Source: Dysidea avara (Eukaryota > Porifera > Demospongiae > Dictyoceratida > Dysideidae). From it: a stretch of 64,000 nucleotides of DNA. The number at the start of each line of letters is the position of its first letter. The first letter of the stretch is position 1. The DNA lies in the NCBI RefSeq assembly GCF_963678975.1, contig NC_089275.1, positions 22,381,977-22,445,976 of the forward strand, in the 5' to 3' direction. The position numbers and the translations under genes were made by a program. The notes under the pieces are model-generated. The model was given only the letters and a program-made list of their open reading frames with translations, was not told where the DNA came from and did no database searches. Below are positions 1 through 64,000 of this stretch, one piece after another.

Positions 1-282
1 TACATTTCACAAGCATATGAGAGCACACTGATCTGATTATACATTGAAGCTGTAACATTTGGTTTTGTTACGTAATGGAACATAATATTATAATATACAG
101 TGTACAATACAGTTGCATGACATGCATGCACTCATATAATACACAGTAATGACTGACTATATGATGGAAACATAACATTGTTGAAGGAAAGTTAGCTTCA
201 TATTACATGCTTACTATTATTAAGAAATAAACTTGGGTAGTTGTTTAGAAACTTTCAAAACAATTACAACCTATTATGCACC

Positions 283-290
283 TATAAATA
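283..290 (+). promoter_or_regulatory. TATA box of the receptor pseudogene
   Basis: TATAAATA lies 47 bp upstream of the relict ATG at 337. The intact paralogue has the same TATAAATA upstream of its ATG, and both genes share the ACACTCTCAACATG context around the start. The promoter and leader were therefore copied together with the coding region. Confidence 0.55.
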
Positions 291-336
291 GACACGCACG
301 CACTTCTTTACTCAAATGTGCATTTACACTCTCAAC

Positions 337-1129
337 ATGTGTCTCTTAACAAGTTTGGCATTTGGAGTACTCTAATGGATGTCCACTGGATCTTATAAAC
401 TGTACAATTCCCTACTCAACACTTCCATTTCATTTGCTCCTGGTTGTACAATATTGTGGATAGCAATGCATCTCATTGTATATACCAATATACTCATAAG
501 GCATACAATGCAGGCTCCAAATAGATTTTGCATTACTATTTTGATAATGTTTACAAGCTTGTGTAAACATTATTGAAACTGAAATTGTCCTTACAATATT
601 CTACACATTTTACCGCTGCTATAAATTGTATTCTGTACTATCTGAGGAAGCTACGTGGAAACTGTTTAGGAGATCAATAACTGTGATGGTTGATGTCATT
701 ATCATTTTCAATATCAGCAGAGTTTTGATCATTGTACTTCAGGAAGCAAGCTATGTGTCTCCTGCTGGAAATTGTCTAACACTCTCTGATGTGTATAGAG
801 TTACTCCTTTCATACAATGTATTGGCATAGCATTATATTCCAATACAGTTATTGTTCAGATGGTCTTCACAGTTTGTAGTGGTATTTTGCCCCACATTTT
901 ATCGGAACAACAACACACAAATTGATAGCAGTCATAAATGCTTGCTAAAATTACAGTGATTTTGTCATCAGCCAGTTTGGCAAGTGGAGTGGTTTATGCT
1001 TTAGTAATATATTTGCTTGGAGAGCATAGTATTTTACTTAGCACCTGTGTGGGAATTTGCAAAAGAAGTGCTATTCTGTGCATGTTGCTGGACAAAGATG
1101 ATATGAAAAAGTTCTATAAATGTTTTTAA
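337..1129 (+). pseudogene. Degraded seven-transmembrane receptor paralogue
   Basis: This is a relict of the receptor at 5246-6346. The leader (M-C-L-L-T-S-L), the NGCPLDLINCT stretch, the segment after TM3 (LSEEATWKLFRRSITV, QEASYVSP, YRVTPF) and the TM6-TM7 end (AKITVILSSASL, VGICKRSAIL) all match, but in different frames. Frameshifts lie near 375 and 620 and again near 900-930. A stop follows at 394-396 in the original frame. Most of the extracellular domain and TM1 are missing. The copy keeps a short charged tail after TM7 (DKDDMKKFYKCF) that the intact copy lacks. The degree of decay suggests an old duplication; function as a protein is very unlikely. Confidence 0.8.
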
Positions 1130-1445
1130 CTTGTACTTTATGCTTGTATCACTGTATGGTCATGTATTGAAATATAAATGTGTAGCAGTAGCTAAAGCAC
1201 GTATGTTAATTAACTCTGACATCAATATATCTAGAAGCAATATGGCAGAATATACACGTACAGTTAATAAGAAATTTCCATTTTATTTGTATACTGGGTG
1301 TATAGAGCTAACACATTCTCCAACATTCCTTACTGCATATTCCTATAGTGCAAAATTTTGTCAGTATAGAATGTACGTACTATGACCATGAAATTTGTAG
1401 AAGATACACACAATTAGACACTGAACCAATTTTCAGATACGTATT

Positions 1446-1871
1446 CAGGGGTGTAGCCAGGGGGGGGGGGGGGGGGGGTTCAAAGGGTTCGGACGAACCC
1501 CCTTTTCAGAGTTAAGTTTTTTAAATCGTGATACTGGTTAACTAGAACTGAATTAACTTACACAAATCCACTGAAATGGGTAGCTACAGGTCTTCAGGCA
1601 GAGGAATTCAAGTACCTCTACTCGCTATTGCGAATGAATTTATAAGAATACACATGTTTACACGTGTACACGTGTTTACATGTGCACACCTACGAAATAA
1701 ATGAAGCGTAAAAGTGCTACCTCAGGTGGAATTCTAAAGTTTTTTTCGAAAAGAATCCATGCAGAATCTAGAAGGCCAGATTCTAGTAAGTTGTAGCACA
1801 TAGGCATATTTCTGTGGAGATTCTATACTTAGGGCAGAACCCCCCTTTTGGAAATCCTGCCTACGCCCCTG
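1446..1871. mobile_element. MITE with CAGGGG ends and a 5-bp duplication
   Basis: The left end reads CAGGGGTGTAGCCAGG and the inverted right end CAGGGGCGTAGGCAGG. The element is flanked by GTATT direct repeats at 1441-1445 and 1872-1876. A long G run follows the left end and a C-rich stretch precedes the right end. It is 426 bp long with no coding capacity. Its ends resemble the elements at 19783-20111 and 29396-30299. A 5-bp duplication is unusual for hAT, so the superfamily is left open. Confidence 0.7.
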
Positions 1872-1917
1872 GTATTTTGAAAATTGAGTATAGGGTTTAC
1901 TGACCTATCACTTTACA

Positions 1918-2829
1918 ACCTACAGAATGATTTACATTGTCTGGAACATTAGGCAAACAAATGGTTTATGCAATTTAACCCAATTAAATGTGTTGTTTTA
2001 ACAATTACTCACAAAGTGCATCCAACTGTCACACACTACACACTGTATGATCAAATGCTTGCCCATGTACAGGAAGCTAAATACTTAGGACTTACATTAG
2101 ACAGTAAACTTACTTTCAACAAGCATATTGAGTGTATCTGTAAAAGAGCCAACTCTGCCCTAGCATTTATAAGAAGAAACACTCATTTCTGTCAGAGGAA
2201 TATTAGAGTTGATGCTTATTGTACATATGTCAGACCAATTTTGGAGTACGCAGCTTTTGTTTGGTCTCCCTATACCAACATTAACATTAACAAATTAGAA
2301 TCTGTTCAAAGGAGATCTGCTAGATATGTGATGTCTGATTTTAACAGATACAGCAGTGTTGGTGAAATGTTATCAACTTTACAGTGGGACAGTTTGAAGA
2401 AAAGACGAGATATTCAGTCTCTATGCGTCCTTTATAAAATCTTAAATGGTTTAATAGATGTTTCACTCCCAGAATGTATGATTAAAAACTCTCTTATCAC
2501 TAGAGGTCACAACAAAAGATTTGTTACAATATCTTCAACAGTTAACAGCTATAAGTACAGTTTCTTTCCACGAGTATAGTCCCTCAGTGGAATGCTTTAC
2601 CAAGTGTCACTGTCAATGCACCAACTCTACAACAATTCTCTACACTTGTACACTAGTGATCTCTTCAATTACTTAATTACTTATCCTTAATTAATTTACT
2701 TACTTAATTACTTATACTTAATTAATTTACTTACTTATTTACTTACATTCTAATTTAATTTGTAACTAATCATTGTACTATGCTCATGCATATGAGTCTT
2801 ACAATTATAAAATATAATATAATATAATA
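1918..2829 (+). mobile_element. LINE A, 5'-truncated copy (RT C-terminus)
   Basis: Homology to the long LINE A copy at 21099-23200 starts abruptly at CCTACAGAATG (1918) and runs to the shared 3' tail of ATAATATA repeats. The reading frame at 1968-2579 differs from the long copy at only a few residues (for example S for A in QRRSARY and G for C in SSVGEM). A 2-base TA insertion in the PRVVPQW region of the long copy gives a premature stop at 2577-2579. The near-identity over 0.9 kb points to a recent insertion. The mature product of such fragments is none. Confidence 0.88.
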
Positions 2830-5245
2830 ACTGATTTTCACAAACAAAAAAATGCCAAGACATGCATGGGGATATTGTATATTTACAACATTTTAAGTGT
2901 TAATTTACTTGTGGTAAGGTGGCAAAGAATACAAGAGCATTTTTATTGCTACTTTAGAATGAGTTTTGCAAGCAAATTATTTGAAAAGCAAAAAAAGCAT
3001 CATCTACCACACACTTGCAGGAATCTAAATCCTTTTGACTGTAAACAGAATGTGTAATATATTATAATATACACAAAAGTTACAGAAATATTTTAGCATA
3101 GCTTATTTGCTTGGGTATATATTGCAGAATCTTGCGGACGTACAGTTATTTCCACTTTAAATCAATTCTTTTTAAATGTGGTGATCTTGGGAGTAATGCG
3201 TTACTTATATAATGTGTTACATAATAATCATTACTTTTGTGGTAACAAAGTAATATACAGTAACTATAAAAACTGGTAATATAACTCAAGTTACTTTACT
3301 TACAAATGTATAATGCATTACCTAAGTAATGAAGTTACTGTAATGGGTGAAATATAACGTAATATTATTACTAAAAGTAACAAAGTTACTATATATATAT
3401 ATTTAAGTAGTTAATAATATGTCATAGCTTTAAATGTAATTTGTGCCTATGGCTGTTGGTGCAAGTTATCAGCAGATCCTTGGCTTTACCACAAAACAAA
3501 CATTATATAGTATGCCAGTTGTACCAAAGTAACAAAGTGCTTTGCTGGATGTATACACATGAGCTCTAGCCCAGGGCTAAGGATGAGTGTAGGCAAAGCA
3601 CAGGTGCCATTTGGGTGACTCGCCTGCAAGTGCATGTCAGGTGTCTAGTAATGAAAACAACAATATATATTAGCAAGAGTTCATAATATTTGTATGGGGG
3701 AGAGTGTCTAACTGGAGTACATTCAGCAAAGGCACTGCTACAAGTAATACCTAAGGTTGAGAAGAAAGGCTTGGCCTGATCAATGCGAATTGTAAGCTAT
3801 CAACAGTTCTTTGTCATCTGGGTAGAGGTGTGCATATGATCAAAAGTGAACTTGTTTGTACTTTGTACAAGCCATACTGGCAGTTAGACACCACAGGCTC
3901 TCCCCCAATCAAATGCCACAAGAATGTCTCCTGAATACATTGAAAACTGCATTGAATCCAAAGATTGAGACTGTTATTTTAACTTGATGACTACATTAAT
4001 GATGATTATTACACAAACTCTGACATACAGACTCATCACCACCACCTCAATCAGATAAGAGGCATTCCAGAGACATCTTTTATGCATACCGAAATGGTTT
4101 TCAGGGACTAGTAACCATGACACTATTACTATTAACTATTACATAATGTTGTACTATCACATGCATGTATGTCCCTTTTAGTGCACTTCATTAATTGTGA
4201 ACACATGTAGTAGGAGTGATCCATCTTCATGCAGATAACTGTTTACTTTGGTCATGCTGGCAAACATTCACTAACATGATTTGTACCACCAGATTATCAA
4301 TGTATTAACCTCCACTGTAGAAATATCAATGGAAAAGTACCACACTTCTCTGGATTAAGGTACAATATATATAACATGTATGTACCCACACTTATTACAT
4401 ACCAACAGTGTATCACAGATCATTACATGCAATAGCATCATCAGCACATCGCCTTACAGTAAAGACATTTTTAGTGCTAAACCAGAGGCAAAGTGCCTAC
4501 ATATTGAAACATAAAAATAGTCTTCTTGGGTAAATTACCACCTTCTTTACTAAACATTAACTGAGCCTCATTCCAGCAGTGGTCTGTGCTGAACACAAAA
4601 CAATAACACGGCCAAAGCACTCACATATATACCATACATATTTTAGCACACTGTAGCACTGTATGTAATTTTATAGAATACTGCATGTGAATGCTTGAAT
4701 GGACTCTATCAGTTCTAAGGTAATGTGACTTACTCGTTCCTGATATATACTGCCTGGATTCATCCCTGTCATGGCATGGCCAAGATATCTGACAATTTGG
4801 TCATCACCTTTGATTTCTCATTAGCTGTGTTATAATTATTTATCAAGTGTGAACATATTATAAGTGTATGCATGCAAATAACAGGAGAATGTATGTGTGC
4901 CATACCATAACAGCAGATATAGACTACAGTATATTCTCAGTTATACAACCCTTGTTTATCTGTACCCTCGTTTGTCAGCAATTGGAAATGATTGTTCTAT
5001 TAGAGTATTTTGAGTACAGAGTAAGTTCCATTAGAATATTTCAATGCGTAGATTGTGGGGTTCAGATAACCAAGGGTCCACTGTATAATTATGTATAATA
5101 TTAGGTGATGAAACATGTATGAATTTCACTATCTACAGTTCCTTATAATAACATGTATTACACAATATGGTTAATGTGTGTATCCATTAGTTGCAGTAAC
5201 CATAATCGTGGGTACATTGATGAGGACCCACAATGCTTTATCATT
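2830..5245. other. Intergenic stretch without a supported gene
   Basis: No convincing coding region is seen. At about 3185-3400 there is a short repeat rich in GTAATGCGTTAC/GTAACAAAGTTAC, which looks like an old MITE. At about 3443-3495 a GCTGTTGGTGCAAGTTATCAGCAG stretch resembles the 3' end of LINE B (63121-63150), so a LINE tail fragment is likely. The remainder is unassigned. Confidence 0.45.
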
Positions 5246-6346
5246 TTATCCACATTTCAATAGGCTGATCAGAATAACACATCTTTCACATATCATAACG
5301 GAAGTGCCAATAGTAAAGTGATAGTCTGGAATGAATGCTGCAGCTACTGCATAGGATACAAGCATGGACAGTACACTTGAAGATACTAAAATTATTAGAA
5401 TTCTTAACATGTCTTTCATATACTTGTGGCTGTTTGTGCTCTCAGTATAACTATTATTTCTTGTAAAGACAAAGAGTAAAAGTCCAATACAGATCAGTAC
5501 CACAATTTCAGCAATAAGCACAAAGATCGGCAAAGCTATACTAATGTATGACATGAATGGTGTCACTTTAAAGAGAGCTACTGCTGTAATACAATAACCA
5601 TCATAAGTCAAGTAATTTGCCTCCTGAAATACTACAGCCACTCCGCTAGTGTTGATAACTATAACTACACAAATTGCCACAGTCACAGATCTCCAGAAAA
5701 ATTTCTTTTTGGTTTCCTCAGACAGTGGTGGACTAAGTTTATAGCATCTGTAAAATGTGTACAACATTGCAAGAAACAATTGAAATTCAATGATTATTGC
5801 ACAGTGACCAAGACTTATACCTAGAAAGAGAGAGGTGATGCAAACAGCATTAGGAACCTTTAAGATGTATCTCATGAAGGAGTTAATAGTTGTTACAGCA
5901 CAAAAAGTTATCCATACAACAGTTGCTGCCAAGAGTAAATGAATTGGAAGTGACAAACACATCTTTTGCTTAATAATAGCAATTAATATTGAAATATGGA
6001 TGGTAAATGCAACTATCCTAAGAACAGAATTCAGTATGTGTAATAGTGTGCTTGTTTTAGTTTCATTTCTTTGTCTGCACAATTTATCATTGACCTCCAG
6101 TAGCTGCAGTGTAGTGGTTGTACAACCCAGATGATATTGATCATTATGATATGCAATATTCAGTTCATCTCCAGTCTTTATCATCTTTACTGTACAGTTA
6201 TCAACATAACAATATTGTGTAGCATCAATTATCACAATAGTACTGATATTGAGATCATCATAAGGAGTTGTACAGTTGATAAGATCCAGTGGACATCCAT
6301 TAGCTGCAAGGAGTGCTCCAAATAGCAAACTTGTTATCAGGAGCAT
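5246..6346 (-). CDS. Seven-transmembrane receptor-like protein (GPCR-like)
   Basis: This is a single-exon, 366-residue frame starting at the ATG at 6344-6346. Residues 1-17 look like a signal peptide. A short extracellular part follows (about 18-100) with six cysteines and N-glycosylation motifs (NCT, NIS). Seven hydrophobic segments lie at about 101-125, 131-153, 164-197, 220-240, 262-294, 312-338 and 344-363. Cys169 at the start of TM3 and Cys252 in the second outer loop could form the usual GPCR disulphide. No DRY or NPxxY motif is seen, so class and ligand are unknown; it may be a sponge-specific or adhesion-like receptor. The frame stops directly after TM7. The paralogue at 337-1129 has about 12 more residues there, so the tail may be lost by frameshift or lie in an unseen exon. 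Confidence 0.75.
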   Translation of the reverse strand: MLLITSLLFGALLAANGCPLDLINCTTPYDDLNISTIVIIDATQYCYVDNCTVKMIKTGDELNIAYHNDQYHLGCTTTTLQLLEVNDKLCRQRNETKTSTLLHILNSVLRIVAFTIHISILIAIIKQKMCLSLPIHLLLAATVVWITFCAVTTINSFMRYILKVPNAVCITSLFLGISLGHCAIIIEFQLFLAMLYTFYRCYKLSPPLSEETKKKFFWRSVTVAICVVIVINTSGVAVVFQEANYLTYDGYCITAVALFKVTPFMSYISIALPIFVLIAEIVVLICIGLLLFVFTRNNSYTESTNSHKYMKDMLRILIILVSSSVLSMLVSYAVAAAFIPDYHFTIGTSVMICERCVILISLLKCG

Positions 6347-6379
6347 GTTGAGAGTGTGAATGTGGATCAGTGTTGTGGA

Positions 6380-6387
6380 TATTTATA
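6380..6387 (-). promoter_or_regulatory. TATA box of the receptor gene
   Basis: On the minus strand TATAAATA lies 33 bp upstream of the receptor ATG. The element, its approximate spacing and the CTCTCAACATG start context are also found in the degraded paralogue, which supports a real promoter. Confidence 0.55.
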
Positions 6388-6994
6388 AGGTTTCAATTCA
6401 GCTGTTGACATGTGACATACGCAATAGTGTATTTAATATTTTAGTTTACAGTTAGATGATACAATTAAATATTATTGCATGCAAAAACAATACCATAATT
6501 ATTTATGGACTAGATTAATAATTGAGCAAATAAACTATTACTTGTTTGGTTTTGTTGACCATACATATGTATATTGACCATACATATGCTCCATATGTAT
6601 ATACAATGGGGTTCAATAAGTTAATACCTTGTTTCCTGTCACCCGCCTGCATCCAGCTATCATAGAAATCATTATATAAAGTACAAATCTTTAATTTTAG
6701 TGTAATACCACCATATTTGTTACAGTAGTTGTTTCACTCCAAGATGTGCTTATTGGAAATTTATGTAGTACATGTAAGGTTTGATTAAATGTTTGATATT
6801 CATAAATCCTGATCACGAGAGTTGTCACAACAACTGCAACAGTATTGATATGTTGCACAAAACGATTTGTTATACAATGGCTTTGTTAGCTTATAGCTAG
6901 TATATTAAAAATTATGAATTTAAAAATGAAGTAGGGTTTCAAGCTATAAAAAGTAGTGAAACAAGAGATGAACAATGGTAGCTATTACAGCATA

Positions 6995-7556
6995 CCGTAT
7001 AGAGGGTTGTTTTCGAAACAGAAATTTTCGCACAAGAAGCAAAATCTGAATTTTGAAAGATTTTAATTTCGAAGAGTGCATATTTCGAAGTCCGGATGGA
7101 TTTCAAATAAACGGAAATTCGTGTCACAAATTATGAGGAAGCGTGAATGTTTGCCGAAAATTGACTTACTGATGGAATAACGAATAATCCCCACTCCTGT
7201 GCACTGGAGAGAAGACTGAGGGAGTCTCGGGTGGAGTGAATTCATTGGCACGATCACGCTCGATCACAGCTAGCTATCCTACCATAGATTCTAGAGCAGA
7301 CGGCATCAATCCCCATTCTGGATCACCTGTTTTCTGGTTGTTGGTACAGTAATGATACAGTTTACCCTTTATCATCAGCAATACTGAGCTAAAACTCGAG
7401 GAATACACGAAAGAATCGCCGAAAATTGGACGGTTGCTTTCACTTGTGGGAATTTATTTTCGTAAAACAACCGGACGTGGGAATTTATTTTCGAAGAGAA
7501 GAACCTCTTCGAAATATCCGAAAATAAAAACCTTTCGAAAATTACCAGCTATACGG
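6995..7556. mobile_element. Mariner-type MITE (TA duplication)
   Basis: The inverted ends begin CCGTATAG and are flanked by TA on both sides (6993-6994 and 7557-7558). Subterminal TTTTCGAAA and CGAAAATT motifs repeat in both orientations. Removing the element and one TA restores the left stem of the surrounding hairpin, GCATAGCTCAGTG, which matches the intact right stem. This supports a TA-targeting insertion. It is 562 bp long and non-coding. Confidence 0.7.
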
Positions 7557-7737
7557 TAGCTCAGTGTCAAATCCCTAATTTGGCATGGTATAACAATTAT
7601 TTTGTGTTCAATGCCAAAGTAGGGATTTCCCACTGAGCTATGCTGTAATAGCTTTTTTATATATATATATATATTTTTTTAATCACTAATTAATGACATA
7701 AGATAAAACAGTACATAATAAACAAAAACAAATTATC

Positions 7738-8035
7738 TTACATATGGGCCTCAGCGACCTGCACTGCAATCGGTGCCTCAGCAATGGGACAGCGCAAACT
7801 GGACCTGGCACCGCGAATGCACATAATTGCAGACCTCAACAAAGAGAAGCTCAATTTGCATCTCAGCCATCCCATCACTATTCCGTAGGAAAGACTGTGC
7901 TTTGCACTCAAAAGGTTGGCCAATCTCTTATAAAACTGAGTAGCAGCATCACCCATTCCACCAGTAGTGGTAAAAATTAAGGGAGTAAATGAGGCATTCT
8001 CTACTTCATGAACCCGTTGTTGGTATTCACATCTC
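7738..8035 (-). mobile_element. R2-like retroelement, C-terminal fragment
   Basis: The minus strand encodes a stretch ending FYKRLANLLSAKHSL... WLRCKLSFSLLRSAI... CIRGARSS. It is clearly homologous to the end of the larger fragment at 11390-12492 (FYKRLAYLLSLKREV... WLRCRISFSLLRSAIACLRG). The preceding codons (VHEVENASFTPLIFTTTGG) extend the match. It is the last ~90 residues of the polyprotein, downstream of the nuclease domain. The 5' break at 8035 coincides with the inner edge of the inverted repeat. Confidence 0.75.
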
Positions 8036-8545
8036 TAGCTACCATTGTTCATCTCTTGTTTCACTACTTTTTATAGCTTGAAACCCTACTTCATTTTTAA
8101 ACTCATAATTTTTAATATACTATAGTTTGTTTAGTTTTTTTGTTAAAGCATACAGCTAGCTATAAACATGTGACTGTTTTATTAGGGTGACTGCTGTATT
8201 AGAGTATCTCTAGTCAGCCTGCGAAGTTGTGCTTGCCCCAAAAAGGGGTGTGGTCATCGTGGTTTCGATCGATTATTAGACTAGAGTATCTCGAATCAGC
8301 CAACTTAAGGGTGTGTGGTCACAAATACAGCTAGCGTAAAAGGGGCGTGGTCATCGTAGTCTTGATCGATAGATCGATATAGAATAAAGAATGGGCGTGA
8401 CCTTGTTACCTATCGTCATTGTATCTTGGAGTACTGGTACCTCAGTCGGAGGCCGTACAGTAGCGTAGTCTAAGCGCCTTGAATAATTTTGTGGCGTCTA
8501 TTATGCTGCTTAAAGAAAGTGCTGATATGGAAAATTAACGCCTTG

Positions 8546-8853
8546 TAGGGGCAGATCCAGACTTACAGAAAGGGGGGTCTAAAATGAACTGAGGCACTAC
8601 ATTGTCTCTGGTTTGATAAGGTGAGCCCAAAAAAAAAAAGGGTCACAGCCAACTGACAATAGCTACCCACATCACCAACCACGCATTTATAGCTGATAAA
8701 GTACATAAAAATCTTTAATAGCTCACTACACACTATTCTTATACTGTGACTGCTTTATTAGAGTGACTGCTCTATTAGAGTATCTCGATCTTGGTATATT
8801 AAAAATTTTTGGAGGGCCCCCTTTGATCCCCCTCCCCGTATCCACCCCTGCCT
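8546..8853. mobile_element. Probable MITE related to the CAGGGGCGG family
   Basis: The left edge (TAGGGGCAGATCCAGA, then GGGGGG) and right edge (CCCCCTCCCC, then ATCCACCCCTG) resemble in inverted form the ends of the MITE at 19783-20111. The middle carries the same double cassette at 8746-8790. No clean duplication is visible, so the boundaries are approximate. Confidence 0.5.
8746..8790 (+). repeat. Dispersed CTCTATTAGAG cassette, double form
   Basis: This is the best copy of a short cassette. Two GTGACTGCTYTATTAGA units follow each other, ended by GTATCTCGATC. The core CTCTATTAGAG is an 11-bp palindrome. Related copies lie near 8188, 13768-13823, 17919-17946, 19414, 19991-20047, 23890-23916, 25830-25890, 26487-26514, 30389-30416, 35835-35875, 38221-38263, 51198-51251 and 53919-53965, in both orientations. 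Most of them sit inside transposons of different superfamilies. Function unknown. Confidence 0.7.
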
Positions 8854-9514
8854 CGGTATGGTTTCGTTGGATGAAGAAGAAGACAAGCAGCCTGATTAAA
8901 GAAAAGACAAGGCGCACAGGGCGTACACTCGTCGGAACCCCAAAAGGCACATCCCACCGGTGAGTTTGTTGTTGTGGTGTAAAATGGTGACCGTGCGCTG
9001 CTTCGTTTGGGCTCTAGGCTTGCGACTGTGGTCAGTGAGTGAGTGAGTGAGATGAAATTTCGAGTTTTGACGATTTTTTTAAAATTGTATATCCGGCCGC
9101 CAGTAAGTGTTTTCTTGTTTTTAACGCTACATTTGATGTTAGATGGACTAATATTATTCCGTAAAGGTGATTTTTGTCGCGTAAGAAGTTTCTAAGCTGG
9201 TTTTTAAAGGCGGTATTTTTGGCGGCGCGCGTCGCTTTTGATGCAAACCCTACTTAAACAGTACTACCATACTGTTTGATAGTTGGAAACACCAGTAAAA
9301 AAAATTATCATAGTCTTCCCGATTCAAATAGCACTAATAACACACCAGAAGCTAACCAACTGCCGCCACAAAAAACAAATCCAGTTTTGTCACCCGCATT
9401 GGTAATTATTATTATGATTGGCATTTATAAATATATATTTATATAATTATTTATTACTGTAAAGGAATCAAAGAGATTATAATGCACAGGTACTCAGTAT
9501 CCAACTAGACAGTA

Positions 9515-11330
9515 TTGTTCCCCAATATCAAGACACGCCCATCAATTAATTCATTACGACATGATGATAATTCTGCTGCTGACTCAGATCAAGAAAAGTG
9601 TGAACTTTTCAATAAATTTTTCACTAGTGTATTTACTAAAGAGGACTGTACATCAATCCCCCAGTACCAATTAGATGGTTGCCATTCTTCACTTACAGAC
9701 ATCACAATTACTCCAGCAATAGTGTTTGACAAACTGACCCAGCTGAACCCCAATAAAGCTCCTGGCCCAGAGGGCTGGCCACTATTTTGCTTAAAAGAAT
9801 GTGCACAAGAGCTAAGTAGTCCTTTATCTTTCCTGTATAACAAGTCCTTGGAGTGTTCAGTACTACCCAAGCACTGGAAGGAAGCTCTAATAACTCCAGT
9901 ACATAAGAAGGGAGATCGCTCTAATGTTAGCAATTACCGTCCTATTAGTTTGACCTCGCCTATTTGTAGAATCTTGGAATCCATCATTAAAGACAACATC
10001 CAAGATCATTTGATGACTAATAATGTTATACTTCCTCATCAGCATGGCTTTACTCCTGGAAGATCCTGTTCAACTCAACTGTTATTGGCCATGAACGATT
10101 GGACCAAAGCGCTTGACGATGGCCATTCTGTTGACATCTTGTATTTTGATTTTGCTAAGGCATTTGATTCCGTCCCGCACAACCGTTTAATTTCCTAGTT
10201 GCAAGGGTGTGGCATATCTGGCAAGCTGCTAGCATGGGTGAAAAATTTTCTTGTGGGAAGGAAGCAGAAAGTTGTACTGAACAGTCATGCATCAGATTGG
10301 TCAAGTGTCAGTAGTGGAGTGCCTCAAGGCTCTGTTTTGGGCCCTATTTTGTTTAATATATATGTCAGCGACATGCCCTTAATAGTTAATAGTCCCATTT
10401 TTCAATTTGCAGATGACGTGAAGATGTTCAGAACTATCAGGACTGTGGACGACTTTTGCCAACTTCAACAAGATATAAATTTGCTTTTTGCATGGTCTAA
10501 GAAATGGCAACTGAAGTTCAACATTAGTAAGTGTAATTGGTTACACTTAGGTAAACCTCACGGATTTGGTGAATATGTAATTGATGGCACTACTATTACA
10601 TCTTGTGATGTTTTAAGGGACTTGGGAATAATGATTGACAATCAGTTAAAGTTTCACGATCATACCACCACAGTTGCCAAGAAAGCTAACAGACTACTAG
10701 CAGTTATTCACAAGACATTTCAGAATTTCGACCATGCTACATTCATCAACTTGTATAAATCATATATCCGCCCAGTGTTAGAGTATGGTAACATCATCTG
10801 GGGACCACAATACATTCTAGATCAAGAACAAATAGAGAAGATACAGAGAAGAGCCACAAAATTGGTCCAGGATCTTCAAAACTGCACATATAATGATCGC
10901 CTCACTGCTCTAAACTTGCCATCACTTAAATACCGCAGATGGCACGGAGATATGATAATGTTCTACCAGCTATTGCAGCCATTTCAGTCTAGATACATCA
11001 GATTTGTTTACTACTGCAACTTCATCAACAACTAGGGGTCACAATTACAAGTTATTTAAACCTCAAGCAACATCAAGAGTGAGATCTACTTTTTTCACTG
11101 TACGAGCCATCAATGACTGGAACAGTTTACCCAATCACATAGTTAATGCTCCCACACTTTATGATTTTAAAAATTTTCTTGACAGTGGCTGGTCTACTTT
11201 ATTGTATGATTATTAATTAGTTAACTATTATTGTATATAAGTTTTTGCTATGTAGTTTTTTTTTATTTTATTTTATTTTTTTATTTTTATTTATTTTATT
11301 TTATTTTTTTTTTCCCCGGGGTAACCAGCA
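9515..11330 (+). mobile_element. LINE C, CR1/L2-like, 5'-truncated and broken RT
   Basis: The frame encodes the linker and reverse transcriptase of a CR1/L2-like non-LTR element. Recognisable blocks are NKAPGPEGWP, KKGDRSNVSNYRPISL, HGFTPGRSC, ILYFDFAKAFDSVPHNRL, SGVPQGSVLGPILFNIYVSDM, the active-site FADD, and the thumb motif YIRPVLEYGNIIWGP. The endonuclease half is absent. A TAG stop at 10196-10198 lies between RT blocks, and the frame shifts near 11020 before the end (AINDWNSLPNHIVNAP). A T-rich tail follows (11255-11315). The catalytic residues are kept, so inactivation is by truncation, the stop and the shift. Confidence 0.88.
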
Positions 11331-11389
11331 CCCCTTGCCACCACCCCTAGCACTAGATGTTGAAGTGCTAGACAAAAATTGGACTGAGA

Positions 11390-12492
11390 TTAAAGGGAGC
11401 AATTTAAATAATTAGGGGAAGGCACCCGACCCTCTGATAGTACAAGGCCAAGTGCCCTATGGCTGATGGGACAGCCACTGTGGGAGCGCGCCCCCCTAAG
11501 GCACGCAATCGCTGAGCGGAGCAACGAGAAGCTGATGCGACAACGCAGCCAAGACATCACGCTGCTGTAGGGAACTTCTCTCTTCAGGGACAGTAAGTAG
11601 GCTAGACGTTTGTAAAAGATGCTGGTACATCCACTGATTCCACCAAACGTTGAAAAGACTAATGGGGTAAATGAACCCATCTCAACCTCCCTAATCCTCT
11701 GTTCATATTTCCTACGTTTCTCCTTTTCAAATCTCCGATGCAATGAAGCCACTGGTGTAGCACGGTATGACGAAGCAGTTGGATTAAACACCTTAACATC
11801 AAAGAAAGCCCTTTGGTGGTGACCACCCCAGAACCCAACAGCTGAAACATCCAATCGTGCTCCATCCTCACGATTTGCAGTAGCGTATGTGAGTGTTTCA
11901 CCAGAGAGAGACTGTAAAGGGGGCTCAACACACACATCAGTACAGACTTCTGACAGGATGGCAGCAGTAAAATCCCTAAGTTCGTTGTGCCTAAGGGTGG
12001 GGTAGCCACCTGTAGGGCAGTTCATGGAGTGGTCCACAGAGAATCCTTGACCACAAACACACTGGGTTGGCAATCCAGATGGGAGCCACCCATAGCGTAA
12101 GCAGAGAGCATCACGGAAGGCACCCTTATGCAGAGCAAAACCATGCTCCTCTACAGGCAAAGCGGAAAGCCAAGAGGAGGCCCCTTTCTCACTAGACAGT
12201 GCCACAATCCTCTGCAGACCAACTGGTAATGATTGACACAAAGTGGCAGCGACCTCATCATGTGCTCGATGCTTCATTCGCACAACTTCACACTTAGCCG
12301 AGCGTTGGGCCTCCAAAGTGTCAATGCTAAATGTTAGCTCCTGCTGAACAATCAAAGCAACAAGCGCAGAGGTAATCTTCACAGAAGAATCAAACTCAGC
12401 ATCAGAATGAGATTTGGGATCACAGATACCAAGACCATCCAGTCTAACAGGTAAGGAAAAAAGAGCCCTCTCCACATCACTAATAGATCTCC
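11390..12492 (-). mobile_element. R2-like retroelement: zinc knuckle and PD-(D/E)XK nuclease end
   Basis: The 361-residue open frame is the C-terminal part of a polyprotein seen in sponge and cnidarian genomes. It starts with the post-RT region (SDVERALFSLPVRLDGLGI). A CCHC knuckle follows (CVCGQGFSVDHSMNC), then GGYPTLRHNELRD, then a restriction-enzyme-like nuclease (RLDVSAVGFWGG with AFFDVKVFNP, where D and DVK would be the metal-binding set). It closes with a conserved helical tail. This order matches R2-type non-LTR elements whose nuclease follows the RT. The RT itself is missing, being cut at about 12492. The frame is uninterrupted, so the fragment is fairly young. Clade assignment is tentative. 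Confidence 0.72.
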
Positions 12493-12499
12493 CAGTCAG

Positions 12500-12670
12500 T
12501 GAGAGATCTATTAGTGATGATCTATTAGATCTATTAGTATTAGTCAGTGAGAGATCTATTGTAATTGTAATTGCTATGTAGTTGCAAATGTGTTAAATTC
12601 TTTTTGTACAGATCAGGCTTTACAGGCTCCTTGAGCCTTCTTTACCTGTAATACTAATACTAATACTAAT
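12500..12670 (+). mobile_element. LINE 3' tail with a TACTAA-type end
   Basis: An AGATCTATTAGT-rich patch is followed by a small hairpin (AAGGCTC-type: CAGGCTCCTTGAGCCTTC) and a tail of ACTAAT repeats. Hairpin plus microsatellite is the usual 3' end of the LINEs in this window. No coding part remains. Confidence 0.5.
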
Positions 12671-12671
12671 A

Positions 12672-13282
12672 TGGGATCCATATCACCAAACCAACATAAA
12701 TCAAGTAGAGATGGTCCAACATAGAGCTGCTCGTTTTGTCACAGGTCAACCATGGAGACGAAATAATAGAGACAGCATCACTAACATCCTTGAAAACTTG
12801 CAATGGCCTACACTACAAGAACGTCGCAAATCAGCTAGACTAGTTTTACTATATAAAGTACTACATAATTTATAAATTATACCGAACTATTGTCTCCCAT
12901 TTAAATCTACTGTATTACGGACCCGACACTCACACAACTTTAAACTAGTACCTTACCAACCAAGAATTGATGTATATAAATATTCCTTCCTCCCAAGAAC
13001 TGTACCAGAATGGAATAGATTAGATGATGAGATTATTGAGACTGACTGTGTTGAAGAATTTAAGCAAAAATTAGCCCCTTTTATGTATATAGTTAAGTAA
13101 CTTATCGTAATTGTATATATTTTTATAGTTTATTATTGTAATTGTACATATGTATATAATTAAGTAACTTGTTGTAATTGTACATACTTATATAGTTAAG
13201 TAACTAATTGAAATTGTACACATGTAATTGCACATCAGCATTATACCCCTGGAGGGTCCTGCTGATTAACAATAAATACAAA
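12672..13282 (+). mobile_element. LINE D, C-terminal fragment
   Basis: The translation VEMVQHRAARFVTG... LQWPTLQERRKSARLVLLYK... RTRHSHNFKL... YKYSFLPRTVPEWNRLDDEII matches the thumb and C-terminal part of CR1/L2-like LINEs. One internal stop (TAA after KVLHNL) breaks it. The 3' UTR repeats GTAAGTAACTTRTTGTAATTGTA about three times. It then ends in a GGAGGGTCCTGCTGATTAACAATAAA tail. Confidence 0.75.
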
Positions 13283-13289
13283 ACAGCTC

Positions 13290-13549
13290 CATCAACATCG
13301 AATTATGATCCCAGTCAGTTCCACTGTATCGTATCAGAAAAGTTTCTTTCCGAATACTTTAAGAGAATGGAACACTTTACCTAACGATTTTATTGAAGAG
13401 CAATCCACAGAAAGTTTTACCAACCACCTTGTCATCACACAATAAATAATTTTATGTATGCATATATATGTTAAATGTTTGTTTTTTTTTGTAATTACCT
13501 GGGTCATTTATCAGCTGTGCTGTCTCGACCCAGTATATAATCATAATCA
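13290..13549 (+). mobile_element. LINE E, 3' fragment
   Basis: A short end of frame (SSTVSYQKSFFPNTLREWNTLPNDFIEEQS) is followed by a 3' UTR and a tail of ATAATC repeats (13530-13548). The C-terminal motif FFPNTLREWNTLP is typical of these LINEs. The insertion lies directly next to the 3' end of LINE G, tail to tail. Confidence 0.7.
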
Positions 13550-13878
13550 TAATCATATATCGTATTACAAAACTGATTCAGTGTAGGGGAGTTAATTACA
13601 GTAGGGAGGAGGGAGTTCCATAACTTTATAGTGGAAGGAAAAAGAAAATTTATATGAGTCTAGTTTGTAATTGGGTAAAGTATCCTCTTCTTATATCGTG
13701 TTCATAGGCGGTGGAGACAGGGGTGCCATGGCCCACCCACTTTTGTGGGACACCGTTCGCAAGAAAAGATCGAGATACTCTAATAGAACAGTCAGGATCT
13801 AGATACTCTAATAGAGCAGTCACAGCATTCAGAGAATCAATGTAGCAAATTACTTAGCTACGTATGTGTAGTTATAAA

Positions 13879-14187
13879 TCTAATCTAAAACAGCCAAGCT
13901 GTAAAAAAAGAGTGCGGCCCTCAAAAAGGCTATGGTGAAAAAAGATGTGAAATCCAACGTGGCTGGCTGTGATGGTAGGTTAATGGTAAAAATTTTACAA
14001 TTCAGGTGAATTTTGTGCCAAGACCAAGCGGCACCAAATTCATCTGAATTGTCATTATTAAAATTTTTACCATTAACCTACCATCACAGCCATTTCTTGG
14101 CCGCCACCTTGGATTTCACACCTTTTTTCACCATAGCCTTTTCAGGGCCGCACTATTTTTTTTACAGCTTGGCTGTTTTGGATTAGA
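13879..14187. repeat. Palindromic head of the Helitron-like element
   Basis: Over ~309 bp the two halves are near-perfect reverse complements: TCTAATC(T/C)AAAACAGCC outside, CTCAAAAAGGCTATGGTGAA, then GGCTGTGATGGTAGGTTAATGG, with the centre near AATTCAGGTGAATT. Further copies are at about 24590-24895, 28452-28776 and 37115-37434. It would form a very stable hairpin as single-stranded DNA or RNA. It could also be a separate MITE that became part of the element. Confidence 0.8.
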
Positions 14188-15891
14188 TTTCACTTCTATA
14201 CCCCATAGCCGGCCTATGGCCGGCTTTGGGACTTTTTAAACCTATCTTTTTTTCTTTACCACATGAAGAAAAAAATATGAAGCAGATGTACTTTAAATAT
14301 TTCTGATTTTATCAGTAAATGTACAAATTATATATATAATACATATATTTATTACAGAACTCTCCATGGTGGTTTCTTTGTAACTGAATACTCTACAAGG
14401 TGACATCTTCTAGCTTCTCTCTCTACAGGGTGATTTATTTGTAGCTGAACTATCTAACTTCTTCTAGCTGATCTCTCTACAGGGTGATTTATTTGTAGCT
14501 GAACTATCTACAAGATAACTTCTTCTAGCTGATCTCTCTACAGGGTGATTTGTTTGTAGCTGAATTCTGTACAGGTGATTTGTTTGCAGCTGAACTCTTT
14601 ACAGAATAGTTTCTTTGTAGCTGAAATCTCTACATGGTGGTCTCTTTGTACTCTCTACAAGGTGATTTCTTCTAGCTGATCTCTCTACAGGGTGATTTGT
14701 TTGTAGCTGAATTCTCTACATGGTGGTTTCTTTGTAACTGAACTCTCTACTAAGTAACTTCTTCTAGCTGATCTTTCTACAGGGTGATTTGTTTGTAGCT
14801 GAATTCTGTATAGGTGATTTGTTTGCAGCTGAGTTCTTTACGGAATGGTTTCTTTGTAGCTGAACTCTCTACGAGGTAACTTCTTCTAGCTGATGTCTCT
14901 ACAAGGTCACTAGTTTATAGCTGAACTCTCTACATGGTGGTTTCTTTGTAACTGAACTCTCTACAAGGTGACTTATTCTAGCTGATCTTTCTACAGGGTG
15001 ATTTGTTTGTAGCTGAACTCTCTATGGGGTGACTTGTTTCTAGTTGATCTCTCTACAGGGTGAACTTGTTTCCGGCTGAACTCTCTACAGATGATTTGTT
15101 TGCAGCTGAACTCTCTACAAGGCGATTTCTTCTAGCTGATCTCTCTACAGGGTAATCTGTTCATAGCTGAACTTTCTACAGGATGATTTGTTTGCAGCTG
15201 AACTCTTTATATGATGGTTTCTTTGTAGCTGAGCTCTGTACAAGGTAACTTCTTCTAGCTGATCTCTCTATAGGGTGACTTGTTTGTAGCTGAAATATCT
15301 GCAGGGTGATTTGTTTGTAGTTGAAATCTCTACAAGGTGATCATTCTAGCTGATCTCTCTACAGGATGACTTTTTCTAGCTGAACTCTCTACAAGGTGAT
15401 CTGTTCATAGCTGCACTCTCTACAGGGTGATATGTTTGCAGCTGAACTCTCTACATGGTGGTTCCTTTGTAACTAAACTCTCTATAAGGTGATGTCTTGT
15501 AGCTGATCTCTCTACTGGATGACTTGTTTCTAGCTGATCTCTCTATAGAGTTATAACTTTCTCTATAGAGTTATAACATGTTTGTACAGCTGAACTCTTT
15601 ACAGAGTGGTTTTTTTGATTGGTTGCTGAACTCTCCAGCTACACGGTGACTTGTTTGTACTACAGAGTGACTTGTTTGTAGCTGAAGTCTCTACAGAGTG
15701 ATTACTTGTAGCTGAACATTGCATAAAGTAACGTGTTTGTAGCTGATCTAGATGAACTCTCTACTGGGTAGCTATTTTGTAGCTGAACCCTTTATGCAGT
15801 GACTTGTTTGTAGCTGAATTCTCTACAGAGTGACTTGTTGTCTCTACAAGGTGACTTGTTTATCGCTGAATTCTCTTCAGTGTGACTTATA

Positions 15892-17740
15892 AGTACCTGG
15901 ACCAGATGGATGGCCAACGGAGGTTTACAAACAGTGTGCAGATCAGTTATGTGTCCCTCTGTCTATCCTTTTTAACAAATCTTTAGAAAGTAGTGTACTA
16001 CCAGATGATTGGAAAATTGGTTACATAACACCTATATACAAGAAGGGTAACAAGACTAAACTAGATAATTATTGTCCTGTTTGTCTAACGTCTATTGTCA
16101 TTAAAATATTTGAATCTATTATAAAGGATATTCTGTCCAATTTCCTCTCCGACAATAACTTACTCTCACCTAATCAGCATGGGTTTGTTCCTAGAAGATC
16201 ATGTTGTACTCAACTACTACATGCTTTAAATGATTGGACCTTATCACTCGATGAACGTCTCTCTACTGATGTAGTTTATTTTGATTTCTCAAAAGCATTT
16301 GACAGCGTCCCACATACTAGACTTTTATTGAAACTTCAAGCATATGGAATTAACGGTCAACTTTTGAGCTGGTTCAAAAGTTTTCTTACGGGTCGACGTC
16401 AATGTGTTAAAATTAATGGTGTTTTGTCATCTTGGGTACAGGTTTCCAGCGGTGTCCCACAAGGTTCAATACTTGCACTACCAGAGACATGTCCATGAAA
16501 ACACAATGAAAACCTCATGAAATGTTAAATTTCATTGGTTGGTACCAATGAAATTTATTTTCATAGGACAACCACCTATGAAAATTCCATGAAATCGCTT
16601 TTTCATAGGATTTTCATTGGTGTTTTTCATAGGGTTTTCATAGATTTGTCCTATGAAAATGCCATGAAAATCAAATTTCATTGGTACCAACCAATGAAAT
16701 TTAACAATTCATAGGTTGGGCTTGTTTTTTCATAGGAGATTCATGTACATGTCTCTGGTAGTGTTGGTCCATTATTGTTTTCTCTATATGTTAACGAACT
16801 GCCATCACTTGTCTCCAGTCAGTTACTGATGTTTGCAGAAGATATAAAGCTCTATCATACCATCCATTCTTCTGAAGACTGCCTTGTACTGCAAAATGAC
16901 ATAAATATCTTGCTTGACTGGTCAAAACATTGGTTATTATCTTTTAATATTTTAAAATGCAAGGTCTTACATATTGGTAATGCTCCATACACCAGCAATT
17001 ATACTATAGCAGGAATCCAGCTGGAGCTATTGGATAACATTCGAGATCTTGGCATACAAATTGACTCAAAATTAAAATTTCACATTCACACAGATATGGT
17101 AGTTAAAAAGGCCTACCGGATTCTAGGTCTCATCTGTAAATCATTTGAGTGTAAGGACTCTGATGTCATGGTAAAACTATATAAAACACTTGTCCGCCCA
17201 ATTGTTGAATATAACAATGTCATATGGGGACCTTCTTACACACTTGACAATCAAAAACTTGAAAGAATGCAGCGTAAAGCAACCAGAATGATTCCATCTA
17301 TCAACCATTTATCATACTACGACAGATTAAGACATCTAAACATACCATCTTTACAACACCGTAGACGAAGGGGTGATTTGTTATATTTGTACCAAATTCT
17401 CAAAGGCAGTTATGATATAGAAAATCATTTATATACCCCATCCACTTCTACTGTAACAAGAGGTCACACAAGGAAATTATTCAAACATCACACTAATTCG
17501 TATACAATATCTAATTTTTATAGTAACAGAGTAATCGATGACTGGAATTCATTACCCCAATCTATTGTTGATTCTCCCTCTGTCAATGATTTTAAAACAC
17601 TGCTGGACAGACACTACAGTAATTGCTTATTTGATTTTGTATAGTAATTAGAATAGCTAAGTACATAATAATTATTAATTTTGTTTATGGATGTACAGGC
17701 ATAAGCCTTTATCCTTAAAATACAAAAACAAACAAATATA
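15892..17740 (+). mobile_element. LINE F, CR1/L2-like RT inserted in the minisatellite
   Basis: The frame starts at PGPDGWP and runs through KKGNKTKLDNY, PNQHGFVPRRSC, VVYFDFSKAFDSVPH and SGVPQGSI up to an inserted MITE. It resumes at GPLLFSLYVNELP (16775) and runs open to 17644 (IDDWNSLPQSIVDSP). The active site reads FAED instead of FADD, a change of a catalytic aspartate expected to weaken or kill RT activity. The endonuclease half is absent. The 3' end carries a GGCATAAGCCTTTATCC hairpin. Minisatellite lies on both sides, so the LINE jumped into the array. Confidence 0.87.
16476..16763. mobile_element. CACTA-type MITE inside LINE F
   Basis: The inverted ends begin CACTACCAGAGACATGT, and TTG is duplicated at 16473-16475 and 16764-16766. 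Removing it and one TTG restores LINE F across QGSI-LGPLLF. CACTA ends with a 3-bp duplication fit the EnSpm/CACTA superfamily. The 288-bp interior is a compound palindrome of TTTCATTGGT and CCTATGAAAA blocks. It is non-coding. Confidence 0.82.
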
Positions 17741-18253
17741 ATGTTCTGAATCTCTACAGCAACATATTTGTAGCTGAATTCTCTACAGGATGACTTGCTT
17801 GTAGCTGAATTGTCTATAAGATTAACTGTTTGTAGCTGAACTCCCTACAGAATAAATTGCAATGTCATATAATTCTGTAATGGAGTAAGTTATAAACGTA
17901 GCTGAATGCTCTATTAGGGTGACTGTTCTATTAGAGTATCTCGATCTCGCATATACTACACGTAGTTGGCTTTGGAATCATAACTCAGTGGTTTGTAATC
18001 CGATTCTTCTGTACTACAGCAAGGAATTTCTATGGTAATTATTCCAGCTACACACCGATTTTCAGCTTACTGCTCTAAGCGGTCTGCCTGGTAGGCGTGA
18101 AAACTAATAGTTTTTTATTCATAAAAATCGATCGCGTAATTGTGACACAGGTTGGGTTTTGTGTCATATCTCGATGGCCTTTAACTGGATTCCTTTCTAA
18201 CCACAAAAAGGCACTCCTACGATAGTTACTCCATCTACATAGAAATCTTCAGC

Positions 18254-18726
18254 TCATTCCTTCAAGCGGTTTACCCTGTGGGCGTGACAGACCTTCGACC
18301 TTATTTTACGCAAATAATTGGTCATAACTCCGTGAATGTACATCGGATCCCTACCAAACTTGGTACTGAGATTCGCCTTAATGAGCCCTTTAAGTATACC
18401 AAATTTCAGCCCGATTGGAGCACGAATTCGCGTTTTATGGTGGATTTTGAAAAGTGTACGAAAAGAAGTAGAAGAAGAAAAAACGAAGAAAAAAACCCAA
18501 ACTTTGGTCGCTTGTATCTCGGAAATGGCTGGAGCGATTTTCTTCAAATTTGGAATGTGGACTCCCCTACCTAGCCGGCACTTATGCAGCAACTTTGGTT
18601 TCAATCGGATAAGGAATCACGGAGCTACAAAGGTGTGAAAATCGCGTTTACTTTCTTCCTGTAAATATACTCACGGTGTGGCGCGCCGGCTTCTTGGGCC
18701 GTACGACACACTACCGTGTGTTTTGA
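18254..18726 (+). other. Tail region of the Helitron-like element, no gene
   Basis: Overlapping open frames here look protein-like, but the same sequence recurs in the tails of the other copies (25329-26480, 30400-31200, 37435-38220) with changes that ignore codon positions. It is therefore treated as conserved non-coding transposon sequence. The 3' hairpin lies at 18703-18718. Confidence 0.6.
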
Positions 18727-19782
18727 TAAGGAGATATAATTGTTGGAGAGCAGCTATTGTCAGCAGGCTGTGACTTTTTTTTTTGGTCTTCAACTTACAG
18801 CTGGCCTGGCCCCCTCACTCTTTGGCCTGTTCCACTGCCCCTGATCATGTTGATTGGGGATCAGTGAGTTGGAGGGAATGTGTAAGTTTCTAATGATTAT
18901 TTTATACATAATAATGAGTTTGGTTATGTTCCTTCTGGTTTGGAGGCTCTAATGACTCTAGCATGTTGGTCACACTGGAGTATGGCTGCATGTCTTAGTA
19001 CAGCTTCTAGTCTCTGAATGTTAACATTAGTGTGGGGGGCCCATACAGAGGAAGCATATTCAAGGATTGGACAAACCATTGACTTGAAACATAATTATTG
19101 CTTTAATATTTGAAGGACTTTGTCTTAGATTATGATGCAGGAAACCACTTACTTGGGAAGTTTTATGAGCAACAGGCTGTATGTGGTTGTTCGACGTAAG
19201 CTTACTGTCAATTAATACTCCAAGTAGGCATGCGCACATTATGCCGGAATAATTTTTGGAATAATCGGTAGTAAAAGAATCAGGAATAATTCTAGAATAA
19301 TAGGGTGATCTTCCAGAATAATTAATTAGAATTCACACATTTTTCATGTGGTATCGCAGAAAAATTCGTAAAGGAACATCCACAATCACTGCTAGCACAA
19401 TATCGGGCAAAAAGATCGAGATACTCTATAATAGATAGGGTCCGTAACGCGAAAAATCGATATCCTCCAATCAACTACCTAACTATTGTCATGTGTTAGG
19501 CTAAGTGTAACTTGAATAACACCAGCGTGGCAGCCAAGTTTGTCACTTTCTTCTGGTAGAAAACGATACAAATGTCTTAAAATCACGTGATTTTTCGCTG
19601 CAGCGGTTCGTAGGGTTCTTCGTATGCCACGATATTCACTCTCAACATTGTTCAAGTAGTCTATCATCAACTCAAAGTATTGGTTTGATTTTATTAGTCA
19701 GTTTCTGGTGGCAGCACGATCTGTGCAGCTTTTTGACAACAGACAAAATGTTTCTTCCTCTGGAGCACAGGACAAGCAGAGC

Positions 19783-20111
19783 CAGGGGCGGATCCAGAGT
19801 CTGGAAAGAGGGGGGACACCTTGCTGAAAAAAAGTTGAAGAGCAAAAAAAAAAATAAATAAAAAAAAATAATAAAAGGTCACAACAATAATAGCTAGTTA
19901 TCCTTTAACAAATATATTATATCACGTATGTTATGTAAAATAAAATCCTATTTATAGCTTCCTAAGTAAGCTACACTTCCCCATGAACACTGTGACTGCT
20001 TTATTAGAGTGATTGGTGATTGACTGCTCTATTAGAGTATCTTGATCTTATATACATTTTTTTAAGGGAGGGAGGGGCACGTGCCCCTGTGCCCCCCTGG
20101 ATCCGCCCCTG
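19783..20111. mobile_element. MITE CAGGGGCGGATCC, 5-bp duplication
   Basis: The inverted ends are CAGGGGCGGATCCAG and CAGGGGCGGATCCAGG, flanked by AGAGC on both sides. The MULE's right arm (around 23490) preserves the empty site, GACAAGCAGAGCAGCAACTG. This proves the insertion and fixes the duplication at 5 bp. The interior has poly-A and poly-T tracts and a double cassette at 19991-20047. It is non-coding. Confidence 0.85.
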
Positions 20112-21098
20112 AGAGCAGCAACTGCGCCGTGGGTCAGCAATGACCAGTACTAGGTAAAGCACCTGCATGCGGAGTATGGTTATAATTGAAGCTTGTTAGC
20201 CATCTGGCTAAGCCATCTATATTATTTATTATTCATTAATAAGGCTAAACAGCCTTTTATAATAATAATAATAATATAGATTTAATATACATACCTCCAT
20301 AAGTGGAGTATAATCGTACATATATATATATATCCTGTTATACATCTGATCAACAGATAAAAAGTACAAGTATGCTGAAATTCGACCAAAATGACGCGAT
20401 TTTTGCAAACAAATACCAGAATGGTTGATACATCAGTGAGAAAGTCTCCAACAGCAAGGATACGAAGCTTATAAGCACCTAACAATACGGCTATCTCGCC
20501 CAGTAAACGCATAGAGTAATCTAATGCCTGAACCATTAAATTTCATCTAACTAAAATCCTATGGCAGCATTTTATAAGAAACTTCGATCCAGACAACCAG
20601 CATAGTTTCCATTTTACATGTCCTTGTAGCATCTGCTCCAAACATCCCAAGCCACCTAACTTTGATACATTTAGCAGCTAATTGTAATTATATAAGTAAT
20701 GATAAGTACTTAATTTAAGTTATGGGATCTGGTACTTACCAGATTACCTTTAGTGCAATTGTATACAAACTCACTTTTATTGTTGTACAACCATGCACAC
20801 CTGTAACATTGCACTATAAAGCTAAAAAAAAAAGCACTCACGTGATCGAAATTCAAATCGCCGAAATACCCATGAAATCGCTTTCATTTCTGAATAGGAA
20901 CCATGCAGTGTGCTCCTTTTGTAAATATTTGTTTAATTGTTCACTCAGGCGTGGTCTGGGCCAGCGCAGGTGTGTTTTGTGCTGTGATGGCATCGTAGGA
21001 AGAGTCTTAGACTGTTGGGCTAATCGAGATGCTGAACCTAATGCACACGAACTGGTTGTCACTTGATTCCAAGCGATTTTAAGGTCATTGGAATAGAT

Positions 21099-23200
21099 TA
21101 TAGTTGTATCTAAAACCGTCCGTATAAACCACAAACAACGCTGGATTAGTCGCAACATCAAACAGCTAAGGAGGCGTAAGCAGAGGTACTACAACAAAGC
21201 AAGATCCTCAAATTCAATTTCTTACTGGAATAGGTTTAAAGATATTAAGAGAACTATGCAAAGGGAAACTAGACGTGCTTTCAATCAGTATATGTATAAG
21301 ACTATCCACAATCCTTATGTGTATGGTAAGCGGAAAATGTTCTATAAGTACATCAAATCTTTAAGATCTGATCACACTGGTATACCCTCCTTAGAAAGAA
21401 ATGGGCAATCCTATACAACAAGTCAAGAAAAAGCGAGGATCTTGAACGAGTACTTCTGTACTGTTTTTACACCAGACAGAAATGATGAAGACCTGCCAAC
21501 CATTGGGGACTCTCCTTTCTCAAGTATTTCTAAAATCAATTTACAGGCCTCTGGAATAACTAAGCTTCTAAAAGATCTTGATCCATCAAAAGCTGCAGGA
21601 CCCGACCACATCCCTGCTAAATTTCTGAAGATGTTTGCAGAAGATTTGACTCCATGTTTGTTCATTTTGTTTTCAGCTTCCCTTAAACAAGGCATAATCC
21701 CTACAGATTGGAAAAAAGCAACAGTATCACCTATTTTCAAGAAAGGATCACGATCCGACCCAGCCAACTACAGGCCCATTTCACTCACTTCTTTATTATG
21801 TAAAACTTTAGAGCACATTGTTTACTCGCATGTGATGGGTTATTTAGAACGTAACAATATCCTCTCAACCAATCAGTTTGGCTTCCGCCAAAAACGCTCT
21901 GCTGATCTTCAACTACTATTAACCGTCCATGACTTAGCATCCAGTTTAAATGACAATGCACAAACTGATTGCATACTGCTGGATTTCAGCAAGGCTTTCG
22001 ACAAAGTTTCCCATAAACTATTACTGTTAAAGTTAAGGTACTACGGAATTACCGGAGAGACAATTAACTGGATTCAGTCTTTTTTAACCAACCGTAAACA
22101 GCAAGTTGTTTGTGATGGTTCTATTTCAGAAGTTGTCAATGTTACCAGTGGAGTACCTCAGGGCTCTGTATTGGGCCCCTTACTGTTCCTTGTTTTTATA
22201 AATGACTTACCCAGCTGTATCAAATCTACTTGTCGCCTATTTGCAGATGATTGTCTATTGTATCGCCAAATTCACTCTAAGCATGACTCCGATGTCCTAC
22301 AGAATGATTTACATTGTCTGGAACATTGGGCAAACAAATGGTTTATGCAATTTAACCCAATTAAATGTGTCGTTTTAACAATTACTCACAAAGTGCATCC
22401 AACTGTCACACACTACACACTGTATGATCAAATGCTTGCCCATGTACAGGAAGCTAAATACTTAGGACTTACATTAGACAGTAAACTTACTTTCAACAAG
22501 CATATTGAGTGTATCTGTAAAAGAGCTAACTCCGCCCTAGCATTTATAAGAAGAAACACTCATTTCTGTCAGAGGAATATTAGAGTTGATGCTTATTGTA
22601 CATATGTCAGACCAATTTTGGAGTACGCAGCTTTTGTTTGGTCCCCCTATACCAACATTAACATTAACAAATTAGAATCTGTTCAAAGGAGAGCTGCTAG
22701 ATATGTGATGTCTGATTTTAACAGATACAGCAGTGTTTGTGAAATGTTATCAACTTTACAGTGGGACAGCTTGAAGAAAAGACGAGATATTCAGTCTTTA
22801 TGTGTCCTCTATAAAATCTTAAATAGTTTAATAGATGTTTCACTCCCAGAATGTATGATTAAAAACTCTCTTATCACTAGAGGTCACAACAAAAGATTTG
22901 TTACAATATCTTCAACAGTTAATAGCTATAAGTACAGTTTTTTTCCACGAGTAGTCCCTCAGTGGAATGCTTTACCAAGTGTCACTGTCAATGCACCAAC
23001 TCTACAACAATTCTCTACACTTGTACACTAGTGATCTCTTCAATTACTTAATTACTTATCTTTAATTAATTTACTTACTTAATTACTTATACTTAATTAA
23101 TTAACTTACTTATTTACTTACATTCTAATTTAATTTGTAACTAATCATTGTACTATGCTCATGCATATGAGTCTTACAATTATAAAATATAATAATATTT
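21099..23200 (+). mobile_element. LINE A, long copy inside the MULE
   Basis: This is a CR1/L2-like element 5'-truncated downstream of its endonuclease. It ends in an ATAATA-type tail next to MULE sequence. Its 3' half is almost identical to the fragment at 1918-2829. Sequence left of about 21098 is not LINE-like in frame, so the 5' edge is approximate. Confidence 0.82.
21256..23031 (+). CDS. LINE A reverse transcriptase (truncated ORF2)
   Basis: The frame of 591 residues from the first ATG is open upstream to about 21099 (RWISRNIKQLRRRKQRYYNK), so the real start is lost. Blocks in order: SKAAGPDHIPAKFL, KKGSRSDPANYRPISLTS, NQFGFRQKRS, CILLDFSKAFDKVSHKLL, SGVPQGSVLGPLLFLVFIND, active-site FADD, and the thumb RRNTHFCQRNIRVDAYCTYVRPILEYA. 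It closes with PQWNALPSVTVNAPTLQQF. The catalytic residues are intact and there is no internal stop. Only the 5' endonuclease part is missing, so a recently inserted truncated copy fits. Coding for a host function is unlikely. Confidence 0.88.
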   Translation: MQRETRRAFNQYMYKTIHNPYVYGKRKMFYKYIKSLRSDHTGIPSLERNGQSYTTSQEKARILNEYFCTVFTPDRNDEDLPTIGDSPFSSISKINLQASGITKLLKDLDPSKAAGPDHIPAKFLKMFAEDLTPCLFILFSASLKQGIIPTDWKKATVSPIFKKGSRSDPANYRPISLTSLLCKTLEHIVYSHVMGYLERNNILSTNQFGFRQKRSADLQLLLTVHDLASSLNDNAQTDCILLDFSKAFDKVSHKLLLLKLRYYGITGETINWIQSFLTNRKQQVVCDGSISEVVNVTSGVPQGSVLGPLLFLVFINDLPSCIKSTCRLFADDCLLYRQIHSKHDSDVLQNDLHCLEHWANKWFMQFNPIKCVVLTITHKVHPTVTHYTLYDQMLAHVQEAKYLGLTLDSKLTFNKHIECICKRANSALAFIRRNTHFCQRNIRVDAYCTYVRPILEYAAFVWSPYTNININKLESVQRRAARYVMSDFNRYSSVCEMLSTLQWDSLKKRRDIQSLCVLYKILNSLIDVSLPECMIKNSLITRGHNKRFVTISSTVNSYKYSFFPRVVPQWNALPSVTVNAPTLQQFSTLVH

Positions 23201-25069
23201 TCCGAGATTTGAATATCGATCACGTGAGTGCCTGTTTCATGCATTGGATTGCTCTATGCGTTTACAGGGCGAGAAAGCCGTATTGTTAGGTATTTATAAG
23301 CTTTGTATCATTGCTGTTGGAGACTGTCTCACTGATGTATCAACCATTCTGGTATTTGTTTGCAAAAATCGCGTCATTTTGGCCGAATTTCAGCATATAG
23401 ATGGCTAACAAGCTTCAATTATAATCATACTCCGCATGCAGGTGCTTTACCTAGTACTGGTCATTGCTGACCCACGGCGCAGTTGCTGCTCTGCTTGTCC
23501 TGTGCTCCAGAGGAAGAAACATTTTGTCTGTTGTCAAAAAGCTGCACAGATCGTGCTGCCACCAGAAACTGACTAATAAAATCAAACCAATACTTTGAGT
23601 TGATGATAGACTACTTGAACAATGTTGAGAGTGAATATCGTGGCATACGAAGAACCCTACGAACCGCTGCAGCGAAAAATCACGTGATTTTAAGACATTT
23701 GTATCGTTTTCTACCAGAAGAAAGAGACAAACTTGGCTGCCACGCTGGTGTTATTCAAGTTACACTTAGCCTAACACATGACAATAGTTAGGTAGTTGAT
23801 TGGAGGATATCGATTTTTCGCGTTGCGGACCCTATATAATAGAGCTCAGCAGTCATTTACCCTAAAAGAACAGTCAGACAAGCTTAGTTGTGACTGCTCT
23901 ATTAGAGTATCTCGATCTTTGGGTGTAGTTTTTATGCTTGCAAGTGGTTATATTTTGAGCTGCAGAAGAATATCCATTTGACTTTTACATTTCCAGAAAT
24001 TACTCCAGGAATATTTGGGAATAATTTTAGGAATAAAAAAAGAACTGCCAGAAAGAACAATAGGCAATTTAAAAGGCATAATGTACTCAAGCCTAACTCC
24101 AAGGTATTTGGTGGTTGTAACTTCCTTGATAGGGGATATTGCGATAAAGTAAGTATGAGTTATTGGGCTCTTTATATTTGTAGTGCGTAAAAATTTGCAT
24201 TTTGAAGGGTTGAAAGGCATTTGCCATTTAAGTGACTATTCTTCAAGGGCATCTAAATCTCACTGTAGAGAGATGCAATCATCCTTCAAGTAAACATAAG
24301 AATATAAAAGGACATCATCAGCATAGAGTCTTACTTTGCTTCAAACACAAGTAGTGGAGATCATCGATATACATCAGAAATAATAGGGGGCTAACACTGT
24401 TCCTCCATGGCACACCTGAAAGTACATGAGTTGCATGACTTTTAATGTTGTTTACAATGACACGCTGGGATCTGTTGGTTAGAAAAGCTTGGAGCCAAGT
24501 TAATATTGGTCCACAAATTCCGTAATGTGAGTTTCTGATACATCCGGGCATGTGGGACTTTACCAAAAGCTTGCTAAAGTCAAGAGTTAAAACAAAAAAA
24601 AGAATGTGACCCTCAAAAAGGCTATGGTGAAAAAAGATGTGAAATCTAAGGTGGCTGCCAAGAAAATGATTGTGATGGTAGGTTAATGGTAAAAATTTTA
24701 ATAACAACAATTCAGGTGAATTTTGGTGCCGCTTGGTCTTGGCACAAAATTCACCTGAATTGTTGTTATTAAACTTTTACCATTAACCTACCATCACAAC
24801 CATTTCTTGGCCGTCACCTTGGATTTCATATCTTTTTTCACCATAGCCTTTTTGAGGGCTGCACTCTTTTTACAGCTTAGCTGTTTTGGATTAGATTTCA
24901 CTTCTTTTTGTATTTGTATATCCCAAAGCTGGCCTATGGCCATGCAGCTTTAGGGCTTTTTCAACCTATCTTTTTTTCTTTATCACAGGAAGAAGAAAAG
25001 ATGAAGCAAATGTTAAATACTTTAAATATTTCTGTTTTTATCAGTAAATGTACTAATTATATATATAAT

Positions 25070-25324
25070 ACTATTTTGGTACTAGAGTAATTAATGATTG
25101 GAACAATCTTACGAGTGATATTGTAGGAAATTCTTTATTAAATAATTTTAAATCAGCTATAGATAATTACTTTTATGACTATAGATTTATGTTAATGTAA
25201 TAATTATATTCATAGTTAATTTTTGTTCATTGCATCTAATTTATGTATGTATATGTATGTAATTGAATGGGTGTACAGGCTTCTAAGCCTCAACCCAAAT
25301 CACATCATAATCATAATCATAATA
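25070..25324 (+). mobile_element. LINE H, 3' fragment
   Basis: The frame FGTRVINDWNNLTSDIVGNS... FKSAIDNYFYDY and stop is the C-terminus of a CR1/L2-like LINE. A 3' UTR with a TACAGGCTTCTAAGCCTC hairpin and an ATAATC repeat tail follows. It sits in the linker of Helitron copy P and is 5'-truncated to about 255 bp. Confidence 0.75.
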
Positions 25325-25600
25325 CATATCAAGACACACGGTAGTGTGTCGTACGGTCCAAGAAGCCGGCGCGTAACACCCGTGAGTATATTGACAGGAA
25401 GAAAGAAAACGCAATTTTCGCACCTCCATAGCTCTGTGCTGCCTTGATGAAACAAAACGATTTTTGCTGTGGACACTCCCTCCACCTTCAGCACTCCACA
25501 TTCCAAATTTGAGCGAAATCGCTTCAAGCGTTCCCGAGATATGCGACTTCAAAAATTGGCTTAGTTTCTTCGTTTTTTTCTTCCTCTTTTCGCACACTTA

Positions 25601-25980
25601 GGCCACTCCAATTGGTAATTATGTTTCTGGTCAACCGCCCGCATCCTTTTTTGGAGAATGTTAAATTTCAGAAATAACACGAGATACATGGGTAAAATTC
25701 CCGCATCAGCTTTTTGAAAAACCTGGATTTCAGAAACAAATATTGGGCTGCAACAAGTATGCTAAATCTAACCATAATTTGTATTTTATCAGTGAAAACC
25801 TGCAAGAAATGGACATAGTGCATAGTACAGATCGATATACTCTAATAGAACAGTCAGTAAATCACAAAAGTACTCTAATTGAGCAGTCACTTCATTGTTA
25901 CTTTGGTGCTGAATTCCGTCCGCCCGCACCTAGGACTCATTTTCAAAGGACCAGAAACATAATTACCAATTGGAGTGGCC
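25601..25980. mobile_element. Harbinger-type MITE (TTA duplication)
   Basis: The ~30-bp inverted ends begin GGCCACTCCAATTGGTAATT. TTA is duplicated at 25598-25600 and 25981-25983. The matching tails of the other Helitron copies (for example 37725: CACACCTACAATAACTGC) show the empty site. A TTA target with GG-starting ends fits PIF/Harbinger. It carries two cassette copies (25830-25890). Confidence 0.82.
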
Positions 25981-26519
25981 TTACAAAAACTGCTATAAAA
26001 GGCGAATGCAATATCAGATTGCCTTGAAATTTGGCACACTGAAGGGGGTATAAAGGCGCATCTCTGTACCAACTTTGGCTACAATACGATAAACAGGCAA
26101 AGCATTATGAGCGATTATACAAGAAAAATAACACCAATATGTTGTCACGCCTATACGGTAAACCGCGTATGGGAAGAAGCTGAAATTCGGTGGGTGAATA
26201 GGTTAACTATTGAACCTCAAACCTTTTGTGGTTTGAAAGAAATCGAGCTAAAAACCAGGAAGATACAACGAAAAAACCAACAGTGTGTAACAATTACGCA
26301 ATCGAGATTAGCTAATAAAAACCTACTACTTGCCACGCCTACCAGATAAACCGCTTGGGGTAATGCTTTGAAAATCGCTGTATAGATGGAGTAATCATCT
26401 TAGAAAGACTCTTCAATGGTGTAGAAGAATCAGACTTAAAGCCACGGAGTTATAACACGAAATCCAACTTGGTGCAGCAGGTGCGAGATCGAGATACTCT
26501 AATAGAGCAGTCACCCTGA

Positions 26520-28280
26520 AGAGAATTCAAGAGATCAGCTACAAACAAGTAACCTGTATAGAGATCAGCTACAAACAAATCACCCTGTAGAGAGATCAGC
26601 TACAAACAATTCACCCTGTAGAGAGAACAGCTAGAAGAAGTTACCTCGTAGGGAGTTCATGCAACTATGGAAAGAGATAGTTCAGCTAGAATAAATCACC
26701 TTGTAGAGTTCAGCTACAAAGAAACTATACCATGTAGAGAGTTCAGCTACAAACAAATCGCCCTGTAGAGAGATCAATAGAAGAAATTACCTTGTAGAGA
26801 GTTCAGCTACAAACAAATCACCCTGTAGAAAGATCAGCTAGAAGAAGTTACCTTGTAGAGAGTTCAGCTACAAAGAAACCATCATGTAGAGAGTTCAGCT
26901 GCAAACAAATCACCTGTAGAGAGTTCAGCTACAAACAAATCTCCCTATAGAGACATCAGCTAGAAGAAGTTTCCTTGTAGAGAGTTCAGCTACAAACAAA
27001 TCACCCTGTAGAAAGATCAGCTAGAAGGAGTCACCTTGTAGAGAGTTCAGTTACAAAGAAACCATCATGTAGAGAGTTCAGCTACAAACTAGTGACCTTG
27101 TAGAGACATCAGCTAAAAGAAATTACCTTGCATAGAGTTCAGCTACAAAGAAACCATCATGTAGAGATTTCAGCTGCAAACAAATCACCTGTAGAGAGTT
27201 CAGCTACAAACAAATCTCCCTGTAGAGAGATCAGCTAGAAGAAGTTTCCTTGTAGAGAGTTCAGCTACAAACAAATCACCCTGTAGAAAGACGAGCTAGA
27301 AGAAGTTACCTTGTGGAGAGTTCAGCTACAAAGAAAACATCATGCAGAGAATTCAGCTGCAAACAAATCACCAGTAGATAGTTCAGCTACAAACAAAACT
27401 CCCTATAGAGAGATCAGCTAGAAGAAATTACCTTGTAGAGAGTTCAGATACAAAGAAACCACCATGTAGAGAGTTCAGCTGCAAACAAATCACCTGTAGA
27501 GAGTTCGGCTACAAACAAATCTCCCTGTAGAGAGATCAGCTAGAAGAAATTTCCTTGTAGAGAGTTCAGCTACAAACAAATCACCCTGTAGAAAGACGAG
27601 CTAGAAGAAGTTACCTTGTGGAGAGTTCAGCTACAAACAAAATTCCCTATAGAGAGATCAGCTAGAAGAAATTACCTTGTAGAGAGTTCAGATACAAAGA
27701 AACCACCATGTAGAGAGTACAGCTGCAAAAAAATCACCTGTAGAGAGTTCGGCTACAAACAAATCTCCCTGTAGAGAGATCAGCTAGAAGAAGTTTCCTT
27801 GTAGAGAGTTTAGCTACAAACAAATCACCCGGTAGAGAGATTAGCTAGAAGAAATTACCTTGTAGAGAGTTCAGCTACAATGAAACCACCATGTAGAGAG
27901 TTCAGCTGCAAAGAAATCCCCCTGTAGAAAATTCAGCTACAAACAAATTGCTCTGTAGAAAGATCAGTTAGAAGAAGTTACCTTGTAGAGAGTTCAGCTA
28001 CAAAGAAACCATATGCATTCTGTAAAGAACTCAGCTGCAAACAAATCACCTGCACAGAATTGTGCTACAAACAAATCACCCTGTATAAAGATCAACTAGA
28101 AGAAGTTACCTCGTAGATAGTTCAGCTATAAACAAATCACCCTGTAGAGAGATCAGCTAGAAGAAGTTACCTTGTAGATCGTTCAGCTACAAACAATTCA
28201 CCCTGTAGAGAGAGCAGCTAGAAGAAGTCACCTTGTAGAGTGTTCAGTTACAAAGAAACCACCATGTAGAGAGTTCTGCA
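26520..28280 (-). repeat. ~31-bp minisatellite array of copy M
   Basis: Reverse-strand units (TACAAACAAATCACCCTGTAGAGAGATCAGC and variants) run for about 1.75 kb. The same three unit types as in copy 1 alternate, and some ~185-bp blocks are repeated almost exactly (for example around 27230-27420 and 27530-27700). This indicates local unequal exchange or slippage. Confidence 0.85.
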
Positions 28281-28789
28281 ATAAATAAATGTATTATTTA
28301 AATATAATTTGTACATTTACTGATAAAATCAGAAAGTACATTTGCTTCATCTTTTCTTCTTCCTGTAGTAAAGAAAAAAAGACAGGTTAAAAAAGTCCCA
28401 ATGCCGGCCATAGGCCGGCTTTGGGGTATACAAATACAAAAAGAAATGAAATCTAATCCAAAACAGCCAAGCTGTAAAAAACAGTGCGGCTCTCAAAAAG
28501 GCTATGATGAAAAAAGATATGAAATCCAAGATGGCGGCCAAGAAATGGCTGTGATGGTAGGTTAATGGTAAAAATTTTAATAACGGCAATTTAGGTGAAT
28601 TGTGTGCCAAGACCAAGCGGCACAAAAATTCACCTGAATTGTCGTTATAAAATTTTTACTATTAACCTACCATCACAGCCATTTCTTGGCCGCCACCTTG
28701 GATTTCATATCCTTTTTCACCATAGCCTTTTTGAGGGCTGCACTGTTTTTTTACAGCTTAGCTGTTTTGGATTAGATATTCATTACAGA

Positions 28790-29395
28790 ACTCTATATAC
28801 ATGGTGGTTTCTTTGTAACTGAACACTCTACAAGGTGAATCCTTCTAGCTGATCTCTCTGCAGGGTGAATTATTTGTAGCTGAACTATCTACAAGGTAAC
28901 TTCTTCTAGCTGATCTCTCTACAGGGTGATTTGTTTGTAGTTGAACTCTCTACATAATGGTTTCTTTGTAGCTGAACTCTCTACAAGGTAGCTTCTTCTT
29001 GCTGATGTCTCTACAGGGTCACTAGTTAGTAGCTGAATTCTCTACAAAGTGACTTCTTCTAGCTTACAGAGTGATTTGTTTGTAGCTGTTAATTCTCTAC
29101 AGGTGATTTGTTTGCAGCTGAACTCTCTACATAATGGTTTCTTTGTAGCTGAACTCTCTACAAGGTAGCTTCTTCTTGCTGATGTCTCTACAGGGTCACT
29201 AGTTAGTAGCTGAATTCTCTACAAGGTGACTTCTTCTAGCTGATCTTTCTACAGAGTGATTTGTTTGTAGCTGTTAATTCTCTACAGGTGATTTGTTTGC
29301 AGCTGAACTCTCTACTTGGTGGTTTCTTTGTAGCTGAACTCCCTACAAGGTAACTTCTTCTAGCTTATCTCTCTATAGGGTGAATTGTTTGTAGC
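28790..29395 (+). repeat. ~31-bp minisatellite array of copy P
   Basis: Forward-strand units of the same family. A ~180-bp block (TTGTTTGTAGTTGAACTC region at about 28925 and again near 29105) occurs twice in tandem. The array is cut by the hAT-type element at 29396 and shortly resumes at 30300. Confidence 0.82.
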
Positions 29396-30299
29396 CAGAG
29401 GCGTAGCTAAGGGGGGGCAAGGGGGGGTATTTGCCCTCCCATCACTAAATGATTTTTTTAAAACCTTCGTCACAAGTTTACCAGTATTAAAATGACTGTA
29501 AATTATGTACACTACTACGCGGTATCACCAGGGGTTGCTAGTGAATGCGCACACACAACATTCAACTCGCTCGTGAACCCATCGAACGAAAATATTAGAC
29601 ACATAGACTTCTATATTTAGCCTAGATTACTCGCGTGATAGAACATTTTTGAATCTAAAAAGAGTAACCCCGCTTCTCCACGGAAGGAGTCACAACTCAC
29701 AAGTGACAAAGGAAACCAGATGATGCTACGAACCTACTGTCTACGAGGTGATAAAGTGTTAGCTAAATAAATGTACCAAGTTTATTTTATCGAGTCGATC
29801 ACACTGGACCTTTGTACGTACGGCAGTGCAGTCTGTTTTTACTTTGTCAGTCAGCCGGTCAGGTGGATCAGTCAAGCTTAAAAGTTCTGCTAGCAAGACA
29901 GGTGGGATTTCGTGCAATACATGGCATTTGAATTTCGCTGAGTGAAGTGAGTGAATACGTCATCCTGTCAGCAGTATGCTAGGACTGCAGCACAGGCTGT
30001 GGCTAACGTAAAGTAACCTGTATTTGCACTAAAGTATTAGCTCTACCGGACTGTGGATGAATTTGTTGGAGTACAGTTGTGGCACGTGCGATGATGCTCG
30101 ACGAATATAGCTACCTCGATTGGAAGCAGTCAGTACTGAAATGGTTACGTAGCTAGTTATTTAAGCTGTAATAATACGACACCGTATGTTGGCTAGCCCA
30201 CCATTGGGTCATTAGCCTTTTTTTCAATTATGAATGATTTTGAGTGTTTCGTGGGGGCATGCCTGCCCCTCCATCACCTTCTGGCTAGCTACGCCCCTG
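29396..30299. mobile_element. hAT-type non-autonomous element
   Basis: The ends are CAGAGGCGTAGCTAAGGGGG and, inverted, CAGGGGCGTAGCTAGCCAG. TTTGTAGC is perfectly duplicated at 29388-29395 and 30300-30307, an 8-bp hAT-like duplication within a minisatellite unit. The 904-bp interior has no open frame of note. Confidence 0.8.
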
Positions 30300-31244
30300 T
30301 TTGTAGCTGAACTCTCGGCAGGGCGATTTGTTTGTAGCTGATCTCTATACAGGTTACTAGTTTCTAGCTGATCTGAATTCTTTTCAGGGTGACTGCTCTA
30401 TTAGAGTATCCCGATCTCGCACTTGCTACACCAAGTTGGATTTCGTGTTATAACTCCGTGGCTTTAAGTCTAATTCTTCTACACCATTGAAGAGCCTTTC
30501 TAAGATGATTACCCCATCTGTAAAGCGAATTTCAAAGCATTATTCCAAGCGGTTTTTCTGGTAAGCGTGGAAAGTAGTCGTTTTTATAATATATTCTCGA
30601 TTGCGTAATTGTTACACACTGTTGATTTTTTCATTGTATCTTCCTGGTTTTTAGCTTAATTTCTTTCAATCCACAAAAGGTTTGAGGTTCAATAGTTAAC
30701 CTATTCACCCACCGATTTTCAGCTTCTTCCCATAAGCGGTTTACCCTGTAGGCGTGACAACATATTGGTGTTATTTGTCATGAACAATCGCTAATAACTC
30801 TTTACCTGTTTATTGCATTCCAGCCAAAGTTGGTACAGAGATGCGCCTTTATATCCCCCTTCTGTGTGCCAAATGTCAAGGCAATCGGACATTGCGTTCG
30901 CGTTTTATAGCAGTTTTTGTAAGTGTGCGAAAAGAAAAATAAGATAAAAACGAAGAAACTAAGCCAATTTGTGAAGTCGCATATCTCGGGAACGCTTAAA
31001 GCGATTTTGCTCAAATTTGGAATGTGGTGTACTGAAGTTGGAGGGCGTGTCCACATCAAAAATCGTCTTGTTCCATGAAGGCAGCACAGAGCAACGGAGG
31101 TGCTAAAATTGCGTTTTCTTTCTTCCTGTCATGCAATATATACTCACAGGTGTTGCGCGCCAGCTTCTTGGACCGCACGACACACTACTGTGTGTCTTGA
31201 TAGAAGTTACTTCACTCGAAGACATATACGGTAGAAACTAAGGG

Positions 31245-31400
31245 AGTTGGGTAGCTGGGAGCCACGTAGCACAATGGTAAGACACTGGACTCAAGTACTG
31301 GAGGTCCCTGGTTTGATTCCCGCTCAAGACATTTTTTTGTTTTGTTTGAGGACCTTTTATGCATAAGTTCTATTTTTATTCATGTAACTGCCGCGGAACA
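31245..31400 (+). mobile_element. SINE with tRNA-derived head, copy 1
   Basis: TAGCACAATGGTAAGAC (box A) at 31267 and GGTTTGATTCC (box B) at 31310-31320 have tRNA spacing. They are followed by a T-rich stretch and a body that resembles the copy at 33190. No full cloverleaf 3' half is seen, so it is a SINE rather than a tRNA gene. Confidence 0.65.
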
Positions 31401-32129
31401 ATTGAACAGGCATTTAAATTTAGCTAATTATTCCATCCTGGCTGCCTTTTACCATCTAACAATTTTGCTCACGTGGGTGCGTACGGGTAAACATAGGTAG
31501 ATAAGTACACACACCCTTGCGAAGCGCGCGACCACAGCCCGCCCCCGGCCGGCTGTGGGCGCGCCTGGCCCAAACACCAAAATAGTAAACCAAAGAGACT
31601 CAACAAACAACGTCTCGAATATTTTTTATTACGTTGTCCGATACCGACGGGCACTTGATCCACAAACAACACAACAGCAATATGATTCAACAATATTCTC
31701 TTCAATAAACAAAAACAAAGTGTATAGCTATAGCCCAAGATGAGTCATACGTAAATAGCTACGTCTAGCTATAGTGATTTTAAATAAACCTCAGTAGCTA
31801 ATCCAGTCTACAGTGTCATGAGTGTGCCCATCGTCATGCAACTATATACTCATTCTGGTGAGAAATAATTTGTTTAGTCATCAGTTAGCGGACATTTGCT
31901 ATACTTTGTACATTGGCAAAAACTGAGAAAAAGCATTTTAATTCATTCAGCTATATAGCTAGCTAGCTAGCTACTACGATTAGTACTTGACGTAGAAATG
32001 ACCATGACAGTATATCACAGATGCTCAGGGCTAATGGATTTGAACTGGCCTTCCCTTCAAAATCCAAAATAGAAAACATTTTCGCCTCCTTTCACTTTAT
32101 AAAGTAGCTAACTTATCATTTCAAAGTTC
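31401..32129. other. Stretch without a supported gene
   Basis: A GC-richer patch (31500-31570, CGCGCGACC/GGCCGGCTGTGGGCGCGCC) could be a remnant of an element end. No coding region, RNA gene or clear repeat boundary is recognised in the rest. Confidence 0.35.
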
Positions 32130-32450
32130 CTGGACCACTAAATTATCTACCCTGCCAATCATACTCAATACCGAGCTCAACACCCTTTTAAGTATCGCCA
32201 CTATCAAAGTATCTACCGATGTAAGCTTATATCATTATTTCTTTTTTCCAAGAACTATTCCCCTTGAATGGAACGATCTCCCTATTAGTAACGTTAATGA
32301 TTTTATAACTCTAGAGCAATTTAAAGAATCCCTATCCAATCTACTATTATAATTTTATTTATGCCCCATACAGGGCTTTGCTATAGTTATTACCAAGACT
32401 AAATTCTTTACTCTTGTTATTACTAGTAATAATAATAATAATAATAATAG
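32130..32450 (+). mobile_element. LINE I, 3' fragment
   Basis: The frame YHYFFFPRTIPLEWNDLPISNVNDFITLEQFKE and stop is a LINE C-terminus. It is followed by GCCCCATACAGGGC (a hairpin) and an AAT-repeat tail (32424-32446). It is older than LINE A and severely truncated. Confidence 0.7.
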
Positions 32451-32829
32451 TATTACGATTAGTAAAAATGAAATTAATTAGCTATTGTACTGCCTACCTT
32501 GTGTCTGTTTAGCAACTTTTCCTGGTGTGATATGTGTAGAGCAACTCTATGAACACAATGATGCCAGAATTAGCCAAATTCGCGGAAACTTTAATAATAT
32601 TTGTACTATAGGTGTTTCGGGGTCATGTAATACTGTAACTGAAGGTGGCATATCAACCCGTGACACGTGATAGCTAGATAGCTACCTAAGATTTATCTCG
32701 ACTAGATTTGTAAAGGGCCATTTAAATGAGCTATATGAGAAGGATACAGAGAAGGTGCAACAGAGTAGGTTCAACGAAGAGCTACGTACCCGTCTTAGGA
32801 TAAATCCTACGCTGAGAGATGAACACTAT

Positions 32830-32965
32830 TATTATTTATTTATTTACTTATTTATGCTTTATGGTGTGAAAGCACCGAAGGTCTGTTGGTAGGAACCAAC
32901 AGCCATAACAACGTACAATTATTACTAACTATATACTTAAATTACATTTTCATTATAAGTTAATT
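32830..32965 (-). mobile_element. LINE B-like 3' tail fragment
   Basis: On the minus strand GGCTGTTGGTTCCTACCAACAGACCTTCGGTGC, then CACCATAAAGCATAAATAA, matches the 3' end of LINE B (63121-63190). Only the UTR and tail remain. A similar scrap is at about 47090-47160. Confidence 0.65.
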
Positions 32966-33189
32966 ATAGGTAGTGGTTACTGAATCGAAAGGTTTTTTTA
33001 TTTTCGCGTCTAGTAGTTTCTCCGACCATTCGACTTTAGGGGACGCGAAAAGTAGCATTAGCATTAGGGTTAGGCTCAGGTTCAGCTTTGGTTTCTTCTT
33101 CACCTTTAGGTTACGTTCTTCTTACTGTATTTAGTGTATATAGTGAGACTACTACGTGAGTAGCATTTATATTAAAGGTAGAAAAGTAG

Positions 33190-33400
33190 GGTTAGTGGGT
33201 AGCTAGCAGTGGTAGCACAATGGTAAGCCCACTGCCTATACAGTTCCAATAGTCCAGGGTTCGAACCCAGGTTGAGTTTTGTGGTTTTTTTTGTTTTTTT
33301 TCGTTTAGTGACCCTTTTTTGTCTAAGTTTTATTGTTGGTTCAATAGCGAGTCTGGCTTATTGAACCGACTTTCGGTTCTGCCTTATTAAAAGTGTTATG
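33190..33400 (+). mobile_element. SINE with tRNA-derived head, copy 2
   Basis: Box A (TAGCACAATGGTAAGCC, 33213) and a perfect box B (GGTTCGAACCC, 33258-33268) lie in a tRNA-like head. A T-run and a body (TGACCC... GTCTAAGTTTTATT... GGTTCAATA) related to copy 1 follow. The two copies diverge clearly, so the family is not very young here. Confidence 0.65.
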
Positions 33401-33479
33401 AGTGCTTAAAATTGGTTTTGTTTAGTGACATCTGAAGCATGGACACATAGTGATGTAAAGTACAGTTATTATTCTCATC

Positions 33480-34560
33480 AAAGTTTCTCAGGAAATGATC
33501 CCACAGATATAGATTTCAACAAACAAACTGACATGTTTAAGTCTAGAATTTACGTGGCATTGAAAATAAGAATGTCATGATATGTTGTTTTAAGATGTTG
33601 AGGTAACAAGAGTTTGTTGCTGGCACCTGATCTAGTATTAGTAGAGCTGAAAGTGATACTGATGTTGAACTGATTAGTTTGTAACTTGATAGATTTGATA
33701 GTAAACAGTATGTCCTGTAATTCAAATATGTACATTAAAGGAAGGAGCCTCAAACAGTCTTTGGAACAACTGGTGAAATCATTCCAAGATATACAAGCAT
33801 GTGTTTGGTGGCACGACATTGAATTCTTTCAAAGCTTACAATGTCTTCATTAGATGTGGATGCCAAATTTGCATACAGTACAGCAACTGCAATCTTACTA
33901 ATGATACATACAATCTCACCAATGTAAAAGGTGAATGAGTGCATGGGGACACAAGTACGGCAAATTAGTCTAAGTGTTTTGTACACACGAGCGGTGATGT
34001 CTTTGTAATGTTTATTCCAACTTAGGTCTTCAGGTAACATTAATCCAAGATCTTTATGAGAATCGACATGAGGTATAATTGAATTGGACATAGAATAAGA
34101 GGTGTCAAGTTTACATCTGAATGATAAATGAACAGATTTCTTTGAACTGAAATCCAGATCAACATTCTCTACATAAAAAATCAGTCCTGAAACATTCTAG
34201 GAGATCCCATCTCCATGTCTATCCCTTCAGTGACCAAGTTAAAAGAGTAGTGATGTCATCTTGAAGAGCCTTATGATTATAGAGTGTTTTAATATGGATA
34301 AAGCACTTGGCATCATCAACAAATTTGAGTAGTTGGCTTTCATGGATATATATATATATGAGGACATGTTATTCATGTAAACTAAAAACAGTAAGGGGCC
34401 AAGAATATTGCCCTGTGGGACACCAGACACTCTTGAGAGTAAATGAGAATAGCAGTTGTTGATATATAGAAACCCTTTGTCATTACCAGTATGATCACTC
34501 AAATACAGATGTCTGAGTACAAATGGTGACCTTTGCACATGAAAATTCTTAACAATAATA
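33480..34560 (-). mobile_element. Old LINE B-like copy, RT part
   Basis: Minus-strand frames give SGVPQGNILGPLLFLVYMNNM, then SNSIIPHVDSHKDLGLMLPEDLSWNKHY, FERIQCRATKHML and the LLPLMYIFELQDILFTIKSIK end. They align in order with LINE B residues from about 600 onward. Stops and shifts separate the pieces, the catalytic FADD region is lost, and about 80 codons near 34150-34240 are scrambled. It is an inactive relative. Confidence 0.8.
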
Positions 34561-34639
34561 ATAATAAGTCTTAAGTAATAACTTTAATGTAAATTTTACT
34601 GATTTAGAGTAGATACTCAGTGCAGTTATGAGACACAAA

Positions 34640-35480
34640 AATTTAAATGCATGCTATTCTAAAGGCAAGTGTTACCTTCTGTATTAATTTTATGTCCCAC
34701 ACACTTTGAAAGTATTATATTAATGGCAGTGAAATCACACTTACTGAACCTGTCAGAGATTTAGAATTATTGTTGACTCCACTCTTAAGTTAGTACAATA
34801 CTAAGCTGCTAAAGTCAATTGAGTACTATCCTGTAGCTCTAATCAACAAGTCATTTGAGTACTAATAAACACTAACATTCTGCTCCAACTGTACAAATAA
34901 TTTGTCTACCCTGTACTAGAGTACAGAATACTGTTTGGGGACCTAAGACCAACAGTGTTCAAAAAAGATCCACTAAGATAGTGAAAGATTTGCCATGTTG
35001 ACAGATTATGTAGTCTCGACTTACCATCTCTTACATATTGATGTATTAAAGGTGACTTAATCTACACATAAAAATTGGTTCACGATTTGTTGAACATGGA
35101 TCATGCATCACAATTGTGACCGGATCTTGGAAAACCTACCTTTTGGGCACTAGAAAAATTTTTGGGAAAACTCAGATGAAAATCTCATTGATTTTTTGTA
35201 CATTTGGATAAAGCAACTATTAAACCTTCTTGCTGTGAAGTTTCACACCCAGAGCTTCTTTTTACTAGGAGATATGGATGATTATATCAGACCATGTAGT
35301 AATTTCACATGCGTGGGACACTAATTAACTTACAAATTGGGTGATTTCTTCAGGTTCTGGAATGGCTAAACTGAACTAAGTCTTAAATTAGACAATGATA
35401 CATGGCATTTACTTGAATTGCAGAAAAGTACCAATAATACTTCATTAAACTATCAGAAATCTCTTATTAAAGTATTTTAG
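34640..35480 (+). mobile_element. LINE J, heavily decayed fragment
   Basis: Broken frames recall the LINE thumb: LYK-FVYPVLEYRILFGDLRPTV (compare LYKTLVRPIVEYNNVIWGP in LINE F), SLDLPSLTY, and a late FRFWNG-like end. Many stops are present. It is likely the oldest LINE in the window. Confidence 0.55.
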
Positions 35481-35750
35481 ATGGTAGGAATGGAGCAAAG
35501 TGATTTGTCACCATTTTTCACCCTTATAAACACTCACATAACTCAATACATAACCATAAAAGTTAGTTTGTAATGCACAGGACAGAAATCAACCATATCT
35601 CAGGAATGCTTAAAGATATTAAGCTAAATTTTTAACACAAGATAGATGAGCACCCAGTACCTCATTTAAGCTATAAAATGGAAAATTTACCAATGTTCCA
35701 AAAAGGTCGGTTTTCCACACAATTTACCTTTCAGCCATCCTCCACCACTA

Positions 35751-35934
35751 CCGTAATTTGCTTTTTTTCGTTGTAAAATAATTTTCGTATACAAGATTTG
35801 TACGAAAATTTCTTGCACGAAAATTTTTATACAAGATCGAACTACTCTTAGACTAATAGAGCAGTCATTTACGTAAATCATACAAAAATATTTTTACACG
35901 AAAATTTTTTGCACGAAAATAAAGCAAATTACTG
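35751..35934. mobile_element. Mariner-type MITE (TA duplication)
   Basis: The ends are CCGTAATTTGCTTT and, inverted, CAGTAATTTGCTTTATTTTCG, flanked by TA (35749-35750 and 35935-35936). The 184-bp interior contains repeated ACGAAAATTTTT and an altered cassette (35835-35875). It is probably a relative of the TA-targeting MITE at 6995-7556 but with different ends. Confidence 0.68.
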
Positions 35935-36114
35935 TATTTCAAACCGCGTGATACATTTTTTACAATTATTTATTATAGCTTTACAGCATGCACATACAAA
36001 ATTACAATTAAAATGATTGGTGTGCATGCTGAAGGCATGCCAGCAACTAGTGCTGACATCCATGAGTGAAAAAAACGAAAATACAACAGTCAATTAAGTT
36101 GATTAAAGTTTGTG

Positions 36115-36832
36115 CACTGTAAATTCAAATGAGTACAAATAACCCAAATTTTTGGGTTGTTTTACCTGCAATTCAAACGACCAATTTTTTGGTAGTAATG
36201 ACCCAAGGATGTATTGGTTTATTTTAACTTTGTAAGATACAGTCATATTACCCAGATGCTCTATAGTCTCTTCAACCTCTAGCCGGTGTTTGAAATAACC
36301 TTGCCATCATGGTCATTTAACCATCTGTGGTAAAATTAACCCATGTCACAAAAGATTTGTTTATTTGTTTGTTTACATTAATTAACAAGTCAGTCATTAT
36401 TAGTAATAACGTACATTAATCTATCTATGACACATATTCACAATAATTGTTACCTATACTGCATTTTAATACTTTAAACATACCTGGTCTTATAGTTTTC
36501 AAATTGTATTTAAAACCTATGTTCTCCATGTACACTTTTGATTGTGGGATGTAACACAACTGTTATAATGGCCAGTGTACTGTAAATTTAACCATGTAGC
36601 TGGTCATCTAAACTTTACCATAGTAGACTTGACAATTCACACTCAAATCACAAAAATATGTTATTTCAACATCCTAAGTGAACGGTTGTATTGACCTTCC
36701 CTGGTTATTTTGACTGATTTAGTTCAAATACTTACTCCGGTTACAACCACTTTTAGATGGTCATTTTAACCAAAACTTCTGCAGTTTAAATTTACACATG
36801 GAGGTCAAATTGATCCATTTGAATTTACTGTG
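36115..36832. mobile_element. MITE with CACTGTAAATTCAAATG ends
   Basis: The ends are CACTGTAAATTCAAATGAG and, inverted, CACAGTAAATTCAAATGGA. The 718-bp interior carries many short GGTCATTTTAACC/GGTTATTTTGAC-like repeats in both orientations. No unambiguous duplication is seen. The CACT start hints at the CACTA group, but this is weak. A LINE-like 3' UTR scrap (GCATGCTGAAGGCATGCC) lies just left at about 36020. Confidence 0.55.
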
Positions 36833-37114
36833 TGGGAATAGATTCATTGGAATATTGATGGAATGGACATAGAATGTGAAATGTGCAGGTTCCTTCGTAG
36901 TTGAAATTGTTAGAAAAGTGGTTCCATAAATAATCAATTATTCAGTGCTTGATTGTGTTGGTAGGTAATGAAATATCTATGGCCGGTAAGAATTCTGTTA
37001 AAACAAAAACGATGCTGTGCTACTGTTGAAGTTCTTGGATGAATTAACTTGTAGTGTGCTCCTTATCTTGTAGAATTATTTGTGATGGTGATGTGGTCCT
37101 TGATGTTAAAGTTA

Positions 37115-37434
37115 TCTAATCCAAAACAGCCAACCTGTAAAAAAGAGTGCAGCCTTCAAAAAGGTTATGGTGAAAAAAGATGTGAAATCCAAGGTGGCGG
37201 CCAAGAAAAGGCTGTGATGGTAGGTTAACGGTAAAAATTTTAATAAAGACAATTCAGGTGAATTTTAGTGCGACTTGGTCTTGGCACAAAATTCATCTGA
37301 ATTGTTGTTATTAAAAATTTTACCATTAACCTACCATCACGGCCATTTCTTGGCCGCCACCTTGGATTTCGCATCTTTTTCACCATAGCGTTTTTGAGGG
37401 CCGCACTCTTTTTTTACAGCTTGGCTGTTTTGGA
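37115..37434 (+). mobile_element. Head of a Helitron-like element, copy P2
   Basis: After an A (37114) the 5' end TCTAATCCAAAACAGCC opens a full palindromic head. It stops at TTTTGGA, where the inverted 3' end of copy M2 begins. The intact heads read TTTTGGATTAGA, so M2 inserted between A and T of GGA/TTAG. Confidence 0.7.
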
Positions 37435-40400
37435 TCAAGACACACGGTAGTATGTCGTGCGGCCCAAGAAGCCGGCGCGCAACACCCGTGAGTGTATTAA
37501 CAGGAAGAACGAAAACGCAATTTTCGCACCTCCGTAGCTCTGTGCTGCCTTGATGAAACAAGACGATTTTTGCTGTAGACACACCCTCCAACTTCAGCAC
37601 TCCACATTCCAAATTTGAGCGAAATCGCTTCCAGCGTTCCCGAGATATTCGACTTCAAAAATTGGCTTAGTTTCTTCGATTTTTTCTTCTTATTTTTCTT
37701 CCTCTTTTCGCACACCTACAATAACTGCTATAAAACTCGAACGCTATATGCGATTGTCTTGAAATTTGGCACACAGAAGGGGGGTATAAAGGCGCATCTC
37801 TGTACCAACTTTGGCTGGAATACGATAAACAGGCAAAGCGTTATGAGCGATTATTCACGAAAAATAACACCAATATGTTGTCACGACTACAGGGTAAACC
37901 GCTTATGGGAAGAAGCTGAAAATCGGTGGGTGAATAGGTTAACTATTGAACCTCACACCTTTTGTGGTTTGAAAGAAATCGAGCTAAAAACCAGGAAGAT
38001 ACAACGAAAAACAACTGTGTGTAGAAATTACGCAATTGAGATTAGCTAATAAAAAACAACTGCTTGCCACGCCTACCAGATAAACTGCTTGGGGTAATGC
38101 TTTGAAAATCGCTGTATAGATGGAGTAATCATCTTAGAAAGGCTCTTCAATGGTGGAGAAGAATCAGACTTAAAGTCACGGAGTTATAACACGAAATCCA
38201 ACTTGGTGTAGCAAGTGCGAGATCGAGATACTCTAATAGAGCAGTCGTCTTAATAGAGCAGTTACCCTGAAGAGAATTCAAGAGATCAGCTAGAAACAAG
38301 TAACCTGTATAGAGCAAACAAGTCACCCTGTAGAGAGATCAGCTACAAACAATTCACCCTGTAGAGAGATCAGCTAGAAGAAGTTACCTTGTAGGGAGTT
38401 CATGCAACTATGGAAAGAGATAGTTCAGCTAGAAGAAATCACCTTGTAGAGTTCAGCTACAAAGAAACCACCATGTAGAGAGTTCAGCTACAAACAAATC
38501 GCCGTGTAGAGAGATCAGCTAGAAGAAGTTACCTTGTAGAGAGTTCAGCTACAAAGAAACCATCATGTAGAGAGTTCAGCTGCAAACAGATCACCTGTAG
38601 AGAGTTCAGCTACAAACAAATCACCCTGTAGAAAGATCAGCTAGAAGAAGTCACCTTGTAGAGAGTTCAGTTACAAAGAAACCACCATGTAGAGAGTTCA
38701 GCTACAAACTAGTGACCTTGTAGAGACATCAGCTAAAAGAAGTTACCTTGTAGAGAGTTCAGCTACAAAGGAATCATTCTGTAAAGAGCTCAGCTGCAAA
38801 CAAATCACCTGTACAGAATTCAGCTACAAACAAATCACCCTGTAGAAAGATCAGCTAGAAGAAGTTACCTTGTAGAGAGTTCAGTTACAAAGAAATCACC
38901 ATGTAGAGAACTCAGCTACAAACTAGTGACCCTGTAGAGAGATCAGCTAGAAGAAGTTGCCTTGTAGATAGTTTAGCTACAAAGAAACCATTCTGTAAAG
39001 AACTCAGCTGCAAACAAATCACCTATACAGAATTCAGCTACAAACAAATCACCCTGTAGAGAGATCAGCTAGAAGAAGTTACCTTGTAGAGAGTTCAGCT
39101 ACAAACAAATCACCCTCTAGAAAGATCAGCTAGAAGAAGTCACCTTGTAGAGAGTTCAGTTACAAAGAAACCACCATGTAGAGAGTTCAGCTACAAACTA
39201 GTGACGTTGGAAAGACATCAGTTACCTTGTAGAGAGTTCAGCTACAAAGAAAACATCATGTAGAGAGTTCAGCTGCAAACAAATCACCTGTAGAGAGTTC
39301 AGCTACAAAGAAATCTCCCTTTAGAGAGATCAGCTAGAAGAAGTTACTTGTAGAGAGTTCAGCTACAAAGAAACCATCATGTAGAGAGTTCAGCTGCAAA
39401 CAAATCACCCGTAGAGAGTTTAGCTACAAACAAATCTCCCTGTAGAGAGATCAGCTAGAAGAAGGTTCCTTGTAGAGAGTTCAGCTACAAACAGATCACT
39501 CACTACAGGTTGATTTGTTTGTAGTTGAACTCTCAACAGGATAGTTTCTTTGTAGCTAAACTCTCTGCAAGCTGATTTCTTCTAGCTAAACTCTCTTATG
39601 GGTGATTTGTTTCTAGCTGATCTCTATAGTGGGTGACTTGTTTCTGGCTGAACCTCTACAGGATGATTTGTTTGTAACTGAGCTCTCTACAGGATGGATT
39701 CTTTGTAGCTCAACTCACTGCAAGGTGATTTCTTCTAGCTGATCTCTCTACAAGGTGACTTCTTCTAGCTGATCTCTCTACTGGGTGACCTGTGTCTAGC
39801 TGAACTCTCTACAGGGTGATTTGTTTGTAGATGAACTCTCTACAGGATGGTTTCTTTGTAGCTGAACTCTCTGCAAAGTAATTTCTTCTAGCTGATCTCT
39901 CTACAGGGTGACTTGTTTCTAGCTGATCTGTCTAGTTGGTGACTTTTTGTAGCTGAACTCACTACAGGGTGATTTGTTTGTAGTTGAACTCTCAACAGGA
40001 TGGTTTCTTTGTAGCTAAACTCTCTGCAAGGTAATTTCTTCTAGCTAATCTCTCTACAGGGTGATTTGTTTCCAGCTGATCTCTATAGTGGGTGACTTGT
40101 TTCTGGCTGAATCTCTACAGGGTGATTTTTTTGTAGCTGAACTCTCTTCACAGTGATTTGTTTGTAGTTGTACCCTCTACAGGGTGATTTGCTTGTAGCT
40201 GAATTCTCTACAGGACGGTCTTTTTGTAGCTGAACTCACTGCAAGGTCATCTCTTCTAGCTAATCTCTCTACAGAATGATTTATTTTTAACTGATCTCTA
40301 TAGTGGGAGACTTGTTTCTAGCTGAACTCTCAACAGGATGGTTTCTTTGTAGCTGAACTCTCTGCAAGGTGATTTCTTCTAGCTGATTGCTGTACAGGGT

Positions 40401-40900
40401 TCTAGCTGATCTCTCTACTGGGTAACTTGTTTCAAACTGAACTCCTTCTAGGGTGATGTGTTCATAGCCGAACTCTCTACAAGGTGATTTGGTTGTAGCT
40501 GAACACTCTACAGGGTGACCTGTTTCTAGCTGAACTCCCTACAAGATCTGTTGGTAGCTAAACTCTCTACAGGGTGACTTGTGCCTAGTTGAACTCTCAA
40601 CAAGGTGATTTTGTGTAGCTTAACACTCTACAGGGTGATTTTTTTGTAGCCGAACTCTCTGCAGGGTGATTTGTTTGCAGCCGAACTCTCTACAGGGTGA
40701 TTTGTTTGTAGCTGAACTCTCTACAGGATGGTTTCTTTTTAGCTGAATTCTTTACAGGATGATTTGTTTCTAGCTGAACTCTCTACAGGGTGATCAGTTC
40801 ACAGCTGAACCCTCTACAAGGTGGCTTCTTCTAGCTGATCTTGCTACAGTGTGATTTTTTTGTAGCTGAACTCTCTGCAGGGTGCTTATTGTCATCAGAG
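37435..40900 (-). mobile_element. Helitron-like copy M2, fused to the array of P2
   Basis: It starts with TCAAGACACACGGTAGTATG (inverted 3' end). The tail region continues to a cassette (38221-38263). Reverse-strand minisatellite follows to about 39495. At about 39500 the unit orientation flips to forward and runs to about 40890. The M2 head and P2 linker expected between the two arrays are gone, and P2 also lacks its tail. Deletion between inverted arrays would explain this. Confidence 0.68.
38280..40890. repeat. Two opposed ~31-bp minisatellite arrays
   Basis: Units are in reverse orientation at 38280-39495 and in forward orientation at 39500-40890. The forward part holds unit types rarer elsewhere, such as CTATAGTGGGTGACTTGTTTCTGG. 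The switch lies at ACAGATCACTCACTACAGG. The two halves could pair as a large hairpin. Confidence 0.82.
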
Positions 40901-41010
40901 CTTCTCTTGTAGCCAACTAGCTGATATTTGATAAATTTTCGACTAGCTGATAAATTTCCTTCAACTCGCTTGTAGCTAGCTATTGTCTTCCCATCGAACT
41001 TTCAATACAG

Positions 41011-41424
41011 TAGTGCTGAGCGATAGTAAAAATTTTACTATCACGATAGCTACTCATTAAATATCGCGATAGTGAATACTATCCCGATAGTTTATGAAAC
41101 ACTTTGCTCTTAACAAAGTCTTAGCTGTATAGCTATGATTTGTAGTCATATAGAAAGTTATTTTGCATGCACAGGACATTTGTTAATTAACTGCGTGGGC
41201 GGCCGATGGAATATGAACTTTTGGTAAAGCTTTTACAGGCCACTCCTTTGTAAGAAAGCTGGTAATACCAACTGTAAAACAGTTTTAGAAGGGTTGTTAA
41301 TACCATTTTAATGCAGATCTGAGCTTATCATAACTATCACGATAGTGATATCCCTACTATTGCGATAACGATAGTGATTCACTATCGCGATATATTGCAC
41401 TATCGATACTATTGCTCAGCCCTA
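41011..41424. mobile_element. MITE with TAGKGCTGAGC ends
   Basis: The ends TAGTGCTGAGCGATAGTA and, inverted, TAGGGCTGAGCAATAGTAT enclose 414 bp. Next to both ends are CGCGATAGTG/CACTATCGCG palindromes. A similar GCTGAGCGATA/GCTGGGCGATA end is common in hAT-type MITEs of animals, but no 8-bp duplication is clear here. Confidence 0.6.
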
Positions 41425-42115
41425 GTAATCATAATCATCATATCACATTTTATTCAAAATCAGACAATGAGACACATTAGATATAGCTATAAACTGCTTT
41501 GCATTGCCTTAGTACTAGTTGGCACGATTGCATGTGTCCCTATAAAACTCAAACCCACAATGAAAAGCACTGACTGGTTCCATCGAGTGTAAACTTGTAA
41601 GTGAGAAGACTGTACTGCATTTTACTACTTGTTATCAGGAATCGTTTCACCATTCAAAACAGGTTATAGCCCTTGATTTTGTGACTGTTGTAGCAGATCT
41701 AGAAGTTATACTTATGGTGGCGGAAATTTGCCCATTATGCTCCTAATTATGCTCCATTATGCCAGCATTATGCTTTATGCTTTTCATCCCCTATTATGCT
41801 AAAAATTATGCCGGCATAATTGACACAAGCCTAACCCTTGCAGGAATGCACATACTGGGTCAAGCTTCTCTTTCTCCCGAGTGTGAGGAATTCTCTGGGT
41901 GGCCATATGAAAGGACCCAGCAGTTGATAAAAGACTAGTCCAGAGTTTACGCCCAGATTGTTGGCCAGCTTCATAAATACAAATTTCCTTCAACACACTA
42001 TCTATAGTAGTTCATTGATGGTCCATTCTGAATCATAGTGATCTCAGATGGTAGCTTGCCTGTGGTTAATAGCGGCCCATGGGAATCTGGTGGCTAGCCT
42101 AATGCTGACAAGGCT
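41425..42115. other. Stretch with MITE remnant; no supported gene
   Basis: A short ATG frame at 41467-41592 has a hydrophobic start (LLCIALVLVGTIACV) and could be the leader of a secreted peptide, but it has no support from a second exon. About 41730-41832 (ATTATGCC repeats ending CAAGCCTA) is a remnant of the TAGGC-ended hAT-type MITE family seen at 19225-24095. A minus-strand frame at 41799-41996 may belong to the BEL/Pao fossil to the right. Confidence 0.4.
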
Positions 42116-43320
42116 CTAATGTATGATGTCATAAAAGGCCTGTAAACTGGTAAGACTGTTTGATAGTATTGACACATTCAGCAGTGCTTCCATGTGGGCA
42201 TCTACTAACTTATACTGCTGAACAAACCTCTCTTTCAGTAATTTAACACAGTGTGCATAGTTACTGTCAGACAGTGGGAAGCCACCAATCACAAGAACAG
42301 CATCCTCATGCAACTGAGCACATAAGCAGTTAACTTTTGAACAGGGGTGAGACCTGGGTTTGAATCCACTGCTGCTGTGAACAAGTTCCAAAAGGCCTGC
42401 CATTGTAGTGGATTACCATCAAAGGTAGGCAGGGCCAGTTTGGGAAGGCTAGTGTATGTCTGATGTGTGTCTCTTATTTGTTCAATTAAATCTTATGTGT
42501 GGCTACTCACATGTGCAGAAGGGGATGTATCAGAATGTAATGGCTTCTTGGTCACATCAGTTCTAGATGCTGTCAGTTCAGGTTCGGTTATTTCTGTTGA
42601 GATCAGACATGTTGGACCTTTATCAATTACTGGGGGTGGGGGGTTGGAGATCGCGCCACTGGTGATTGACCGCCTTCTTAATAAATTCCCTCAAGAGAGC
42701 TATATTCTGTACTAGACTACTCTAATAAGTATCTGCATCACATATTTCAGCCTCCAGTTCTTCTTCCTCCTGAATAGTCTTAGCAATGGCACCATCTAAT
42801 TCAATGATTTGTGGTAATTTTTCCTTCAATTGTTCTGTGGTAGTAGATAACAGTATCCTTCGTGATTTTGGGATGGATTCTATGTTTACAGTCTCCAATT
42901 CGGCGGAAGGCGCTTCTCTGTCAGCTTCGTGATACCCCCTTTGAGGCCACGCCGTTTCACACAAAGACGTTTAACTTCTTCTATCCTTGCCGGTTTGATC
43001 GGTCGGTTTCGGTCACAGCACCAAATGACCAGTATAGTGGGTTTACCTGGTGAAAGGGTTTATCGTGGTGACAGTGTTCTATACCATATGCGTATTTTGT
43101 ACCGTACACGTATGGTACGTAGTACGTACATACCATACGCGTACGGTACGATTTTCCGTTCAGTTTTTATTTTTTCAACCTGTGGTGGTATGATGTCGTC
43201 CTGCTCTCCTGGTAAAGCTGTATTGGACATCGTCTGTGGTTCGTTAAGCGCTAGTTTGTGTGTGAAAGATTTGTACAATGGTTCTAGCCGCTGTGTGCTC
43301 ATATCAAAACTCATGTCAAA
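42116..43320 (-). mobile_element. BEL/Pao LTR retroelement fossil, gag part
   Basis: The minus strand carries a gag-like region of the BEL/Pao family: a charged N-terminal part (QLKEKLPQIIELDGAIAKTI) and the typical LPLSDSNYAHCVKLLKERF, then AHMEALLNV segment. No protease, RT or integrase of this family and no LTR pair is recognised in the window. It is a broken, 5'-end fossil of moderate age. Confidence 0.65.
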
Positions 43321-44132
43321 TTAACCCATACATTACAATTTTCCGTAAAATATTATTATGCGTAAAATCAATGTACAGCAGCCTATGGAGGTAAGTTAGT
43401 TTTAAGTTACATTATTCATCATAACTCTGGTTCTGAAGGCGGTATCAAAATTGTTCGGCCGCCATTATACACGCATAACACTCCTCTATCCGATGGTAAC
43501 AAAATTTATTCGAAGCTAAAGTGTTTACAGCTTGCAAATTTACAACAAACGATGGTAAATAGCAACTTACGCAATACAAAATCCATTGGAGAGCAAATCA
43601 CGAATTTCGCGTTCTAATTAAATAGCGGAATCACGCCGTTACCATAGCAATTACGAATTTTGTTCGGCCGGAATCGGATAGAGCAATTCATAAGGAGTTG
43701 AATGATATTAAGTTTTATGGTATTTGATCGTGTCTAGTGCTTGCAATTATTGAATATACAAAATGATGTAAAATGTATGGAGTTTGTATTGGAGAAACTG
43801 AAAAAGTGATCCATCCATCCTGAAATCTTTGAAAAAATCAGTGTTTAATCAGTCCATTTCATGATCTAAGGGCAGAAAACAAACAAAGGACACTGGTAAT
43901 GTACAATATTGCTGATAAAATGATTACTGGCTGTAAATTTGATTTTGCCATTTTTGCAATTCTGACTTTACAAATCCCAATAGCATGTTTTGATATGTTC
44001 TCGGTTCTGTGGTGCTGACGCCTTGTGAATCCGAGCGTCGCGCTGGAAGAGGGAATGCCAAGAATTGGAAGAAATCTATTCGCTATTGTGGGAGACCATT
44101 AGGAGAATTTTGGAGTCGTATACTATTTCGGA
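43321..44132. other. Stretch without a supported gene
   Basis: TTGTTCGGCCG occurs near 43450 and again near 43660 in a region of about 200 bp, and may mark the ends of a small repeat. Around 43081-43152 (just left) short CGTACGGTAC/GTACGTAC palindromes are dense. No coding region is convincing. Confidence 0.35.
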
Positions 44133-44285
44133 AGTATGGCACGCCGTTTGTAACAAAAATCGCCACTTATTTTCCCAGAAAATAAGCTTATTATCCCAGA
44201 AAATAAGCTATTATCTTGGATAGTAAAAATGCTTATTTTCCCCGAAAATAAACAAAACTGCTTATTTTCCAAGCATATAAAAGAA
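44133..44285 (+). repeat. Promoter-proximal module R1 (inverted copy at 58555-58724)
   Basis: GTATGGCACGCCGTTTGTAAC, then AAAAATCGCCACTTATTTTC and AGAAAATAAGCTTAT repeats, ends with AAGCATATAAAAGAATTTAAA. The same module occurs inverted at 58555-58724. CATATAAAA could act as a TATA box. Here the module lies ~130 bp before the ATG at 44419; the other copy lies ~100 bp before the HECT gene ATG. Confidence 0.6.
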
Positions 44286-44418
44286 TTTAAAATTGCATGC
44301 GGACCAATCTCCTTTGCGCCAGCGGCTCTAGACATTGGATTAGTTATTAAACTGTTTGATTGTGGTTACTTTGTAGGCAGGGCGAGATGGCCATTAAAAT
44401 GAAGGCAGTGTGTTCGTA

Positions 44419-44646
44419 ATGACAGAATCACAGATTTGGGGCTGGGAGGTACTTTTCCAGGATATTGAATCTTTCCTTCATGCTAGTGGACACCAATTAG
44501 GGTATTGCAGTGTAAGCTACGGAACTCACACACTGGAAAGAATGGAATTATATATGTCCAGCCTTGTTTACCTGAAGAATCTCCTGGACGATAACATCAT
44601 GCAAATGAGTGAACAGCATAGATCAGTCAATAGCCATTACCTATAG
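44419..44646 (+). CDS. Possible N-terminal part of the integrase-like gene
   Basis: An ATG frame of 75 residues (MTESQIWGWEVLFQDIESF... LYMSSLVYLKNLLDDNIMQMSEQHR) is followed by stretches in other frames before the integrase domain at 45261. The helical, Leu-rich composition and position fit the N-terminal helical region of integrase-core proteins of this kind. It has no domain I can name with certainty. Confidence 0.4.
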   Translation: MTESQIWGWEVLFQDIESFLHASGHQLGYCSVSYGTHTLERMELYMSSLVYLKNLLDDNIMQMSEQHRSVNSHYL

Positions 44647-45260
44647 TATGTTCACGTTGAGCTGAACCCTGAAAAACAGCTAAAAATTAAAAGTGGATTT
44701 TTTCTCAACAGAGTTAACATTTCTGCTAACCAGATGATTATTGGTAGCAGCAAAGGTGTCAACAACGGACACATATGGTTTGGCTCCATTACAAGTTCGG
44801 GAAAGGGCTCTAATGGACACTGTACTTATATGGCTTCTCCATAGGAAATGTATTGTGAAAATTTTGATTGGCTGTAAATATTATGTCAAACATTTGAACA
44901 ACAAGATTTTGAAATATTTTTAGCGGATCAAGCAGTACTGCAAATGAGCCAAATTTCAAGATCGTGTGTAATTGCATCCATGAGTTAAATGTTTTTGAGG
45001 ATTCAGCTAAATGCGAATATACTATTATAGTTGGTAAATTGGGGGTGTGTATGTGAGAGATCACTTTTCTGGATCTAGTCATGTTGACTTCATCAAGTTT
45101 ATTGGGCTGAACTACCAATGTCTTATATGGATTATTTACTAAAATAGTTAATTGGAAGTTGCTTTGCTTGAATAGTTATAACATGTTACTGATTTTTATT
45201 ACATAGATAGCTACTCCCATTTTTTCAATAGATGGACACCATAAGTTAATTTGATGGAAG

Positions 45261-46001
45261 ATGGTGACTCATGCAGGAATTGATGGTTACAGCAGGATGG
45301 TTGTGTATATGAATTGTTCAAACAACAACAAAGCATCCACAGTTTACACTCACTTTTTAAAAGCAGTTGAGAAGTATGGTTTACCGTCACGTGTTAGATC
45401 TGATCAAGGCAAAGAAAATAAAAGAATTGCAAAACACATGTTACAACACAGAGGCCTAGAGAGAGGTAGCATGTTAACTGGGAGCTCTGTGCATAATCAA
45501 CGCATAGAACGCCTATGGAAAGATATGCATCAAAGTGTGACCAAACTGTTTTACCGTCTTTTTTATTACCTAAAAGAAATGAGGCTATTGGATCCATCTA
45601 ATGACATTCACATTTATTCACTTCATTATATATACATTCCTAGAGTAAACCGTGCACTAACAATGTTTAAGGATGGATGGAACAAACATGGTATTAGAAC
45701 TGAACATGCATCATCCCCAGAACAACTATTTGTGGCAGGAGCACTTCGATTATGCAACTCTGGCACAATAGCACTGGACTTTTTTGAGCACATTCAGACA
45801 GATTCTTATGGGATAGATGAAGAAGGATTAGCACTTGATGAGGATCCTGATGCAGTTGTTATTCCTGAAAATACATTTGTGCTGACAGATGAGCAGTATC
45901 AGCAATTGCAGCAAAATGTCAACCCTTTAATAGAAAGTGACAATCACGGCATTGAATTATATGAACAAACAATCCAGTTTATAGTCACTAATTGCTTATG
46001 A
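45261..46001 (+). CDS. Integrase-core (DDE) domain protein
   Basis: The 246-residue frame contains an rve-type integrase core: GIDGYSRMVVYMNC with the first catalytic Asp, GLPSRVRSDQGKEN with the second, and NQRIERLWKDM with the Glu. It then has the PRVNRALTMFKDGWNKHGIRTE and SPEQLF region and an acidic C-terminus. Proteins of this type are widespread in cnidarians, sponges and fish and derive from transposon integrases. I cannot say whether this copy is domesticated or a mobile element remnant. The part upstream of 45261 looks broken, so it is treated as a probable fossil. It converges on the HECT gene, whose stop lies only 80 bp away. Confidence 0.68.
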   Translation: MVTHAGIDGYSRMVVYMNCSNNNKASTVYTHFLKAVEKYGLPSRVRSDQGKENKRIAKHMLQHRGLERGSMLTGSSVHNQRIERLWKDMHQSVTKLFYRLFYYLKEMRLLDPSNDIHIYSLHYIYIPRVNRALTMFKDGWNKHGIRTEHASSPEQLFVAGALRLCNSGTIALDFFEHIQTDSYGIDEEGLALDEDPDAVVIPENTFVLTDEQYQQLQQNVNPLIESDNHGIELYEQTIQFIVTNCL

Positions 46002-46080
46002 TCAAATACCTAATATACAATAATACTAAATCATAATTGAGAATCAAAAACACCAGTCTTGTTCTGCTTGCCATAATATT

Positions 46081-46575
46081 CTAAATACCTTGCATCTCCC
46101 AGTTCAGTTCCAAACCTGTCAAAACGTTGTTGAACTCCTGCTCGAACTCTGGATAGGAGGTATAGGTTGTGGGTAATTCAAGAAGACATGGACAAGTGTG
46201 CCCAATCGGATGCCTAGTTAATCCAGTGGCACCATTAAAAGCTACGGTGATGCGTTCTGCAATCAGTACTGAACTCCCAGTTGTGAACCGTAAAAACCTT
46301 CGCACCTCATCATTCCTCATGTTTCCAATATATTGTTGTAGATAACTGAACACTCGCATTTCACAAGGGTTAGACTCAATCGGCTCCTCTATTATGTTCA
46401 GCACCTTCTCAGGAGTAGCACTCATGTACATGTACATTGAGTGAAGCTCATCAATTGAAAACTTCCTCCAGAATAGCTTTTTTTCAGAAGAGATGCCACC
46501 ATGCATCCCATTTATAGCAGCCATAGGTTTTGTTAGAAACTCATACTTCGCAACGTCAGACAGTTGAGCTCTCAG
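46081..46575 (-). CDS. HECT gene last exon (HECT C-lobe)
   Basis: After a 47-nt intron (GTTTAAGT to TTGCAG, joining KNKLIA to LRAQLSDV in frame) the exon encodes the C-lobe: RFLRFTTGSSVLIAERITVAF, then HPIGHTCPCLLELPTTYTSY. The TC within HTCPC is the expected thioester cysteine, and the LP-Y/F spacing fits HECT C-termini. The frame is open to its stop at 46081. Confidence 0.75.
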   Translation of the reverse strand: MRAQLSDVAKYEFLTKPMAAINGMHGGISSEKKLFWRKFSIDELHSMYMYMSATPEKVLNIIEEPIESNPCEMRVFSYLQQYIGNMRNDEVRRFLRFTTGSSVLIAERITVAFNGATGLTRHPIGHTCPCLLELPTTYTSYPEFEQEFNNVLTGLELNWEMQGI

Positions 46576-46622
46576 CTGCAATGAATTGGTTGGAGCAACC
46601 CTGGAACCATAACGACTTAAAC

Positions 46623-46933
46623 TGCAATAAGCTTGTTTTTGAGGTCCTTAGAAAAAGCTGTCGATGATTCTAATGCTTCTTTAACAGTAGTCGCTTCATA
46701 CGAACACAAACTTTCAGCAAAGGCTTCAATAAGGAATTGTGAAGAAACATTAGTTGTAGGCCCAAGTAAAATACCTGCCAAGCTAGGGAAGGCAATACGA
46801 ATTGGGATATATCCGCTGATCAGAAAACCATGTGATAAAATCTGTCCCAGCAAAGGCAGAGCTGACATATCAGTAGTTGCATGCAAATTAGGAGTAAGTA
46901 AACAAGCTCCATCAAAAAATCTTCTATACACTT
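46623..46933 (-). CDS. HECT gene exon 10b (HECT N-lobe, continued)
   Basis: The exon resumes at VYRRFFDGACLLTPNLH and continues LGQILSHGFLISGYIPIRIAFPSLAGILLG, the large conserved helix region of the N-lobe. It ends at KNKLIA before a GTTTAAGT donor. Confidence 0.7.
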
Positions 46934-48090
46934 CAACGTTGAAACCGGGTCACTACTGCTGACCCGGATGACCCACTGACCCGGATAGCAATCCGGGTCA
47001 GACCCGGATTTGACCCGGATTAATTAGAGCCGAGACGTGTTTCGGCTAGTCTCGAGCGAGCGAACGAGTCTACATTTTGAGCGTTCTTTATTATATTATT
47101 GCTTTATGGTGTAAACACACCAAAGGTCTGTTGGTAACATGTACCAACAGCCGCGAAAGTACATTACATTACATTACTTATTTACCTACTTACTTACTTA
47201 CTTATATACACACATACATACTGATTCTACAAGTAGTTCAGGTTTGAGGTGGGTGGACGTGACTGGTGGCATATGCATCTTGAGCAAGGACAGAGATAGT
47301 GCAATGAGCTCGATTCGTGTTCAGTAAATATTGCAACTTCAGGCTAGCTGTAGGTTGAAGACCAAAAAAAAAAAAAAAAAAAGGCCTTCACCTACATTCA
47401 ATAGCTACCCCTCACCCTAGATACCCTCAGTTTCGTGCTACATACTACACTTACTAACAAATGGGCGTGGCTGAGCGTATGTTGGTAATGCGATAAGTGG
47501 GCGTGGCTCACGAAAGAGCTACGCGATAGCGTTTATAAGTTTCCATGTCGTCAAACGAACAACTTTGTTTCTCACGTGATCCATCCGGGTCAGACCTGGA
47601 TATATTGCAAACCGGGTCAGACCCGGATGACCCGGAGAAAATGTGACCCGGATGACCCGACCCGGGCGAATTTTTTTTTTGGGCACACTTTGGACTTAGA
47701 AATTTTCACGCATTATTTTTTTCCGGATAATGTTGCGCATGTTATACCGGATACTAACCTGCTCTGGTACTCACGTTGCCAGGGCACGTTGCTCTAACAG
47801 GGTGTCTAAGCTGTGTTTCCTGCCAGGCTGACAGTACAAAGGGAGGGCGAAAATCACCTTAGAAGGAGACGCCTCTTCCTCCCGTTTTTTCAGCACCAGA
47901 ATGTTTTCTCACATCGTGATTGGCAACCTCAGTGCCAGTCTGGCATTAGATCACATCACAGAACTACTCACAGCCATTGTTGAAAGTGAGTATGAAGCAT
48001 TTTGTGTTTTAATTCTTTTTAGTAACCAACACCAGTTTGATGGATGTGTCACAATGCACTGAAGTGTTAACAGTAGAGGCTGGAGTATTA

Positions 48091-48411
48091 TGCACCTATC
48101 GATATTATCCCCCACCTCCCCCCTCCCGGGCATAAAGGGGAAATGGGTGGGGATTTGAATTTTTGAAAAATCAAATACTCCACCCATGGGGGCACGACTA
48201 GTGGTCAAATCCCCACGTAGTATGACTGCAATACACTTTAGGAAACAGTTTAATTCTTATGTAGCTTGCGGTTTAACAAATTCCAAAAATTTCGAACGAT
48301 CAAATACCTCACTAGTGGGGCAGAATTTCAAATCAAATCAGGCCAAAATCCCCCACTAATCCCCTAGTAATCCCGGGAGGGGGGTAGTGGGGCTTAACAT
48401 TGATAGGTGCA
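48091..48411. mobile_element. Harbinger-type MITE (TTA duplication)
   Basis: The ends are TGCACCTATCGATATTA and, inverted, TGCACCTATCAATGTTA. TTA is duplicated at 48088-48090 and 48412-48414. The right arm of the host element at about 52385 (GAGTTGGTAATACTCC) shows the empty site. The interior contains CCCCCACC and GGGAGGGGGG palindromic G/C blocks. Confidence 0.8.
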
Positions 48412-48636
48412 TTACCAACTCTTGGTATTATGAATACTGTAGTTAACTGAACAAGCCCTTTAGTGTCAGTTTTGGTTCTGAGCAGACGGCAATTGCCAAG
48501 AAGCATTTTTGATTGTGTCATGGTGCCATCCTATTACAGAACAATGTGAATCCTTTTACTTCCAATACGAAGACATGGTATGTGCAAGTTGTGACAGGCA
48601 GCTATTTATTTATAACAATTGTATAGCCATCACAAT

Positions 48637-48932
48637 GAGCCTTATCCGCAATTACGTCACAACGCAAAAATGGCGAAAAGTGTGGGGGCCTTTTGTACAG
48701 AGAGCCATTGGGAAGAAACCAAAAGCAGACCGTAGGACTACTCGAGAAGTACGAAAATGCGTGCCCCTACATAGTAAGATAGTTAATAGCCTCACCAGAG
48801 TTTTCTCATGCTTTCTTCACGTGGAACATCTCGAAACGTTATCCCTTCCATACAAAGTATCCCACTTGGCCCCCACACTTTTCGCAATTTTTGCGTTATT
48901 TTTGCATTGTGACGTAATTGTGGATAAGGCTC
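48637..48932. mobile_element. Foldback MITE with GAGCCTTATCC ends
   Basis: The outer ~65 bp on each side are near-perfect inverted copies: GAGCCTTATCC, then CAATTACGTCACAA, then GCAAAAATGGCGAAAAGTGTG. The 296-bp element lies in the left arm of the hAT-type element and is missing from the right arm. No clear duplication is read. Confidence 0.68.
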
Positions 48933-49255
48933 GTAGGAAGTAACGTTTCCAACTCAGATGTTTCTTGCCCTACAAAGATGGCAGTGCTGACTTTGTGTAT
49001 ATTTTACATAATGTTTTTATCACTGTGTCATGTGATGATGTGGTCATGATTATGTGCGATGATCTGTGATCACGTGTGTATTGAGTACGATATTTGTTAT
49101 TGCTAGATGGATTCACATTGAGATTCTGAGCGAGTGATTGTAACCAAAGAACTCCGGTCTGAATGAGGTGTGGAACAAGCCTATTTCTCACAGTGCTTGA
49201 ATACAGCCGAAATGAGTTTGATGATGTAATACAGGAAAAGATAGGAAATTCAACA

Positions 49256-51091
49256 ATCTGGCATTGCTGGACTGTGAACGTGCATTTGAGGGTGGAGGCT
49301 ACAGGAAGACATATTTAAAGTTGGAAGCACCCTTGCAAAACTAATTGATGAGGGTTATGGCCTATCCTTGTTAAACTAAGAAAGTAAACTCAAGTGCAGC
49401 CAGTGTCCCTTATTCTACCAGTTGTATTTTTGATGTATTGCATAGAGTATGTATGCTCACTACGTTGGCTGTTCCACCCATGTTTCTGCAAGCCTATGTC
49501 TACAGTACTGTATGTGTGTGTGTATCTAAATACTCGTTTATCACAAGACCATATTATATGATTTCAATCTAATCCTAAAGAAGGCCGATACAGAGTATTC
49601 CATACCCCCTACATCTCATCTGATTATCAGTGCACTTGCATTTATCAAGTAGTACATGAGTTGTTAATCATGTTGTGTATACACTTTTGCTAGCACAGGA
49701 ACTGAATGTATACACACCTACCAAAGGGCTGCAGTAGTGTTAGTGTAGTAGTGCAAGTTAGTTGTAATAAGTAAGCAGTTGACATTTTAAATGCACTTGT
49801 ACACGTAGAAGTACTTTAATTGCTACTTGTACTTTAAAATGTACTTGTCCTTCACTGATTTAAGTATGCCTAGCTAATGGCTATAAAGAAGTTACAGATT
49901 CACACCTATTAAGTATATGTTTGGCCAATTTTGTGATAGCGTATCGTCAGACTTGATTAAAACAACTGGTAACAAAGTTATGCCAAACACCATTGATATC
50001 AGTTCTTGGATACATCACAACTGAGCACTTGTCATCAAGTTGCAGTGGAATCAATGCCTCATTTTATAGCTTTAAGATAAACATTTTAAAGCACACCTAT
50101 TTTTCATTAGGCTGTGAACTTGAAGTTTACCTATTTTTTATTACTTGCATCAATGTTATAATTGGGTTGGGTCATCCAGATTATCTTCATCATTTGGGTC
50201 GTATTTTGTCTGGATCAAATGGGTCTTATACGCTTTCCAGTTGAGATGTGAGATAAATTAAAAAAGTATTGATGGAAATGCAGTTGTATGTACTCAAGAA
50301 ACTTATATTCGAGAATGTGTCTTTAGGGATATGTGGAGCAGCACCCACTTATCGGGACTGTATGCTACTGTCTATTGGCATGCATCTTTGGTATTATGCC
50401 CATATAATATTAGGATTGAAGGTTGTTACTTGTAGGCAACTAGTCTGACTTTAAGCAACGGGGCCATATCCACATATGAGAATTGCAGGTTGCTGCAGCT
50501 GTCATACCTAATTAATTGATTATGAGTGTTAAAATACTCTTTGGTACAGCTACTTGTCTCCTTGCAGATGATCCTTCCTATAGTGTAATGATCTGTATAA
50601 TAAATGTAGGATTAACTAGTGGAACTTTAGGATAATGGATATTATGCCAAATCTATGCCGATTACTATTTCTTTTACTAAACCCAGTACTTGACACTTGT
50701 CTTTATTGTGATCGAACTGGGGTCAATCGGTTCAGCAGTACTAACCCACTTACAACCCTAAATTTTATTCCTGCAGACATTGTTGAATGGATTTCCCTAT
50801 ATAATAATATAAGGAATTCTGCTCAAACACAATTTTTCCTTTTTTGTCAGTACTATTTCATTTAGTTGGTCTCAAAGTGTCCATTATATGGTAGTTCTAC
50901 TGTATACAAGTGCACTAGGTCATGATCTGGTTACATATCAGCCAGTAAGAACTTGCTACAATAGCTTAACCACACATGTATCAGTTTATACTGTACAAGG
51001 ACATAGATCGTAACAAAGAGAGGAAGCCAACACTCAGAAACAACAGCTTCACTGTCAACAGAAATCCCTTAGTACTCTTTAGATGTACCCT
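49256..51091. other. Unique middle of the hAT-type element, no gene
   Basis: Between the paired arms lie about 2.7 kb of AT-rich sequence. Frames are short, with no transposase motif. It may be captured non-coding DNA. I see no other feature apart from the MITE at 51092-51441. Confidence 0.4.
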
Positions 51092-51441
51092 CAGGGCCGC
51101 CCACAGGGGGGGGGCAACTGGGGCACTTTGCCCTGGGCCCCAGCCTTAAAGGGGCCCCAGGAGGCCTCATGAAGGGCCCCTTGAATACCTGTTAGAAGAT
51201 TGATATACTCTAATAGAGCAGTCAGATCTAAATACTCTAATAGAGCAGTCACAGTATTCTTCAGAGGAGCAGTGTAGCAAGCTTATAGATAAGGAGATAT
51301 GGTTGGTGATGGGTAGTTATTATCATTGCCAGCAGGTTGTGACCTTTTTTTTTTTTTTTTTTGGTCTTCACCTTACAACTTGGGTCAAGGCCCCACTTTA
51401 ACTCTTTGCCCTGGGCCCCTTAATTTCTCTGGGCGGTCCTG
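51092..51441. mobile_element. hAT-type MITE CAGGGCCGCCCA
   Basis: The ends are CAGGGCCGCCCACAG and, inverted, CAGGACCGCCCAGAG, with perfect 8-bp duplications TGTACCCT (51084-51091 and 51442-51449). The 350-bp body contains GGGGCCCC blocks, a double cassette (51198-51251) and a long T tract. It is the best preserved relative of the MITE split at 13703-18843. Confidence 0.85.
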
Positions 51442-52837
51442 TGTACCCTCAACTACACATACACACCATACATCTCGATAGCTGTCTGACTGAACAATAA
51501 CATGACACGCATAACCAAATGCATTACTGCCTTTTCAGTCTATTCATACTCACTCATGTTTTAACACGCACTGTCAAACTGGTAGTTGGCTGTTTCAGTT
51601 GCTTAACAAACACAAGCTCCATCATACTCACACACTCAGTTTCAGCAATGACTGTGAGGAGCTCTGTACTGAAAAATCAGTGGAGGCTGTCAATCACAAT
51701 GTGTGAAAACGTTCTGCTGCTAAAAAATGGCATGAGAAAAAAGGGCTCTTAATTAGGCCTCTTAATTGGTCTCCCCTTAAAGTCATCCTCTCCCTCCTTT
51801 TGTGCTGTCAGCCTGGCAGGGAACACGACATTGTGACCAATGTGCATGTCTGTAGCAAGTTAGTATCCCGTACAACATGTGCAACATTATCTGGAAAAAA
51901 ACAATGAATAAATTTTTCTCTAAGTTGAAAAGAAATTCTCCCATACAGGTATACCATATTGAATTTCCTATCTTTGTTCCTATTGTGGAAGTATTAAATC
52001 ATCAAACTCATCTCGGCTGTATGCAATCACCAAGAAAATGTTCCATAGATTGGGGTTCTTTGGTTATAATAACTTGCTCAGAATTTCATCTAGAAAATAA
52101 ATTAAGAATATTGTACTCAATACATGTGATCACAGATCATCACACATAATCATGACCACATCATGAATCAGTGATAAAAAATTATGTAAATATACAGAAG
52201 TCAGCACTGCCATCCATAGGGAAAGGAACATCCACATTGTTCAGTAATACACAATCAAAAATGCATCTTGGCAATTGCTATCTGCTCAGAAACAAAATCG
52301 ACACTAAATGGCTTGTTCAGTTAACTACCATGGTGTTCATAACACCAAGAGTTGATAATAAATACATTAATAAAAAGAGTTGGTAATACTCCAGCCTCTA
52401 CTGTTAACACTTCAGTGATAACACTGTGACACATCCATCAAACTGGTGTTGGTTAATACTAACAAGAATTAAAACACAGAATGCTCCATACTCACTTTCA
52501 ACAATGGCTGTGAGTAGTTCTGTGCCATGATTGTCTAACGCCAGACTGGCACTGAGGTTGCCAATCACGATGTGAGAAAACATTCTGGTGCTGAAAAACG
52601 GCAGAACGGGAGAAAGAGGCGTCTCCCCCTAAAGTGATTTTCACCCTCCCTTTGTACTGTCAGCCTGGCAGGAAACACAGCTTAGAGCAACGTGCCCTGG
52701 CAATGTGTGTACAAGAGCAGATTAGTATCCGGTATAACATGCGCAACACCGACTATCCGGAAAAAAATAATGCGTGAAAATTTCTAAGTCCAAAGTGTGC
52801 CCAAAAAAAAAATTCGCCCGACCCGGTTTCAACGCTG

Positions 52838-53156
52838 ATACACTTCCTAAACATATCCCTGCTTACTCCACCATCATCATAAGCCACTTCATCTTTAAAA
52901 CGTATACGTAAAGGATATTCTTTCTGGGCATCTTTGCTTTGGAAAAGTCCCATGACATCTCCATAGATTGCATTTCTTCTGATAAGGTGAGCAAAAACAG
53001 GCTGAACAGGACAAATGCTGTGCACGAAATCTAAGCGTCTGCCATCAACTGTAAAAAATACAAAGTAAATGCAAAATGTATATCTAATATCGTTAACTTA
53101 CCAATCTGAATAAATTTTTCATCAGCTATTTTGGCACCTTTGTTATCATCAAGCTG
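52838..53156 (-). CDS. HECT gene exons 9-10a (HECT N-lobe)
   Basis: Exon 9 (53156-53102) encodes LDDNKGAKIADEKFIQI and joins in phase to 53048 (VDGRRLDFVHSICPV). The frame continues as YPLRIRFKDEVAYDDGGVSRDMF, the conserved strand-loop-helix of HECT N-lobes. It is then cut by the hAT-type element at 52837. Confidence 0.7.
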
Positions 53157-53249
53157 CTAAAGTATAAATACAAAATTACTGCATGGATGGTTTTAATTGT
53201 AAACAGTAACCTTATTTAACAGTAACCCCCCCCCCCCCCCCCAAGGCAA

Positions 53250-53895
53250 TTTTTGAAAAATACATGCTAAAATGCTGAAATTTGGAGACATTTCCACATA
53301 AAATGCTTCAGCTTTGCTGCATGTAGATATTTTATATATCGCCCAATTGGCTCTCTGTAGCATTTGTTAATGAAAAGGTTTTGGAAGGTTCAGACAACCA
53401 AGCACATGTGCAAGATGTACCTTCTCACAAGTGTACAAAATAGGTGCATGGCATAATAATGTTGAAACTGAAAAATTTTGAAAATTGCTGGAATGATGTG
53501 AGATTGAACTTACAGCATTTTCAATGTGCACCTGAATTAAATAAAACTATGCACCTTAGCAGGAAGATTTGAAAAACATTTGAAAAATACATGGTAAAAT
53601 GCAAAAATTTGGAGACATTTCCACATCAAATGCTTCAGTTATTTTATATACTGACTATATAGTTCTCTGCAGAATTTGTTAATGGAAAGGTTTTGAAAGG
53701 TTCAGACAACCAAGTGCATGTACATGATCACAATTGTACTACAACAATAGGCGCATGGTATAATAATAATGTTGAAAATTTTGAAATAAGTGAGATTGAA
53801 TCTGAGAGCATTTTAATGTGCACATGAATTAAGTATGGCTATAAATAATATTAAAAACTATCCATCTTTGCAGGAAGATTTGAAAAATTCCATAG
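53250..53895. repeat. Tandem duplication of ~320 bp in an intron
   Basis: Two units (about 53250-53570 and 53580-53895) share GAAAAATACATG, AAATTTGGAGACATTTCCACAT, AAGGTTCAGACAACCAAG and GCAGGAAGATTTGAAAAA in the same order. A C run (53227-53242) before and a G run (54163-54173) after suggest that the whole of about 53226-54190 is one repeat element with a cassette (53919-53965). It lies in the intron between exons 8 and 9 of the HECT gene. Confidence 0.65.
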
Positions 53896-54283
53896 CAGAA
53901 CTAAACATCCACTGAACGTTCTATTAGAGTAGTTTTGTAACTGCTCTATTAGAGTATTTCGATCTTGTACACCTCCAATACTGATCCGGTCCTTTTTCCA
54001 TAACTTTTAGCATAAATCCACTGATAATTCCTTGGAAAGATGTTTACAAGGTGAGTTTATAGGTCAGTATTTGTATATATAGTGGTCATATACTTATGCT
54101 AAGACAAATTATCATTACATTCTTGAACATATTGATCAAGTAAATCCTAAAACTGAAGAAAGGGGGGGGGGGGCTTCAGCCCCAAAAGCCCCCCTCCCCA
54201 TGATCAACAAAAGCTTTTCCCAGAGACAGTTACAAACATGATCAACTACATGATCACTTACAAAACCACCTCATTATCAATAC

Positions 54284-54783
54284 CGGGAGTGCATCAAATC
54301 CTACAGACAAGGGAGCATGTAACTTTGTTATAAAGGGCAAAATTCAAACATGGCTGCCGTGTACATGTACTATAATATGTAACTGTTAAATTTTCCCAAT
54401 TAGGTTATTATGCAGAGGCGCATGCTCGAATACGTCACGCTTCCGCTGTGAGGAAGCGAAGCTATGGAAACGCAGTCTAATGGCATGACGAAGGAATATT
54501 AGCAGCAGGACGGTCTTTCTACAGTTGATAATCACCCAAAATTACTCCACTTGACTATTTCAAGCTTTACCTTCAACTCGATGATCTTCCTAACAAAGCA
54601 GTTTTGCGACCTTCACACTAGATGGAGTAGCATCGACCATTCGGTGTATCCCTGTTGCGTGTAAGAATGATGTAACCAATTATATACATAGTAACACTGG
54701 ACGCCATGTTTGAATTTTGCCCATAGTATTGGTAGTGTATGGAGTTACATGCTCCCTTATCCATAGGATTCGATGCGCTCCTG
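54284..54783. mobile_element. MITE in a HECT gene intron
   Basis: The ends are CGGGAGTGCATCAAATCCTA and, inverted, CAGGAGCGCATCGAATCCTA. The similarity continues for about 70 bp (AAGGGAGCATGTAACT, GGGCAAAATTCAAACATGGC). The element is 500 bp and non-coding. Its right end lies 44 bp from the exon 8 donor, so it forms most of the intron start. The duplication is unclear. Confidence 0.7.
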
Positions 54784-54827
54784 TCCATACAAAGTTAATA
54801 ATAACTGAAACACACCATGCGCATTAC

Positions 54828-55194
54828 CTGCTGAAAGTACATCAATAAATCAATGTCTTCATCATTCGTCACAGTAAGGATGGATGGTAAAGCCACTATG
54901 GAATCTGATATAGTAGTTCTCCCACAACATGGCACCACCTCCATTGGGAGAACTGTACATATTTTAAAGCCTGAGATGCTTTCGATCACACTAAAAACAA
55001 ACTCGTATAGCACCTATAAAAAGTTAATAATGTTAGTTAATGCATGTTGGTAAGTATACCTTGGTGGGATCACTGTGTAAGAAGTTGTAAGATAGTGTTT
55101 TCCTATCTGGAAACCTGAATTTGATAGCACAACCTCCTGTGGGGCCATCACCCGCATATTTGTGCTGAAAGTTTTGTCTAAGCTCTAACAATTC
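54828..55194 (-). CDS. HECT gene exons 7-8 (UBX-like fold)
   Basis: Exon 7 (55194-55060) encodes ELLELRQNFQHKYAG, then AIKFRFPDRKTLSYNFLHSDPTK. Exon 8 (55013-54828) continues VLYEFVFSVIESISGFKI, LPMEVV, then TVTNDEDIDLLMYFQQ. The pattern of (I/F)RFPDG-like strand, hydrophobic F, DP, helix and later strand matches UBX or other ubiquitin-like folds that bind p97/VCP in other proteins. That role here is only inferred. Confidence 0.6.
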
Positions 55195-55242
55195 CTAGAA
55201 TCCACATGCCATCAGTAAGACATAAATTATAGCAGGCTTTAC

Positions 55243-55541
55243 TTCCTGTCTAAGCTTCATCCTGTCAGCTTCTTCAGACTACAACATACACAACATACTT
55301 GAGTATGCATGAAGTACTATATGTTACCTTATGCCTGTCTATCTGGAGGCTCTCCTCATATTCTCTATCTTGTTGAGCTCTGATGTTACAAAATTCTTCC
55401 AGATTTCCTCGTACTGTCTCCTGTTCCTGTGTTAAATAATGTAAATGCCTAGAAACTATAAAACAGCTACATTACTTTATCTCTACTGTTAACAGGAATT
55501 GAGTTGTCTTCTGAATCAGATATGGCAACAGCATCATGTTT
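55243..55541 (-). CDS. HECT gene exons 4-6 (small)
   Basis: Three short exons: 55541-55476 (KHDAVAISDSEDNSIPVNSRDK), 55426-55328 (EQETVRGNLEEFCNIRAQQDREYEESLQIDRHK) and 55278-55243 (SEEADRMKLRQE). All are in frame with each other and have GT-AG borders. The QQDREYEESL core followed by basic residues resembles the helix before UBX domains (QDEAY-SL-AD) in FAF-type proteins. Confidence 0.55.
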
Positions 55542-55595
55542 CTGAAATAAAGGTTAGCATAATACCTGTATGTACATTTGTCAACACAAAGTAAC

Positions 55596-55766
55596 CTTTG
55601 GTCTTGACGCAAAAATTGGTGCTGGGGGTAGCTCTCTGATATCAGGATCCTCCAGTGTGGCTGGAGGTAACTTGCTGATGTCAGGATCCCCCTGTGTGGC
55701 TGGGGGTAACTCGTGGTTTTCAGGATCCCCCTGTGTGGTTGGAGGTAGCTCACTGATGCTAGGATC
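55596..55766 (-). CDS. HECT gene exon 3 with 13-residue repeats
   Basis: Between acceptor TACAG/GATCC and donor AAAG/GTTACT the exon encodes four tandem units of the form DPDISKLPPATLE (39 bp each), then PIFASRPK. Pro- and acid-rich repeats suggest a flexible linker. The unit number may vary between individuals. Confidence 0.6.
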
Positions 55767-55821
55767 CTGTATTAATATAGAAGTACAGTGCACATGCAGT
55801 CAAAAAATATAAGCAACTTAC

Positions 55822-56316
55822 TTGAAGGTCTCTTTTAATATAAACAAAGCCCTTAGCTCCATAGCTAATGATCGCATCTCCATCTTTCTCCTGATCCTCA
55901 GCTTTTTGAAAATGGTGAGCACCATCAATTGACTGGTACTCAAAAGCTGTCAAATTAACATGGGAGAAAGCTTTCAGGACTGCTCGTTTGACATCAGTGG
56001 CTGACATTGTTCTAACAATATCGACTTTCATTATCTGCTTGCTGTCCTTTAATGCTGTTCTGTGCTTTCCCCTTGGTATTCCTTTAACATTGCTGGCAAC
56101 CAATACAAAGGAAATTTTGCTGGGTTTCAATCTGGGATTTCCTTTCTCTTTTTGATGACGACTAAAAGCTATGCACTGGGCTGTTGGATCAAATGCAGGA
56201 CTGAGCCGTGGTTGTTTTGCAGTTGATGAAGGAAACAACTCAGCCAATGCTTGTACATGCTTCTGAGATGGACTTTTGAGTGACTTCACAATGTCAGAAG
56301 CTTGTGATACCAGATG
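55822..56316 (-). CDS. HECT gene exon 2
   Basis: The exon starts after TTGTAG and ends CTTCAA/GTAAGT. It encodes a Ser-rich start (SPSQKHVQALAELFPSS) and a compact part: ISFVLVASNVKGIPRGK, a long basic helix, FSHVNLTAFEYQSIDGAHHF and GAKGFVYIKRDLQ. I see no domain that I can name. It lies before the repeat-bearing exon 3. Confidence 0.62.
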
Positions 56317-58075
56317 CTACAATTACAAAAATGAATATTAACAACATCATTATTGTATGCAACACTTTTCTAGTTAGGTAGTATGTGAGTGTACTATAGT
56401 TGCACTGATGATCATTATTACCTGTTTTACTAGAAGTTTAACCAAAGGTTAAACTTTAAGTGACCATGGCAATGGCGAGCACAGAACTGGAGGTTGGACA
56501 CTATGCATGGTATTCATTAGAAGGTGTGAGTAAACAACCAACACAAAGCTTAGGGGCATAGCTTAGGTAAACTACCTATTCTAGATTATTCTTAACAACA
56601 ACATGATAGCAGTGGTTGTATATGCAGAACTCAGAGTCATTTACCTCCCCCCGGGTCCCTCCCCTTCCACTAACTCATAGTTTCTATTGATGGTGGGTTA
56701 GTGTGACATGGGTCGCGCTGTAGCAATATTGGCTAGGAGGGACCATGAGGGCTTCTGGCTTTCCATGGTTGTTGGGGACCATGACCCTATCTTGGCGGGG
56801 TCACATGGTTAAGGCTACAGTGCTCTAGCCCATTCTCCCAATTTCTCAAACTTACATTGTGTGGTGTCACCTGATAACAAGTTAACATAATGGGTAATCA
56901 GTAGTAATGGGCTGTGGCCAACAGACACCTGCACTGGAGGGCTGGTTCAGGTATGTAATTTGTTTATGGTTTGTGGCATCCACAAAGCTAACTCTTTGTA
57001 GAGAGTGATGATTGGAACCTTAATATCTTTATAGGCATTACTTTCAGTGAATTATGAGCAATTGTAACTTGTAGAACCCTACAATAGGCTGTCGGTTAAC
57101 AATCGGTAAACCCGATCAAAATAATATCGGGTATCGGCTCAACTCAACAAGTGGGAATCGGTACAACACTAGAGTGTACTGTAGTGTTGTGGTTAGAGTT
57201 GAATTTGTATTGATACAATATACTAAATATAAACACCGATACCAATCTGATATACCAATACAAGGTGTGATCCAGAAGAACTAAACAGGAAGTTTATGCT
57301 ATATCCATGCTCATTCTATTAGATTTTAAAAGTTCAAAGCAGCTTGCAATACTTGTTGCCCATGGTGGTGTGGCCTCCATTAACAACTCAGACAGTAAGG
57401 CACTGACAAATACTTTGATGAATGCCCCCACTATGGCTGGTGGTTTCAATGTGTGTTTCTTCTTATCTCATGGCAGCTTTTTATAGCTCTCCAGTGATTT
57501 TTGTTGTTTGGCTGGTATAACATGGACAGTATCCACAATGATGTCATAATTAGCAAAATAGTCATGTTAGTGTGGCAGCTTAACAACTATGAATACAGCA
57601 AGTATTGTTCATAGTGTTATAACGATCACAAAGGTATAAGAAGCATAGTAGCTAAACGTGTTGTGACAATGCAAAACAGCTTCTAACCAGGAATGTAGAC
57701 CAAAACTCTTAATGGGTACATTCATTTGTACTGTATTTACAGTATATTCTTTCCGCCCTATTCAACTTTAAAATGCCACCAGTATAGCAAAACAGAATAC
57801 CTCGCTGTACACTAGTTGCAACTTGTATATTCCTATAAGGCTTCCTATAGCAAAGCGCTTTATTTTATCACCAATATGGTATACATCGAAGTAGTGGTAC
57901 CATAACAATGCAGCTGAAATAATACTGGCATTCTTGTTCCAAGTCATCGCTACCATGCAGTTAAACTTATGATGTAAATACAGTTAGCTAGCTTTATCAT
58001 TAATTTTCATACAGTACCTACGGTTACCATGAGCGGATGCAAATGCTTTATTTGAAAATGAAAAATGAAGCTCAC
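56317..58075 (-). other. Intron 1 of the HECT gene
   Basis: 1.76 kb without a supported gene. Near 57085-57250 repeats of ATCGGGTATCGG and CGATACC-like sequences suggest a small decayed MITE. No other repeat boundary is recognised. Confidence 0.4.
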
Positions 58076-58456
58076 CTTGCCTTTAGCTGTATCAAAATCT
58101 CTAGTATCTCTCTTTCTATCCACCGTGCTTAGTGCACTACACTGCGAGCCTGCCTGTGAGTCTTGCAGCCCGTCTTGCAGAGTGCAAATTAGGCGATCTC
58201 CATTCACCACCTGTTCAATATCCGACACATCTACATAAGTATTCCATTTAGCATCCCAACGCTGCAAAATATACACATTTTTGCTACTATGAGGTCCTCC
58301 AGGCTCGCATGAAAAATAGGCAAGGATGCCATCTTTCCCAACTTTCCCCAACTCATTCTCCACGCTGAACACCAAGTGATCTTTATCAATTGTTAGCACC
58401 CTACGTGACTCGCCAATCTCTAAGAGAACTTCTATTCTATCCGCTTCCACTTCCAT
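58076..58456 (-). CDS. HECT gene exon 1 (N-terminal domain)
   Basis: The ATG at 58454-58456 opens MEVEADRIEVLLEIGESRR. A compact domain follows (FSVENELGKVGKDGILAYF, YILQRWDAKWNTYVDV, VVNGDRLICTL), resembling the PB1/ubiquitin-like N-termini of sponge and cnidarian proteins, though I cannot name it. The donor is AAG/GTGAGC. Upstream CATATAAAA in module R2 may be the TATA box. Confidence 0.65.
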
Positions 58457-58554
58457 TATCTTGATAGTACATCTACGTGACAGTAATGCGCGCGCAGCTG
58501 CATATTAATTAGAGTCTAGACTGTGGTCGCAAATTTAAATTCTTTTTTATATGC

Positions 58555-58724
58555 TCGGAAAATAAGCCATTATAAAAATAAGAGCTGTTATTTTCAGGGA
58601 AATAGGGATTTTTAATCCAAGATAATAGCTTATTTTCTGGGATAATAAGCTTATTTTCTGGGATAATAAGCTTATTTTCTGGGAAAATAAGTGGCGATTT
58701 TTGTTACAAACGGCGTGCCATACG
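58555..58724 (-). promoter_or_regulatory. Promoter-proximal module R2 upstream of the HECT gene
   Basis: This is the inverted counterpart of module R1 (44133-44285). It contains three tandem 21-bp units (AAGCTTATTTTCTGGGATAAT on the plus strand). On the minus strand, it ends in GCATATAAAA about 90 bp before the HECT gene ATG. Position and TATA-like sequence suggest a core promoter; a mobile repeat that brought a promoter is also possible. Confidence 0.55.
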
Positions 58725-59036
58725 GAAGGAAGAAAATGTTTTAAGTTTGTTTCGTCACCTTTTGATTCTTCAACAGCCAAGACATCCGGGGTAACAGATT
58801 TGTCCGCGTCATCTGTTTTACAGCCTAGTGTTGCTTTAGATAATTAGTACATCATCTTGCTTAGTGGATACTTTGGATACTGGCAAGGTTTTGACTCCCG
58901 TGGTTGCTTGTACTGAGTCAGTTGCTTCTGTCAGCAATGTTTCAATTAACACTTCACCAGTGCCAGTCAACAAGTCCTTAGTTAGTGTTCCACCATCTTT
59001 AGTCAGCAAATCCTCAATTGATATTTCACCACCTAC

Positions 59037-59261
59037 AGTCAGCAAGACCTCAGTTAGTACTTCACCATCTACAGTCAGCAAGTCCTCAGTTAGTACTTCA
59101 CCATCTACAGTCAGCAAGTCCTCAGTTAGTACTTCACCATACATCTACCGTCAGCAAGTCCTCAGTTAATACTTCACCATCTACAGTCAGCAAGTCCTCA
59201 TCACCATCTACAGTCAGCAAGTCTTCAGTTAGTACTTCACCATCTACAGTCAGCAAGTTTG
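59037..59261 (+). repeat. ~36-bp coding minisatellite, left part
   Basis: Units of ACAGTCAGCAAGTCCTCAG plus TTAGTACTTCACCATCT (36 bp, 12 codons, SKSSVSTSPSTV) repeat about six times. The same array continues at 63208-63510, on the other side of LINE B, with variants that add SVSESSVDNLV. One unit is shortened by 15-18 bp. Confidence 0.8.
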
Positions 59262-60145
59262 ATGCCACTAAAGACACTGAAGGGCAAGAAGCAATTTTTT
59301 GTGAGGGTGAATGTGATGCTTGGCTCCACAGGCAGTGTGCTGGACTGTCCCAAAGGCTTTTCAAAATTTACCACGATCGAGATGATCCTTTCTACTGCCC
59401 CAACTGTCGTCTTATTACACAAGAGCACCAAATGCAAGAACTCAAGTCCATCATAGAAAGCCTTCACAAAAAGGTATCGGAGCTAAAGGCTCAATCCAAG
59501 GATACTACAGATCTCCCTAATTCCGTTCAAGAGTCACAGGATGGGATCCCCCATCCTACCTCTGGTGTGCCTACTGAACCTGCTACTATCAGATCTGTAC
59601 AAGTGCCAGCAATCACTGCTTCCAAGAAAACAGATAACAAAGCATACAATGATCGTAAGTTTAATGTAGTCATTTATGGCATAAATGAATGTGACAAGGG
59701 TACCAACAGATCTGAAAAGCAAAGTCAAGATTTACATAATGTTACAACAATTGTCACTGAAGGTGATAATACCATCAATCCCCTTTCAATTCGAGACTTA
59801 CTGAGGCTAGGAAAATATCGAGAACAAGCAAATAAACCTCGCCCAATACTACTTAGATTAACCCGCACAATAGATGTATCAATTCTACTATCAAAGGCCG
59901 CAAAGTCTCTTCCTAAAGGCATCAGAATTAAGCCTGATATGACACGTGAAGAAAGGCACATTGAATCACTCCTGCTTAAAGAAAGGTGGTCCCTAATTCA
60001 ATCTGGACTTGATCGTAGGGCAATCAGAATCCGTTCCGACAAAATTTTTGTAAATAACAAACTACATGGCCAAGTTGTGAATTCCTCATATGTACCTCAT
60101 CATCTTCAGACCACTGTATCCGGAATGGACACTTCTAATAATTGA
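59262..60145 (+). CDS. LINE B ORF1 (5'-truncated; PHD-like finger, coiled coil)
   Basis: The LINE part of the frame begins FDATKDTEGQEAIFC. It encodes the second half of a PHD-like finger (CEGECDAWLHRQCAGL, then YCPNC), a coiled coil (HQMQELKSIIESLHKKVSELKAQ), a Pro/Thr-rich linker and an RNA-binding ORF1-type domain (FNVVIYGINEC... LSIRDLLRLGKY... RPILLRLTR... SKAAKSLPKGIRIKPDMT). Such proteins bind LINE RNA as a chaperone. The first Cys pair of the finger is lost by truncation. In frame it is fused to upstream minisatellite codons, which is accidental. ORF2 starts 55 bp downstream. Confidence 0.8.
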
Positions 60146-60199
60146 CTACCCCCCACAGTAATTAACCGCACTACAGCAGAAATTAACAACACTAATTCT

Positions 60200-63073
60200 A
60201 TGGACTGTTCAAGCAACAATAAACTATCAATTTTTTATACCAATCCCAGAAGTATTGTCAACAAACTACAACAATTTCAATCACTAGTGTACTCCAAATC
60301 CTTCGATATCATAGCTATAACAGAAACCTGGCTAACTGATAGTATATTTGACAACGAAATTTTACCTACCAATTACACAATTTTTCGTAATGATCGCTCC
60401 TCTCGTGGTGGCGGTGTACTAATTGCAGTCAATAATAGAATTTCATGTACACACATGACTTCTCCCGATGATTTAGAAATCATAGGCGTCCAATTAAATT
60501 TGAACAATCCATTTGCTGTGTGGGTAACCTATGTACCTCCCAACTCTACTACTACCGATTACAATAACCTTTTCAACTTCCTAAATGATTTCCAGAATGT
60601 TCATAATAATCTAATTTTACTGGGCGACTTCAATTTTCCAGACATTGATTGGGACACTTTATCAGGTCATTCTGCAGCTTCGAATCAATTGTGCGATCTG
60701 ATCTTTCAGGCAGGCCTGTGTCAACTAATTGATGTACCGACCCACAAGCAAGGAAACATTCTAGATCTACTTCTTACTAATTTAGAGGATAAAATCGAAG
60801 ATTTACAAGTATATCCTGACCCTCATTTACATTCCGATCACCACAATATCACTTTTTCTGTCAACACCAGTATGAATGGTCTATCAAAATTTGCCCCTTA
60901 CTTTACATTCAACTTTTCAAAAGGAGACTATCAAGGTCTTTGTGATCACATGCTTCATTCGGATTTCATGCCCTGCTATCTAACTCAGGACAGTGAGCAC
61001 ATATGGCATATCATTGAACAGAAATTATTTAAAGGTATGCAATTGTTTATTCCTCAGTACAAGGTCCATTCTAACCAAGACCCAATATGGTATAACTCTG
61101 AGATAAGGCATTGTATCAATCATCTAAGAACACTTCGTCGTAGGTACAAACGCCATCCCACTCATCATGTCTCAAGCATCATTGCTTCTACTGAAGACAC
61201 TCTCATGGGCAAAATTAAGGCAGCTAAACAGAGCTTTGAATCACACCTCATCAATTCCTATGCTTCATCTAATAACAACAAGATATTTAAGTATCTTAAA
61301 TCTATCACTAAATCCAACAAAATTCCTTCAGTCATGAACCTTGACTCACTGAATGCTAATACTGATTCCAGTAAAGCTAACTTATTTAATCAACACTTTC
61401 ATTCTATTTTTCACAACTCAACCTCACTCCCCAACATTGAAGATCTTCCTACGATGCATGACTCTTTACATTCAATTACTATTACCATTCCAGAAGTCTA
61501 TGAAGCCTTAATTTCACTAGATGTTGAAAAATCTGCCGGAATCGATAACATCTCTCCCAGAGTATTGCAAAGTTGCGCTACAGCGATATGTGAACCACTC
61601 CATCATTTATTTTCACAATCATTACGTCATGCTACATTACCATCATGTTGGAAAATTCATAAAATCGTGCCTATCTTTAAAGCAGGTGACGCCAACAGTG
61701 TTAAGAACTATCGTCCTATTTCATTGTTATCCATTGTATCAAAAGTTTTAGAAAGGTTAATCTTCAGTAAGATCATTACTCACATCAACAAATCTATTAG
61801 TCCATCTCAGTTTGGCTTCACAAAGGGTTGTTCCACACTTCAACAGATGTTAATTCTAACTGACTTCATCACTAACACTTCTTTGCAAACTGATGTTATC
61901 TACCTTGACATCAGCAAGGCCTTTGACACAGTATCACATGCGATTTTACTTCAAAAGCTATGGTCAATTGGAATAACAGGCCCATTATGGTCCTGGTTCA
62001 AGATCTACCTGACTAACCGTTATCAAAGAGTCTCTATTAATAATGTCTACTCTGACTTGTTACCAGTAGTTTCAGGTGTTCCACAGGGGAGCATCCTCGG
62101 TCCGTTATTGTTTCTAGTATATATCAATGATATGTCTGCATATATCCATCAATGCCAGCTTCTAAAGTTTGCAGACGATGCCAAATGTTTTAATCACATT
62201 AAATCGGTTTCTGACAAGGAAAACCTTCAAGAAAACATTACTGCTCTTTTCGCCTGGTCACAGGACAATGACTTAAATTTCAATATAAAGAAATTTATTC
62301 ACTTATCATTCAAACGCAAATTCCACACAACATACTCAATGTCTGATTCCATTATACCTCATGTAGATTCTCACAAGGATCTTGGCATGATACTATCTGA
62401 AGATCTGAACTGGGAGAAACATCATAAAACCATCATTTCCCGTGCTTACAGAACACTTGGTCTAATTCGACGGACATTTGTCTGCAATCATTCACCTACT
62501 ACCTTGGTTAGATTGTACGTATCCCTGGTAAGATCGCAATTACTTTACTGTACTCAGATCTGGCGACCACATTTGATGAAAGACATTGTTAACCTTGAGA
62601 GAATCCAACGCCGAGCCACTAAACACATCCTCAATGACTACACCAGCTGCTACAAAGATCGTCTAATTAACCTGAAGCTCCTTCCCCTCATATACATATT
62701 TGAACTGCAGGACATACTGTTTGCTATCAAGTCACTAAAGTCACCAACCTACCAGTTCAACATCAACAACTTTATCAGTTTCAACTCTTCTACTACTAGG
62801 GCTGGAGCAAGCAATAAACTCTTGATACCTCATCACCTTAACAACACAGCTCGACATTCTTACTTCCATCGGTTACCATCTTTATGGAATGCCATGCCGA
62901 TAATGGATATAAACACATCATATTTTACTCTCAAATCTAAGCTTAAATCATTCTTATGGAATCACTTTCTAACGAATTTTGACGAGAGCAACAACTGTAC
63001 CTTTCACTTCCTTTGTCCTTGCAGAACCTGTCATCAATCCAGACCTCCAGTCACAAACTTCAAACATTTATAA
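60200..63073 (+). CDS. LINE B ORF2: endonuclease and reverse transcriptase
   Basis: The ATG at 60200 opens 957 residues. An APE-type endonuclease (about 1-235) shows FYTNPRSIVNK, DIIAITETWL, ILLGDFNFPDIDW and HSDHHNITF. After a linker the RT shows SAGIDNISPRVL, FKAGDANSVKNYRPISLLS, SQFGFTKGCS, VIYLDISKAFDTVSH, SGVPQGSILGPLLFLVYINDM and active-site FADD. A thumb and C-terminal region ends in a Cys/His cluster (CTFHFLCPCRTCHQSRP). The element would copy its RNA at a nicked target. No stop is present and all key residues are kept, so the protein may still work, although the 5' end of the element is gone. Confidence 0.92.
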   Translation: MDCSSNNKLSIFYTNPRSIVNKLQQFQSLVYSKSFDIIAITETWLTDSIFDNEILPTNYTIFRNDRSSRGGGVLIAVNNRISCTHMTSPDDLEIIGVQLNLNNPFAVWVTYVPPNSTTTDYNNLFNFLNDFQNVHNNLILLGDFNFPDIDWDTLSGHSAASNQLCDLIFQAGLCQLIDVPTHKQGNILDLLLTNLEDKIEDLQVYPDPHLHSDHHNITFSVNTSMNGLSKFAPYFTFNFSKGDYQGLCDHMLHSDFMPCYLTQDSEHIWHIIEQKLFKGMQLFIPQYKVHSNQDPIWYNSEIRHCINHLRTLRRRYKRHPTHHVSSIIASTEDTLMGKIKAAKQSFESHLINSYASSNNNKIFKYLKSITKSNKIPSVMNLDSLNANTDSSKANLFNQHFHSIFHNSTSLPNIEDLPTMHDSLHSITITIPEVYEALISLDVEKSAGIDNISPRVLQSCATAICEPLHHLFSQSLRHATLPSCWKIHKIVPIFKAGDANSVKNYRPISLLSIVSKVLERLIFSKIITHINKSISPSQFGFTKGCSTLQQMLILTDFITNTSLQTDVIYLDISKAFDTVSHAILLQKLWSIGITGPLWSWFKIYLTNRYQRVSINNVYSDLLPVVSGVPQGSILGPLLFLVYINDMSAYIHQCQLLKFADDAKCFNHIKSVSDKENLQENITALFAWSQDNDLNFNIKKFIHLSFKRKFHTTYSMSDSIIPHVDSHKDLGMILSEDLNWEKHHKTIISRAYRTLGLIRRTFVCNHSPTTLVRLYVSLVRSQLLYCTQIWRPHLMKDIVNLERIQRRATKHILNDYTSCYKDRLINLKLLPLIYIFELQDILFAIKSLKSPTYQFNINNFISFNSSTTRAGASNKLLIPHHLNNTARHSYFHRLPSLWNAMPIMDINTSYFTLKSKLKSFLWNHFLTNFDESNNCTFHFLCPCRTCHQSRPPVTNFKHL

Positions 63074-63207
63074 TTAATCAACATAACATTGTATAATTGT
63101 AGATAATTTTGTACTTAGGCAGGCTGATGGTGCAAGTTACCATCAGACCTTTGGTGTCACTTTTCACCATAAAGCATTAAATAAAAAAAATAATAAAAAA
63201 TAAATAA

Positions 63208-63510
63208 TAAGTCCTCAGTTAATACTTCACCATCTACAGTCAGCAAGCCCTCAGTTAGCACTTCACCATCTACAGTCAGCAAGTCCTCAGTTAGTACTTC
63301 ACCATCTACAGTCAGCAAGTCCTCAGTTAATACTTCACCATCTATAGTCAGCAAGTCCTCAGTTAATACTTCATCATCTTCAGTTAGTGAGTCATCAGTT
63401 GATAACTTAGTCAGCAAATCCTCAGTTAATACTTCATCATCTTCAGTTAGTGAGTCATCAGTTGATAACTTAGTCAGCAAATCCTCAGTTAATACTTCAT
63501 CATCTCCAGT
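63208..63510 (+). repeat. ~36-bp coding minisatellite, right part
   Basis: This continues the array of 59037-59261: AAGTCCTCAGTTAATACTTC with CACCATCTACAGTCAGC in about five units. Then two copies of a longer ~66-bp unit follow, carrying TCAGTTAGTGAGTCATCAG and TTGATAACTTAGTCAGC. It is read in the same Ser/Thr-rich frame that leads into the C2H2 fingers. Confidence 0.8.
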
Positions 63511-64000
63511 TACTACAGCCGTTGCAGCTGATGATCCAGATCTTTTGTTATCTTCCCTTGAAGCCAGCCCCAGTCACACCTCATCACCTATTTCAGATCT
63601 AATTGACTGTCCTTTGTGCAATAAGCATTTCTCCTCCTGTTCACATCTCTGGCAGCACATTAATTCTGTTCATATTTCAAGGTCTACCTTTCCACCTGCT
63701 GACTTTTTTGACTCTTGTAATTGTTTGATTTGCTCACAACCTTCCTGCCGTTGGGATTCTCACTTACGTTTTCGTAATTCTGGATGTAGACGTCTTCTGA
63801 GTACAGGAAACCATTGTGGTGCACCACTCGTAAATGCTAATACTGTGTCAAGCATTCCCTTATCTCAGTTGTCCATCCCATGTGCCTCCACTCCCCCTAT
63901 CATTGATGAGCCTTCCTCCACTTCATCTGATCCATTACAAATTGGTTTAAACTCTGTTGCATGTGGCTCTTTTCAAGGTCCTGTGGCTATGGAATCTGAG

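Follow-up and report, generated by a model that had tools for sequence, protein, structure and literature searches.

Why do transposable elements with differing ends carry the same short internal sequence? The question is raised by a 64,000-nucleotide stretch of the Dysidea avara genome (NC_089275.1, positions 22,381,977 to 22,445,976; hereafter the window), in which an initial annotation had noted about 14 copies of a motif with a palindromic core, in repeats assigned to several superfamilies. The recurrence is confirmed: the window holds 14 matches to CTATTAGAGTATCTCGATC (at most three mismatches) against 0.01 expected in shuffled sequences, as well as ten exact copies of CTCTATTAGAG, and the coordinates listed were correct. 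Recurrence amid such differing ends suggests a shared signal which may aid the spread of the transposons that carry it.

Composition and abundance of the cassette

The core TGACTGYTCTATTAGAGTATMTCGATCT resolves into a 17-bp unit (TGACTGYTYTATTAGRG), usually doubled and completed by a single tail, in a 28-bp cassette. The GTGACTG that had been described as preceding the core represents the first bases of this unit, which also holds an 11-bp odd palindrome (CTCTA-T-TAGAG). The motif described as following the core does exist as the tail (TATCTCGATC; TATMTCGATCT), but it normally stands only after the last unit of a cassette. At least two units, at varied spacing, are found at 50 of 62 tail sites. 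The cassette is sharply bordered and its unit syntax is ordered and directional; the number of units varies among copies of one family, and in the pogo-type lineage G and in lineage H the tail is different or altered. Twelve consensus rows from nine lineages, whose sites were retrieved through their resemblance to the tail motif (M6 alone through head-to-head units), agree across the 28-bp core except at positions 7 and 21; row I, a tie of two copies, has two extra C-to-T differences.

The 551-Mb genome contains 56,546 exact units and 21,543 exact 28-mers, the reversed-pattern controls giving none; these matches were counted genome-wide and host classes were read in sampled loci. The window plus 20 fetched 10-kb pieces, each picked for holding exact hits, amount to 264 kb with 157 units in 86 clusters (L001-L008 excluded from the counts), where three controls from a first-order Markov model gave 15, 12 and 11. 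Because of this manner of selection the host shares obtained from L009-L028 are biased. The sampled hits come from more than one family; a single family behind all genome-wide hits was what the annotation had named as fatal to the idea of a shared cassette. A GTDB scan with a 19-mer returned no matches.

Host elements and their ends

Clear terminal inverted repeats (TIRs) with a target site duplication (TSD) were found at three of the 15 window cassette positions. The annotation had called the host at 51198 a hAT-type MITE, which is borne out by an element at 51092-51441 (lineage A, M2) with TIR CAGGGCCGCCCA, the 8-bp TSD TGTACCCT and a cassette at 51197-51251 (-). The host at 19991, described as a MITE with a 5-bp duplication, is likewise real: it extends over 19783-20111 (lineage A, M1), has TIR CAGGGGCGGATCCAG and TSD AGAGC, and carries its cassette at 19993-20048 (+). 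The duplication is repeated in other copies of this TIR class, the CAGGGGCGGATCCAG elements (n=15) having a 5-bp TSD in 11 cases, a 6-bp TSD in one and none in three. PIF/Harbinger elements combine a TWA TSD with a long TIR, and the element at 25601-25980 (cassette 25829-25889, -), already thought to be Harbinger-type, fits this type with a perfect 32-bp TIR and TTA, as a single copy read to its ends.

Beyond the window positions, clear TIR and TSD pairs were obtained at five of 22 positions probed, plus one weak pair. A blind TIR scan, which is insensitive, placed 22 of the 157 units inside elements that it recognised, barely more than expected by chance given that these elements occupy 10% of the DNA; none of its three TTAA elements held units. 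The hAT elements are characterized by an 8-bp TSD with a short TIR. Such a TSD was present in 18 of 18 end pairs of M6/M7 (from 21 loci), and also in M2 (two copies), L018, L025, L028 and L065, the last containing nested cassette-bearing MITEs. M6/M7, M2, L018, L025 and L028 are hAT-type, as assigned by their ends rather than by a transposase, while M1, M4 and the CAGGGGCGGATCCAG elements depart from the 8-bp rule and form a separate class whatever their transposase. A further family has the TIR CAGTGGAACCTC, which we take to be pogo/Tigger-type, and 12 of 18 copies are flanked by TA at both ends; TIR and TSD fit a pogo/Tigger-type host, again assigned by ends and not by a transposase.

The remaining window copies are less well delimited. 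The mariner-type assignment at 35835 is weak: the single unit at 35835-35867 (-), whose junction with the tail is altered, lies in an ill-defined host of lineage H, one copy of which is TA-flanked and has an imperfect TIR. No clean TIR and TSD pair was read within the window for the copies at 13768, 19414/23890 and 53919. They correspond to two units and a tail of the M3 type in lineage A (13767-13822, -); the tail half of a cassette with three mismatches (19414-19432, -), its flank resembling the other arm of an M5-type repeat; an M5-type copy (23860-23918) in which one unit with its tail (23891-23918, +) is accompanied by a degenerate inverted unit (23860-23876, -); and two units plus tail at 53913-53965 (+). 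This last repeat indeed carries a cassette, as reported, and belongs to M4, other copies of which have ends with a 5-bp TSD. A search for an autonomous partner in the M4 neighbourhood found three broken ORF pieces beside one copy, with no Pfam match. The others are two units with a degenerate tail (8171-8210, +), two units plus tail of lineage A (M8; 8747-8791, +) in a CAGGGGCGG-like host at about 8546-8850 with decayed ends and no exact TSD, and a solo unit with a decayed tail (4989-5005, +).

Helitrons lack a TIR, end in a 3' hairpin followed by CTRR and insert in AT. The copies at 17919, 26487, 30389 and 38221, annotated as Helitron-like, are two subfamilies (H1 and H2) of one element in which, as claimed, the cassette holds a fixed position. 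It has two units plus tail in the H2 copy (17903-17947, +), one unit plus tail in the H1 copies at 26486-26513 (-) and 30390-30417 (+), and two units, one of them decayed, plus tail in the H1 copy at 38220-38264 (-). No convincing TIR was seen: of the window copies, three show no TIR and TSD pair and the fourth a weak one (at 30400). In these Helitron-like copies the 3' hairpin is followed by CTTGATA and not CTRR.

Sharing and conservation

The cassette is thus common to hosts with 8-bp, 5-bp, TA and TTA duplications and to a TIR-less family. Among 18 lineages, picked because they bear the cassette, 12-mers from the unit were found in all 18 (one mismatch allowed), whereas other 12-mers reached at most five, the best of these overlapping the tail edge; the remainder resemble the one shuffled control. 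Apart from the cassette, which hosts of several transposition classes have in common, nothing shared is detectable in most of the lineages compared. The premise that such elements share no internal sequence by descent fails for one group, lineage A: M1, M2, M3 and M8, as well as L020, have parts of one longer internal module in common. Since this module holds the cassette and occurs in families with different ends (5-bp TSD in M1, 8-bp in M2), modules can evidently pass between element types.

Conservation at the subfamily level was measured in one pair. Between H1 and H2 the cassette is 94.4% identical and the flank 68.6%, with none of 381 flank windows as high; with the window copies only, the values are 95.2% and 67.2% (0 of 374). 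If H1 is taken by itself, the cassette is equalled in conservation by 22 of 382 flank windows. In the pogo-type family, the sole one sampled through its flanks (20 of 40 scored loci fetched, picked by length), unit 1 has diverged by 7.6% and the flank by 7.9-8.8%, 76 of 118 17-bp windows being as low or lower. As the unit diverges like its flank, there is no sign that single copies act in the host. A number of families are of very recent origin (in M4, 35 of the 40 loci scored match the query perfectly across 96 bp), so that presence of the cassette within a family needs no selection. Of the three options offered by the annotation, namely a tiny mobile unit, a preferred target and a host-recognised signal, the last fits best, with the amendment that the conservation observed is at the level of transposon subfamilies rather than of single copies.

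Origin and possible role

Our preferred reading, held with somewhat less than even confidence, is that the cassette is a predicted cis-acting protein-binding site, kept because it aids the spread of non-autonomous DNA transposons. A putative factor other than the transposases would read it, probably one of the host's DNA-binding proteins, active where the elements jump, and this reading would raise their amplification. Element lineages may gain the cassette through exchange of internal sequence and would then keep it because of the benefit to amplification. The sharing between classes, the sharp borders, the preservation between H1 and H2, the change in unit number, the lack of single-copy conservation in the pogo-type family and the shared module are observations; the reader and the amplification step are inferred. 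A stronger version, in which the cassette is a common 'passport' that lets hAT-, pogo-, Harbinger- and Helitron-like elements alike amplify once a single non-transposase factor has read it, and is thereby a unit of selection passed between unrelated selfish elements, is conceivable but rather unlikely.

A substantial possibility, if a doubtful one, is that a functionless cassette was passed on by passive module exchange (nested insertion, recombination or template switching during gap repair) and became common through successful young families. The module shared in lineage A despite different ends, the youth of M4, the minisatellite-like expansion and contraction of units, single copies that evolve like their flank and the nested MITEs of L065 are all in keeping with this. 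Yet passive exchange should also bring donor flank and other modules, and only the cassette stands out in the 18 lineages; nor does it account readily for a cassette kept at about 95% between H1 and H2 while flanks dropped to about 67%. Convergence, in which the same long binding motif evolved separately in each lineage under selection for one factor, is improbable. It would agree with consensus rows that toggle at the same few positions and with units having a different or altered tail in pogo-type and lineage H elements, but 26 of the 28 positions are common to 11 of the 12 rows, which makes repeated independent origin very unlikely, and lineage A shows longer homology.

The annotation's suggestion of a tiny mobile unit, which would insert into other transposons in its own right, seems most unlikely, even though sharp borders and many unrelated contexts would be expected of one. 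No TIR was seen, a flanking direct match of at least 5 bp occurred at 0 of 62 sites (shifted controls 0-1), and no clean empty site was found in the families searched with joined flanks, where only deletions or unit loss turned up. Among the matches listed for M4, the 40 scored loci include 35 with a gap of cassette length (L060 of these was read), one that reads full (L059), three partly deleted and one without the cassette. This last copy was considered as an ancestral form and rejected, its junction occurring once in the genome within two mismatches. For M6, one of the 40 scored loci among the matches listed lacks the cassette, through a deletion that removes flank too; of the 20 pogo-type copies found through their flanks and read, 18 show a unit that can be recognised and two a unit damaged by small indels. 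The H2 search was uninformative, because its 36 upstream bases matched the query's own locus alone.

Head-to-head unit pairs occur at 1142 sites in the genome. A small TA element with this inverted arrangement as its TIR was considered and dismissed: 19 of 20 such loci align as M6/M6b/M7, with both ends and the 8-bp TSD in 17 of these, and L048 resembles M5.

The ordered, directional syntax is also reminiscent of a promoter module, and transposons might have captured an snRNA-type promoter element or another ordinary host-gene signal. We regard this as very unlikely, as single copies are unconserved in the family tested, and an snRNA proximal promoter element is rejected since the cassette does not lie directly upstream of snRNA genes (within 130 bp at 0 of 6 U2 loci read). 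Units farther from U2, such as those some 500 bp upstream in L054, resemble background copies. A U6 search gave no hits in any sequence and so has no bearing on the matter.

Narrow searches of the literature gave no match to six motif strings and no paper on unrelated transposons sharing a motif. The closest precedents are the CERP2/CELE2-HIM-17 system and the coral CMITEs. The Caenorhabditis CERP2 and CELE2 MITEs carry thousands of copies of an m1m2 motif pair, which is arranged divergently in one family and in tandem in the other and is bound by HIM-17, a transposase-related, sequence-specific protein that acts as a transcription factor (PMC9757741). Ordered pairs of one motif in more than one transposon family are found here also; the differences are that two related MITE families are involved there, and several transposition classes with a longer conserved core here, and that binding and promoter activity were demonstrated there (PMC9757741), whereas the present cassette is a predicted site. 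The CMITEs form tandem arrays; their internal region is better conserved than their ends and is surrounded by different TIRs, and the authors suspect that it has a role in transposition (PMC2872659). Lineage A likewise has an internal region common to families with different TIRs. However, CMITEs are all TTAA/piggyBac-type with about 75 bp shared (PMC2872659), whereas the hosts examined here have 8-, 5-, 3- or 2-bp TSDs or no TIR, piggyBac-type ends were not encountered, and outside lineage A little is common beyond the cassette.

If the cassette works as predicted, the success of MITEs would hinge on a common accessory signal as well as on the ends that the transposase reads, gene-free modules would move between unrelated selfish elements, one protein would have tens of thousands of transposon-placed binding sites, and the bursts of some MITE families would acquire a testable handle. 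Transposons bearing sites for one host factor, as predicted here, are otherwise described for Caenorhabditis Helitrons carrying heat-shock elements, where a selfish benefit to mobilisation was speculated upon (PMC6927752), and for several C. elegans transposon families with transcription factor motifs (PMC8896005). Those are known transcription factor motifs; here it is one 28-bp cassette of ordered units and a tail.

Structure and abundance of the cassette

The cassette found in the window is directional, being composed of 17-bp units (TGACTGYTYTATTAGRG) the final one of which is followed by a tail, TATCTCGATCT. Alignment of 64 tail sites from 264 kb (the window plus 20 fetched 10-kb pieces; all fetched pieces and loci are here given L numbers) places the conserved block between the T of TGACTG and the TT after CGATC; information drops sharply on both sides except for the trace of an upstream unit. 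The window copies noted in the initial annotation are borne out, since 14 tail sites occur within ≤3 mismatches where 0.01 would be expected. The 264 kb, of which 20 of the 21 pieces (the window being the exception) were picked for exact matches, contain 157 units in 86 clusters, where three Markov controls gave 15, 12 and 11. In the whole 550.8 Mb genome, as raw counts with hosts unsorted, the 19-mer from the initial annotation has 20,099 exact matches, the unit has 56,546 and the 28-mer TGACTGYTCTATTAGAGTATMTCGATCT has 21,543, the reversed-pattern control being 0 in each case.

One unit precedes the tail at 12 of 62 sites, two at 44, three at 4 and four at 2. Adjacent units are spaced, start to start, by 17 bp in 24 of 58 pairs and by 20–47 bp in the rest. 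Copies of a pogo-type element possess one or two units, those of two other families one versus three, and copies of two more differ by additional repeats of ~21 or ~25 bp. Units are arranged head-to-head at 1142 sites; 19 of 20 loci fetched at such pairs align as the repeat families M6/M6b/M7 with the pair in mid-element (both ends and an 8-bp TSD were read in 17), while the remaining locus, L048, resembles family M5.

Host elements and the sequences they share

The claim that the hosts belong to different classes stands, with TSDs of 8 bp, 5 bp, TA and TTA measured here; the superfamily names are ones which we presume. M6/M7 (TIR TAGGGACCCGCCGATTATGC) have an exact 8-bp TSD in 18/18 end pairs from 21 loci. 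A TSD of 8 bp also flanks two copies of M2 (TIR CAGGGCCGCCCA), that of the window and that in L010, and single elements in L018, L025, L065 and L028. The CAGGGGCGGATCCAG class has a TSD of 5 bp in 11/15 cases, 6 bp in one and none in three; units are present in 12 of the 14 elements checked, several loci having been fetched because of the cassette. The pogo-type element (TIR CAGTGGAACCTCAG) has TA on both sides in 12/18, and a Harbinger-type element (25601–25980) has a 32-bp TIR and TTA. The subfamilies H1 (26487, 30389 and 38221) and H2 (17919) are bordered by a minisatellite at one side and have a 3' hairpin at the opposite side; no convincing TIR was found at the ends examined, and we call them no more than Helitron-like. 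Of 15 window cassette positions probed, 12 gave no convincing ends; among 22 positions elsewhere this was so for 16, and a further one was weak. The 264 kb were also scanned blindly for TIR+TSD pairs, a method that depends on the ends being intact and that picks up many nested pairs within long inverted repeats. It placed 22/157 units in recognised elements covering 10.4% of the DNA, and thus by itself reveals little excess.

The accompanying premise, that such hosts have no internal sequence in common by descent, fails for families M1 and M2. Blastn of 31 flank sets with the cassette masked joined some of them into lineages. For M1, M2, M3, M8 and L020 (lineage A) the homology is longer: upstream of the cassette they have portions of a common module, with the blocks GACC-A(n)-GGTC, ACAATAGCTACC and GCTACACTGC; likeness is 68% over 155 columns for M1–M3, 74% over 136 columns (1e-18) for M2–M3, and 73% over 81 columns (8e-9) for M1–M2. 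Since M1 has a 5-bp TSD and M2 one of 8 bp, and their TIRs differ, either internal modules move from one type of element to another or ends are replaced around modules. No exact TSD was found at the M3 and M8 ends examined. Lineage J (L012), which still resembles M3 over 30 bp, may not be a distinct lineage.

Unit 12-mers reach, with one mismatch allowed, 18/18 lineages, all picked for having the cassette and 7 known here from one locus. Other 12-mers, the cassette class taking in those ≤3 mismatches from it, occur in three, four and five lineages in 313, 32 and 8 cases, where a single shuffled control gives 276, 24 and 0, and all 8 overlap the tail edge. Across the 28-bp core of unit plus tail, twelve consensus rows differ from one another at positions 7 and 21 only, save that row I, built on two tied copies, has two further C-to-T differences. 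The rows represent 9 lineages and do not include pogo-type G or lineage H, which have other tails.

Several arrangements were seen in passing. At L065:325–754 an L028-type MITE with an 8-bp TSD and a cassette is nested in another cassette-bearing element (L027 type). Two copies of family M4 ~15 kb apart (L025:5358–6151 and L026:916–5476) agree in the 9 bases that flank them on either side and in their 5-bp TSD, which suggests local duplication; the latter span also contains an H1 cassette (3961–3994). Broken ORFs beside an M4 copy (L011:5546–6663, minus strand, and 7787–8251, plus strand) resemble a ZMYM/hAT-type transposase; three pieces of them had no Pfam match at 0.001. In the window a long minisatellite of ~30-bp units (CTGAACTCTCTACAGGGTGA...), in tens of copies, adjoins H1 elements (26500–29400 and 38260–40800), and a TTAA-flanked long inverted repeat without the cassette lies at 6909–8111.

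Mobility, constraint and a possible role

The suggestion that the cassette is itself a tiny mobile unit is unlikely, since there was no flanking duplication at 62 sites and no clean empty site among the matches listed. Flank-joined searches, expected to rank cassette-free copies first, were scored for the best 40 candidates each. For M4, 35 were split at a cassette-length gap (L060 among these was read), L059 reads full, three are partly deleted and one lacks the cassette, its junction occurring once in the genome; for M6 one lacks it through an 85-bp loss which takes flank too. Eleven other loci gave no clean empty site and two paralogues with fewer units. Among 20 pogo-type copies read from the best 40, 18 retain a recognisable unit and two have it damaged by small indels. 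In the H2 search the upstream bases matched their own locus alone, and hence have no bearing on empty sites.

Where conservation of the cassette is seen it is between transposon subfamilies. In a set including loci picked for exact matches, H1 and H2 are 94.4% identical in the cassette and on average 68.6% in the flanks (0/381 windows as high), as against 97.2% and 92.6% within H1 (22/382) and 98.9% and 89.6% within H2 (1/381); the four window copies alone give 95.2% and 67.2% (0/374). The pogo-type copies were found through their flanks only; in them, unit 1 is 7.6% off consensus (25/329), the left flank 7.9% (98/1243) and the right flank 8.8% (216/2468), with 76 of 118 17-bp windows diverging as little as unit 1 or less; unit 2, where present, is 3.0% off (5/164). 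Because unit 1 diverges like its flank, there is no clear host constraint on single copies.

The core is long and fixed, the units are ordered with one tail and vary in number, the hosts differ in transposition class, and the cassette is preserved from one subfamily to the other though not copy by copy; such are the traces that a binding site helping transposon lineages to spread would leave. One transposase serving all classes is hard to envisage; the simplest guess is that a host DNA-binding protein reads the cassette. The main rival to this binding-site reading, and a plausible one, is passive module exchange in young families. Precedents are the m1m2 motif pair carried by MITEs of the CERP2 and CELE2 families, to which HIM-17 binds (PMC9757741), Helitron heat-shock elements, for which the authors speculate on a selfish benefit (PMC6927752), and coral CMITEs, with an internal region more conserved than the TIRs (PMC2872659). 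In the portions consulted, none of these papers describes a single long cassette common to elements of several transposition classes.

Lastly, five of the six U2 snRNA loci read (L049–L053) have in common an element upstream, AACCTGAGAAAAACGTACA, together with a TATA-like box, TATAAAAG; the sixth (L054) possesses the box with a different upstream sequence.
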